Positions 1 to 64,000 of a DNA stretch of 64,000 nt are shown here, in pieces. The position numbers and the translations under genes are program-made. The notes under the pieces were generated by a model that was given only the letters and a program-made list of their open reading frames with translations, did not search any database and was not told the DNA's origin. The DNA is from Panorpa germanica (lineage: Eukaryota > Arthropoda > Insecta > Mecoptera > Panorpidae). Location of the stretch: positions 13,153,730 through 13,217,729 of the forward strand of contig OY783222.1 of assembly GCA_963678705.1 (NCBI GenBank). The letters are read 5' to 3'. Position 1 is the stretch's first letter, and each line of letters opens with the position of its first letter.

Positions 1-60
1 AATTTATAAAACAAGTGCTCTTGAAAATTTTCAACGTACGGGTCTTAATCCTATTTAATA

Positions 61-845
61 ATGATCTTGTGAACCATGTCTTATCTCCATGAAACTGCAC
101 TATATATTGATAAAGTTAACTATCAGGATCTCAAACGTACAATTATTTTTTAACAAAGTTATAAACACTTCTAATTGCTACCCAGTAAACATTTTGGAGT
201 AAATTCTACTTAATTTCTATTACGTATCATGAATTTTTTGTCTGGAACGTGTTCGTTTTCTATTCAGTCGTTCAAAGGAAAGGTCCTTTTTATGAGCTAC
301 AGACATTGCAACGACGGTTCACTGCTGAATTAAAAGCGGAGTAGGTTTATGATTTATGACCGGATAATAAAAATATACCCATGTGGGAAAGAAACAGAAA
401 TACTTAATGAATGATGTTGGAAAAAGAAAGAATATTATTATGAAAAACTAACACAAAATCTGTGACAGGTAGAGAACTTGTAAAGCGTTAGAATAGAATT
501 GTACGAGTGACTCGAACTTCACCAAATAGGACACTTCACCAAATTGTTTACTGGGTACTCTCCTCCCTTCTATAACTTGCCATCCCTTTTATAAAACAAA
601 GTGTAAATTGAGATGCAAAAATATGCTGGTCAAACTTCAGTTATTACTTCTTACTACAGGTTCACGACATAATAAAAGTTTTGATATTATAAAGTGGTGA
701 ACAAAAATAAATAAAATCATTTACTCTACAAACTTTTATACTTGTCTCATGATAAATAGCTAAATAGCTATATCTTTGTCGTTAGATATTTGAAAAAAAT
801 AAAAGGGCCAATATATTAGCACATATTTAAATAAAAAATTTAACT
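61..845. repeat. Family B interspersed repeat, copy 1 (split)
   Basis: It begins with CTTGTGAACCATGTCTTA, then a stretch like ACTATATATTGATAAAGT that recurs at 13640, 20310 and 50250. After the mariner-like insertion at 181-555 it continues with a decayed form of the family's internal CTCTTTTATA...GTGTAAA hairpin. Other copies end in TTCACAAGCCCAT, the complement of the start, so this is a terminal-inverted-repeat element without coding capacity. The right end here is decayed and its boundary approximate. Confidence 0.6.
181..555. mobile_element. Mariner-like MITE (family E, copy 1)
   Basis: The left end CCCAGTAAACATTTTGG and the complement of the right end CCCAGTAAACAATTTGG match at 16 of 17 bases. 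TA lies at 179-180 and again at 556-557, the target duplication typical of Tc1/mariner elements. The 375 bp hold no transposase frame. It interrupts a family B repeat. Shorter relatives lie at 52267-52516 and 54866-55080, and a fragment at about 40855-41000. Confidence 0.75.
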
Positions 846-939
846 TATCATTAAGAAGGAAAATAGAAATTGATAGTGTCTTTATTATTTAAAGAATCGA
901 GTCTATACGTAGTACTAGAATTGCATTTAACTAATTCAA

Positions 940-945
940 ACTTAC
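940..945 (-). other. 5' splice donor after ITP exon 2
   Basis: The minus strand reads TGC AA|GTAAGT. The exon stops two bases into codon 40 of the hormone (phase 2). Reading on would end in TAA at once, so the open frame is an exon and not a complete gene. Phase 2 at this position agrees with the known exon structure of insect ITP genes. Confidence 0.85.
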
Positions 946-1277
946 TTGCACAGAGTGTGTAATTGTGGCTGTCTGAATAAACTGTAGCAGTCTTCACAGA
1001 TGCGGTCTAATCTTGCGAATATACTTTTATCGTAGACTCCTTTGCACTGCATATCAAAGAACGACCTCTTCATTAGACGATGGGGTGAAAATATTGAAAC
1101 TCCACTGTCTGGTGGAATCATTGACAATTCATTGATATTATCAACAAAGTCTGCAGGACCACCAAAATCCACGACTTTCTGGTGGTGGTGAGATAGAGGA
1201 CTTGCTGGGATCACTACCAATACTGACACAAGGACCACGAGCGCCGCCACGTAATTGTTGTAGAGAGAATGATTCAT
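946..1277 (-). CDS. ITP: Ion transport peptide (CHH family) precursor, coding exon 2
   Basis: Encodes the N-terminal part of a secreted neurohormone of the ITP/crustacean hyperglycemic hormone family, which in insects acts on hindgut ion and water reabsorption. Residues 1-8 are polar, about 9-26 form a hydrophobic signal peptide (YVAALVVLVSVLVVIPA), and about 28-69 are the precursor-related peptide. Lys70-Arg71 is the convertase site. The mature peptide starts SFFDMQCKGVYDKSIFARLD. Cysteines at precursor 78, 94, 97 and 110 are mature C7, C23, C26 and C39, the family spacing; the last two cysteines (C43, C52) must come from a later exon. The ATG is the first codon of the exon, directly after a splice acceptor. 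No stop precedes the donor. The family normally splices to alternative C-terminal exons (amidated ITP or long ITP-L); none is visible at 1-940, so they lie off the left edge. Family assignment is very secure; the choice of ITP rather than another CHH paralogue is likely. Confidence 0.96.
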
Positions 1278-1295
1278 CTGGAAAAGAAAAATTAT
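1278..1295 (-). other. 3' splice acceptor before ITP exon 2
   Basis: The minus strand reads AATTTTTCTTTTCCAG directly before ATGAATC. This is a strong polypyrimidine tract with CAG, so the exon begins exactly at the start codon. Confidence 0.88.
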
Positions 1296-1504
1296 GTCTT
1301 TATTTATGAATTTAAAAGTAACAAATTAGATATTTCTATTCTTTTTTTAATTTGTCTAAATTGTATAACAGAAAAGATATCTCTATTAGCAAGTAGTTCA
1401 TATAGATATTTTATACAGTGGTGTAACATTTTATATCTAGATACAAATACATGAGTGACGTTTTCAAATATACCAAACGTATGTACATACTTATAAATGA
1501 ACTA

Positions 1505-1614
1505 GTGTTATATTCATTTGTGTGTTAATGTTAGCAAATAAAATTGTAGTGAAAATTCAACTTAAAATTAAGCTTCTATTTGCCAATATTAACAAATAAA
1601 TGAATATCACAATC
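1505..1614. mobile_element. Family I MITE, copy 1
   Basis: GTTATATTCATTTGTGTGTTA at the left mirrors TAACAAATAAATGAATATCAC at the right, separated by a core with AAATAAAATTGTAGTGAAAA. The same arms and core recur at 14707 and about 62010. The fuller copy at 61969-62131 shows the outer ends missing here. Confidence 0.6.
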
Positions 1615-2154
1615 ATCCAATTAATTAATCCACAATAATCCAATATTTAAGCTATAAGCTTATAAAGGTCATATTAAGACGAAATGTCATTGGGACGCCC
1701 GATTAGTCTTCAATGATTCAGACTTTTATATTTTTGTCGACACTTAACCTCCAAAACACACAACTTTGCGTGCTCATTTCTAATACACGTTAGCTGTCAA
1801 ATTTGTTAAGCCTACAGAAGCATGTCGTTCTACGTTATATTTGAAAAGAAATATTCCAAATAAAGTTTCAACATGTGCCTTAAAATAAGAAACAAATAGA
1901 TTCATTTTTAATTGGTATCACTACCAGTGATCGTCTCTGTATATACGAGTATACGCCTAACTGTATTGCAACCAGCATTACACTTATTTATTTTTATAAT
2001 AAAAATAAAAGAAATATTTTATAACCAGATGTGTCATTAAAATCACGCCATAATTGCAAGTCGACAATCAACAGGCTGGTGTAGTTGATGTATGATCATG
2101 TTTGTCAGCAGATACCTATACCAGCTCTACCATGTATTGTAAATAATTAAGCCT

Positions 2155-2290
2155 TTCGCTGCAGCTGTGGTAGTGGTCGGTGGTCGGTGGTCGGTGGCAG
2201 CGGTCGGTGATAAGTTCTTCGGCTGCTAAGGCACACCTGTTTGCAAACGCTCTGGGCGGCGAGCCAATCAAAAACACCAGGTAATATAAT
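2155..2290. other. GC-richer island with GGTCGGT tandem repeat and E-boxes
   Basis: This stretch stands out from AT-rich surroundings. It holds CAGCTG (about 2161), four tandem or near-tandem GGTCGGT units (about 2177-2208), CACCTG and a CCAAT box. I found no second copy in the window. It could be an intronic enhancer or only a simple repeat. Confidence 0.3.
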
Positions 2291-2715
2291 ACTCTTCGGT
2301 TTAAAAAACTAAATAAAAATCATTAAGTACAAGTGACGATGATATCGTGAGAGAATTTCAATTATTTATTCATTGTATTAAAACGATATCTATTTCGGAT
2401 TTATTTACCGAAATCAAATCATGACTTTAACACATGTTCTATATACTTTTTTAATTTGTTATTTCATTTTTTAAGAACTCAATTTTAGCATGTGTTAAAA
2501 GAACTGAATAGGTCTAGGTAAAAGAAACCAAGTCCGTCGCAAATTTAATCACAAAAATAATTAATTAACCTTAGATATCTTAAGCCGCAATAATATTTAT
2601 GAAGTTTTTAGAACTTCGTGGTTTAATATGAATCAAAGTTTTGTTACGTCTGCGCAGCACAACTGGAATAAATTACATCTTAGTAAGCAAAAACTTTTGG
2701 CGAAGTTTGTACAAT

Positions 2716-3220
2716 ACTGTAATGTACAAATATACAAATACTATCAATTTTCAGAAGGTAGAGAGAAGAAGGCAGCGACAAGTGTGGAAGAGGAGCTAAG
2801 AAGAAGAGACAGAGAGATACAGCAACAGGAAAGAATGGAAAAATATCATAATAGCTAATATAATGAATGATACAAGAGGATTTAGAAGAAAGAGAGATAC
2901 CGAAAAACATGCGAGAAAAAGATATAAGAGACATTAGAAGAATCGCAAAATTTAGATTGGGAAACGAAGAGAAAGACAGCAGACACTGTGAAAATAGAGA
3001 GGAAAGAATGTGCAAGGTGTGCTAGAGAGAGATAGAAACGATGTAGCACATTAAGTGATCATGTGAGAAAAGAGTAAAAAGTGAAAAGAAAGTATTAAAG
3101 GGAGGCAATGAAAGGAAGATGTGGATGGCGAAGGAGTGAGGAAAGAGAAGGAAAGGTAGAGTAGAAACAGGAGAGAGACTATCAGGAAGAGAGAAGCAGT
3201 AAGGGTTTAAATTTATCTGT
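2716..3220 (+). pseudogene. R1-like non-LTR retrotransposon, 3' remnant of the RT protein
   Basis: In shifting frames the strand encodes an Arg/Glu-rich tail: EELRRRDREIQQQERMEKYH, then after frameshifts REKDIRDIRRIAKFRLGNEE, then a broken zinc-knuckle-like ERMCKVC. This order (basic coiled stretch, RxARFRLGNE motif, CxxC with a downstream H) is the C-terminal tail of arthropod R1/LOA-type LINE proteins. Stops and frameshifts show it is dead. A purine-rich 3' region follows. Reading frames on the opposite strand here are shadows of it. Exact clade uncertain. Confidence 0.72.
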
Positions 3221-3514
3221 TTTGTTTGTACTTTTCTTTTTTCTTTTGGAAGGAGTGAGAATGGGTAGATAGAATAAGGATCACAAAATGTAATTAAGCA
3301 CAATGATATGTTATTTAATGATTTAAGGCGGAAGAATGTAATGTCTAATGGCAAAAACATTACAATAAATATAATAATAACGTGTAATAAGTATAATAGC
3401 AACAATGACGATCAATTATTTTCAATTTCAAAACTATCTCTACATTTTCAGTTATTTTTATTAGAAAATGTACTGATTTGTGACCTTTCATTTACGTAAT
3501 ACTTTACTTATAAC

Positions 3515-3620
3515 AAAACCTAGTAATATTTAATCTAACAGAATTATATTTTAATATTTTATGGCTATAATAAATACCTTTAATCCTTAAAAAGGTATTC
3601 CTAAGAAGGTTTTTTATTAT
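3515..3620. repeat. Family J fragment
   Basis: AAAACCTAGTAATATTTAAT followed by a TTTTATGGCTATAATA-like stretch matches other J copies at 8340, 50495 and 54645. Confidence 0.45.
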
Positions 3621-6600
3621 GTTAATATGCAAGTGGAAAGATTAATTTTTCAAATAACCATGAATTTAGTAACAAAACATTGTATATTCGGTAACATTGT
3701 TTACGTAACAATTACCTTTTCTTTTGTTTTACTGTATTTAACGGGTGGTGTCACTACATGTAAAATGTTTTGCTTTTTATTATTCCCCATGCAAATAATT
3801 CGAACTTTGATTAAAATTATTTTGAATCCGAAACGGTCAACCAACTTTAAATTTTTAGGATACCGATGAAAGTTATAGCACAATAACTACCTAAACAATC
3901 TAGACTTTCTACTTAATAACTTTTAATCAAAATAATTACTTTTGAGAACAAATAAAATTCTAATTAAAAAATAAAATTAATTATTTTTTTTGCAAAGCAC
4001 GAATGTTACTTTTTTTAAATACATAATAATTCTTAAAATAGAATAACAAAGGAAACCGCCTCAGAGCAGTTAACAGTGTGAGTTGGAAGATAGAAACACC
4101 ACACAGATGTAGAGGGTCCGCGCTCGGCCTATTTTTTATTGTCTTATTTATTTTGTGCTGTCGATGTCAGTGGTGGCGTAAAAATTTAAATGAGTTAAAT
4201 ATTAAAGGAACAGTGCCCGTATTCCTGAGTCTTGTGAGCAATGATCGTGATCAAATGGATATGATTTATATGAGTGAAACATTTTATGAATCACTTTTAA
4301 AAGGCGTGGAAAGTGACAGTTGTCAAGTCAGAGCTGTTTAGATATAATACGTGACAGTTGTTAAATGTGACATTATATTGATGTAGAATAATGTAGATAT
4401 GTATAAATATAAATAAACTATATATAAATATAACTAAAAACGTGAGTTCTGTCCACTCCAAATATCAACTGTGTTGGCGTTATCCCTTTAGCGAAATCTA
4501 TGGCGTTCATGAGTATATGTTTTCATTGAACGATCACTGTTTTACCGACAGACAGAGCTTTGTACCAACTAAAGAAATATATTGTTTTAACATATTTAAT
4601 ATTTATTATATCTTAATAGAATATAAATATTTATTATATCTAGACAGCTGTCACTTTCGACGCATGCGCATAGAGGGACATATGCCTTTCTCTCTCGCAC
4701 ACATTTTGGACACACTTTTAATCTATAGGGAACATATGCTATTCACTCTCCATATATATATGCTCTAAGCTTATACCAGACCGAATTTAAAAAGTTTTTT
4801 ATTCAAGTTAGATTCGATCGATGCTCATCTGTTATCAGCATTCGCGGATCTCGTTAGATCTCCTGTGCTTTGTGATTTGTACCCGCCGCCCCAGGTTGCG
4901 CTGCAGGTAGTCACTGGTCAGGTTACCTTTCCTTTTTTACGACCACCACCTCATAATCACCATTATTTATCGATGCTGTTTCTCTTCTATTTATCTTTTT
5001 AAGCAGTTAAACCTCCCGCGATTATGCTACAGTAATTTCTTTGTAAATAATAATGGAAGCCGACGAACCCTGGGGCAACCTTCTAGTACATACTGAACAA
5101 CATCTTATGTATTTAATAAGATAATAACTTCTGAGTCAGATCGAACATTTATTTTCAAGCCGATATAAATATGTATGAAGAAGTCAATAAATAAATTGCG
5201 TGAGTAGAAAATGTTGCCATGATATCAGGCGTTTTCTGATGCACTGTGTTGCTACTGATACTGAATTAACTTTCTAATGTAAAAATGCTAAAGACAATAC
5301 CATTCTGAATATATTCTAACTACTCTGAAACATTTCGTTATTTTACCACAACTCTGTATGTTTTCTGTAACAAATATCATCTGTTGAGCAATTGACCACA
5401 ATCCGCAATCCGCAATCCGCAAGACGCAGATCGCAAACCATTAGCCTGAAGGTATCCAATGTGGACTCGGTGGCCTCAGATGCGGCAATCATCGACCACC
5501 AAAGACCACCTGGACTATCACCATGATATACTCGTATTTATAAATAAACAGAAACTTGAGTTGCCGAAGAAAAAAAAACGAGTTGGTGAGAGCGATTCTG
5601 TACAGAAATAGATTAAACGGTTTGTTAACCGTGGACGAAGGGCCAGGGGGATAAAAAGGTACATAATATAATACTGGTTCAAAGTTTCCACTTAGGCGCA
5701 GAATGTGTTTGCAAATAACCATCTTCTTTATCTATTCACAAAACAACTAAAACTTATTTATTTGTTTTAAATTAATTTTACGTAGAGTCATCCATCCTAT
5801 CTGATCTTTCGGCAAAGTAATTAAATTTCATCAAACTTACAAAATATAGCTTTGGGTAGGTAAGGCAGCCGAACAACATTTCTCAAAAAAATCACATGCA
5901 CTGGCTGCATTGCGTACTCCAAGTCGTTTCTTACACATTACTCATTCGACGTATATCTACATATTCCATTGGAACTTTAGTTTTACAAAGTACGAATCCA
6001 GATCAAGTGAAACTTATCTTTTGATCTTTGCGTTAAGAAAATTATTATTTCCTACTAGTAAATACAAAATATTATATTGTAATTAATTTCCATATAGTTT
6101 CTAACAAAGGATATTTTGCAAGGCTTGCCAACTGTGATATTATTTGTGATTATTGACAGTTATGTAATGATATCAAAGCCATAGTTAATTATTAGAGGAG
6201 TTTTACAATTAATTGTGTATGGTTAATTAAAATAGTGAAGTGAAATATTACGTAATAGAACTAGCTTTATTTGTGGTTTATACAAGGGCTATAATATCAC
6301 ACAAAACAACAAAGCAAGTAAAGTTATATGTATAGTGCTTTGTTACTATTATATCTATAGAGAGAATTTTTAGGTTAGAATCTGTTCAACAATATTGAAT
6401 GAAATTTAGTAGTTTCTGAACTAATATAGAATAACTTTAAATAATTTTGATGCTGGTAAAATAAATTGAAATACATTTTTACATGCCATGTACTATTTAC
6501 GTCCGTATATAAAAATGAATTAAATTCAAAACAGCACGATATTTTGATGAATGACATTTTCTACAAACACACTTTGGAAATCAATCTACAATTAGAATAA

Positions 6601-7283
6601 TATAAGAATTCATAACAATAGTGTCACGAAACTGTGCTCAAGTAATTTATTTATGAAAAATGAACGTTATTTTTATCTATTTAGTCAATGGAAATCAGTT
6701 AAGAATGTAAATTTATTTATAATATTTCTTAGTAGTTTTATCTGTATCTGAATTTACAAAATAAAGCATCATCAAAACAAAATCAAGAATCTTCCATCAT
6801 AATATTTAGTGTTTATACTTATGACATATTTCTACAACTTAACAAGAATAGGTTGACAGTTTCTGGAAAATGTTGATTGAAATTTAAGTACAATCAAAAC
6901 ATTATTAGTAGAAGGCAACGACACAGATAAAGTATGCGTCCAGCTGTCATACCATTCTATATACTAGTATAGTAAGTGGAATACTTGTATCGTACGAGTA
7001 TGTTGAAAACAAGTCGAGGTATGTGGCGTGGTGGAGCTGGTAGAGCTAGACAAGGCGACGACATCGAAGGCGAAGTGTAAAATGCAGAACGTACGAGAGT
7101 ACGAGTAACCAGCATTCACAGGCGCAGTGGTTACCGCTTCAAAATTATAAAAAGGATTTATTGAAATAATAATCAAAGCGCGTGAACTTTATTTGTAGGT
7201 TAACAAAAAGTTAACCTCTGTTTTCACCACTGTACTTGTAAAATTCACCTGGGATATCATTCCACAATGGACTTTGTTACTTG
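3621..7283. other. Stretch without recognised genes
   Basis: I see no exon here. It contains a near-duplicate AT unit (TATTTATTATATCT at about 4610 and 4629), a GC-richer segment at 4840-4940, and a GCATGCGC (NRF1-like) palindrome near 4660. The open frame at 4078-4341 and the one at 4442-4768 have no recognisable domain. Confidence 0.5.
5399..5419. repeat. Short tandem repeat (CAATCCG)x3
   Basis: Three consecutive 7-bp CAATCCG units, followed by degraded copies (CAAGACG, CAGATCG). Confidence 0.8.
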
Positions 7284-7880
7284 GTAATGAGCTTGTGTCC
7301 TATGTCTTAATTTCTATAAAATTGTACTATATATTGATAAAGTGGATTACTAGAACCTCAAATGTTCAATTATGTTTTAATAACTACTTATATGTTAGGA
7401 GATATTAACAATTAAAAAAGTCATTGTGTCCCTTTAATTATTAAAGGGATTCAACGTTGTACAACATTCCAAATACATGTGATCTCACAACCACTATGTT
7501 GTTTCTCTTTTATACAACAGAGCGTAAAAGAGATATATTCTTGACAGAATTCTGACAAGTTTACAGCTCATAAATCTCTGCTGTATGTATTTATATATTA
7601 AATATTATTTACATCTATTTCGAGAAACAATAAAATTTCAATATAATGTCTGCCGTAACATGGTTAAATAAAATAAAAACTTATTATTCTTTGACTTGAC
7701 TTGATTATTTCGACTACCAACAGCTACAAAACATTACCACAGCACTGACCTAATCAACAAATGAGTGACTTATACAATAAATTTTCACGTCATACAAATG
7801 GCCGACCATCTCTAGCGCTAAAACTACAATTTACAACATTTAGATATATAATAAAATAGACACGTCAATACACATACGTA
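7284..7880. mobile_element. Family A MITE, copy 1
   Basis: It opens with AATGAGCTTGTGTCCTATGT and tracks the complete copy at 47826-48447 over nearly its whole length, including TTAAAGGGATTCAACGTTGT and ATGGCCGACCAT. The right end is replaced by a family D repeat at about 7885. No coding capacity. Confidence 0.7.
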
Positions 7881-7884
7881 TTAC

Positions 7885-8268
7885 AATTGCATTCTGGTCA
7901 GGTGAGCTTTGTAGTGTGTGTAGTGCAACGAGTAACTGTCTAGTCCAACTCCAGCAAAGTGACCATATACGCATGGACTCCATGGATAACGGGCAACGCC
8001 GTGATATTTGGAGCTGACAGAACTCACTGTGCATAATGTTAAGTTATTATAAAATTAAATAAAAAGGAATTGACCTTTTGAATAATAAACTTTAAATGTC
8101 GTTTCTTTGATTCATATAAGATAGTATAATTTAAGTTAAACAGTGTAATTATTATAATGTGTTTGTAAATTACTAAAATAAAAGTCTTTGGTTTCAGAAG
8201 CAATATATAAGTTTGATTAAAAATTAACAATTCCTAATAAAATTGTCTTATATGTATATTGGGTTTTT
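7885..8268. repeat. Family D interspersed repeat, copy 1
   Basis: Starts near TTACAATTGCATTCTGGTCA and runs through GGAGCTGACAGAACTCACTG and AACTTTAAATGTCGTTTCTT to TAATTCCTAATAAAATT-like sequence. The same order occurs at 17805, 18885, 25665 and 58275. I could not assign a class. Confidence 0.65.
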
Positions 8269-8339
8269 AATTAAAATTGTCGGAGCTAGAACTATTTGTG
8301 TAGTCATATTTGTGACGTAACAAATGTAATATTAAAATC

Positions 8340-8582
8340 TACAATAAGTAACCCGCAAACCTAGTAATATTTAATCTTTAAGGGTTTTCTTTTACGATTT
8401 TATAGGTGTTTCAAAAGCCTTTCATATTAAAAGGAACGACAAAGATGCATAGAAGACTACATTTATTTTTCAAAATGTATCAAAATAGGTCACAAAAGTA
8501 GTTAATTAGATAAAAACGTTTGCAGGTAACTTTTATTATGTTAGATACTCCTTAAATACACGTAACTGTGTTTGGCGGGCAG
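8340..8582. repeat. Family J interspersed repeat
   Basis: CTAGTAATATTTAATC ... ATAGGTCACAAA ... GTAACTTTTATTATGTTAGA ... ACGTAACTGTGTTTGGCGGGC. The same succession recurs at 54645-54860 and, partly, at five other places. Class unknown. Confidence 0.55.
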
Positions 8583-9435
8583 TCTCGCATTAAGGTATTG
8601 AAAAAATGTGGTCTTATTCTATTTCCTTTCTTCTTATTTCAAATTCACGTTAAAGTAATGCAATGCCCCTCGTTTTATAGTGTATTTTACAGCCGCTACT
8701 GTTTAATGCAAGTATCCCAGGATTGTTATTTACAATATACACCTGTTAGATATTCCCAGGTGCGGTGCAGTGTGTTGCTAATCCCGTTCCGGCGTCCCTC
8801 CATCCCTCCATTCCCCCGCTCGGCCAACTACGCAACCACCCAACCACCTGTTTAGCCATTTAGCTGTTCACTTGTTCAGCACTTTACACAAGATGGACAT
8901 TTTATATGCATGCCAACAATCCAGCTACGAGCATGATGTCGATGCCTGGTGAATACCAAATGTTGATTCTAGTTATGAGAAAACTCAAGCCTTGTATTTA
9001 GAATGTGTACTCGCAAAACAATAGCCATATAATTAAGAAGCTAAAACCGTCGCAGTTATTTCTTTTTTATGAATCTACTTAATTTGGAGTGAACACATGG
9101 AGTGAGAAACCTGGCGTGGCGCGGCGTGCCGATGGGTACCCTGAATAAAATAATATCTGTGACAAACTTATATTAGAAAGAATGGACTTGAGATTTTAAG
9201 GACAGGTCATTTAATCAAAAATCCAAAATGATTTCATTAGTTGATAAGTTTTTGCAGGTAACCCTGTCGAGTTTTTTTCTTTTATTGATTTTTCAATATT
9301 TTACAGTACTTAAAAGTCAAAATACCGATTTTTCATGAATCAGAAACTTTGTTATTTTAAAATACGTTACAATTAAAAAAAGAAAAACTCAACAGCGTTA
9401 CCTTGGCATTTATGTAAGGAAAGAGTGTGCAAAAT

Positions 9436-10057
9436 AGGGCTTCACACGAACACGAGACTTTTCTCGTCTCGAAGGTTAGGTCGAAAATTTACGAAATATA
9501 AAATCTGGTAAACAAACATCTGTTAAATATTTTATTTTATAATTTTGTCTTTTACAACATTTTGTAGCCGAACGGAAACGAATGTTTTAAGGGAAAATAA
9601 ATGTGAATATAAATTATTTACAATGCGAATGTTTGAAAACATTTTGCCTCAAAAATGTCGTTGAGTGTAGATGTTAATAGCGTCAACCTGACAAAAAGGC
9701 CGAGATAAGATGAAAGTGATGATGCATTAAGTGAAATTGAACCAGTTGATCAACTGTGTATAAAAAAAAATCTTCAAAGTTTAAATTTTCTTTTAAATTT
9801 GATACAATTAATGGTAAGAAAAAAGCGATATGCTTAATGTGTGAAAAATTTGGAATAAAAAAAAATAATTATCCAAAATAATATAATGAATTACTTTGTT
9901 TGGGACTATCTTAGGAGTAAGTTCTCACAAAAATGAGCTGTGACGAGACAAACGATTACGAGACGAGAATGAGACAAAAACGATATCTATTTTATTCTAA
10001 ACTAACGGGGCGAAATTTTTGAAACTCTCGCGTTATTCCGTCTCGTGTGAAGCACTA
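9436..10057 (+). mobile_element. hAT transposon, internally deleted (622 bp)
   Basis: Termini TAGGGCTTCACACGA and, inverted, TAGTGCTTCACACGA match at 14 of 15 bases. The 8-bp target GTGCAAAA flanks it on both sides (9428-9435 and 10058-10065). TAG-type termini with an 8-bp duplication define hAT elements. Subterminal ACGAGAC-like repeats occur at both ends. It keeps a remnant of the transposase N-terminus and has lost the catalytic region. Confidence 0.92.
9655..9880 (+). pseudogene. hAT transposase N-terminal remnant with BED-type zinc finger
   Basis: An ATG at 9655 opens a frame broken by a TAA 18 codons on. After a shift at an A-run the strand encodes KFDTINGKKKAICLMCEKFG, the basic stretch and CxxC of a BED zinc finger, followed by a short Lys/Asn-rich segment before coding capacity ends. 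The BED finger is the DNA-binding domain at the N-terminus of hAT transposases. Second half of the finger and the catalytic region are missing. Confidence 0.7.
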
Positions 10058-10654
10058 GTGCAAAATTTCTAAAGGATCGGTGCAGTACATTTTGAGCTAT
10101 AGAGGACACCGACTCTGAAAAAGTTAAGTGTGAGAAAAACGCATTTAAAAGTTTCAAAGAAAGACGAAACCAGACCAGAGAGCTGAAGACTTAAAACTCT
10201 ATATCTTCGATATTCTATACTGTACATTCATATGATAAAGTGTTTGGGGGCTCATGAAAAGCGCTAGGTTCTTAAGGCATTGGGAAAATCTTTTTGGATG
10301 CTTTGTCATTGTGTGACCACCATTTAATCTGTATCTGATAAGAGTATGAGTATAATGCAATACTCGTAAATAACTGCGTATACCTTCAGTTTTTGATCGT
10401 AACAAGATCAAAACAGCTGCAGCTAATATTTATTATGCACTCATATTTATTTTATAAACCACGTTTAATAATTTCGGATCTTTATGTAGTTTAAACAACG
10501 GTTAATTAAACGGTTTCAACATGTATTTCAAAAATAGATATTTCAGTAAAATTTAAAATTAATCCACGCTTAAAACATGTGATGCACAAATATCGGTCCC
10601 AGTACAAAAATATGTTGACTGTGTTCATATACAATTTAATAGTTTTTCTACGGG

Positions 10655-11293
10655 AATGGGGTTATGTCCTATGTCTTAATTTCTATAAAAGTGTCCTATA
10701 TATTGATAAAGTGGGTTACTAGAACCTCAAATGTTCAATTATTTTTTAATAACTCCTTATATGTTAAGAGATATTAACAATTAAAAAAGTCATTTTGTCT
10801 CTTTAATTATTAAAGGGATTCAACGTTGTACACATTCCAAGTGCATATGACATCACAATCCCTGTGTAAGGTTACCAACCGTACAGCTCATAAATCTCTG
10901 TTATATGTATTTATATATCAAAATATTAAATATTATTTACAGCTATTGCAAGGAACACTCAAATTCCAATATTATGTCTGCCCTAGCAGGGTTAAATAAA
11001 ATAAAAACTTATTATCCTTTGATTTGACTTGATTATTCGACTACCAACAGCTACAGAACATTACCACAGTACTGACCTACTCAACAAATAACTGACGTTA
11101 AAATGCATTTAACGTCATAAAAATATGGCCGACCATTTTTAGCGCTGAAACTACAATTCAAACTTCTAATTGCTATATCTCCGTCAATATTCAGATGTTT
11201 AATAAAATAGACACGCCAATACACATTTATTAACATCAATTTCAATCAACAATTGTAAATTGTAATTGTAACTAAAAAATGAGGACATTGATA
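10655..11293. mobile_element. Family A MITE, copy 2
   Basis: AATGGGGTTATGTCCTATGT at the left, then the complete family order to ACTAAAAAATGAGGACA at the right. It is very similar to the copy at 47826. The right terminal inverted repeat is cut after GAGGACA. Confidence 0.72.
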
Positions 11294-11498
11294 TAGCTGT
11301 GGTTATGCTTCTCTCTTACCTGGCTAAAGGGTAATGTGTGGGTTTGAGTCAAGAATACTGCCACAACTACTGTAACGCATTCTATATGTCATCCTACGAA
11401 CTTATTGAGAGTTGTGTTAATATTCATTTCATTTAATTATCGTTCACGCCAATTGGTACGCCATATCAAGATTCTACTTTTTTTTGTTTTACGTGTTA

Positions 11499-11676
11499 GG
11501 CTGGTTCGCACGGCATTGTACTGCACGTTTTTTTTGCAGTGGCGCATATATTTTATGTAGAACTATTCATACAACGTTTGTACTGCAAAAAAAGGAACAA
11601 CTATATGCGCCACTGTTTATTCGATAATATTTAGACAGCAAAAAAACGTGCAGTACAATGCCGTGCGAACCCAACG
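11499..11676. mobile_element. Hairpin MITE, PIF/Harbinger-like (178 bp)
   Basis: Almost the whole element is one inverted repeat: GGTTCGCACGGCATTGTACT and onwards is mirrored by the right arm, including the inner TATATGCGCCACTG. TTA at 11496-11498 and 11677-11679 is the likely target duplication, the TWA type of PIF/Harbinger elements. The arms are nearly identical. A lone GCCGTGCGAACCTGG at about 49091 may be a fragment of a relative. Confidence 0.8.
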
Positions 11677-12049
11677 TTATAATGTGTATTATAATTTAAT
11701 TTTCTGAACTTTATCTTTAACATATTATGAAAAATCAAATTGTTGGTGTGTTTTTCTTTTAATAAAATCAACAACCCTAGAGGGGAAGGAGTGGGGGGTT
11801 TAAGGGAGTTCCGTCATCAGTGACATTAATCTCTATTTAACAATTGAATTCGTTTCCAGTAGTTGGTAATCCATGCTTAACTAACCCCAATATCTCTAAC
11901 AGTGTAAATGCACATGAATAGTGGGCAACAGTTGCATTTGTACCAGCTAACATTTTATTTATATCCATCAGTGATCCCTCCTGGTGCAGAAGAGGGAATA
12001 GTGTTGTGTCTTCCAAACCTAAATGCCAACGCAACGTAAATTATTGAAT

Positions 12050-13470
12050 AAAACTGTATATCGAAAGAAAAAAAATTCAAAAATATTACAAGACTGCATG
12101 GCTAAGGCTATAGCTTACCGAGAGATTAAAGCCACATAAATTACCACAAAAAAATAATGTCGGATGCTAGTAAATTTATTGGGCCAAAGCAGAGTCTCAT
12201 TTAGTTATTGGAATAAACCATTTAGAAATTTTGAGGAGCGGCCTTGTAATAAAACTGTTTTTGCAGACTTTAAATGAACTATGGTATCTTGTAAGTCCGT
12301 CTTTATGACTCAATGTAGTTTTAGAGAACACTTGTTCACTTGACGCATTTCGCTAGACATGTACAATAGACATTCATTAACAATAAATGTACTGTAATAC
12401 GTAGATATGTTAAATAATATGCTCGTTTAATTAATGTATTTGGCTTTAAGATTGTTTCTGTGGTTTTGTCCAGCGGCGTACGGCATTCTTAAAATGAAGG
12501 TCACTTTCAAATACCAAATTTATCACGCATTCCACTTTTATCTATTATCTAGACTAAATTTGATGCGATATTTATTAGGGTTATTGTCCCGTTTCTCACA
12601 CAGTCGATTGTCTCGATTGTGCCACATGTCCTTGGTTGTCTAAAAGTAGCAACTGACTTCGTTTCATCTTGTCACTCCATCCACGTCACTCCAAAAACTG
12701 ACATTTTGATAATATATAAATGTTGAATGATGATTATTTATTAATAAGTTATAAGTTTAAATATTGTTATATATATTATTAACTATATTGTAAATTATAT
12801 TTTGTATGAATTGTTTATTTATTTAATTAAGATGCTGAGTCGTCTCACTCAAAAGACTTCCTGTACTTTGAGACTAATAGACAATAGTATAACATTATTG
12901 TAGCAGCTATTTCTCTCTCAGTCTCCCGCTCTTTAGGTACAGGCAAATTGCTCAAAATAAAAGAAATTCGTCGTCCATTTATTTAGAAAATGGAGTGGAG
13001 TGGACTGATGATAGAATGTTCGTCAATCCATTTCCATTTCTTTGATTCCGCGAAATAAAAGCAGCTTATACGTTTTTGGCAGGATGGAACGACAGTCAGG
13101 GCATACCGAAGAAAATAATGGCTGCCAGGAAACAAAGACTAGAAAAGAAATTTAATAATTCCACTTCATCAAAGATTTATTGTCAACGAGCAACGCCGCC
13201 ACTGGTTACAGTTACATACAGAAATATTCCATATCATCTCCTTACATACGTATATTAATTATTGTTCTTAATTGATAATAATTACAGACATAACTAAAAT
13301 TTTAATAAAATAAATTAAAGGATGAAATACTATATATATTAAACTCGCAGTAAAAATAAAACGTTTCCATCATTCTCAGAGCGAACATTATGAAAATATT
13401 TGCTTTATTTTAATTTAACATGTGGCAAACAATATTAGTCATGCTGTGTCTTTTTCTGTAGTTTTAGACA
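12050..13470. other. Stretch without recognised genes or repeats
   Basis: AT-rich sequence without convincing exons. Two short open frames (12434-12643, 13076-13258) lack recognisable domains and look like chance. Confidence 0.45.
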
Positions 13471-13479
13471 GTTAGTTTG

Positions 13480-13615
13480 TAGTAAGCTAGCAAGTGTGGA
13501 ACTTGCATTACAAAACAATTTATATATGTGCAGTAGAAAATTATACTTAGAATTAGCTTGTGGAAAGCTGGCAAGTGTGAATCCTGCATTGCAAGATAGT
13601 ATTATACCTTGGAAG
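13480..13615 (-). repeat. Family C repeat, two tandem units
   Basis: Two units of about 85 bp, each with GCTAGCAAGTGTGGAACTTG / GCTGGCAAGTGTGAATCCTG and then GCATT(G/A)CAA. Paired units of the same kind occur at 27505 and 53600. Confidence 0.6.
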
Positions 13616-13978
13616 TCTTAATTTCTAAAAAACTGTACTATATATTGAGAAAGTTGGCTATCAGTATCAAAAGTTACAAGTTACATTCCTACTTTTTTAC
13701 TTTTATGAATTGCCATCTCTTATAAACAACAGAGTGTAAAGAGATGCATAAAAGTGGTAGTCAAATGTTATTTTCTACTTACAACTGACTTACAACACAT
13801 TATAATACCACATATGAATGTGGTGACCAAAGTTGTAGAAAATCGTTTAGTTATTTGTCTACAGATAGTTCAAAAGTAAGCAAAAACCCATCAAGTTGTG
13901 AAAATTAAAAAAAATAAAAATTTCATTTATATATTAAGTTATATTTTAATGAGTCCGTGTTCACAAGCCCATTACATA
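13600..13978. repeat. Family B repeat, copy 2
   Basis: GTCTTAATTTCTAAAAAACT at the left, the internal CATCTCTTATAAACAACAGA hairpin, and at the right GTGTTCACAAGCCCATTA, the inverted form of the family's GGGCTTGTGAAC terminus. Confidence 0.62.
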
Positions 13979-14751
13979 ATTCTTAATAAAGTTACAAAAT
14001 AGTTAAAACTTAAAAATTTTAAAGCGATCTTTTTCTATCTTTACTCACTACGTACTTCAGTAATTCTAATTTGTTAAAAAACACGTCCTTATTTTCAAAA
14101 TAAACAAAAACTGATAAGTCGGAGATTGAAGCCATGTGAGCGCCAAGCAGTCTGGCTGCTCCTCTGGTCGACCGTTTCAGTTCACTTGCCACTTCTTATT
14201 CAAAAGTCATGTGATCTTTGAACGTTCTACTTGCTTTACAAAGTGTGGGACAGAGAGGGGCGAGGAAGGGGATGAAGTAAAACAACATTACCTCTCAGCT
14301 CAGCATGCGATAGTTACATGATATAACGAATAAATTAACTTTTTGTAGTCATTTTTAAAATAACTATTAATAAATTATATACAGTACAAATTCCTAGAGA
14401 TTGCTGACCTTGAAAGTATTCTTTTATGTTACTGTCAATTTGGAACACAAAATCTGTGTGTTAAGAACTGAAATTTTGCACACAGTTAAGATATATGCAT
14501 ACTTCATATATTCTATATTAAAAAATGTATCTGCACCCATAGTTACACCGTAAATACATAAATCATATTTTTATATACAAATTATAACCTACAAATTGTG
14601 ACGATCTGTCAAAGTATTGGTACTAAAGAATATAATTTAAATATAGTTATAAATGCTTCAATGTTATAATTCTGTAACTTTGTTGATATTTGTTTGAGAC
14701 TGTAACTAGTGTGATATTCATGTTTTTGTTAATATTGGCAAATAAAATTGT

Positions 14752-15796
14752 ATATAGTGAGGCAGCACAGTGGGCATTTGATGCTTGGTTCGATCATATT
14801 ATATTCGATTCGATTCGATTCATTCGATTATATTTTCTGGGTTTGGTGGCAATAAATATGAAGTGAAAAAACATGATCACAAAAAAAAATATGAAAAAGA
14901 AAACAGAAAGAGTTAGAAAAATATTGGAAGAAGAATAAAAGAAGCAACAGCTTTATAAAGGAGATGGATACTGTTGAAAGAATAGAAGTTGTGCACTGGA
15001 AGAAGACTTAATTGGAATACATGTGGAAAAGTGATACACATTAATACAGAAAAGTGCTAATAGAAGAAGTTCTTCTTCCAGTATAGATTGAATGTGCATT
15101 TCAAAAGAAGCAGCGAATGCATTGAGGGACATCGTAGTAGAGGCGATTCCTGTATTATCACGGTTTCATACCAGAGAGACAGTTTTGTTGTAAAAAAACA
15201 AAACAAAATCATGTTTTTTTTTATTGTAAAACAGTTCTGCTTTTCGAAAAGAGACTGTTGTTCACACTGAACAGACTGGTTTTGTTTTTAGTGTTTTTCT
15301 GTGTGTCCCATAATTTTTTTAAACATAACAAACAACAACTGACAAGCGCAAATGTTCATAAAAAACAAAACTGGGTGTTCAAACCAAGCAGACTAAAAAA
15401 CAACAAGAAACGTGTTTTCCTTTGATCTTACCGACTCCAGATGGAAATGTGTTTTGTTTACTAAAACAGCAACAAAAGACAAAAATGTTTTAACAACTGT
15501 CTCTTTGGCATAAACATTGGTGTTTTATTGAACTGTCTCTCTTGTGTGAAACCGGCATTAGGTCGTGTTGAAGTTACTGTTGAAATAGAAACAAAGGAGT
15601 CCATAAAGGTACAAGAAAAAGGATATTGGAAGAAGGATAATGAAGTTATTAGAGAAACAACGATGGAACGAATTTAAAATAGCATGAGAGAAGCTGAGAA
15701 ATATGAAGAAATTATATATTATAAAATGTATATATTGGTTTATGTGCTAATAACTATTAAAAGTTGATGCACTCAAATAAATATTAAAAAAAAGAA
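14752..15796 (+). mobile_element. tRNA-headed long SINE with LINE-type 3' tail
   Basis: The head holds a pol III A-box-like CAGCACAGTGGGCA and B-box-like GGTTCGATC, then TTTTCTGGGTTTGGTGGC, which matches the other SINE copies at 56740 and 59125. The body (GAAAGAATAGAAGTTGTGCA..., about 14980-15150 and 15570-15720) recurs at 17405-17790. The tail GTGCTAATAACTATTAAAAG and GATGCACTCAAATAAATATT with A-run is the same 3' end as the I-like LINE at 32614-32745. AATTGT at both edges may be the target duplication. Without the inner Harbinger insertion it is about 640 bp, long for a SINE. The body may instead be a separate retroelement that landed next to the head. Confidence 0.6.
15158..15557. mobile_element. 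PIF/Harbinger MITE (400 bp)
   Basis: Left TCACGGTTTCATACCAGAGA and inverted right TGCCGGTTTCACACAAGAGA align base for base with few mismatches and continue into GACAGTT. TTA is duplicated at 15155-15157 and 15558-15560. It interrupts the SINE body: the neighbouring copy at 17600 reads GATTCCTGTATCAGATCGTG without it. The ends match the larger element at 57010-57601. Confidence 0.85.
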
Positions 15797-16079
15797 TTGT
15801 CAATATTAACAAACAAATGAATGTCACACTAAACCATATTATGACGCATTACGTCAGTGAAAATTTACAAAATAAGGGCCTAAATAATTCAAAATTAAAT
15901 TTAAAAAACGTCAAAATGTAGGAAGAAATAGCTAATAATACTGAATCTGGGAATAGGGTTTACTATTATCTGCTAAATTTCTTTCTAAGACAAAGCAACA
16001 CTTTTTTTAAGGAGACCTCTGCTTTCCACTTGTTCTACCCATATTTTACAACCAGGTGTTCGGTTCATAGAAGACATAC

Positions 16080-16265
16080 TACAGATTTAAATCGTCCGGA
16101 CGTATTTTTGTGAGCGTCGTGTCGCGTCGCAGTGTCTGTCAGCTATCTCTAGTCGTGAAGGCTATTCGTACTGGAGGGACTTTTTGGTTTGCTGCCAAAG
16201 ATCGAGTCGTGATCATGAGACAGTAGAGTCGGCCTGTTGCCGACAACCTTCAGGAACTGCCAGAA
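16080..16265. other. GC-richer island of unknown nature
   Basis: A segment with many CG dinucleotides (TCGTCCGGACG, GTCGTGTCGCGTCGCAG, CGAGTCGTGATC) in an AT-rich region. No match to another part of the window and no recognisable reading frame. Candidate regulatory element or small exon. Confidence 0.25.
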
Positions 16266-16370
16266 ACCGTAAAATATATTGTACACTGTTAAATTATTTT
16301 ATACATAAAAGTAATACATTTTTATTTCTTCCACAACTATAAGATACTCGTAGATTTATACTTTTATAAG

Positions 16371-16452
16371 CAATGGGCTTGTGTCCTATGTCTTATTTTC
16401 TATAAAATTGTCCTATATATTGACAAAGTGGGTTACTAGAACCTCAAATGTC
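16371..16452. repeat. Family A MITE, left end only (copy 3)
   Basis: CAATGGGCTTGTGTCCTATG, an intact terminal sequence, through GGTTACTAGAACCTCAAATG, then broken by a family G segment. Confidence 0.7.
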
Positions 16453-16655
16453 AAATGGAGGTTATAATATAATATAGTTTCTCTTAGTTTAAAATTTTTA
16501 ATTTAAAACATTAGAACTTGGTTCTAGAAATTAAGAAAACTTGAGAAATAAATTAAATTAAAAATGGTACTGTGAATGACTACGCGTATTGCCATATACT
16601 AAATAATTTAAATTAAATACAAAATTAAATTAAAGCAGTGAGTGGGAATGATACT
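16453..16655. repeat. Family G MITE fragment
   Basis: GAGGTTATAATATAATATAG onward to AAAGCAGTGAGTGGGAATGA corresponds to the right half of the complete copy at 26833-27345, including its terminal repeat. Confidence 0.65.
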
Positions 16656-17404
16656 TAAGTTAACGTTATTTATTACGTTGCTTATTAGTCTAATAGACTG
16701 ATTTTAATAGATATAAATTTAAAAAAAAAATATCCCGTCTATTCTTTTATTAATATTAAATGATTTGACAAACTATGATGAGTATTTAGACATTCGAAAG
16801 AAGTTTCATTTCTAAACTACTTAATTTATTATCGATATTTATTTCCTTTATATTAATAACTTTATCACACATTTTTAAGGTCGACCTGTATCCGGAAATG
16901 ACCTTCAGATATACCGCCAAACCGGAACCGACCTTGTATTTTTGATTTGCAGAAAATACCGGTCATAAATATAAATATCCTGTTTAAAACTCAAGTATAT
17001 ATTTAAAAAAAAAACCAATAAATTCATGAATTGAAAGCTAGTGTTTTATAGTTATTAGTCGAATCATATTTTTTATTAGTGAAATACCAAGAAACAATCA
17101 AAACATTTCCACTTGTCTTCTGAAACAAGTACGTAGTTGTTTCTATAAGTGTTTCCGCAATTATCTTGACACGTGGGTCGATTATTTAGCCGGGGATTTC
17201 CAGAATGACTGCAATTGTTACCTTGTGATCAGGAAAAGTCTTATATCATATTCTTTAATAACCATTTTACGAGATTTGATAAATATGAGGAATATACTTG
17301 CAAAATATTAATCGCACCGCACTTTTATCTCATAAATTATAAATTATAATCTAACCTCAAAGTACAGTTATTACAAACACAATTTTCGAAAAATTTTGAT
17401 TCGA

Positions 17405-17790
17405 CTTGCATAAAATGTTTCGGGTTGGAAGAGATGGATATAGTTGAAAGAATAGAAGTTGTGCACAGAGAGGACCTAATTAGCAGTATACAATTGGTGG
17501 ACATGTGTAAAAGTGATACACAGTAATAAATAAAAGTGCTAATAGAAGAAAGAATCAGGGAATGCAATGGCTGACATCATAGTGGAGGCGATTCCTGTAT
17601 CAGATCGTGATGCAGTTATTGTTGAAGTAGAAACAGATGAGGATTTTGAAAGATGGGTAAAGAAGTTGTTAGAGATAACGATGTAAGAATTTGAAATAGA
17701 AAAAATTATATATTGTACAAATTATGTGTTATAAAAATATGTGCTAATCGAAAGTTGATGCCCTTAAATAAATATAAAAAAAATTGTTTG
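17405..17790 (+). repeat. 5'-truncated copy of the long SINE body and LINE-type tail
   Basis: Matches 14960-15150 and 15570-15790 (GAGATGGATATAGTTGAAAG, GAGGCGATTCCTGTATC) and ends in the shared tail AAAGTTGATGCCCTTAAATA with A-run. It lacks the tRNA head. Confidence 0.65.
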
Positions 17791-17804
17791 GGGTTGTCCT
17801 TGAT

Positions 17805-17975
17805 ACAATTAAATAACGAACTTTAAATGTCGTTTCTTTGATTTCAGGTAGGATAGTATGATTTAAGTTAAACAGTGTAATTATTATAATGTGTATGTAA
17901 ATTACTAAAATAAAAGTCTTTGATTTCAGAAGCGACACATAAACTTGATTAAAAATTTATAATTCTTAATAAAAT
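17805..17975. repeat. Family D repeat, copy 2 (right half)
   Basis: AACTTTAAATGTCGTTTCTT through GATTTAAGTTAAACAGTGTA to AATTCTTAATAAAAT. The left half is missing where the retroelement tail at 17790 begins. Confidence 0.6.
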
Positions 17976-18202
17976 GTCCTATATACATATATGTATTCTG
18001 CAAAAGCAGTATTCTAATTTCAAAATGGCTGCCATAAATCAACTGGTTACTAAACTAGCTACTAACTTTAAAATGTTCTACATGATGGCATCGTTTTTTA
18101 TGAAATAACTCATTCTTAATTAAGCATTAAGACATCTCGTAATTAATAGCAGACTGTGGCCTGAGACTGCCTATGTTGACAGCACCCGACACTAGCGCTG
18201 TC

Positions 18203-18381
18203 TATAAAAAACACTGCCACACCACTGTCGACTGTCACTGCTAGCTGTAGTTGCTAGCTTTGATTTAGCACAGTTTTGAGTCTCGTTTCTTTGATTTATT
18301 CAAGAATTTTCTAGCATCTAACATGCACAGTGCAGTAATGCTGGCAACTTTCACTTACTGAGAAAAGAAAGAAACGTACAA
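18203..18381 (+). promoter_or_regulatory. Possible plus-strand TATA promoter with short first exon
   Basis: TATAAAAAA at 18203 is followed 34 bases later by an initiator-like TCACTG (A at 18237), the same spacing as in the ITP promoter at 62970. About 145 bases on is a consensus donor ACAA|GTAAGT (GT at 18382-18383). The leader holds one short ATG frame of 12 codons (from 18323). A transcript nested in the ITP intron on the opposite strand is possible. Chance or a decayed element promoter is equally possible. Confidence 0.25.
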
Positions 18382-18884
18382 GTAAGTAATTCCTGGTTTA
18401 CATATGTTTTGTATAACATAAATATCAACATACTCGTGGTATTACGCAGTGCGAATTAAGTAGCAGTTCCAGCTACTGTTTTTATTTTATTTTTAATAAA
18501 TGCTATTCTGAATTGAGTTGGATTTATTGTTAAAAGGAACTGTGAAATGAGCTCTAATATTGGTAAACACTGAAGAACATAAAAAAAGGTTGATCTTATT
18601 AACTAAAATTATGTCCCACAGAGGTATTTTAATATTCTCATTCAAAGAATGAATGAAATTGTATGATGAATCAAGCAAATTGTCATATCGTATATTACTG
18701 ACGCACGACGCATGCGCTCTAACAGCTGTTTACAACAGATTATTTGGGATGTCGTCTTTTTCAGTAGTGTGTATTCGAGTTGTCTCGTATTAGCACACTT
18801 TATCGTGAAATAAGGCTTATACTTTAAGGTTTTTCAATACACTTATTACACAATATACTTATTATATATGTAAAGAAATTATAT

Positions 18885-19245
18885 TTCTTTAGTTAGTAAC
18901 ATTGACCAGAGATATTACAACTGCATTCTGGTCAGATGAGCTAATGGTATATATTAGTTATAGCTATTTTCGTTGTAGTGTGTGCCAACGGCCAACACAG
19001 TTGATATTTGGAGTCTACAGAACTTGCTGTGCATATTGCTAAGTTATTATAAAATTCGATGAAAAGGAATTGACAATTTAAATATAAAACTTTAAATGTC
19101 GTTTCTTTGATTTCAGGTAAGATAGTATGATTTAAGTTAAACAGTGTAATTACTATAATGTAAATTACTAAAATAAAAGTCTTTGATTTCAGAGCAACAC
19201 ATAAGTTTGATTAAAAATTTATAATTCCTAATAAAATTGGAGATA
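18885..19245. repeat. Family D repeat, copy 3 (near complete)
   Basis: AGTAACATTGACCAGAGATA, GCATTCTGGTCAGATGAGCT, then the full family order to ATAATTCCTAATAAAATTGG. The start contains CCAGA...TCTGG as an inverted pair, as in the copies at 25665 and 58275. Confidence 0.68.
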
Positions 19246-19499
19246 TTGTCTTACATACATACAAAGGAACTATATTATAAAAACGGACGTATGAAATAGA
19301 GACTTTTACGATGCTACGATTGATAATTATTAAAATATAGAATTCTTCACATGATAAAGTGTGGTAATATGACTACACGCTACTGAAAAAATCGGATGTC
19401 GCAAGTAGTCGATTTCAGTGTGAGAGCCCTAAGTAATTCAATGCATGTTCTGTTCAATGAATGGAACATACTAAAATATTAAATTAAAGTTAAAAAAGT

Positions 19500-19720
19500 T
19501 AATAGCAAATATTAAACCGTAATTATAAATACCACGGTTTATGAGGGACAGACTAAAATTGAGCATTTATAGAAATTAAATTAGTTTTTCTTGTTTAGCA
19601 AAATTTGTTCAGGATAAGGTTTTATTTGTAATCTGTATTAGTTATTCACTTTAAGTGAAGGGAATTTCCAATAGTATAATTTCTTGTATCGTTTTTGTAA
19701 CTACATAATTTGATAAAGTT
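19500..19720. repeat. Family H repeat, copy 1
   Basis: GCAAATATTAAACCG...GTTCAGGATAAGGTTTTATT...GGGAATTTCCAATAGTATAA. The same order occurs at 29890-30330 and 44190-44350, so it is one of three dispersed copies of an unclassified, possibly LTR-like element. Confidence 0.45.
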
Positions 19721-20281
19721 ATTTTAATTCTATTTATTATATTTATACAAGCACAAATTCTTTTACAGTCGCATGAGGCCCCGATCTTACAGTGCCCGAG
19801 GTAATTAGATTTAAAACAATCGGCTACAACTTCTAAAGAAGCAGCTCAAACATCTGTTTCTTTAATTTAGTAAAACACAAACAAAAAGCGAGCGTCATTA
19901 AATTGTGTAAAAGATAATTTGAACACTCAAAATAATGGGCACCATCCCTATTACCATATTTCACAAATATCTCGTGGCCTTTAATAATCATTTTTTATCA
20001 TCTTCCATATGCTTAACTAGCCCGTGGCAAATCGCGTGCCGTCGTCTTTAAGGAATGTTATAACAGATTTTTGAAAAACGTTACTTTATAAAATACTCCT
20101 ATGCAAATATCGCACGAAAGAAAACTTTTACTTCTATGTGTATTTAGATACTGAACAATTCGTCTTGGTACTTAAATCATGTTGTAGGTTTTGTACCGCT
20201 CTTTTAATTGCTACATGTAAAAATTAATGTTGAAATAGACTTTGTAGAATTAGAAAGAATATATGTCAACAGGATAGGATT

Positions 20282-20850
20282 ATTAATAATGTCTTAATTT
20301 CTATAAAATTATACTATGCATTGGTAAATTTGCCTATCAAAACCTCAAATACCCAGGTAGAAAATAGTCCTACAATGCAGTTTCACACTTGCTAGCTTGC
20401 CATTAGCTAATTCCAAGGGTTATATATCAATTATTCTTTAGAAAATTTCAATATATAGAAGGTATTAAGAATTAAAAGAGTCATTTTTGACTACGTAACT
20501 GTTAAAGGGATATAACATTTTTATTAAGAATGGTTAGTCTGTGACAACACTTCTAATTTATTTCCTTTTACGAATTTCCATCTCTTTTACACAACAGAGT
20601 GTAAAAGAGATAGAGAAATTGTCATGTGACTCGTGGAGCACATGCAGTTTTGATATTATGAATTTATGAACAGAGAAAAATGAAATGGATTACTTAGCAT
20701 TCTACAGTTGTTTCATAACGTCAAGAGACGATTGAAAATTGAGAGGCAACACAGAAAATCAAATTTTCAATAGTTATTTTGGATATTAAGAAAATAACAA
20801 CGCTAATATACATATATTCATTTATATATTTCAAGTTTTATACTATCAAA
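20282..20850. repeat. Family B repeat, copy 3, with family C insertion
   Basis: It begins ATGTCTTAATTTCTATAAAA. Family C (CCAGGTAGAAAATAGTCC...GCTAGCTTGCC) interrupts it at about 20354-20440. It then continues with a near-perfect hairpin at about 20580-20612: ATCTCTTTTACAC, six-base loop, GTGTAAAAGAGAT. Confidence 0.65.
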
Positions 20851-21129
20851 GTTTAAAAAGATGTATCGGTTCGTCCGGTTCATTAGTGGGACATCTTCGA
20901 AACATCAAAATTTGAGTTAAAAAATGTAAAATTGTACCCTCTATCTGATTTAATACTCAGACAACTCATAAATGTAAACAAATTAAATTATAATGAGGGT
21001 AAAATTATTAAATACTGTTGGAATGGATTTAACCTGAATATTGTTTCTCTCAATATTCAGAGATGTCTCGGTAATGAACTGGATGCTCGATACGTCTATA
21101 TTTCTAGTAATGCTGACTCTGGATAGTGC

Positions 21130-23990
21130 TGCCGCTAGTGTCAACAAAAGTTAATACATGGTTTGGAGATAGACTAACCACAATATAAAAATGTATTGAA
21201 GATTTGGTCAAACTGTGTAGTATTTATTATTGAGAGATTGAGGTTATGTTATCTATTCGTAACACAGCACGTGAATTCGATGTCAGGTTTCGAGTCATTT
21301 CTCAGTGTAAAGCAATTAGTCATTTTTATTAATTGTTTTCATGAAGTCGCGTGTCCATAGTAATAGTGTGTAAACCACAAACGTATTATAAAACCGCGAA
21401 CCGGAAGTAACAATTGCATTATGCAATTTATGGTAGTGTTCAAAGATTATTGTATAAACAAGCAGTAGCGTAAATAGTGTTATACATGATATACTATCGC
21501 ATATTTTGCTAAACTAGATTTACTTGCAATCTTGTGACAAGATTGTTTTAAGATAATTTTGTAAGCGTTGTTATTTTTTCAATTACAGTTGTTGTGTCTA
21601 ATGTTCATTAGACATGAGTGTACTGCGACATAAACATGCAACACTAATAAAATTCTTACTTATGCTATTTTATTAAATTCTAGGTAGTATTTTTATGAAT
21701 CAAAAATGTTTCAATCCTTCGGCGATACTTCTAAAAGGATTGCGATTTTAAATGTGATCTCGAGCAAAAGGATCGAGTACCTAATTAGTCTCCATTATAA
21801 TTTCAGTGTGTGTTGATGTTTTTTTTAGTTGTGTTTGACAAGGGTCAAATAACTGAGTTTTGTTACTTTTGTTTTTCTTATCATATTTTTTTTGCGGATA
21901 TATATATAACTTAGTTCACACACATAAGGCCACGACACCACAAAAATGTCGTCGGTGAAAATAAATAAAATAAATTTAAAAAAACTACGAAATAATAAAA
22001 ACTTGAGATTCGTTTCACAGCACTTCAAGAATTGAACTTAATTATCAATGTCATACAGATAAATGTATGTTGGCGCTCAGCTCGTGTTGGCAGTAATGCT
22101 AAAGATGAGATACGAGCCGAGCTACTACACATTATGTTCATCGCCCCAATGTACTATCAAGCGTATTGATCAAGCCAGTTACCAACACAAATTCGAGTGT
22201 GTATGTGGCTTTTAAATATATAAAATAATTCTCAAAACTATAATTTATCTATTAAAATCTAGTTGAGTAGTTAGATGCGCAACGAACTCGCAAATAAATA
22301 AGTGAACTGCTTTTCCAATTAACTAATATTTATAGAATTTCCTAAAATTATTTTCATTCATAAAATTTAGATATATTTGTAAATTGTGTTATTCCGAGAA
22401 TCGTTTGTACTTCTGGTCCACTAACTGGTGGACTAACGTCGCGGTCTGAGTGATGATTATGTTGATGTGCTCGTTGTCACATCACGTCAAGGAGATGCTT
22501 TGTGTCTTGTCTCAAGTCTCAAGACGCTGTCAATTTATAAAAAGAAGACGTGCGTCAAAATCAAATGACCGCCAAAATCCCTGACCCACAAAGAAATTAT
22601 GTATTCGCGGAAATTTGAATTAGTTTTAATGTTTATTGAGTTATTTATGTTAAATAAGATTTTCTCAAGATATCTTCTCTATCGGTTGGATATATAAGTT
22701 GTCTTCGAGTTATAAACTTCGAAATTAAGAGATCAGTTAAGTTAATAATTAAGATATTTCTAAAATACGAGTATATATTACAATAGCTAATTTTTTGTAA
22801 GCGCAATAATTTGTTTCTGTTTGTTTGCCAGAGTTTGTGAGAGCTAAAAAAAGGATTCAACTGTAGGCTTATTTCAAAGGTAGGTGCCACTGTTAACCTA
22901 ATACGACCTATTTATTATAGAATTTAATTTAAGTTAAAAATTGGTTCTTAACTTAAACCATTTTTGTCACTTTTTTTCGAAGACTGTTAAAAAGAGACGG
23001 TTTTTCAAAAGACTGTTTCAAATCCAAGTTAATCTAGTAGAAAACTATCGGATCTATTTTGTAACTTATTAAAGAGTAGTCGATTGTTTTGGTTGAACTT
23101 AAAAACCCCAATTTTGTCGACAATAGTCCCATGAAAAACTGGCTAATAATAAACGACGTTGGAAAAGAGTTGTAAGTTGAGGGCCTATGTTATACTGTGA
23201 AATTTTATTTTTAATAAAAATATAATTAGAATTTGTTGTCCCTAGTCACCCCCCCCCCCTGCACAACCATATTTATCCAAATAACAACACCCTCCTATTA
23301 TACCTGTGCTACTATTTGTAATTTTTCAGTTTTAAACACGAAGATTCTACATAAAAATGTTTTTTTTTAGATTTCTCAAAAGAATAGCAAATTGGAGAAC
23401 GCCAAAAGTTTACCTTCGACATACCAGTATTTCAGAAACTTTGGCAGAACCGTTTTCGAGTAATTGTAAGAATTAAATGATAACAAATTGCAAAAGCTAC
23501 GAAACATATATTTTAACATAGTAACTTTTTTACAAAATAAATTTTGAATATTTGTTATATTTTTGTTTTTGTTTCATTATACTTTGACATGGACTGTCAT
23601 AGCCAGAGCCTCCATCATGATAATAAGTTTTACAAAATATAGTAATTTTACATAAAATTTATATCTTGGTATTTCCAAATAAATAATTAAATAAATTTAA
23701 ATAATCTACTAATTAATTCAGAATCATTAAACAAAAATGTAGTCATTGTAAAAGTTTGAATCACATCTATTATTTCACGGTTAAATTTAGATATTTGTAA
23801 ACTATAATTTATGCAATCAAATATAATATGATCTAAAGATGTTGCAGGTGTTCTACAATGACATCTACCGTCAGATTATACATAAGCAAAATCTAGTAAT
23901 ATTCACTGCAGGTGTAAAAGAGTCATATATTTATTTTATAGCTATTCTGATAGGCGCTAATCTTTAACAAGGATTTTTTAAATTTTATAA
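21130..23990. other. Stretch without recognised genes
   Basis: Mostly AT-rich. It contains an 11-base C run (23249-23259) and a GC-richer segment at 22385-22545 (CGTCGCGGTCTGAGTG, ACATCACGTCAAGG). Open frames at 21825-22028 and 22645-22890 have no recognisable domain. Confidence 0.45.
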
Positions 23991-23992
23991 GC

Positions 23993-24494
23993 CTTAAATA
24001 TCATTCCTACTCACTGCTTTAATTTAATTTTGTATTTAATTTAAATTGTTTAGCATATGGCAATTCGCGTAGTCCATTTTTAATTTAAATTATTTCTGAA
24101 GTTTTCTTAGTTTCTCTAGAACCTTACAAGGGTTCCAATGTCTTAAATTAAAAATACTAAATTAAGAAAAACTATATTATATTATAACCTCACAAATGTG
24201 ACAATCTGTCAAAATGCAGTAGGATTTACTTTTAAAAGAAGTTTAATGTCAGTTTTTGAAAAATATAGAAGAGAAAACAATTTCTGTTACTAATTGTTAT
24301 TAAATATAGCAAATTTAATTATTTCACATACAATTTTGTCGAACTGTCAAAATTTATATTACTAACGATGCATACGCACCAACTAAATTAACTAAACGAA
24401 TGTGACTACGAGACCTGAAATCTAGATTATAATATTAAATAAAACAGTATATAAATATCAAAACAGTGAGTGGGAATGAGGCTTTAAAATGTGT
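23993..24494. mobile_element. Family G MITE, copy 1 (about 500 bp)
   Basis: Ends are TATCATTCCTACTCACTG and, inverted, CTCATTCCCACTCACTG. GCCTTAAA/GCTTTAAA just outside may be an 8-bp target duplication with one mismatch, as in hAT elements. The interior is AT-rich and non-coding. It is in the opposite orientation to the copy at 26833. Confidence 0.7.
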
Positions 24495-25664
24495 TCTTGA
24501 AAACCTTTATGAGTTTATTGAATTGTAAACGGGTAGATTTCTTTTCATATCTCAAAGTCACAAAATATAGTCAAAGGTCACAGAACGTGTATTTTATGTA
24601 AAGTCGTTTATGTATAGGTTATGTAATAGATTATGTAATAAACTTTTGTTATGTTAAATAAACCTTAGTGTAACTGTACTTAGTGTAACTTCCAAGTAAT
24701 GTTCTCTTTGCAAAATCTCAGATTATATTCTATATGCGGAACTTAATTTAAAAATAAAATCTCAACAACTCTCTTAGGTTTCTTTATTTTGTTTCTTGTA
24801 CTCTGCGCTAAGGTTATTCGCCCCTGTATCTATCTACCTGTATAATTTAACATATATTTTTTTCTATATTTAGAATATTCCAGGTATTATTATGTACATA
24901 ACAGGTCTATAAATAGTAATCTCTTAACAACAAAAAAATAAATAAAACGTCATGATTTATGTTATTAGGTAAATATGACGCACGAAACAAATGCTTGACC
25001 ATTTGCCTGGCATGTTGCAGGTTGCAGGTGCTTCCTCAGACAAGTGTGCATGCGCCAAGTCATCCTCATTTGCATAATATAACTAATTAGGCGTATCTGT
25101 AGGCGCCTAATTAATTTAAATTCAATTAAAAAATTTCTGCGAATTGGTTGTATCACTTTTCATTATAATTTTTTTGTATCGATCAATTTTTTTATTGTTT
25201 TTTGAGTAACCAGGCACTTCCTCTTTATTATACAATATTGAATTATTGAAACATTGTATAAATATATGAGAAGATAGGATTCCGATTCAGATAAATAGCT
25301 TGTTCAAAAAAAGTTCATGTGTGTATAATAGGCTGGCCCTTATTTTAAAAGTTAAACTTTTGTTTCCTGCCCTCCTATTGTTGCCATTGCTTGAAAAAAT
25401 AATCTGTGGAAAATTTCAAGTCAATCGGATAACAAAAGAGCTTTGAAAATCTAAAAAATCTTGCGAAATATTAATTTTGTGCAAAAAAGTTTTAGACAAA
25501 AGTTGTAGATCTATTAAAAATACATAAATTATCATATATGACTTTTTTTTCTCATGACTAGCGGTTTTCGAGAAATACGTGAAAATCATTTCCTTTTATT
25601 TGAAATGCACGCGAATCGAAAAAGCACAAAATCCATTTTATTTATTTATTTTACAAAATATTTA

Positions 25665-25998
25665 TTAATTGGTAACACTGACCAGAGATATTACAACTGC
25701 ATTCTGGTCAGATGAGCTACCGGTATATATTAGTTATAGCTACTTTCATTGTAGTGTGTACCAACAGTTGATATTTGGAGCTGACAGAACTTACTGTGCA
25801 TAATGTTAAGTTATAATAAGATTAGATAAAAAGGGATTGACAATTGAAATAATAAACTTTAAATGTCGGTTCTTTGATTTCAGGTAAGATAGTATGATTT
25901 AAGTTGAACAGTGTAATTATTATAATATGTAAGTAAATTACTAAAATATAAGCCTTTGATTTCAGAGAAACACATAAGTTTGATTAAAAATTTAGGGG
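25665..25998. repeat. Family D repeat, copy 4
   Basis: GGTAACACTGACCAGAGATA through GCATTCTGGTCAGATGAGCT, AACTTTAAATGTCGGTTCTT, to AGTTTGATTAAAAATTTA, where the copy stops. Confidence 0.65.
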
Positions 25999-26734
25999 CA
26001 ACACCAACAACATTACAGTTTTGACATTTCGTTTTTCATATCAGTAGTAGATGCTTTGGCAAATGTTACAATGAATTTAATTTCGCTGGAAAATCGCATT
26101 AAAATAATAAAAATCCACTATGACACATATGGAAATATACAAAAGATGTAGATCTATTAAAAATGCATTTATTACCATCTGTCACTTTTTTTATTCTTCC
26201 TGGATTTACACTACTCAACTCTTTCCAAGCATGAGTCATGTGATCTCTCATAAGTTGAACTATAATATTAACACATCATACGATTGCAATGCCCCACCGG
26301 AAAGTGGAAACAGTATTCTATGAGCTCCAAGATGAAACCGGTAAATCAAACATTCCACGTAATTAAAGAGTGTGCTATAAACATTTTTATTTGAATATAA
26401 AATTAACAACGACAGTGTTTTTTAAACTTTTTATGCCATTTTTGTGTTTTATTTCTTGAAATTTATTTCATTTTTTAAACAGTTTAAACACTACTGAATT
26501 GTAATGCCGGAAACTGACTGAAGTTATGCCCGTAGTATGTGAGGTTGTTAGACGATTGCTCAGCGGTGTTTGTTGTGTCATTTTTTGTAATTAAAGGTGA
26601 GTGTCGAAATAATTATGCAAAATTTGAATTGATTCTCTCATTCATGTAATATGATTCACAAAACGACCTTGTTCATTTATGTAAAAACGCGCGAAACATT
26701 GTCACTGTGTATTTGCATAAAGATAATTTAATAT

Positions 26735-26832
26735 TCTAGGTAGAAAACTGTCTTGCAGTACAACATTCACATTTACTACCTTGTCACAAGCTAATTCTAA
26801 GGTTTATTTAGAAATTACTTACAGTGTTGTCT
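26735..26832 (+). repeat. Family C repeat unit
   Basis: CTAGGTAGAAAACTGTCTTG ... CTTGTCACAAGCTAATTCTA: one unit in the orientation opposite to those at 13480. Confidence 0.5.
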
Positions 26833-27345
26833 ACAGTGCCTCATTCCCACCCACTGTTCTGATATTTAATTTTCTGTTTTTATTTAATATTGTAATCTAG
26901 ATTTCAGGTTTTCGTTTAAGCATACCTTTTCATATTTGTGTTTTAATTTAAGTACAGTTAATTTAGCTCGTGCGTAATATAAATCATCGTTGACAGTGAC
27001 ATCGTTAGTATTATAAATGTTCACAGTTTGACAAAATTGTATGTGAAATAATTAAAATTGATATTTTTAATAACAATTAGTAATAGAAATTGTTTTCACT
27101 TCTATATTTTTAAATAACTAACATTAAACTTCTTTTAATAGTAAATCCTACTGCATTTTGACAGATTGTCACATTTTGGTGGTTGTAATATAATATAGTT
27201 TTTCTTAATTTAATATTTTTAATTTAAAACATTGGACCTTGTAAGGTTCTAAAAAAACTAAGAAAACTATAAAAATAAATTAAATTAAAAATGGTACAAT
27301 ACAATATTAAATTAAAGCAGTAAGTGGGAATGACACTTTACACTT
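26833..27345. mobile_element. Family G MITE, copy 2 (about 513 bp)
   Basis: CTCATTCCCACCCACTG at the left and CAGTAAGTGGGAATGA at the right form terminal inverted repeats. The interior (TTGACAGATTGTCACATTTT, AAACATTGGACCTTGTAAGG) aligns inverted with 23993-24494 and directly with 16453-16655. No target duplication is clear for this copy. Confidence 0.7.
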
Positions 27346-27504
27346 AATATAGACTACAGACTAATTAAAATGTTACTTTGCGTTACATTTACATAACAAA
27401 AAGTATCTTTTGGCATAAATTTACATATTTTGATGTAAATAAATCTATTTTTGCGAAACTGTATAATGTGTAACATTTAATTAATAAAACCTAGAAAATG
27501 AATC

Positions 27505-27655
27505 ATGGAATTAGCTTGTAGCAATCTAGAAAGTGTTAAACTTGCATTGCAAGACAATTTTTATATTAAAAGTAGAAACTGAACCTTAGAGTTAGCTTGT
27601 GGAAAGCTATAAAGTGCGAAACTCGCACTCGTAGACAATTTACTACCTAGTCTTT
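27505..27655 (-). repeat. Family C repeat, two tandem units
   Basis: GAATTAGCTTGTAGCAATCT...AAACTTGCATTGCAAGACAA and, about 85 bp on, AGTTAGCTTGTGGAAAGCTA...GTAGACAATTTACTACC. Confidence 0.6.
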
Positions 27656-29250
27656 TTTATTTATTTAATGATTATCTATCAAAATTACGCCAAACTTCGG
27701 TAAATAATAAAACGCAACGTTAGGTAAAAAACAATTTGTTGTCTCGTTTCTTGGGACAAGTTTACGGGTTTCCACTTTAGCAAATTGCGACTGTAACTAA
27801 AAATCTAAAACTCTATTGTGTCCAGTCACAATTTAAAAAAAGTTTACTTCACTACAAAGTCTTGCTTTGAACTCATATAAAATTGTATTTATGGAATTGG
27901 AAGCTCATGAATGTGTGAAACGAAACCCTGGCTTCACGTTTCTTAATAATTGACACTATTTTATTGTAGCAATCAAGATGGAGAAAATATTACTACATTT
28001 GCATCATGCGCTTGACACAGAGCCGCAATAAAGACTTAAAAAAGCCCTTTTATTTCTAATTACATTTATTATTACGAATTTGAAAACAGCGGTAAAAAGG
28101 GTCATTGTGGCTTCTGAAGTTATACAATTCAAAACTACTTAAGCAAGTTACATTCAGACTAGTAACAATAATTAAGATATGGTTATTAACGTGCTTTGAA
28201 CGTCATCTACAAATAAATATTCAAATTTAACAAAAAAATAAATTTCTCCGTTTAAATCAATTCCTGCAATAAATTTATGACTTTAATAACCTTACTTTGG
28301 TAATCATTTAATGGCTATAATAATTTTTACAATATAAAATTTAATTCGATTTCTATCGTTTAATGTGGAAATAATTAACCAAGAATAATTCACATTTTAA
28401 CAAGATTGTAATAAAATTTATTACAAAATGACTAAAAAACAAGAAAATAAAAATGTTACTTACATTATTGTAAAACTTCTGTTAGAACCGAATTAGAAGA
28501 CGATCTCACAAAAAAAAAATTATTAAAATTTTTTTACAAAAATTTTTTTTTTTAATTTTCAAAATGAAACACTATAATGTCCACTATATTGTTTTGTTAT
28601 TAGCACAGTTGAATAATAAATAAATAGAAAATAAAAATCACGAGTTTTCACTGGGTTTAGATAATAATCAACGTTGATGACGCTAAGAAGCAAGTAGAGA
28701 GGTTTAGTTCTTCGTCGCACGAGAGTTGGCTTTGCTTTACGGCAGGTTTTCACTTTGCCTGTATATATATAGCGATAGCAATCCAGAGGTTCAACTCGAG
28801 CTGACCAATCAGAATCATTATCGGGAATGACGTAGTTATTAATGTGAATACAGAATTGATATGATATACATTTTAAGCGTAATAAGAAAAAATTAAGTAA
28901 GATTAATTCATTCATAACATGTTTATACATGTTTGTATGTGTGTGGTAAATAAGTTATTTAAAAGAAACCGCTGTACTCTGTATTTACGAGAGTTCAACA
29001 CAAATTGTGCACGTTTGGCAAATAATGGTCTGTGGATCCAGGAAATCACTAACTAATAAAACGAACTGATACGTATCTACTTTATTTAATATAAATTATT
29101 ATAGTTAATCTATAATTCTAGTTTATTTTTATATATACTTCATAAGCTGAAACTGACATTTAAGGTTAAAACATACAATTAAAACCCCATTCCCTCTCAC
29201 TGTTTTTAGTTTTAATTTAAGGTTTTAACATTAAATGTAATTTTGAACTT
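27656..29250. other. Stretch without recognised genes
   Basis: AT-rich. It includes the longest open frame of the window (28559-28930, minus, 123 codons), whose product has no recognisable domain or motif and is best taken as chance. A/T homopolymers lie at about 28508-28557. Confidence 0.45.
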
Positions 29251-29257
29251 GTGAAAT

Positions 29258-29290
29258 CATGCGTCCTGCGTCAGTAATATACATTATTTT
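29258..29290. repeat. Short element shared with 18685-18718
   Basis: ATGCGTCCTGCGTCAGTAAT is almost the exact inverse of the sequence at 18690-18718 (ATTACTGACGCACGACGCAT), so this is probably the end of a dispersed element. Confidence 0.4.
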
Positions 29291-29889
29291 GTAATAATTA
29301 CTACTTTTATTTAATATAAATTATTGTATTCATTATAACTAATTTTGTTTCTTTATATTTCACAAGCAGAAATTTACATTTCAGGTTAAAACCTTAAATT
29401 AACTTAAGGCTTAAGTTTAAAAATATACGAAATGTGTACGCGCTAAACATAGTTACATATATGTAAGGTTTTTATATAACTTAAAAAAAGTTAAAAGTAA
29501 AGTTAAATATTAAATTATAAAATTAGTATAAGATTTTTAATGTCAATTTTAATGTTAAAATTCGGTAAATAATACAGCATAAGGTGAGGTAAAATATAAT
29601 ACCTTAGATAATACATGAATTTACGTAAGATATGTCCGAAAGATAACTTTTGTTTTGTATTCTTACATTATATTAATCTAAGAAATTTTATGTAGAAGGT
29701 AAATCTTGCATATACGCAACTGTCTTTAGTGGGCGTAAGTATACTTTCTTATGCTTGTTAGTTTTACTTTCTTTGTAAAATTTACTAAAATTAAATCAGC
29801 TTAAAACGTTGAAGCGTTGATGCTAGTTTCCTGTATCATCAAGCCAGTAGTGTATTTTCTGAAATTGGGTGTTATTTCAATCTATCATT

Positions 29890-30330
29890 TATGTGGAATT
29901 ATCCTTAGTTTAGTCTAATTAGTTAAAGTCTATAGTAGTTTAAGGATTTATTCTTTAGTAGGTAATATTTCCAGGTAGTATTTAAAGGATTTAAGCAAAC
30001 ATTAAACCGTTTGTAGGTAGTAATAACAAGGCTTAAGGTAGGTCAGACCAATGTCTATACATAACTGTTGAATTTTTTTGGTTAATGATAATTACTTAGG
30101 ATAAGGGTTATGTGTAATCCGTATTATTCATTAATTTGATGTAACAAGAATTTCCAATAGAGTATAAAAGTATAGCGATTCTTGAATCGCTTTCCCTGGC
30201 TCTGGTAAGTTTTCCTATTACAGAGTAAAGACGAAGAAGAAGAGAGTGTTATTTTTTGAATTCTTCATTTAAATACTAAATAAAGTTATAATCATTAGCA
30301 GCGATGTAGTGCACATATATAAGACCTTCT
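29890..30330 (+). repeat. Family H repeat, copy 2, possible solo LTR
   Basis: TTTAGTAGGTAATATTTCCA ... GATTTAAGCAAACATTAAAC ... GGATAAGGGTTATGTGTAAT ... TTTCCAATAGAGTATAAAAG, then a TATA box (TATAAAA, about 30163), a GTAAGT donor (about 30206) and AATAAA (about 30281). TATA box plus poly(A) signal in a dispersed non-coding repeat suggests an LTR. No primer-binding site or TG...CA ends could be fixed. Confidence 0.35.
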
Positions 30331-30504
30331 AGATACCTACATATTACCAAATTAGTGTGAAATCGTTGGAAATAGGCCGACGTTAAATAAAAAACAATTA
30401 TGGAATTTTCCTAACGACAATTTCCCTGTTGATGCATTGTACAACCAAACTTGCGGTTATGTAAACATGATGTAAGAGTAAAAGCAGGTATTATAATATG
30501 TAGT

Positions 30505-30519
30505 ACACACACACACACA
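30505..30519. repeat. (AC)n microsatellite
   Basis: Seven AC dinucleotides in a row. Confidence 0.9.
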
Positions 30520-32280
30520 TTACAGGTGTAAATATGCACATACAGGTGTATTACGAGACAAGTATACTCCTGTCATGACATTTAAGTATTATAAAGAAAA
30601 CAAAAACAATAACGCAATACAGTGGTTTTATTGGAAACAAATAATCATAAAAACTTAGAATGTTTTAATTAGGGATGGAAAAGGTAATTTTATTTGTAAT
30701 TATACCACTGGACATCAACGAAGAGGTTGTTTAATAAATACCGGTCATTTTTTGGTTGATAAGTGTTATACTGTTAGAACAGAAGAATTAGTAAATAATG
30801 TAAGAAACAATACAAAACTACAAGTAAGATTAGTTGGAGTTAACAAGCACTTTGTTATGTTGTGATATAGAAGGAGATATAACAATAGTGTGCACAAGAG
30901 GCTGAATGTCTGCGAAAGTCATCTGTGTCTCTTTTGAGCCGAGTACTGTGATTAACTCCCGCGCTAACGACGTCTGCTTGCTTGTTTCCCACCTACCATA
31001 CCGCCAATCAACCAAGCTATCAGCAGCTAGGAAGAAACAGATAGTTTGCCTTTATCGTTTGCTCTTACACGTGGCAGTACACTTCTATGTCACAGTAGAC
31101 TTCTATGTCTAGAAGAGTATAAATTGTCTGATCAAAACGCATTTACTCCTTATATTGCTATGGAAAGCCTGTCATACGACATGTCCTCTTCAAATGTAAG
31201 CCCCATCTATGATTCAAAACTATTGGTACAATTGCATAGATAATTCTAATTTTGAATCATAGATGTGCCTACTTTTTCCATCTTTATTACCTTCTCCCAA
31301 ATGCATTCTGGTTTTTCCTTTACCTTAATTTATATAGTGTAGTCTCTCGTTCATTATTCCTTTTAGTTCATCAACAATCAAACACAAAGACATTTCATTC
31401 CTACTCAAATGCAAATACATAAATAATCAATTTACCAATAACCAAACTACAAACAAATATTTTATCCTTCTTCCAAATACTAATAATACTAAAGCTTTAA
31501 TTCCTGATAAAACTACCAGCTCATAAATATTTCTTTCTTACCAACAAACTGCATTGTATTAGAAATACCAAGTAAAATAAAGTATTAAATTGAATAAGTG
31601 TTTTGTTTCCTCTAAAACGGTCCAAACTGGTTTACATCCAGTTAATAAAACATCAGTGCTAGGTCACCAATGCTACGGCTCTTGACTCGGCTTCATGTGT
31701 ATTTACTAATAAATACAATATTGGTAAAACATTGCAAATAGTGAAAGAAAAAGGTCATGATAAAGGTAAGGTCAGTATGGTGAATACCATAGCCGACGCA
31801 ATGCATTACATAAATGACAAACATAAAGAAATTGTCGAATCGCAACATGATTTTCAAAAAGTGTTCGCCAACAGGAAGAAAAAAATGAGGTAGTTCGGAA
31901 GCACCAAGGAATGTAAAACAAAAAACTTTAAGCGATTGTTGGCTAAGTCCTGTCCACTGCAAATTGGTTTGGGAAACTCACGCACTCTCACGCCTATCAG
32001 AAATTTAATTAGTTAATAAAGGTATTATAAAAACCTATGTTAAAACGGATGGTTTGTGATATACCATTGGTAATTTATGCAGACTCATGATATGTCATAC
32101 AAATTTCATTCATACCTACTTATTCAAACAAGAACCACAATCATTTTGAGAACAATGTAACAGCTCACTAACAGGAAAGTATATTATTCTTCAATGCTTC
32201 TGTAATATGTCTGAAGACTATAAGGTCTTTGAAAGCAGAGAAAGTATAAAAAACCTTTTTGCCTTTATCAATGAAACTAA

Positions 32281-32603
32281 TTTTTTTTTTTTTTAATTTG
32301 ATTTCTAGAGATTATTGCCATCTGTCTTGTTTAGAGGACATTCAGTGTTAGGTATGTTAAAATAAAGTGTCTTGCGCGGGATGTGCCCAACGACTCATCC
32401 TTCAATTTTAATAGTTCCTAGATTCTGATTAGTTGGTTAATAGGTCCTGAGGTACTTTCTTTTTTAGTCCGCGTACAACCGAATTATTAGACATTAGACA
32501 GTTGACCAAATTCTTTGGATGTTCAAGTATTCTCTCTTTGTATTCTTTGATTCTAAGCACTATTTCTTCATTAACTGTGGGTATATATAGATCCCGATGT
32601 ATT
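32281..32603 (-). mobile_element. 5'-truncated Jockey-type LINE with poly(A) tail
   Basis: A 10-bp target duplication ATGAAACTAA flanks it (32271-32280 and 32604-32613). On the minus strand it ends in a poly(A) tail (the T-run from 32281). Duplication plus A-tail plus 5' truncation is the signature of target-primed reverse transcription. It lies inside an I-like LINE remnant. Confidence 0.9.
32429..32596 (-). pseudogene. Jockey-type LINE reverse transcriptase, last 55 codons
   Basis: Uninterrupted frame: RDLYIPTVNEEIVLRIKEYK, followed by a HP..L...L segment (EHPKNLVNCL) and VVRGLKKKVPQDLLTN before TAA. The DLxIPTVxEE motif, HPNxLAxxLL-like segment and R-LK-x-PxDL ending are the C-terminus of Jockey-clade LINE proteins. 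The N-terminal thousand or so residues are absent through 5' truncation. The lack of stops suggests a younger insertion than its neighbours. Confidence 0.85.
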
Positions 32604-32999
32604 ATGAAACTAACTAAATCTCTGTATTTTAAATACCTATTAATAGATTATAAATTATGTATTACAAATGTTTATAAATGTATATATTGCTTTAAGTGCT
32701 AATAACTGTTGAAAGTTGATGCACTCAAATAAATATTAAAAAAGAAAACAATGGTAATTTTCTTACGATTGTTTTGAAAAAGTTAGAATTATTAATTAGG
32801 AATATGAAAGGTAGCTCATATACGAAGAAAATTACTGAAAAGAGCAATCATGATTCATTATGATTTTTTGGAAAAGATTAAGAGTTTGCGTTACATTACG
32901 ATTACGATTATGTAAAAAGCCCATAAGGATTGTCAAAGTTGCCGATCGGAACTACAGAAGTCTTTTTTTTATATAGTCACACTTACACACTATAAGATA

Positions 33000-35880
33000 T
33001 TAGCAATGAAAAATGTTATTAAAAAATGAGTGTCCTTAATTTCAAATAAGCCTAGATAAGTCACTGTTGGCCCTTCTTCTACAGTTCCTTATGTCCGGCC
33101 CTGCAAATGAATATACCTTCACCACACCCACACGCTAGAACTCGTCAACAATACCGTTCTGCACGGTTTATGATAAGGTGGAGTAGAATAATAAAAAGAA
33201 TTACCATAAGGGGGCTCCAGGGGCCCAGAGGCAACCTGGATCAACTGTTCACTGTTCGAACCGAACAATAATCCAATGCGTTAGCGTGTGAAACATGTAG
33301 AGAAGGTAGAAATGTTAATGATAATAATTAGAAAAAAGTAATTACAATAGGGCCCGGTTTGCGTCGATAATAGGGACCGAAAAGGGTACGCAAATCAACA
33401 AGTGTTTTGTTAATTAGTACCCAGAATAAATTATAAATTTCATGTAAAATTATATTTGTATAATAAAATATTCAACTTTAAGTTGTTAAATATCTTTCTA
33501 TTCTCAGTTTCTTTTCTTAGAAAATATACTGATTTATTTTGAGTGGTGTAACTACACGTCAAAAGTATTTACTTCTCATTCGCTCTCATTGCCCCATTGG
33601 AAATGATTCGAATTTTGATTAAATTTATCTCGAGTGCGAAACGATCAATCGACTTCAAATGGTTAAGATAATTAGATAATTATGTCTTTCAGTATTTAAC
33701 CGATGAGCCTTGAGCATGGAAACTAGCTTAATACGCGATAACAAATAATCAGATTATAGTCGAGATTATGTGGTGATGATATCACTTAATTGAAGAGGCA
33801 GGTTCCGAGGTTATCTAAAGGTGCAATTACACTTAAATACGTGCGGACTCTCACCTGGTGGACTTTGAGGTGACCGTCTACAATGATTTGACAAAATTCT
33901 AAAATTATAACAATTTTTTGATCTTTGAATCATAATATTATGTAATGATATTTTATTACGTTTAAAATAAAGCAAGCCTCTTGAAGGTGACTTTTTTTGA
34001 TCTGATAATTTGATTCTAATCCTGTATATATTTTCGACTTTAAAGGTCTGGTACACAATCAGATTAGTTCTCCAATTTTTTAGTGGTCGATTTTTCAATT
34101 GTTGATTGAACTTGATGTTAATAAACTGGCGTTTTTATTTTATCAAATATCTAAATGTTGTCGCGGGGATATTGCAATAAGAATGTTGAATTGTTACACT
34201 ATTAAATAACGTACCGTGTGGCACTATTAGATAGGTCAGTTATTTGTTATATGTATAAGAGTTCTGTGTTAAGTATACTATCTCTTTTGAAAAAGATGGC
34301 AACTTAGCGGACATGAAGTCACATGTTTATCGGTCGACAAATCGTCATAGGTTTAGCGTTTGCATATCTGATATTTTATTGCCTATACGATTTTTAAGAT
34401 CTAATTGAAAACAAAAGTCGGTCAGGCAGGATGATCATCAGATCAGATCTCTGTTTTAGTTCCCGTTCAGATATTAATTTTTTTTACATATACGACAAAC
34501 GAAGACTTGGTCTGACACTACAACTTATTAGAGAAATAATCTGCTTATTTATGCAAATTGCTATTTATGCAAATTTGTATATTAAATTTAAATTCTATTA
34601 GTCTGTTCAAAAATATCAGGAATGTGTCTCTGAATCACCTTATGTGACAAAATAGCGGAAAAGCTGGTAAATAAACTAGTGTGACTAATTTTGGTGGGAA
34701 TATAAATTTTAGAAAACGTATATTTTAGCGAAAATTACTTCAAAATAATATTTGGCATTAAGATCAATTTAAGAGCTAAGGTAAAATTTAATCACAAGTG
34801 TTACATACATGCTAGTGCGCTACATAGAAACGCCAGTAATGGTGTACTGCATAAAATTAGAAGCATATAAATAGGCTATTTAATGACATCTTCTGTTTTG
34901 AATAAATATTAATTATCGGTAAAGTGCTATACTTGTCGCGGTTTAATTCAATATCTATCAGACATCAGAAAGTTGTATGCACAAATTGTATGAAATTTAG
35001 TTCTCCATCAAATTGATAACAACTACATATTTCTATCTTAGGGTTTACTTATTTAATTTAATACAAATTTTGCAAATTAAATTTAAAAACCAGATATATT
35101 AATTATTTTTAAGATACATTATTTTCAATTTATTAAAACTAATATACTTTTACAAAACAATTAAAGTTAAAACTCACAGTATGGTTTGAAAATTAATATA
35201 AAGGGATCTGAATTCTTTTTGAATGATATTGGTAATAAAATATGCTTCAGAAATGTTGTGAAGTTTTTTTAAGAGTATGGCGTATACTTGATGGCAAGCA
35301 GCTTGCGTTCTTAGGAATCGACCTAATACCATTTCTCCAATTTCACATTCTGACACGAAATATAATCCTGCGAATCCAAAATACGGACATCACATCACAT
35401 ACGATAAATGTTTCCCGATTTCACAAAATGATGCAACTTCATGTGTTGTGTCGACAAGTCGGTCATGTCGGTCTAGAATGATTAGATGGAAAGGTAAATA
35501 CAACACGTTGTCAAACTAACGCGGCGCCTCGTATTGCTAATCTAAAGAAATTCGTACACACTCAACGAGAGAGAAAGAGAAAGATATAGAGAGACTCTGT
35601 ATTTATTTACTATCTTTCTAATTATTTGCAGACTTTACTATAAGCACGTACACAAACAAACCATTGATAAAATAAACTAAAGAGGTCCACGAATTATAGA
35701 CGAACCAGTTTCGTGAGATATTCCCGAGTTATTAGCGTTCGTCGATCAACCATAAACTGTTCCATACAGAAATTAGATTGAAAACAAATATGTTCTATAA
35801 GAATACATACATGTAGCAATAAGATACTCTCATTTGTCATTTATTCTATTTAGTTTTATAATTTATCTTGTTGTTGATAT
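33000..35880. other. Stretch without recognised genes
   Basis: AT-rich, no convincing exon. GGGCCCGGTTTGCGTCG at about 33351 looks like the end of an unidentified element. Open frames at 33811-34098 and 35242-35481 have no recognisable domain. A GA-rich tract lies at about 35567-35598. Confidence 0.4.
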
Positions 35881-35885
35881 TAATG

Positions 35886-35985
35886 AGTGTTCCAATAAGA
35901 GCACCGCACCTTGTATTTCCATATAAGTTGTATCAAGGTGTTTTATATGAGATGATACAAAATACAGTGCTCTTATCGGAGTAAC
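35886..35985. mobile_element. Small MITE (about 100 bp)
   Basis: CCAATAAGAGCAC at the left mirrors GTGCTCTTATCGG at the right. Inner arms (CACCTTGTATTTC and AAATACA, TTGTATCAAGGTG) extend the pairing. No target duplication was established. Confidence 0.55.
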
Positions 35986-36044
35986 CTTTATATGTATTGC
36001 TTATATGCTCCACTACTTTGTAAGACTATGATTATGCAAATATA

Positions 36045-36125
36045 AAGTTAATTAAGATGGACAAAAACCAAACCCAAAGTCAAAGTGATATGGAAGTCGA
36101 ATCCAAAGACGCAGCAATCCGAATA
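36045..36125 (-). repeat. Degenerate SINE fragment
   Basis: On the minus strand: GTCTTTGGATTCGACTTCC (B-box region) and, further on, GGGTTTGGTTTTTG. The same elements occur in this order in the SINE copies at 56740 and 59125. Confidence 0.45.
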
Positions 36126-37874
36126 AATTTTATATAATTATTCTACTTATAGACAAAGTTGACAATCGGGACTCTAGATGCACTACTATTTTTTTAAGGC
36201 ATGTGCAGAGAAAGGATTCCTCTTAAGATTAAAGGTTTTGTCTTAATCTTCAGTAATAGATCAACGGATTCGGGGCATCCATTTCGATTAAGTGTCGTTT
36301 TCTCACCATATGTTTTTCTAAAAGACATTTTTAATGTAATATATTTTATACTTTCAAGGATAGAAACAAAACATCCGCTTGTATTTTGTAAGAGACTAGT
36401 TACAAAAGAGTTTTATTCTTGGTAAACTACTGTGACAGATATGCCTTTTAAATTTTTTTGATGATAATTTTTATTTAACAAGTATAATAAATAAAGCGCC
36501 ATTCCCAATCAATGACTTTTCGTTTTAATTTAACGTTTTAAACCTTAATCCATACTTAAGGAGGTTGTTTTATATATTTTACATTGGTACAATTTATGAT
36601 TATTTAAAAATTTAAAACTTTGGTTTATATTAGTCGCCAGAGAATAAAGAAAAGTAAATTATTTGGCAACGTAACGTGGTTATTGTTGTTAGTGGTCATG
36701 AAATTACTTGCATTCGGATCAGTATAGGACCTGTTTAACACCAGATGTTCAATCAGATTCGATTTTAATTTTGTTTTATTACTCTTCAGAGTTCAGACTT
36801 ATATTGTGTGTGAATTCAAAGTCTACTTGCATTTCATAATAAGTGTACAGCTCTTTATACATACATAAATGAAGAATGTCTCATTGCCTTAGCTTAGCTT
36901 AAGGAAGCTAAATGGTAAGCTTAGAATGCTAAAAAGCTAAATGGAGCAGACTTTTAAGATAAGTGAAGGTGACCAATGGGTCGCATCAACGCGGTTGCTT
37001 ACATGTCAGATTTGATTACTTATAAAATTTAATTGGAAACAAAAATCTGATAGAAAGGTTTTCTGTTACTATCATATCTCCGTTTGTGTATTAAAGTGCA
37101 TGAGAAGGGTCATTATAATGCGGTCCTTTAAATAAATAAATTGTTGGATCTCATCACTAATATTGCTTCCAGTTAACACCGCCATTTTAGTTGCGAGACT
37201 GAGATTTGAAACGGCAATGACTATGAATATAAGGTAAGTAAATAGAAGAAGAACATTATTGGGGTGATGAAAGGCTACTTGCCTATGAAGCCTGAGAAGC
37301 CAATACAAAAGAAAATGCTGTTCTTAAAGTGGCAAAGACTGGTTTCTAATTCGGACAGACTATAACAAGTACCTTGACTTTATTTCGAAGATTACTCTGC
37401 AATGCTAATGTACACAGTCATGATCACGTGGTCCGCGTGGTTCCGTTCCCAGTATTTGCTCTGTAGTAACTCATATCTACACGTACTTTACTTTAGTGTT
37501 ATCTACGTTTTGCTAATTTCCATTAAAAAGGGCGTTTAATATTCACGGGTTTCGTGAATCACTATGTTCAATACAACGCTTAATGGTTTCGGCAAATTTT
37601 TAATTGTTTGTTTTAACACTTATGAGTTTCTATCGCTAATATGCTGCAACTGCTCTACGAGGAATTCTGGTTGCCTGATCTCTGCGAACCATCTGGTGAT
37701 TGATGTTTTTATTACGTGCGAAGCAAATAAAGTAGTTGATTATTTTTAAGATAAATAATTATAATGAAAATCCGTTATTACCAAATACTATTGGCATGTT
37801 TCGTTTTTACTTATTCAAAGTATTTTAAGAAGGTGTTCTCTAAAATGGAGAAATTTTAGTAACGATGAAATGAT

Positions 37875-38095
37875 CAAATTTTTTTTAGAACCTTACAAGG
37901 TCCAATGTTTTAAATTAAAAATGTTAAATTAAGAAAAACTATATTATATTATAACCTCCAAAATGTAACAATCTGTCAAAATACAGTAGGATTTACTTTT
38001 AAAAGAAGTTTAATGTTAGTTTTTGAAAAATATAGAAGTGAAAATAATTTCTATTACTAATTGTTATTAAAAACAGCAATTTTAATTATTGGAGA
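37875..38095. repeat. Family G MITE fragment
   Basis: GAACCTTACAAGGTCCAATG through ATATTATATTATAACCTCCA to TAATTGTTATTAAAAACAGC matches the inner part of 23993-24494 in the same orientation. Terminal repeats are missing. Confidence 0.6.
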
Positions 38096-38219
38096 TGTCA
38101 AAGAGTGCCATGTATGCCACAAAAGTTTATGCAACAGTTCGATTGCGCTTTACTACTTATTGTGGCGATGTTATCACCTCGATCGATAGTCGATACAAAA
38201 AATGCATATTTTCGATAAT

Positions 38220-38870
38220 GTTTTTTGACGACACAGTTAATATATAATTATTTCTATAATTACTACATGATAAAATAACATTTAAAGAATACTTTGTGAA
38301 ATTTTCATAAATAAATCATCAATAAATGAGTTATTGACAGCGAATCTTCGCAGACGTCACAAAAAAAAGTTTCATTGCGGTGCCACTCATAACTATCACT
38401 GGATAATCTGAATTCAAAAAACCAAAATGATTTCATTAGTTGATAAGTTTCTGCAGGTAACCCTGTCGAGTTTTTTTGTTAATTTTTAAATTTTTTACAC
38501 CATTTAGAAGTCAAAACACCAATTTTTCATGAAAAAAATCAGAAACTTTGTTATTTTAAAATACGTTAAAATTAAAAAAAAAGATAAACTCAACTGTGTT
38601 ATCTCGGTATTTATGTAAATTTCAAAAGAATCGATGCAGTAGATTTAAAACTAGAGAGGGCACCGACTCTAAAAAAGCTAAGTGTGAGAAAAACGCGTTA
38701 TAAGTTTCAAAGAAAGATGAAACCAGACCAGATAGGTGAAAACTTAAAACTCTATATTCCCGACAGTTTTACCCCAATCGACTTCAAATTTTTACACAAT
38801 AAACTAAATATGTTATACATTATAAATAAATTTAAAAAAATGAAAAAAAATATTGAAACCTTAACGCCTT
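38220..38870 (+). repeat. Family F repeat, copy 2
   Basis: ACAGTTAATATATAATTATT ... GCAGACGTCACAAAAAAAAG ... AAAATGATTTCATTAGTTGA ... GGTAACCCTGTCGAG ... GCACCGACTCTAAAAAAGCT ... CAATCGACTTCAAATTTTTA. Same order at 56155-56720. Class unknown; the open frame at 38684-38872 is part of the repeat. Confidence 0.65.
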
Positions 38871-38929
38871 AAAAACCTTAAGGAAGAAAGCCAAGGGATA
38901 AAATGGTTGATTTATTTATCAAAAATCAG

Positions 38930-39020
38930 CACAATAGATAACAAAACAATGTAAACATGTAACTTTTGTTATGTTCAAAAAAACCTTAAATACACGTAAC
39001 TGCGTGAGCTTTACGTACTA
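38930..39020. repeat. Family J fragment
   Basis: GTAACTTTTGTTATGTTCAA and CCTTAAATACACGTAACTGC match the right part of the J copies at 8500 and 54800. Confidence 0.5.
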
Positions 39021-39759
39021 TGTATACTATGTATCTTTAGACCTAAAGCTTACAACGCAAAACCAGCTCAAAACTAAGCGCTTATCTCTACAATCATCTA
39101 CAGATAAATGTGTACAAAGTCTCACGGCTATGACGTCATCGCATAAAACTACTACAACTGATAACAACGATAAGAGCAACAAATCAAACCGGAAGTGCTA
39201 TTATAATAAGGAAAATAAATAATCGACATAGGAAAACACTGTGCATATCAATTAATAAAAATAGATTTTAGTTCCTGGTAAATACGACTATAAACTTGTT
39301 CAGATAAACGCCCGCCAGTGGGCTTCCATGAGTCATTTCTTAAAGTTGTTTTTTTTTTTAATTTTTATTGAAACATATGCAAATTTATATCTATTGACCA
39401 TTTTTTATTTAGACTCTAAGGCGATTTCAACACCGGGGTCATGTTTGCTTGACGTTATTATTTTTTTAATTTATTTATTTATTTGCCTTGACCTGACGTT
39501 ATTATTCTGTTAGGAACTCGAGCGTTTTTTTCATTTTTTTCCAATACTATTGACCTTTTTATTATTTTCAATATCAAAAAGTAGACGAACTATAGCTATT
39601 TCAAATTTAAAATTCAGTTTTGCCGTTTGTGGTAGCTCTGTGTATGAAAAAAGAAATAAATGAATCGGGATTATTTTTCTTTTTCAAAACAATATGATTG
39701 TGATGACATAAAACTTGATGGGATGCACAACTCGCTGTTAGTAGGTAAAAAATGACGTA

Positions 39760-40292
39760 TCACACACACACTCGTATACATCTCTGTCGTATAAAAGAGA
39801 TGGCATATTATCGGACGTGATATTTCCATGCAAATTTAATTTTCATATCTTTGGATACCTTTATTAAAGGGTCAAAAATGAGTACCTTAATTGCGAGTAG
39901 ACTTGCTTTTTAATAATAAAAAGATAATAATAAGAATAAGAGTTCAAGACGGGGAATTCGATTGTGAACCATAACTGAATTTATATAAAACTGCATTGCA
40001 CGAGTATATGCATTTACTACTAACAGCTGAGTTGTGTATCCCATGTAGTTTTATATTATGAAGGTTTCTAACAGGGAAAAATAATCTTGATTGCTTATTT
40101 CTCCTGTAACATTTGATGCATATCGAAAACACACAGCAAAATTGAAATTCTAATTTTATATAACTATAACTCCTTCAACTTTTGAATATTTAAAAAAATA
40201 AAAACGTCAATACGAGTATAGATATAATAAAATTTATTTCAATCGAAAATTAAAAAAAATACATCTAAAAAATGTGTTCACAAGCCCATCCT
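39760..40292. repeat. Family B repeat, copy 4
   Basis: It contains the decayed hairpin ATCTCTGTCGTATAAAAGAG (39780) and the right terminus TGTTCACAAGCCCAT (about 40276-40290). Confidence 0.5.
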
Positions 40293-40534
40293 CAGTCTTC
40301 GTTCAGTGTCAATTTGGAATTTTGAATCTAGTCTACATGTAACTAATTTGAATATTTATTGGTTTAGGTTTAAACAACCTGCGTAATACCAAATCACCAA
40401 ACTTTCCAATCAATTAAAATATTCACAAAAAGTACGCTTTATTTATTTACATATCATATTTACAATGCATTTTATATGTAAATTCTTTTAAATTTAGACT
40501 GTTCTTACGTCACAATATCATACATTGGGTAATT

Positions 40535-40830
40535 CCAGCGCTCCTCTAGATCGGCTTCTTCCAGAACACCCTGTCCGTTATCCCGCTACTCAGCACGACT
40601 TAATTGGTGTATAAATATTTTTCTTCCTATTGTATGATAATGAGATTACGAATTCCATTGTATTTCGTTGCATTTGACGTAACGAAGACGGCGGGCGACA
40701 CTTGCCTTCCCGGAACGATTAATAATCACTATGGTAAATCTTCATTGGGGAGGGGGTAGAACTGAGAGAGGAAAATGATGCTGGGTGCCACGTGCACCGT
40801 GCCCGTCTGATCGTGTGATCATGATGCATT
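40535..40830. other. GC-richer island with CACGTG E-box and CRE-like site
   Basis: A longer unique-looking segment in AT-rich DNA. It contains TGACGTAA (40675-40682), GGCGGGCGACACTTGCC, a G-rich run (GGGGAGGGGG, about 40747) and a canonical CACGTG E-box (40789-40794). No matching sequence in the window and no clear reading frame. Candidate intronic enhancer. Confidence 0.3.
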
Positions 40831-40854
40831 ATGATGTTGTCATAATGTTAAGGC

Positions 40855-41000
40855 CGAAAACTCATTTTGTTATGCAAATTACTCCACCTGTCGAAGTACA
40901 AATGAAGATAAAGTTGATGCGAACTATAATTGAAGTGAAATAGTGATAGAAACGTCAGTAAATAGGGCACTTCACCAAATTAATTATTCCGCAGTGGAAC
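40855..41000. repeat. Mariner-like family E fragment
   Basis: CCACCTGTCGAAGTACAAAT ... GATAAAGTTGATGCGAACTA ... GTGATAGAAACGTCAGTAAA ... CACTTCACCAAATTAA matches the right part of 52267-52516. Confidence 0.6.
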
Positions 41001-41579
41001 GCAGGCGTAAGCGCCAGACTGCGGGAGGGAGGGGGGTAGTATAAGTCGTTTACCCTATGTTATATTAATATATTACACAGATATATAGAGTGGGCCGTTT
41101 ATTTTTCGTTATCAATTTTCCTTTTGGTTAGGTTCTTTCCGTTCGACTATTTTGTATTTTATTTTTTATTTTGTTCTATATTCTCAATAGAATTTTGAAA
41201 AAAATTAGGAGAAGAAAGAATTTTTTTTTTTTAAACAAATTAAAATAATAGCACTTCACCGTTTTTTATTTGAGATATAATAATTTAAAATGTTATTTTT
41301 TTAAAATTCCAATATGTTCTTTTTACGGTCATTGGTGATCCAGCAACGCTGCGCGCAAAATTGTCTCGACTGGTCTAGAATAAAGATCGGAAATGTTAAA
41401 TCTTGGTAATAACGGTAGTAATGCATTTTTAACATTGCATGCATTTTGCATTCGTAACCGAAAATATTTGATAGTTTGTGTTACCCACACATTCGTGAGC
41501 AGAAGTTTTGAATTTGTGACAATAATTTCAAAATAATTATTAGGTCAACACAAATTGCACAATTGAATATTTACATAAT

Positions 41580-41902
41580 CAGAGGCGGCCTTAGGGGGTG
41601 GCAGGCAGAGCAACAGCTCGGGGCTTCGCAGTCTCGCACAACAACCCAAGTAGAAAAATTCATTACTATATATATATATATTTGAATCTCGCGCCTCGCT
41701 ATTTAGAAATTCGTTAGCTTATCATCATTAATATTTGTCGTCTTTGTACTTGTTAACTTTTATAAATCTTCCATTATAAAATTTTATTTCTCGTCAATTA
41801 TCATCAAAAATACTTACTTACAATTTACATAAATTATACAGAGAACAAATGCCTCGCAAAGATCTGCCGCCCGGGGCCTCGCAATGGCTAAGGCCACCCC
41901 TG
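41580..41902. mobile_element. hAT-like nonautonomous element (323 bp)
   Basis: Left CAGAGGCGGCCTTAG and inverted right CAGGGGTGGCCTTAG match at 13 of 15 bases. CAGRGGYGG ends are typical of hAT elements. Flanking octamers TACATAAT and TTCCTAAT agree at 6 of 8 positions, fitting a diverged 8-bp duplication. CTCGGGGC / GCCCGGGGC form an inner inverted pair. Confidence 0.8.
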
Positions 41903-42662
41903 TTCCTAATCCTTAAATAGAGAACTTATATAAAAAGTACTCAAACTAAAAGTAGAAGTGGATGCCAACCATAAGAACTCAACCTTTGTATTTCTGTGCA
42001 AGGACCCAAACTGAATCTCTCACAGTTTCATAGAAAAACTATTTGCTTTTCTATTTTTAAAATAATAAAATAATTCCCACTCTAATTAAAGTTACAATGT
42101 ATCATAACTCAGCAATCTCTGGATTGTGGTACTTCAATTAGTGACGTAACTTGAATGAATGAACGGAAATATCAAAGATGTTATCTGCGTCCTCATATTG
42201 AACATTTACTACTAAAGGAAGTGTAAGCCCGTAAGATCGTAAGCCCTACTACTCTGGGATTTCCAGCCATCTTTTCAGTGTATGGCGTCCGTATGAATGG
42301 AATGACGTCTGTCTAGCTGGTATAACAGTTTTGGCAATGACCAACATGACCATATTGGAATATGCCGCTAATTAGTTCCTGTATTCGCGGTTGTACAGCT
42401 CTTGGCGTTTAAGAGTAATTAGGAATTTTGCTATCATGAACTTTAAGGTTCCCTAGTTTCCTGGAAAACTACTTTTCCATTAAATTTGATAAAATTGAAA
42501 CATGATGTTAACATGACTGAGAATGTTTTGACCAACTGTGAAGCCACATGTTAATAGAAGAAAAGGTCAACTCCTGAAAAAAGTATAATTCTCTCATTTA
42601 TTCCAAAACCTTAAAAAATGTATTAATCAAAAAATATCATCACGCCAAAACAGGGTCAGAAT

Positions 42663-43092
42663 TAGTGATGGCGATCTGAGATCGATTAATCAAAGAATCG
42701 ATTTTTTAAATCGATTTTAAACAATGGAACGATCTGAAACACTCGAAAATCGAGGTCCTTTTTGTGAAAATGCAAGCTTGGTCATGAAATATTGGGAATT
42801 ATAATTATTTTATTCTATAATAAATAACGTACATGATTTTATTGGTTAATCAAAAAACACTCTTCACTTATTCTTTAATTATAAGAAAGGCTTGTATATT
42901 TTTACTAATTTAAAAGGTCGTTTTTCTTTTGAGTTAGTGTCTCGTTTTATATAAAAACTCAAAAAGAATCGAAAAATCGATTTTTGAGAAATCGATCTTT
43001 TAGACTTCGATTATTTTCTAAATCGATTTTTTAGACTTCAATTCGCGAATCGATTAAAAAATCGATCTTTTTAGGAAGAATCGTCATCCCTT
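42663..43092. mobile_element. hAT-like MITE rich in AATCGATTTTT (430 bp)
   Basis: The 8-bp target GTCAGAAT is repeated exactly at 42655-42662 and 43093-43100. Left end TAGTGATGGCGAT and inverted right end AAGGGATGACGAT are imperfect inverted repeats. Subterminal DNA is filled with repeats of AATCGATTTTT in both orientations, a likely transposase-binding array. No coding capacity. Confidence 0.85.
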
Positions 43093-43171
43093 GTCAGAAT
43101 AGCAAGAAATTTGTGTGACTTTATAGATTCTTTTACTAACTGTTCCAAATGTCCTCCTCTTAAAATTTAGT

Positions 43172-43550
43172 AATCTTTTTTTTTAACTTATTTGAGTGCA
43201 TAAACTTTAAAAAGTTATTATTAGCATTTAAGACAATATAATTAGGATAATCTTATAAAACGGATCTTATATACATTTATAAACATGTACTATACATCAT
43301 TTACAACTTATAGACACGAGTATGGGTGTTTAAAATAAAGAGATTAAATTAATTTATTGATGAAGCCAAAAAAGCTTTTCAGACTTTCTCTGCTTTCAAA
43401 TATCTGCTTATAGTGTTCAGGAATATTACAGTCTTGTCTGTGCGACGAGTACCTTGAGCATCGATGAATAATTTGCTTTACTGTTAGTGGGCTGTTACAT
43501 TGTTCACATATTGGTTGTAGTTCTCTTTTGAGTAAGTAGGTATGAGTAAG
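43172..43550 (-). pseudogene. I-like LINE 3' end with C-terminal protein remnant
   Basis: On the minus strand 43344-43545 reads LTHTYLLKRELQPICEQCNS, PLTVKQIIHRCSRYSSHRQD, then IPEHYKQIFESRESLKSFFG and FINKLI before TAA. It is the least damaged of the three copies. The CEQC pair plus the spaced H and C form the zinc-knuckle-like tail of I-like LINEs. The 3' UTR follows to the A-run at about 43172 (GTTTATGCACTCAAATAAGT before it). 5' truncated near 43550. Confidence 0.82.
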
Positions 43551-44189
43551 ATTTGTTGATAATCATTAAAGTGGTTTGTTTAAATGAATTTGACGAGTAT
43601 GTTAATGCGCAAAAGGGTAGATTTATTTTTGAAAAAGCAGTCAAAGAAATCTTAAATTATTTTGTATACCTTTTGTTATATCAGACTAACGTAACAACAC
43701 GTAACTTTGTTTATCGAGGACTTACATGTGTGAGAACAGATGAGATTTTGATAGACTAATGAGTAAACATATTTAACATTCCCAGCATCCCAGTCATTAT
43801 CATCTAATGAAGTATTTTGTTATCTAACTTCTAAGAACTGTCAGCATCTTTTTTGGTACATTTTTTAATTCCCGGAAGCATTCATTTCAGCTTTGTGCAA
43901 GTCTAAACAATAGCCACTTTTTTACTTAACCTTGTAAGTTAGCATTATACCACAGGTTATAACAGAATCGGCGTGTCATTCAGGAGTCAAAAGAAGAGAT
44001 CCTGTCCAAGTTTCTTTGGAGCTCACAGTCAAGTCAAATTACATGACATGAACCTTTAAATACATCTGCTATACATGTGGAATGATGATTATTAGTTAAT
44101 TCGTTTCATATTTTTATAAGTTTTAATATTACTATAAATATTTATTAGTTTAGTGAACTGTGTTTTTTTTTAATTCGTTCTACGTTAGA

Positions 44190-44350
44190 TTAAAGATTTA
44201 TTATTTATTTAGTAGGTAATTTTTCCAGGTAGTATTGTATTTATGTAGGATTTAAGCAAGTATTGAATCGTAATTAGAAATACCAGAGTTTATGTAGTAA
44301 TATTTGTTTAGGATAATGTTTTATCTGTAAACTGAAATGTCATTTGTAGA
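44190..44350 (+). repeat. Family H repeat, copy 3
   Basis: TTTAGTAGGTAATTTTTCCA ... GATTTAAGCAAGTATTGAAT ... TTAGGATAATGTTTTATCTG; left part of the possible LTR at 29890-30330. Confidence 0.4.
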
Positions 44351-44559
44351 GTTAAAACGTGTCTTTCTAGCTACTGAATAGTATAATTTATAATTTGAAA
44401 AATAAATAAATTGATAATTTATAGTTTTTTAAAATTCTACTTATATACTTGTATGTTACATAATGCCTTTATTATTGTGAACAATACACATGATGTCTTC
44501 AGTGGTGTAGCTAGAAATTTCGGCCTCTTGTCTCAGCATGATCGAAGATTACTAACTGA

Positions 44560-44660
44560 GGTTAAATGCTACAAGTTCACATTGTGGAGCTTGCAAGCTA
44601 AATTAACGCTACCTACAACTTTCAACTCTGTCCTGCAAGACAATTTTCTACCCAGGAATG
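44560..44660 (-). repeat. Family C repeat unit
   Basis: GAGCTTGCAAGCTAAATTAA ... CTGTCCTGCAAGACAATTTT CTACC, a diverged unit. Confidence 0.4.
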
Positions 44661-45087
44661 TTTATTAATAAAAGGTCAGAAATACAATCCAGAAATTTAT
44701 TGTGTAAGCGAGTTCCATCGCAGAAATCACCACTGTGTTCAATTTTGTGCGGAAAAATTTGGATCCGAAAATTGTGTTCGTTTTATCCATAATCTGTTAT
44801 GTGCACTGTTAAAAATGTTCTTAATGTTAATACAAATTTAATAGAAAAATGCATATTACAATTAACAACTGGTAATTATTTTAAAGATACATTTTGGTCT
44901 GAATTTCTTAAACAATTCTGTAAATTAATATACATGCATCACGTCGGTGAAGTACGCAGCCGATTCCATAGCAGTCGATTCGGACTAGATTTAAGCAAAT
45001 ATTTAAGTGATAATAGACTGTAGAAGTATTAAGTAACTTAAATATTATTATATAATATATATTAGCCGTAACAATTTCAGCCGTAAC

Positions 45088-45198
45088 TTATTCTTATTTT
45101 CATCAAAAATTACAATTTAGTGAAACCATGTACAGCTCTGCCGTACATATCTGTGCGGATGCTCACTAAATTGCAATTTTTGAAGAAAATAAGAATAA
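45088..45198. repeat. Hairpin element (111 bp)
   Basis: The arms 45088-45123 and 45163-45198 are inverted repeats of about 36 bp (TTATTCTTATTTTCATCAAA against its complement) with few mismatches around a 39-base loop. A second direct copy of the arm end, CAATTTAGTGAAAC, follows at 45199. Confidence 0.75.
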
Positions 45199-45209
45199 CA
45201 ATTTAGTGA

Positions 45210-47040
45210 AACGCATGACGAAGTGACTCCAAAATGTTTACTGGGACAAAATGAATTCACAACCCAATTATGTAGTGTTTATCCGTTCCTAGTCCACACG
45301 CGCCGCCTATACCGTAACTACGCCACTGGATGTATTCCATTTATTTTTTACGGAATTTTCTTCTATTCCATGTATAGATTGCAAATCGTAATATCAACCA
45401 CACAATAATACAATGATTGTTTTTATAATGCATTAATTGGCTGTGTAATTAACTTGTTCATTATAAAAACGGCCTTCACTTTGTAGACACGGCATTACGC
45501 AATACATAAAGAAAACAAACACGGGGACTAATCCGGATAGGATTGTGTGTTAGTACCGACGTCGACCGTCGACCGTGGGGTCAGGGGGAGCTGCTGTCGA
45601 GCCATGTGGATTATATCTCAACATGGCGCCTACTAAATACGTCTAAATTGATGACTAAATGCGCAAATCATTATTGCTAGAAAAATGACTGGATTAAATG
45701 TTACCATTTTCAAATTTAATTTATAAAATACATATTGAAGATGTTATATTTCTTTCTGAGTAAAAATCACGGAAATTTTCAATGAGTGTTCTTAGATTTG
45801 TATTAATCACAGAACTAGTACAGGGATAAAGAAATAATCTTTTTCTATTCTAGTTTTGTTGCGTCATTTGTTGATAATGACGTTGCTTATTTGATACCGC
45901 ATACCAGGCAAATGGTAGCCCGGTATTAGTGGTAACGCAAAATCAAAAAATTATAGATAATGGTTTTAAAAATCTAGTATTTCCTTAACTTTTTTATACT
46001 TGCTGCTTTTCCTTCTACATGCTCATTTACTTGTTACTTCTCTTCTGTACTGAATTGTGCATTTGCTCAAATTGTCTAATATTTTCCCATATTGGAAAAA
46101 CCCATGTATCAAAAATACAAAAACGTTTAATGACTTGTGAACCATGTCTAAATTTCTTTAGATCATCAAAGTGACTCCCGAATTTATATGCATTTTGCAT
46201 ATATTTCCATATTTTAGAGCAAATGCATATTTGTTTTGTTTTTACATATTTTTGTTGCATATTCCAGTTTAATTATTTTATTTAAGTGCTTGAAGGAAGT
46301 ATTGGACGTACAGTCAATGCGAATGCGTACGAACAAATATTGAACGTTTGAAAAAGAACTTTTCTATTACCAATTAAATGGCTTTTTGCCGGTAAAATTT
46401 TTTTTTAAATGCATTTAATTGCTTAATAATTAAAAAATTACCTATAATCAATGTCAAATTCAATTCAAATTCAAATTTAATATTCTTTAAAAGTAATAAT
46501 AAATTTGACAACGCTCGCGAAAGAAATGTATGATGGTGTAAAACTTAGCTTAATTTTATTCATTTCTTGGAGTATAATCTCTTTCTATTTTGAATTTCTC
46601 TCTCGATTTGCCATTTGCAATGTTGCCGTCTCATAATCCACATTTTCTGTTACTTACTGCTTTTATTTAATTATTTTCGTAAATTGGTATCCTTTTGATA
46701 ATTTTCTTGATATTTTTTTATATTTTGTTATATACACGTAGTTTTTGAAAACCTTTCATAGTTAAAAGTTGTGTTATTTGGTGAAATTGAGCTAAAAATT
46801 ATGATATGTATGGAAATTGGCTATTTTAAATCAACTGTAAAAAGAAAACTATGAACCCTAGGTCACTAAAATTTTGAAACAGCATGTATTTTAACTATTT
46901 GTACGATCCTGCAAATTTCGCGACTTTTTCATCATTTACTTAAAGGTCTTGTACCTCCTTCACAACTCGATTTTACTTGCATATTCCACAATTTAGTTTT
47001 TCTATTTGCATATTTTCTAAAAATATTAAATACTCATATC
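45210..47040. other. Stretch without recognised genes
   Basis: AT-rich with one GC-richer segment at 45535-45650 (CGACGTCGACCGTCGACCGT, a GTCGAC/CGTCGACCG tandem, and ATGGCGCC). The minus-strand frame at 46027-46260 has no recognisable domain. Confidence 0.4.
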
Positions 47041-47109
47041 TAGGATTTGTATTGCGTATACATAATTAAACAAATAAGTAATCCTTTCACGTCATCTCCT
47101 ATTCCTACC

Positions 47110-47450
47110 ATCTTCTTTTATATAAATTACTATCTCTTTTATATATTACAGTGTAAAAGAGATGCTAATTTAGAGAAGAACTGACCAAACGTCAGTTAGA
47201 ACTGGTTTGAGCATCATATAAAATTTTGGTATTATGAATGTCATGAACAAAGATAAATAAAATCGTTTTTTTATTGTTTTACAGACTTTAATATTAATCT
47301 CGTGGCGTATGGCAATAAAATATGGTTCAAAACTAAGCTGCAAAATGGAAATTGAAATTTTATATACTTAGCTATGTTATTAACTTTTGGATATTTAAAA
47401 AAGCCAGTGGACTATATTAGCATATTTAAAAAAAAAAACATTTTAAATTC
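47110..47450. repeat. Family B repeat, copy 5 (partial)
   Basis: ACTATCTCTTTTATATATTACAGTGTAAAAGAGATG hairpin at about 47128-47163, then TTTTGGTATTATGAATGTCA and GAACAAAGATAAATAAAATC as in the copies at 640 and 20640. Confidence 0.55.
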
Positions 47451-47825
47451 GACTTTAAGAAAATTTTTTTTTCTCCTCAGTATTTAACTACACTGCTAAC
47501 GACTAAAAGTGTTGCCAGAGGTAGCGACTGTTAACAACTTTTAATCTGCAAATTGTTATAAAGTCATGCATCTGGCAATAATATTGTTTACTTAACGATA
47601 ATGGTTATCGTAAAAGCAACAAGCGAATTGAGCTACAGACTTCAGCTTATGGTAATCCAAAACTGTTTCTATGTTTTTCATTAATTTACTGGCACCAAAA
47701 TCATTTAGTGCTATAAAGACCCATTTATTCAAAAACACTGGCTATTTAACTCCTGACGTGTGAACGGATGGATACGCACTTTGGGCGATTCTTGGGCACA
47801 CGGGACTTCGAGTTCAGATGCGGAA

Positions 47826-48447
47826 CAATTGGATTGTGTCCTATGTCTTAATTTCGTGTAATTAAAGTGTACTATATATTGATAAAGTGGGTTACTAGAT
47901 CCTCAAATGTTCAATTATTTTTTAATAACTCCTTATATGTTAAGAGATATTAACAATTAAAAAAGTCATTTTGTCTCTTTAATTATTAAAGGGATTCAAC
48001 GTTGTACACATTCCAAGTGCATGTGACATCACAATCCTTGTGTAAGGTTACCAACCTTACAGCTCATAAATCTCTGCTATATGTATTTATATATCAAAAT
48101 ATCAAATATTATTTACAGCTATTTCAAGTAACTGCCTTAGCAGGGTTAAATAAAATAAAAACTTATTATTCTTTGATTTGACTTGATTATTTGACTACCA
48201 ACAGCTACAGAACGTTACCACAGCACTGACCTACTCAACAAATAACTGACGTTAAAATGCATTTCACGTCATACAAATATGGCCGACCATTTCTTGCGCT
48301 AAAACTACAATTCAAACTTTTAATTGCTATATCTACATCAATATTTAGATATCTAATAAAATAGACACGCCAATACACATTTATTAACATTAATTTCAAT
48401 CAACAATTGAAAAATCGACCACTAAAAAATGAGGACACAAGCCCATT
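47826..48447. mobile_element. Family A MITE, complete copy (622 bp)
   Basis: Left CAATTGGATTGTGTCC and inverted right CAATGGGCTTGTGTCC are terminal inverted repeats. TGCGGAA occurs directly outside both ends (47819-47825 and about 48447-48453), the probable target duplication. AT-rich interior, no coding capacity. It is the reference for the partial copies at 7284, 10655 and 16371. Confidence 0.75.
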
Positions 48448-49119
48448 GCGGAATTTGGCTTAGGGACTTGGACTCATACAGATTAAGTTGAATTAATTAT
48501 TATTGACTTTTAATTGGGGAAACCATAACACTAGTTAAATTCATCACTTATAATACGTTTCTGATAGCCTAAGATACAAATTAAGACACCGCAACTTACC
48601 TTACATCAATTATCCTAAATTGGTATCACCAGTATATCGATTACAACACATTTTGCTTTTAAATAATTACAGATTAATGTTTTCTAGTATTATATTCCTC
48701 TTTATGTTAACTATGTTACACACAATCCACAAGTTCTTAAAACTCTCTTTTCACTTGCAGATTTTCACATAGACAACACTAGTTTATATAAAATATTTTT
48801 GTAGAAGCACTGAGCAAAATATTTCACTATAATATTAGATTAGAAATAAATAGAAATTTAAAATATATATTTTGATGTTGTTCATATTGATATAAGGCAG
48901 CTGTCAGCCATTTTGTGTTGCATTTGAATGTATGTATGTAAAACAGGATGGGACTCATTAGACGTGCGACCGTCAGGAACGAATAATAGATGAGAGACAG
49001 ACAGATTGACAGACAAACCAACTGATGGCATGAGATTTGTGGTCCAGTCCAGCTCAACTTTAGAGATTACTGATTACGGGTGAGAGCGAGCCGTGCGAAC
49101 CTGGCATTTTTCCCATGAA

Positions 49120-49180
49120 TGGGGTTGTGAACCATATCTTAGATTAATTTAATGCAGGACTTAAATAAAACTTTGATTAA
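49120..49180. repeat. Family B left end
   Basis: AATGGGGTTGTGAACCATAT and CTTAGATTAATTT match the start of copy 1, then a Harbinger-like element begins. Confidence 0.5.
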
Positions 49181-49701
49181 GGGCCTTATTCTGTAAAGTA
49201 TTTTCACCGATGAAAAAATTTCATCGCTATAAAATGACATCACAAAAGCGATGATTTTTTATTTGGTTTCTGTAAGAAATTTCGATCGATTTTATTTTTG
49301 TCGCTGGAAAAAAATCGACCAAATTATAAGGTCGCCTTTAGCAGTGACTTTCAAATTTTTCATCGCTGTATTTTTTAGAACTGTAGAAAAAAATTTAATA
49401 CACAGTATATATGTATAGTCATATGAATATACAAATATAAATATATTCGAAAGTGAGCTTATGTTGCTTGTTAATTGACATGTATTTGTACCTGTAAAGT
49501 GTTTGAATTTTTAAATATTTGAATATTCTGAATGCCGTGATTGGTCAAATATTTTTAAAATTGATGACGTCTTAAAATACGTCACTATACTTTTTCACCG
49601 CTGTATTTTATAAAGGCGATGGAAAATTTTGCATACAGAATACCACTTCAGATATTTTAAATAAATAAGGTCGATTTTTTAAAAGTTACAGAATAAGGCC
49701 C
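49181..49701. mobile_element. PIF/Harbinger-like MITE (521 bp)
   Basis: Ends GGGCCTTATTCTGTAA and inverted GGGCCTTATTCTGTAA are identical over 16 bases. TAA is duplicated at 49178-49180 and 49702-49704. TWA duplication and GGGCC ends fit PIF/Harbinger. The interior repeats TTTCATCGCTATAAAA- and TTTTCACCGCTGTATTTTA-like motifs in both orientations. Confidence 0.85.
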
Positions 49702-50224
49702 TAAATACAAATCATATAAGCCTAATTGTTTTAAAAATGGAACACGCCGTTTTATAAAAAGCAAAATAGTAATTTTAACACATGGTCTTATGGAGAATAC
49801 AATTATTTTTTTAAAATTAGAATTAGAAATTAGAAGTAATGAGAAGAAGTTCATGTAAATAAATTATTAACCATGTCTTTAACGAGATATTATTATTTAA
49901 ACTGTTAATTTTTCAATTAACTCTAGAGATGAATCGAACAGTAGTGGTGATGTGGCAACAGCGCTTTCATATTGCTCTGAAATAAGTCAGTTATGTCAGC
50001 AACTGAACGCAAACAAGATGGATAAGAACTCTCAGCGTAGTTGTCACGTTTAATTCTGTATTACTATGGATGTGTATGTACAAATACGTAAAGGTGCTAT
50101 TTGGTTGTGTGTGAGAGTAGTAAGACTGTACTTCCAAAAGTTTTCAACTGATACTAACCGCTTTGACTACCTTATATTCGTTGTTCACTAAGCTAAACTT
50201 TTGAATCAGACAGTCAGTGAACAA

Positions 50225-51030
50225 CTACCTTAATTTCTATAAAACTTTACTATATAATGTCATAGTTGACTATAGGACATCAAATTCCTAATCACTTATT
50301 AATAATTCGCAATATTATAAAAGATATTAACAAATAAAATAGCCAAAAAATTACTTAATCGAGATATGTTTTATACCCTCATCTATTCTATTAATTTTCA
50401 TCTCTTTTATACAACAGAGTGGAAAAGAGATGGATACTCAAGAGAGTGCATACTCAAACGTCAGATATTACTTATAACTGTCTCTTTTGTAATGATTCTA
50501 TGAATCTTTAATCCTTAAAATAGTGTTAGAAGGAAATTTTATTAGTATGGTAATAAACGAAAGGTTAGTTTTTTCTAATTTTTCTTTGAATAATATTAGA
50601 TTGAATTATTTACGCAGTAGGTTACTTTTGTTGAATTAGATAAACCTTAAATACACGTGGCAAAACAGAAATTCAAATTTTTAATAGCTTCACTCTTGAA
50701 CAAACTTTATAATATTTCCGAAGCATATTTTTTAACCGATTGAAAATTAATTCAGATCCCGTGTATTAATTTATATAACGTTTTAATACAAGTATTATGT
50801 AATATTATATAAATTTTAATAAAGTCAAACAAAAACTCAAAATAGTTAATATAATCCGTTCTTAATTTTAATATGCATTTATGTATTAATTTTAATTAAA
50901 TTTAGAACTACTTTAACAGTATATATTTGCGATAACCTCGGGATATAAATTGAAAAAATATGTTAGCAAATATTTCAATAAAAATTTAAATAAATTCGAC
51001 CTTAAAAAATGAGTTCCTAAGTTCATTCCG
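50225..51030. repeat. Family B repeat, copy 6, with family J insertion
   Basis: TTAATTTCTATAAAACTTTA at the left, the hairpin CATCTCTTTTATACAACAGA...AAAAGAGATG at about 50399-50431, and AAATGAGTTCCTAAGTTCAT at the right. Family J (TTAATCCTTAAAATAG ... AACCTTAAATACACG) interrupts at about 50495-50660. Confidence 0.55.
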
Positions 51031-51106
51031 TGTCAATATGTCAGATAGACAAACTTTCGTATCGAATCCGACTCAATAAATATTTTAGATCTATAAATCA
51101 TAGATA

Positions 51107-51245
51107 CACTGTAAAAAAAATGAAAAAGAAAAAGGAAAGAGTAGCACGGAAATAATAATAATCAAAATATAAATAATAACTGCCGTACGACTTTTAAGTC
51201 AGGGTACATTTATAAGATATATTTCCGTGCTATTTTTTCGCAGTG
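51107..51245. mobile_element. Small MITE (139 bp)
   Basis: CACTGTAAAAAAAAT and GTAGCACGGAAATA at the left mirror TATTTCCGTGCTA and TTTTTTCGCAGTG at the right. No target duplication identified. Confidence 0.6.
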
Positions 51246-51608
51246 CTGCCTTAGTCTATGAAAGAGGCGTTTAAAACATTTTTTGGACCACGTTCTTTTA
51301 CAGTAAAGCGACAAACAATATCTTAGTTTTTTAATTTATAATTAGACTTTTATTCCTAACATCTAATTTGAGGTAAATCGAATGTTGTTTTGAAATGAAT
51401 CTTACATGTATATTTCTTTTGTACGCATTGTATATGATGCTGAGAATTGTAATTTAGAAACCGGCGTTATCAATTGACTTGTTCATACCGCCCGGATGTT
51501 TGTCTAGAAAGGACCCTTATAAAGACTACGATAACGCCTGAAAGGCTACAATTATAATATAAAGGATAGTATTATAAGTAGGACTTTAGTTGGATATCAT
51601 TGCGTATA

Positions 51609-52200
51609 CAGGGTGTCCCAAAATTCAACGATAAGCGGGCACCAGAGGGTGGTCCTGCTCATGACTACATGAGAAAAAAAGAAAAAAAAAATTTATCTCA
51701 TTTTGTTTAGAAATTACAAAAAAATAATAAAAATCTTTCGAAAATTGAAACACCTTAAGATGTTTTTAACTACCAAGACCACAATTTTTCAAATATTTTG
51801 GATTTTTCTTTTGTATCGGCAACCTAAATAGCACTGCTATCCACCACAAACATTAAAAATCCCAGAATGCTAGTAGTTTTTTACACAAAAATCAATCGAA
51901 ATTATTTTTTTCCCTAAAATTTTTAAAGATTTTTACTTTCAGCCCACTTTAACTCATCGTGGTGTAAAAAAAAAGTATGAACACTACTATGGCAAGTTTT
52001 TTTTAAAAATTCAAATTTAATGAGTTAAAAAAATACAGATTTTATTATTTTAAAAACTGGAAATAAATTAACGTTATATTTAAATAGCGATTTCAAAGAA
52101 AGTGTAACACTTTTCAAGCAGTTTCTCTCGACTATTGAAAAAAAGTTATGCACTTTAAATTTTATCGTATTTTATTATAAAAAAGTGTCGCCCAGTGTAC
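51609..52200. repeat. Probable transposon end (ACAGGGTGTCCCAAAA)
   Basis: ACAGGGTGTCCCAAAATTCA resembles a motif common at the ends of dispersed insect elements. Only this copy is in the window, and a matching right end was not found. The A- and T-rich stretch that follows has no open frame. Extent is a guess. Confidence 0.25.
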
Positions 52201-52266
52201 ACTGAAACATTGTACTTTTTTAAAATTGTTTGCACTGTCATACGATCTCAGTATAATACTGTAATA

Positions 52267-52516
52267 CCAGTAAACATTTTGGAGTCACTTTGCCATCATA
52301 TTGCAGATGCGTATGATTTTCTTGTTATGAAAGAGTTTATTTACAGTTCAGTTTCTCACAGTCGTTTATATTAAATGTCTATTTTATCGGCTACAAATTT
52401 GGAAACCACTCCATCTGTCAGAACACAAATAAAGATAAAGTTGATGCGAACTAAAATTGAAGTGCAATAGTGATAGAAACGTCATAAAATAGGACACTTC
52501 ACCAAATTGTTTAGTG
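52267..52516. mobile_element. Mariner-like MITE (family E, copy 2)
   Basis: TA then CCAGTAAACATTTTGGAGTC at the left, CACTTCACCAAATTGTTTAG at the right; interior shared with 54866-55080 (inverted). The right end is slightly decayed. Confidence 0.65.
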
Positions 52517-52979
52517 AGATTTATGTCACTCAATTTTTACATCAAGTTATAATAAACTAAAACTAAATTAGAACTCACATTAATTGTAATATATTAAGAT
52601 ACGTGTTTTGTAGATTTGTTTATTTTTGCGCATTTTTGTGTTCTATTTATAAAAAATTTACTAGGCTCGGGACAAAATATAAAATCAATTATTTCTTTAA
52701 TTTTAAATGCCACGCGTAATCAATGATATACTGGTACAACCACAATTATTTCAGTGAAATCAAAAGTATCTAGTCACAATTGCTCTTTGCACAGTTCAAT
52801 TCTATCCAGTTACAAATGCCCCGATTGAATTTTGACCAATCGAAAATTTCGATTCATAGACATTTTTGTTTATTGGCTAATCTGGGCATGGTTCTATTCA
52901 AATCCGGTTCTATTCAAAATGGCAAAACTGGTGCAACACTGTAAAATACAGTGCAGAATAAATCATGAAAAGAAAACGC

Positions 52980-53070
52980 CATAAGTAAATTTGTTTACGT
53001 CACGGGTAATATTTGTTATATTAGATAAACGCTAAGTGCATGTAACTATGTTTAGCGGGCTATTACCTGA
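52980..53070. repeat. Family J fragment
   Basis: TAATATTTGTTATATTAGAT and AACTATGTTTAGCGGGC match the right end of J copies. Confidence 0.45.
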
Positions 53071-53599
53071 ATCTGTGTGTTTGTTTAACAAAGTTATTTT
53101 CCAACTAATAACATGAAGAAATATTTAAACAGTATTTCAAACAATAGCTGAATATTAGTGGGCTTATTCTTTTCAAGGTAGAATAAGCCCTAAATACCAT
53201 CAGAACTGAAACACTTTGAAAACTTATTGAAAACGCACAAATTATTATTCACGGTTTCACAATTTTTTTATTTTCCAATTAGGTAGTATTAATTTTCAAC
53301 TTGTCACAATTGAAGATTTTATTTGTAGTTATTTGTACTTTGGTTGTTTATTTTTGAATTCCTTCTTACTAAAGCAAAGGTTACACTGAGTGTCACATGA
53401 GCAGATGCATGGCACCGCGACCCCTGAACCGCTGGACTCCCGGACCGCCTGACCGCCTGACCATTGGGTTCCTCCTCGTTCAACAATTTAAGAACATTAA
53501 TAAAGTCAAGACCGGTTGCAACAAAAAATATCCTAGATTATATGGCTACAAATTTGTAACTAAAGAAAAAAAAATTATTCTTTACAGTGATAATTGGTA

Positions 53600-53740
53600 G
53601 AAAATTGTCCTGGAGTGAAAGTTTCACACCTGCTAGCTTGCCTCACACTAATTTCAATGTTAATTTTCCACCTCTTATATAGAAATTGTGTGCAGTGCAA
53701 TTTTACACTTGCTAGCTTATTAAAAGCTAATTAAAGAGTT
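53600..53740 (+). repeat. Family C repeat, two tandem units
   Basis: GTAGAAAATTGTCCTGGAGT ... CACACCTGCTAGCTTGCC, and about 80 bp on GAAATTGTGTGCAGTGCAAT ... CACTTGCTAGCTTATTAAAA. Confidence 0.6.
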
Positions 53741-54104
53741 ACATTTTATTACATTTTCTGCCAGGATATCCGTAGCTCTTTATTGTACTTGTACCTCAAA
53801 ATAATAATAAGGGCGTCCGCACACTGGAGACACAACTTTCTCTAATATATTTTCCAATTTTTGAAACTACGCCTTTCTTTTTGCACATTTACATAATCAT
53901 AAAACTTTATAAGATACTAAAAAAAATTGAGACGTTAAGAAAATGTTTTAGGGATTATAGACTCTTAAGAACATCCTTTTAAGAATTAAATCTTTCAAAG
54001 GCAAATATAAAAATAAGACTCTTTTAGATTAAATATTATCAAGTAAAATTTCATATAAACATAAGGTAACATTCATGTATTGTGTTTAACGTTGTAGAAA
54101 GACA

Positions 54105-54430
54105 ATGCTAAAATTAGCTGTCAGAACCTCAAATATCAAATTATTTTTTCTTAAGTCGCAATATTCTTGGAGATAATAACAACTAATATAGTCATTTTTG
54201 ACTCTGTAATCATGAAAGGGATTAAAATTAAAAAAAAAAATACTTTCGTCGACAACATGTTCGTTTCCCACCCTCTTTCTTTTGTGAATTGCCATCTCTG
54301 TTATACAATATAGTGCATAAGATGCATAAGAGTGTATTTAAAAAAAAAAGAATTAAATTAATAGACATGTAGTAACATATATTTTAATAAAAATTGAAAA
54401 AATTCAACTTTAAATTTTGTGTTAAACTTG
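54105..54430. repeat. Family B repeat, copy 7 (partial)
   Basis: TTAGCTGTCAGAACCTCAAA ... GTCATTTTTGACTCTGTAAT ... CCATCTCTGTTATACAATAT, in the order of the copies at 1 and 20282. Confidence 0.5.
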
Positions 54431-54644
54431 TTGCTAATAATGCGCTTCCTTAAATGTTCTCATGGTTTGTACTGAGCTGCTAGATTGTCTTAAGACAATT
54501 GTCGTGCAAGAACCATTGATGAACACATCCGTGTTGTAGCTGGGTGCCAGTGTTGTATCATTAATGACAGTAGGTAAACTGCGGTCATATTACCAGAAAA
54601 AGACAAAACATAGATATTACCTTACATGTAACATTTTACTATTA

Positions 54645-54860
54645 TGCAAAACCTAATAATATTTAAACTAAAAGGTCTTATTTTATTATTTTATAGCTTT
54701 TCCAAAAAATACTATGGGTATGCAAATGAGCGAAAGGGTACACACCTAGTAAAATAGGTCACAAACCGTTGCATGTTAGGTAGATTCGTTTACATAACAT
54801 GTAACTTCTGTTATATTGTAGATAAACATTAATCATGTAACTGTATTTACTGGGCATGGT
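54645..54860. repeat. Family J repeat
   Basis: ACCTAATAATATTTAAACTA ... TTTTATAGCTTTTCCAAAAA ... ATAGGTCACAAACC ... GTAACTTCTGTTATATTGTA ... TGTAACTGTATTTACTGGGC. The best partner for the copy at 8340-8582. Confidence 0.55.
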
Positions 54861-54865
54861 TGATA

Positions 54866-55080
54866 CCCAGTAAATAATTTGGTGATGTGTCTTGTTTTGT
54901 GACGTTTTTATAACTTTATCTTCATTTGTATCCCGACAGATAGAGTGTTTTGTAGGCGATAAAATAGACATTTCATATGAACGACTGTGAGAAACTGAAT
55001 TGTAAATGAACTCTTTCATGACAAAAAAGCCATAGGCATTTTCAATATGATGGCAAAGTGACTCCAAAATCTTTACTAGG
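54866..55080. mobile_element. Mariner-like MITE (family E, copy 3)
   Basis: CCCAGTAAATAATTTGG at the left and CCAAAATCTTTACTAGG at the right are inverted repeats, with TA directly outside both (54864-54865, 55081-55082). Inverted relative to 52267-52516. Confidence 0.75.
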
Positions 55081-55084
55081 TAAC

Positions 55085-55245
55085 TACCTTCTCAACACAT
55101 AACGTCGCAAGTAGAAAATTATCTGCTTACAAGCTAATTTCAAGGTTCATTTTCTACTTCTCATATAGTAATTATCTCGCACTTCAAGATTCACACTGAA
55201 GGAGGAGTTAGCCACAGCTAATTTTCTACCGCTGGTAAACTCATG
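55085..55245 (+). repeat. Family C repeat, diverged
   Basis: CAAGTAGAAAATTATCTGCT ... CAAGCTAATTTCAAGGTTCA TTTTCTAC ... CAGCTAATTTTCTACC. Confidence 0.45.
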
Positions 55246-55379
55246 TATTATTTAACGTTATGTTTTATTATTTTCAGAAGTTTAACAAAATTACATTACA
55301 TTATCACTAAATAAATGCAAAATATATTAAAAATCTTTTACTAAATTAATGTGTGACATTATATCTTACGTAGAGAGGT

Positions 55380-55515
55380 TTATTCATGTCAGAAAGTGTA
55401 AATTTACGTCGAAAAATAACATTTGTTACATAACTTTATGTTAACCTGAAAAATGTTACGTAACAGGTAATTTCTTTCTGTTAAATATACGTAATTGTGT
55501 TTAGCGCTTATATAT
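55380..55515. repeat. Family J fragment
   Basis: CATTTGTTACATAACTTTAT ... GTAACAGGTAATTTCTTTCT ... ACGTAATTGTGTTTAGCGC. Confidence 0.4.
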
Positions 55516-55844
55516 CTATAAAATTCCGTTCCTAAGATGATTTGATGCAATCGCTCTTTAAAATAAATGTTAGTTGAATAATAAACCGTCCATTCCAACA
55601 ATTTAGATAGAGGCTTGTCTGCCCGTTGCCCGTTTGTACGTCCAGTGCACACATTAGTTATTTCACGGTGGGCTGCGGACTTCATTTAAAAGGTCGTAGT
55701 AGACTAGAACCTAGAACCTGGAGATTTTATTACTACTGGTCCACTAACCAAACCTTGGACAACCAGTAATAATGATCTATTGTCTGAATCGTTATCAACA
55801 AAATAATATTAAATTATTCAATTATTGGCTCATTTATAATACGT

Positions 55845-55895
55845 ATGTGTGTGATGTGTGTGTATGTGTGTGTGTGTTTGTATGCATGTACTTAG
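55845..55895. repeat. (TG)n-rich microsatellite
   Basis: Interrupted TG repeats with TATG and TTTG interruptions. Confidence 0.85.
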
Positions 55896-56154
55896 TCCCT
55901 TTAACCTTATCGCATTATTTGATCTACGACCTCAATGAAACCATCTGCTAGCAACGTATCAAATTTGGGCATCTGGAGCATTGTGCTGGTATTGCATATC
56001 CCGTTGTTTTGTTTTGTTTCATTCCATTCAACTTCGAAGGATTCAAATAATTTCACTTTTTATTTATGTTATGTATATAAAATATATTCACTTCGGCGTA
56101 TTTAAGATACTGAGGTCTTTTTCCGACGTCTTCCTATTATGTTTAAGGTCAAAT

Positions 56155-56720
56155 CGATAAAAACAGTTAATATACAATTATTTCTATACTGTTACTTTAG
56201 TTACTACATGATAAAAGAACATTTAGAGAATTCTTTGTGAAATTTTTATAAATAAATATCAAGAAATGGGGCTTTGAGAGGGAGAACGAATCTCCACAGA
56301 CGTCACAAAAAAAGGAACATTGCGGTGCCTCTCATAACTCATCACTGGATTTTCTGAAGTCGAAAAACCAAAATGATTTCATTAGTTGATAAGTTTATGC
56401 AAGTAACCCTGTCTAGTGTTTCTTTATTTATTTTTCAATTTATTACAGCACTTAGAAGTCAAAATACCGATTTTTCATGAGAAAAATCAGAAACTTTTAA
56501 AATACGTATGCAATAAGCTCGGAGCTGTAGATTTTGAGCTAGAGAGGACACAGACTCTAAAAAAGCTATGTGTGAGAAAAACGCGTTTAAAAGTTTCAAA
56601 GAAAGACGAAATCAGACCAGGGAGGTGAAAACCGACAGTTGTACTCCAATCGACTTCAAATTTTCACACAATAAACTTAATATGTTGTATATTAATATAA
56701 ATAAATAAAAAAATATGAAA
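56155..56720 (+). repeat. Family F repeat, copy 3
   Basis: Aligns with 38220-38870 from ACAGTTAATATACAATTATT to ACACAATAAACTTAATATGT, with internal deletion around 56490-56515. Confidence 0.65.
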
Positions 56721-56739
56721 AAAGAATTAACACAACCAA

Positions 56740-56832
56740 ACCTAAAAAATATAATTCTGGTCTGGAGATCGAACCCGAAGACACAGTAGTCAATGTCAAG
56801 CATCAAAGTTGTCACCTACTGTACCGTCAATT
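56740..56832 (-). repeat. tRNA-derived SINE, copy 2
   Basis: On the minus strand: ACGGTACAGTAGGTG (A-box region), TTTGATGCTTGACATTGACT, then GTCTTCGGGTTCGATCTCC (B-box GGTTCGATCTCC) and TATATTTTTTAGGTTTGGTT. The same sequence of blocks occurs at 59125-59235 and in the head of the element at 14752. A promoter pair of this type is the hallmark of tRNA-derived SINEs. Confidence 0.65.
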
Positions 56833-57009
56833 ATTCTATTAATAACAACATGTCTAATCGTCGCCGAACAGCAACTGATGAATAAATTAAATTAATAGAA
56901 TTGTTTCATTTAAAAGTTGTCGCTTGCGACATTTCATCCCGTGTTGCAGCTGGAACGGGGTGTAAAATACATTAAAAATTTTCTACTAATATATTAATTT
57001 AATATGTAA

Positions 57010-57601
57010 TGCCTGTTTTACCACAAAGAGACAGTTTTGTGTTCAAAACACTGAACAAAAACATGTTTTGTTTTATTTTAAAACTGTTCTGTTTTTCGAT
57101 ATCAGACTGGTTTTGTTTTTCTGTGTGTCTCATAAAAATGTCCGACGACAATGATTTTATAATTAAATACGATTTTTGTTTTAATAAATGACATACCAAT
57201 TAGAAAAAAAATAAGATCATAGGTCAGTTATCTAATGAAAAGGAGAGTTCATTATGGCACTGAAGAATTATTGCATGATTTAAGCACTGACGACTTTAGG
57301 TTAAATGGAGAATTGAGATCCTCCTTTCACAACTTTACAAGAATATCAAGTACTGATTTTGAACTGTTATAGAATTAATTTGCTAGGACCTACAATCACC
57401 AAGAAAAATACCATATTCCAAAATATAGTTGATCCAAATAAGCCGACTCCAGATGGGAATGTGTTTTGTTTACTAAAACAGTTTTTAAAGACAAAAATGT
57501 TTTAAGAACTGTTCAGTTTTTAAAAAACATTGATGTTTTTGTTCAGAAAAACAGTTTTTGTTCGTGTTTTGTTGTTTTGTCTGTCTGGTGTAAAACCGGC
57601 A
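57010..57601 (+). mobile_element. PIF/Harbinger element with transposase remnant (592 bp)
   Basis: Left TGCCTGTTTTACCACAAAGA and inverted right TGCCGGTTTTACACCAGACA. TAA is duplicated at 57007-57009 and 57602-57604. Subterminal GTTTTGTT-rich repeats match the 400-bp MITE at 15158. It splits an I-like LINE remnant: joining the flanks gives the TGTAAT-ATGCCTGAG order seen in the sister copies. Confidence 0.85.
57240..57445 (+). pseudogene. PIF/Harbinger transposase N-terminal remnant
   Basis: Encodes YGTEELLHDLSTDDFRLNGE, then SSFHNFTRISSTDFELL, and after two stops and a frameshift GPTITKKNTIFQNIVDPNK. The pattern F-x-N-F-x-R-[IM]-x-x-x-x-F-x-x-L-L followed by G-P-x-I-x-K-x-x-T-x-F is the N-terminal region of Harbinger nucleases (HARBI1 relatives). 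The DDE catalytic region is absent. Confidence 0.72.
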
Positions 57602-57795
57602 TAATATGCCTGAGGAATATAGGCAGATATTTGAAATCAGGGAAAGTCTGAAAAACCTTATTGACTTTACCAATAAAAGTAATTTAATCTCTTTATTTTA
57701 AGTACCCATACTCATGTTTATAAGTTGTAAATTATGTATTGTAAATGTTTATAAATATATTTTAGTGCTAATAACATTTGAAAGTTGATGATTTG
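57602..57795 (+). pseudogene. I-like LINE 3' remnant, copy 3
   Basis: MPEEYRQIFEIRESLKNLID is encoded from 57606 and matches the last protein segment of the copies at 32200 and 43400. The 3' UTR follows (ACCCATACTCATGTTTATAA, GTGCTAATAACATTTGAAAG). The part upstream of the Harbinger insertion is too decayed to recognise. Confidence 0.7.
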
Positions 57796-58274
57796 TGTTG
57801 ACCGGGTAGGGACACTTATATCAGTAACATTAATGCGAAATGTTTACAATTGATTGTAGTTTTAAGAAACGTGGTTTTTCGAGTGTACAATGACTTTAGG
57901 CTTAATGCTACGACAATGTCAGTAGCATTGGTTACTACGTCACATAAAACGAAAGAGAAATGAGAGATTTACGCACGAAAGTTGTAAATCTTTACAGGGA
58001 TTTCCAGATTTAACTTATGTCAATTACTTATGTAAATTATTATTAAAAATAAAAGTGAAATTTGTGGTTTGCTATTTATAGAAACACTTTGCTTAAACTT
58101 TATTTTGCAATGGGAATCACGAATTCGATTAATAAGATATTTTACTAATATTTGATGTATTATTTAATGTATTTTTCTTATCAACGTATTGCGTTTTAAT
58201 TACCGAAGTTAAGTACCGAATAATTGTGTTACATTGTCATTAAATAAAAGCAAAATACATGTAAATAAGTTACA

Positions 58275-58455
58275 TTTCTTTAGTTGGTAACACTAACCAG
58301 AGATATTACAATTGCATTCTGGTCAGATGAGCTGACGGTATATATTAGTTATATCTACTTTCATTGTAGTGTGTGTCAACGGCCAACAAGTAGATATTGT
58401 TAAGTTGTTATAAAATTAGATGAAAAGGAATTGACAATTTAAATAATAAATATTG
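58275..58455. repeat. Family D repeat, copy 5 (left half)
   Basis: GTTGGTAACACTAACCAGAG, GCATTCTGGTCAGATGAGCT, TTGTTATAAAATTAGATGAA, then stops at AATAATAAATATTG. Confidence 0.6.
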
Positions 58456-59124
58456 CGACTTATTAAAAAATAATTGGACATTTAAGTTATATAGAAATGA
58501 AGACATGGTTCATATTCACTCTAAACAAATTCAAACGTCTCGATCAGCTGTGAAGCGATATATTAATAATTAAAGTGCGTATATTTAACATAGCAAATTG
58601 TGCGAAACAGAATTAGTACACGTTAAATATTGTAGAACATATATATATTTAGGAAACGGTATTCGGTTTTAAAGATTTTTTAAAAAAACATATATATTTA
58701 CAATTTCAATTTACAATTCCAAAAAGGGAAAATTTTAAAAATAAAGTAATTTTTGCTTGTTTATTAATAAACTGAACATATATTTTTTAAGCTGAGTGCT
58801 ATCAGCGACGACCTTCAACTATGTTGGCAGTTTTTGCGGTGCCGTGGCCTCATGTATGTTATGTGGGCCGTACCGATGGCTAATAAGTTTATATTTACGT
58901 ATGTAACATAATCATTTTATTAACTTCCCATGAAAAATCAGCATGCTTGATCATGACCAGTCTTGTGGACCTTATTGTCAAAGTTAAAAATTTCATTGAG
59001 CAACCCCTCTCCCCCTTTTTGGTGTACTTACATAAAAAATAATTTGTCTGAAATTTCAGGCCAATCGAATAAAGAAAACGTGAAAGCCTCAAAAGCCGTC
59101 GGTATTATCTAATGTATGGTCATT

Positions 59125-59235
59125 TTTTCACTGGTTAATAACAACCAAACCAGAAAACATACCTCTGGTACGGAAACCGAATCCTAAGGCACAACAGTAG
59201 GTTTCAAGCATCAATGCTCTTGCCCACAATGTCGA
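59125..59235 (-). repeat. tRNA-derived SINE, copy 3
   Basis: On the minus strand: TTGTGGGCAAGAGCATTGAT, GCTTGAAACCTACTGTTGTG, GGATTCGGTTTCCGTACCAG and GTTTTCTGGTTTGGTTGTTA. Block order as in 56740-56832. Confidence 0.6.
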
Positions 59236-59670
59236 CTGAACAAAATTTAGTTCCATGTTCAAAATTGATATTTTCTTGAAACAGCTTAGTGAGTGTTACT
59301 AACTTTTTGTACTTACTACCGAACTATACATTTGGCAACGATTATCATCACTAATTAATGGAACGTCGGTACGAATCTCCGATTCCAGTAATAAAAGTAT
59401 TGCATTATCATGACACACATATTTACTGCATTGACACTTTATTATTTTCCCATCATAATATAAACAAAACTTCAAATAATTCATCAGGGCTTCTACGTTT
59501 TTGGAATTCGAAAACACACGTCAGTTCAAAACATTCACCTTGCTTTCTTCTACATCAGAGTTTCCTAAACATTTTTCATAAAACTTTTAGTTGTGTCTTA
59601 CGTTTCGTTTTCTCCAATGCTTCATTTGATTCTGATGCATGCATCTCATTTGGTGGTGATCTTAATCATT

Positions 59671-60180
59671 CTGTGTAAACTATACCGACTAATGAACAAG
59701 AACTTCCAGTTAATGATAGAAAACAAATTATTAGCATATAAATGTATAGTTAAACCAGTATGGACTTATAAGTTACTACTGAGGGATACATCAGCTAATA
59801 CAAACATTGAGATTTTACAAAAATTTCAATCAAAAACATTACGCATTATTGTAAATAGATGTACCATGGTATATTACAAAGGAAAGACTGCACCACGATC
59901 TTGCCATACCCATACCTACAGTAGCGGATTAAAGTTAGTACTGCCATAGACCCATTTCGATAAGGCGCAATTCTTAAATGGTAATAGTAATTGTATTATT
60001 GCCTAATCGGAATGCATCTAAAGCGCCATCTCCCTTTAATATATATGTATATATATACAAAATAGTGGCCCGTTATCCTCTAAGCTCTAAAATTTATTCA
60101 AAGAGTCGTCGAAATCCTATTCGATTTTTAATTATACTCGCCTTTAAAATTTGGTCGTGTCTAAAATTGTGGCGCTCTTA
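59671..60180 (+). pseudogene. Jockey-type LINE reverse transcriptase C-terminal remnant
   Basis: From 59671 the strand encodes CKLYRLMNKNFQLMIENKLL, AYKCIVKPVWTYKLLLRDTS and ANTNIEILQKFQSKTLRIIV, the thumb region after the RT domain of Jockey-clade LINEs (NKLLxYKxILKPxWTYGxQLWG..SNxxIxQRFQSKxLR). After frameshifts it continues HHDLAIPIPTVAD (DLxIPTV motif), PNRNASKAP and a decayed end. The frame at 59593-59949 joins this to unrelated upstream bases. Older and more damaged than the Jockey copy at 32281. Confidence 0.85.
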
Positions 60181-60189
60181 GCCCGAGCA

Positions 60190-61960
60190 TCACGGGCCTT
60201 TGCCAAAATCTATTACTGAATACCTGCACTGTGACAAGAAATTAAAACTTTAACAGCCAATTACAAAGATAGAGTTGCAAACCAATCAAATTCATTAAAT
60301 ATGGTTCACATACGAGCGACTTAAACATGCGTCGTTCAACATTTGTTGTGATAAGTTGTACAACACGTCCACACTAATGCGACATGCAACTTAATTCGTC
60401 GGAAGCTTTCTTAATTCCGTAATTTCTTTAGATGTTCCGACTTAGGATTTAAACATTTTTGTTTCATAAAAATACTACCTTGAATTTTAAGAAATAGGGT
60501 TTTATTATTGTCGCATTCTTATGTCGTACTAGTCTGTACTATACAATAGTGACCAACTTAATAGAAGATAGGACTACCTAGTGCAGACTGAAGAGGAGGG
60601 CGCCTCAGGAGTTAATTAAATTTAGTAATATGGACACATACCGTGCCAGTTCAATTTTATTTGTATACTTATTGTTACATGCTTATATGACAGATCACAA
60701 TACAAATAAATTTAATAAAAAAACTGCTTGAATTCGCGTGACAAAAATGTTTAGGCCCTTTTAACTGGGGTGTGTTTGTGTCAATGATATGTAATCGTAT
60801 ATACACAAAATAAATCAGCACAAAACAATATATTATTGCAGAAATGCACATTGGGAATTTAATCACAAGAACGCATTCATATGCACTACATAGAATTTAA
60901 CATAATAGTTATTGTGCCCCAAAGAAATGGACTTGAATGCAGCAGGTTAAATGGAGGATCTGTTAGATGCAGATGTGCCAGTGTCAGTGCCAGTCCCAAT
61001 GTCATAACAACAAAACAATAACAGGATATTAATTGAAAACTATTTCATTCTTGCTGAAATTGCAATTGTTCGTAAATATAATCTTAAAGGCTTTATCCAC
61101 ACTAGAATATGTTGGGCTCGATGCCAACTGTTTCTAGTACACGAGCGAGCCATATGTGGCCAACATCAGTTAACAAGCAAAAGTCGTGATCTTCACATCT
61201 TAGTTAAACTAATTTATAAAAAGAAATAATAAAAGTAATTTATATATTTATGTAAAAAAATTATAAAATATATTTTTTTAAGCAGATCCTCGTGAAGTAG
61301 TAAAGAATGGAGAACTTGCTCAATAATTAATTAAAAAATTGAATAAGAGTAGGTTCCGAAACTTTTAAGGAAATAATTTGTTTTAAAAAATGGAAGTTTC
61401 CCGTACAAGTATATGGCGATTCATACACTTGTGCTTTTAAATGAAGATTTAATATAAGGATCTAATGGAGAAATTTATTATTTCAATTGAATATGGTTCA
61501 GAAAACATCAAGCTGTCGATTAAAATAATAAAAATAGTATGTTTCCGAAGAAATAACAAAAATAATTGACGTTTTTATAAAAAATATCATCATAATCATC
61601 TGTCACTTCCGCTGTTCAAGACACGATGTAAGATTTGGCAACGTCGCTTGTGCAGTTAACCGACGCACGAGTAACCACGAATATTTGAAAGGCATTAGGT
61701 CTAAGTTTTCAGGTTATGTACTCTAGCGGTGTTGTCAGGTGTTGTCAAATGTGCCCAAGCGATTTAGAATACCTTATTTGTTTTAGTCAATTGAATGTTT
61801 ATAAGTTTTTAGAATTTTTTTTTTTTAATTTATGATGTAATATTATCTATACATATTAAAATTATTTTTCATATGCATGAAGAAAGTAATAAGAAATATA
61901 ATATTGTTACGGAAATTATTTACACTACGGTGGTACCAGGCTTTGTGTAACAGCGCTCTA
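60190..61960. other. Stretch without recognised genes
   Basis: AT-rich; no exon, repeat copy or structured element was recognised. Confidence 0.4.
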
Positions 61961-61968
61961 TTTTTTTT

Positions 61969-62131
61969 CTGACATCTTGCGTCATGAATTGGATTTGTGT
62001 GATATTCATTTGTTTGTTAATACTCGCAAAATAATTGTAGTGAAAATTCAACTTAAAGTTAAACTTTTATTTAATAATATTAACAAATAAATTAATAGCA
62101 CGTAAGTTCAATTCATGACGTATGACGTCAG
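61969..62131. mobile_element. Family I MITE, copy 3 (most complete, 163 bp)
   Basis: Ends CTGACATCTTGCGTCATGAA and inverted CTGACGTCATACGTCATGAA show three mismatches, continuing inward to TTCATTTGTTTGTTAATA / TATTAACAAATAAATTAA. Runs of seven or more T and A outside the arms extend the symmetry. Confidence 0.75.
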
Positions 62132-62802
62132 AAAAAAAGTTAAAAAGTAAAAATTGAGATTTTATTTTAGGTTAGGTTTTAATTAATGCAAGAACTCATT
62201 CCTTTTATATGCTTATTACTGTACTCTTCACTTCTTACGTCCCAAAGTGGTCTCAATTCTCTATACTGACCTTCTGCTTTGTCACATATCTACATATAAT
62301 AATAACCGGTCATTATTAATAAAATGTAACTAAATAAAAAATTCTAATAAAGGTCAATGTGATTAATTTATAAAAATTTATCACAAAAATCAGTAATCGT
62401 CAGTAATGTTAGTCTGATGAAGTCAGGTAAAGAAAAATCGAAATCGTATTGAATTGAAGTTCTGCCTTAACTGAATAAACTCTCTAAAAATAGTCGAAAA
62501 TGATTTTGTCAAAATTTCTTTGTATACAAAAATGGAGAAAAGTTTTCTTACCACGTTAAAGAATTAAATATACGTATATGGTAGATCATAAATAGTAAAA
62601 AATCAGCAGCTCATTGTCAATAAATTTACGTGATGTCGCATATTAAGTTGATAGCTTGTAAATTAATAACAAAAGAACTATTAGTAAAAATTATTATATG
62701 AGAATAAGTAATAGTATTTTTCATAAGGATATTGTTAATAATATCCGGTTATTATTAATACAAACCGGGTTTGTCATATCAACCGTAAGAGATGTGTATG
62801 AA

Positions 62803-62808
62803 TCTTAC
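62803..62808 (-). other. 5' splice donor of putative ITP exon 1
   Basis: The minus strand reads TTCAAG|GTAAGA, a near-consensus donor at the end of the GC-rich leader. Confidence 0.65.
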
Positions 62809-62936
62809 CTTGAATATATTCAGGTACAGGTCGACAGGTAGGCAATCCTCGTGAACTCTGCCGCGGTTATCGTCCGCCGTCGGGCTTCTAGTTCTTCAGG
62901 ATCTTATCGACACACGAACAAGACTGACACTAGAGT
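62809..62936 (-). other. ITP: Putative non-coding exon 1 of ITP (5' UTR)
   Basis: About 128 nt from the initiator-like TCACTC (A at 62936) to the donor at 62808. It is clearly richer in G+C (GAAGCCCGACGGCGGACGAT, AACCGCGGCAGAGTTCACGA) than its surroundings and contains no ATG on this strand. Splicing to exon 2 would give TTCAAG|ATGAATC, so the first ATG of the message would be the ITP start, with A at -3. The next minus-strand exon I can recognise is ITP exon 2. Alternative: first exon of another, unseen gene or of a non-coding RNA. Confidence 0.6.
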
Positions 62937-62963
62937 GATAACGGAGAAATGATATCCAGCCTC

Positions 62964-62994
62964 TTTTATATTATCCGCGAGATAAGGGACGTCA
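62964..62994 (-). promoter_or_regulatory. Core promoter: TATA box, inverted GATA pair, CRE-like site
   Basis: On the minus strand, TGACGTCC (62987-62994, one base off the CRE palindrome) is followed by TTATCTCGCGGATAA (62971-62985, an inverted GATA-type pair) and TATAAAA (62964-62970). TATA lies 34 bases before the initiator-like A at 62936; TCAGTC at 62925 is an alternative start. TATA plus CRE is common in neuroendocrine genes. Confidence 0.6.
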
Positions 62995-63272
62995 TCCTCT
63001 CAGGGGATGAATATTCGCGCATTCAAGCAGGGGTGGATCAAATAATAGTTAAAAGTACATATTTTGAAATATAGAAAATTGTAAAATAAATATTTAAGAA
63101 TTAGCAATAACAAATAGTTGTAATAATTATATATTCTCGGACGGATTGTAAATTAAGCATAAATATAATAAGATAAGAAATTCGTACAATTCAAAATGTT
63201 TTTTTTAAGTAAGACGTATTTACTTTTAATTTATACTCTACAGTAGTTCTTGACGTATTTAGTTTTATACGG

Positions 63273-63310
63273 CAGTGGTACAAAACTTTTTGGGTCAGCG
63301 TGTCATATTG
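63273..63310. repeat. Possible hAT terminus
   Basis: CAGTGGTACAAAACTTTTTG and GGTCAGCGTGTC resemble the CAGTGGT(T/A)...TTTTTGGGTCA ends of a widespread hAT group. No matching right end or target duplication was established. Confidence 0.3.
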
Positions 63311-63461
63311 GGTATTGAAATCGTATTACTGGATTGATAACGAAATAATATAATAAATAAATATGTATATATAGAAAACATAAATGTATGTCGAACTATA
63401 ACACTGTTATGTAATCTTACATTATATTAACGTAAAAAGTTTCATGTTAAAGATAATTTTT

Positions 63462-63716
63462 TTTATTTATTGTTTTACGACGTCTCAACTGGTAGGTTAT
63501 ATTCGCGGATCAATGTCCTTTTAGAACTTGTTGATATGTCTCAATAAGAAATTTCAGTTGTGCTGCAATTTTGACAGGATTGTCTGCCCTGATAACCCCT
63601 AACTGTCCTTTGATGTTGTGTTTTTCTCGGATGGCGCTATATTTTTTATATAACGCCTTAGCGAGTTTGTATGTAATTGCAACATTTGTTACGCGATGAA
63701 TTACTTCTAGATTCAC
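63462..63716 (-). CDS. Unrecognised ORF or last exon with poly(A) signal
   Basis: Open frame of 68 residues after the first codon down to TGA at 63510-63512: NLEVIHRVTNVAITYKLAKA, LYKKYSAIREKHNIKGQLGV, IRADNPVKIAAQLKFLIETY, QQVLKGH. Composition is protein-like (balanced charge, predicted helices, no homopolymers), unlike the chance frames elsewhere. AATAAATAAA follows about 40 bases after the stop (63462-63471). The frame opens at GTG directly after a TAA, so there is no start codon; it would be a last exon (weak AG at 63717-63718 or 63708) or a broken gene or transposon piece. Another open stretch lies just upstream on the same strand (63721-63860). I do not recognise the family. Confidence 0.35.
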
Positions 63717-64000
63717 TTATAACACAGATATAGCTAACCAACACTGACAACAGTGTAGGAGTTTGTCGGTGATGGGACTATTATCAAAATTGTATAAATC
63801 CATACTTAGCCTCTTGTTACTTTTTTGTGTCCAAACATCATTAAATAAGTAATTCATTGCTGAAACCAATGGTTTGAGGAGATTGACAAATCATACTTTT
63901 TGGAAGCCATAAAGGGCGGAAACAACAATGGAATAAACGTTCCTAGTCAGGAGGAATTCCTGTCCGACTGATTTATTAAACAACCGCTTTACTTCATAAT

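Follow-up and report, generated by a model that had tools for sequence, protein, structure and literature searches.

Where does transcription of the ITP gene of Panorpa germanica begin? The question was raised by a stretch of 64,000 nucleotides on contig OY783222.1 (C19:13153730-13217729; hereafter the window), in which an ITP coding exon lies near one end and promoter-like signals on the same strand lie near the other. In the present study, we analyzed the window and its flanks within an assembly of 464 Mb and 249 contigs. The features are collected in Table 1.

Table 1. Features of the ITP locus; positions count from the first letter of the window, except those on C19
Feature	Position	Strand	Remarks
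ITP-type exon	C19:13152098-13151984	same as exon 2	farther exon; motif and family search
ITPL-type exon	C19:13153140-13153020	same as exon 2	nearer exon; motif and family search
ITP exon 2	946..1277	minus	start codon, signal-peptide-like stretch, precursor-related peptide, KR cleavage site, first part of mature peptide to the split codon after the fourth cysteine; donor 945-944
Splice acceptor tttttcttttccag	1278..1297	minus	adjoins the ATG; rank 74 among 3,006 AG sites when scored simply for pyrimidines
GC-rich element	2086..2310	minus	0.8-1.0 kb upstream of exon 2; not repeated within 254 kb; may be an enhancer or a proximal promoter
Proposed first intron	1278..62808	minus	61,531 bases; deduced from flanking signals
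Proposed untranslated exon 1	62809..62936	minus	117 or 128 nt depending on start site; ATG-free; GC 0.50; donor AAG/GTAAGA
TATA box TATAAAAG	62963..62970	minus	starts at 62970; A of TCACTC 34 bases downstream, A of TCAGTC 45 bases downstream
CRE-like TGACGTCC	62987..62994	minus	upstream of the TATA box

Coding exons of the ITP gene

Exon 2 is an open piece of 110 codons, read from 1277 to 946, which opens with ATG and is followed by a GTAAGT donor (CAA/GTAAGT at 945). Its last 36 residues matched PF01147 (CHH/MIH/GIH neurohormones) in Pfam with an E value of 3.7e-18. Comparison with solved sequences gave three matches, namely crustacean hyperglycemic hormones 1 (3.2e-9), a hyperglycemic hormone-like peptide (9.8e-9), and molt-inhibiting hormone (2.5e-5). 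Reading of the translation revealed a hydrophobic N-terminus of the ITP precursor and a KR preceding SFFD, and the codon following the fourth cysteine was split in phase 2. Exon 2 had one match in the whole assembly.

The 90 kb to the left of the window were searched by motif for further ITP exons, and the whole genome was searched by family profile. The motif search revealed two more exons on the same strand, 0.6-1.7 kb past the left edge of the window, and the genome-wide family search agreed. Both exons begin in the phase demanded by exon 2. Joined in phase 2 to the nearer exon, exon 2 yielded an ITPL-type precursor with the C-terminus GADPNF; joined to the farther exon, it yielded an ITP-type precursor with the C-terminus WVQFLGKKRK. 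The two spliced products matched PF01147 at 8e-33 and 3.1e-31 (112.6 and 107.5 bits), and inspection showed six cysteines in each mature sequence. The genome search with PF01147 returned 62 matches at E ≤10, and four reached the cut-off, three of them being the ITP exons in line on C19. The fourth, at C3:15022471, had 25.0 bits, an E value of 0.0075 and one internal TAA, and was taken as chance. A control search found matches in three of 14 genomes, none above the cut-off. The gene is the sole convincing ITP gene found in the 464-Mb assembly. Among viral contigs, six stretches fitted the pattern of ITP relatives and none was confirmed, and a literature search with the sequence letters of the ITP precursor found no paper.

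Previous studies have described, in the portions cited here, a phase-2 intron after the fourth cysteine of insect ITP genes (Montagne et al. 2010, PMC2841656) and a four-exon plan whose peptide is completed by either exon 3 or exon 4 (PMC7560641). The Panorpa germanica locus fits this plan and is remarkable only in the proposed length of its first intron. It carried PF01147 with six cysteines, a phase-2 intron splitting the codon that follows the fourth cysteine, and alternative exons whose sequences predict an amidated ITP and a non-amidated ITPL. Since the remaining coding exons (ITPL-type, then ITP-type) were found just beyond the window, the locus is, as read from its predicted exons, a standard insect ITP/ITPL gene. 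The first-pass annotation had called 946-1277 an ITP/CHH coding exon whose ATG is the first codon behind a splice acceptor, and the PF01147 match and the AG adjoining the ATG confirmed both points. It had also suggested that one ITP gene may span the window; the ITP identity stands, and the gene extends past the window to its alternative coding exons.

The position of the start codon bears on what lies upstream. The acceptor before the ATG is rich in pyrimidines, and the DNA preceding exon 2 had a GC content of 22-31%, with five ATGs over 323 bases and 17 over 959 bases. Because the ATG abuts the acceptor and an unspliced readthrough would carry those 17 ATGs, an untranslated upstream exon is very probably spliced to exon 2.

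Distal promoter-like signals and the candidate leader

The promoter signals and the leader sit in 62139-64000 and lacked a second copy within 254 kb. A DNA search of the whole assembly, which passes over very common words, gave one match for promoter and leader together. Two initiator-like motifs follow the TATA box on the minus strand, with the A of TCACTC at 62936 and the A of TCAGTC at 62925. The usual distance from TATA box to start is about 28-34 bases, which favors TCACTC as the start and puts TCAGTC out of range. No ATG was present within 62936-62809, and the leader donor lies at 62808. The CRE-like motif, whose first base at 62994 coincides with the end coordinate of the first-pass annotation, adds little evidence, because TGACGTC occurred nine times in the window against 2.8 expected. 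An earlier reading of this end as a TATA box, initiator, ATG-free GC-rich leader and donor was upheld: all signals were present, and the leader had a GC content of 0.50. If the initiator meant was the perfect one, TCAGTC, it falls outside the normal spacing.

We further evaluated how unusual these signals are. With approximate weights, the leader donor came fourth when all 3,443 minus-strand GT sites of the window were scored. Another scan joined each TATA/initiator pair to the next GTAAG or GTGAG and counted rows rather than independent sites; in it, the 62.8-kb site gave the sole ATG-free leader on the minus strand of the window (two of 18 rows, both there). A composite was then defined as a TATA box, an initiator and a donor scoring at least 6 with no ATG between, by criteria chosen after the candidate had been seen. 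When both strands of 254 kb were read, it was found at two places, at 62970 on the minus strand (GC 0.50) and at 22691 on the plus strand (GC 0.27), and a donor threshold of 5 added 68830-68507 on the minus strand (GC 0.35). In 60 first-order simulations of the minus strand, a mean of 0.017 composites per 64 kb was obtained, and none had a leader GC of at least 0.45. The combination of TATA box, initiator, donor and ATG-free leader at 62970 is rare by chance. The GC content of the leader was unremarkable alone: 22 stretches, the leader and exon 2 among them, equaled it or came within 0.03. As many CpGs in 187 bases were found at four places including the leader, and none of the other three was repeated within 254 kb.

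Of the candidates found on its strand, the leader at 62.8 kb is the strongest, and taking it as the upstream exon of exon 2 is a plausible and the most economical reading. On the strength of signals and position, it is probably exon 1, joined to exon 2 across the 61,531-base intron. Transcription would most likely start at the TATA promoter near 62936 on the minus strand, and the promoter would be active there. The short, ATG-free leader (117-128 nt) would be spliced over 61.5 kb by joining its donor to the acceptor at 1278. The hormone's start codon would then be the first AUG that the mRNA contains, and the leader would give it a CAAG-AUG context. Direct joining of exon 2 to the distal coding exon would give the amidated ITP, and joining to the ITPL exon would give the non-amidated ITPL.

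The intervening sequence and other possible starts

The main start of ITP might instead lie near exon 2, for example within 2086-2310, in which case the first intron would be short and the 62.8-kb leader would be a minor alternative first exon or belong to something else; we consider this unlikely. The GC-rich element at 2086-2310 had a GC content of 0.47 against a background of 31% GC, and contained what we take to be an inverted CCAAT, a GC-box-like stretch and E-boxes. Its donor-like site, CAG/GTGTGC at 2236, scored 5.9, although it deviates from GTRAGT at +4. The TATA/initiator scan gave no rows in the element, and the 17 ATGs that an unspliced readthrough would meet also argue against a start there. 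A nearby start would agree with the oligo-capping data for seven further arthropods reported alongside Locusta migratoria, in which, in the part of that study cited, start-codon-to-promoter distances were unimodal in all but Aedes, with the fruit fly peak near 100 bp (PMC8011201). We also give only tentative weight to the idea that ITP is driven by two or more promoters separated by tens of kilobases, at 62.9 kb and near 2.2 kb and perhaps at CpG-rich spots near 16.1, 40.6 and 45.5 kb. Different neurons and tissues would then arrive at the same hormone exons from separate leaders, an arrangement like that of the planthopper spread across more than 60 kb.

Promoter and donor signals do not name the gene to which they belong, and the leader might instead be exon 1 of a non-coding RNA, or of a small gene that lies within the 61.5 kb and was missed by the scans. 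None of the 127 minus-strand open frames of at least 50 codons (126 inside the proposed intron) matched Pfam at E 0.001, which supports, for frames of that size, an earlier statement that no competing coding exon lies on this strand. Two single matches at 0.006 and 0.008 were at chance level; a further 112 minus-strand frames, of 40-49 codons, lie below that size. Among 93 plus-strand frames of at least 55 codons, none matched at 0.001 and two did so at 0.005-0.006. Rfam and tRNA scans of the window found no Rfam family and no tRNA, and repeats that recur within 254 kb covered at least about 27% of it. A codon-usage model was trained on P450 and flank pieces and evaluated on 123 held-out pieces; it has little power on short exons. 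Its top minus-strand segment in the window fell in the ITP exon, and 20 minus-strand segments in the interval reached the held-out coding median, so that short coding exons were inseparable from noise. Given the Pfam, Rfam, tRNA and repeat results, we regard a non-coding RNA or nested gene as improbable.

The flanks were also inspected for another owner of the leader. On the right, an actin-family gene with two Pfam-matched exons lies on the plus strand, opposite in direction to ITP. On the left, 74 minus-strand frames of at least 60 codons in 60 kb and 30 other frames were run against Pfam, and PF01147 in the ITPL exon was the sole family tied to a minus-strand frame. Weak matches to Rab11-FIP3, Fez1 and Tektin, below their cut-offs, fell in one coiled-coil-like plus-strand frame (L009:7702-7992). 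A weak match to SLC25_like (1.6e-4) occurred in one of the 104 frames; because it was not tied to a particular frame, a left minus-strand frame carrying SLC25_like is possible. The frame L010:5120-5599 (160 aa, same strand, left of ITP) was considered as the owner of the leader and rejected; it had no Pfam match, and its other strand resembled a mariner-type transposase by eye. By eye, too, a long BEL/Pao-looking frame precedes the actin-family gene.

It is very improbable that ITP starts further upstream, for example at 68830-68507 or beyond, with the leader being no more than a chance or fossil signal: a second minus-strand composite does appear at 68830-68507 at donor threshold 5, and TATA-less promoters escape these scans, but of the three composites the one at 62970 has the leader richest in GC and, unlike 68830-68507, a donor above 6, and it is CpG-rich, as locust promoters are in the cited part of the locust study (PMC8011201).

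Comparison with known insect genes and significance

The leader at 62.8 kb, taken as exon 1, can be compared with known insect arrangements. In the brown planthopper, alternative 5' untranslated exons 1a-1d give tissue-specific ITP transcripts, according to the part of the report drawn on here (PMC12077777). Both insects have one gene for amidated ITP and non-amidated ITPL, and both would have an untranslated first exon, whereas several leaders were shown by transcripts in the planthopper and the single leader of Panorpa germanica is predicted from sequence. The cricket ITP locus occupies Scaffold259: 893509-930810, about 37 kb, in the portion consulted of its description (PMC9960350). No statement of the present ITP structure was found in the literature searched for ITP first exons; the 2007-2009 papers on moth, fly and beetle ITP genes fell outside that search.

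Distant promoters are documented for Locusta migratoria. In the sections of the locust study used here, the farthest core promoter lies more than 3 kb from the start codon in 45% of genes, leaders have a median of 133 nt, promoters are enriched in GC and CpG, and the median length of single leader introns is 14.3 kb, with the 75% quantile at 34.6 kb, in a genome of 6.5 Gb; distant promoters are commoner with larger genome size (PMC8011201). As proposed, the Panorpa germanica locus would be like these genes in its short leader (predicted 117-128 nt against the locust median), far promoter, GC and CpG enrichment, and intervening transposable elements, as far as those sections describe them. Unlike them, it would place 61.5 kb in a 464-Mb assembly, which is beyond the 75% quantile of the much larger locust genome and counts against the leader reading. 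A short, GC-rich leader at a great distance upstream is thus a documented type, and the proposed intron of 61.5 kb is long without being new in sort.

In weighing the leader at 62.8 kb as exon 1, we counted in its favor the rank of its donor, the simulations, its single copy, the lack of Pfam matches among the minus-strand frames, the opposite direction of the actin-family gene, and the planthopper precedent. Against it we counted the poor spacing of TCAGTC, the similar composites at 22691 and 68830-68507, the short exons that the codon model could not separate from noise, and the frames of 40-49 codons outside the Pfam test.

Collectively, the locus is an ordinary hormone gene whose predicted leader intron is long, and its general arrangement is already known in insects. 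If the proposed structure is true, ITP transcription would start 61.5 kb away rather than in the kilobases beside the coding exons, so reporter lines made from the proximal region, promoter cloning and automatic annotation would miss the start. The gene would also provide a concrete example of a mid-sized insect genome carrying a very long leader intron.

Completion of the ITP gene

The ITP gene is completed by two terminal coding exons to the left of the window, one of the ITPL type and one of the ITP type (see table).

Features of the window and its flanks (L010, left-flank DNA beside the window, in its own coordinates; flank positions otherwise in window numbering)
Feature	Position	Strand	Remark
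ITPL-type terminal coding exon	L010:9411-9291	minus	close to the window, on its left
ITP-type terminal coding exon	L010:8369-8255	minus	close to the window, on its left
CpG-rich spots (three)	window 16046-16283, 40531-40723, 45456-45673		CpG density equal to that of the leader (predicted untranslated ITP exon 1)
Direct repeat	window 1505-1610, 61997-62101		106 bases, 86% identity
Frame A	window 23690-23875	minus	inspected by eye
Frame B	window 59569-59946	plus	inspected by eye
Frame C	right flank, 105934-106464	plus	similar to A
Frame D	right flank, 73157-78376	plus	1,740 codons, uninterrupted
Frame E	L010:5120-5599	minus	160 codons
Frame F	left flank, -88097 to -87648	minus	
Frame G	left flank, -80546 to -79851	minus	
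Frame H	left flank, -47112 to -46726	plus	

CpG-rich spots and repeats

No second copy of the CpG-rich spots was found within the 254 kb of window and flanks; they may represent enhancers, additional promoters of the alternative kind, or insertions of old date. The direct repeat, whose copies lie close to each end of the proposed intron, is apparently a small dispersed repeat. Judged by eye, the open frames A and B resemble the tail ends of non-LTR retrotransposon proteins; no Pfam match was obtained for B. On visual inspection, frame D has the appearance of a BEL/Pao retrotransposon, and its lack of interruption indicated that the copy is apparently young. The open frame E had no Pfam match; read on the opposite strand, it resembles a mariner-type transposase when judged by eye.

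Possible secreted peptides

By visual inspection, the open frames F, G and H were found to share the motif [RK]-P-[IL]-F-x-Y close to the C-terminus, and the N-terminus appeared secreted-looking in two of the three. These frames possibly constitute a local secreted-peptide family.
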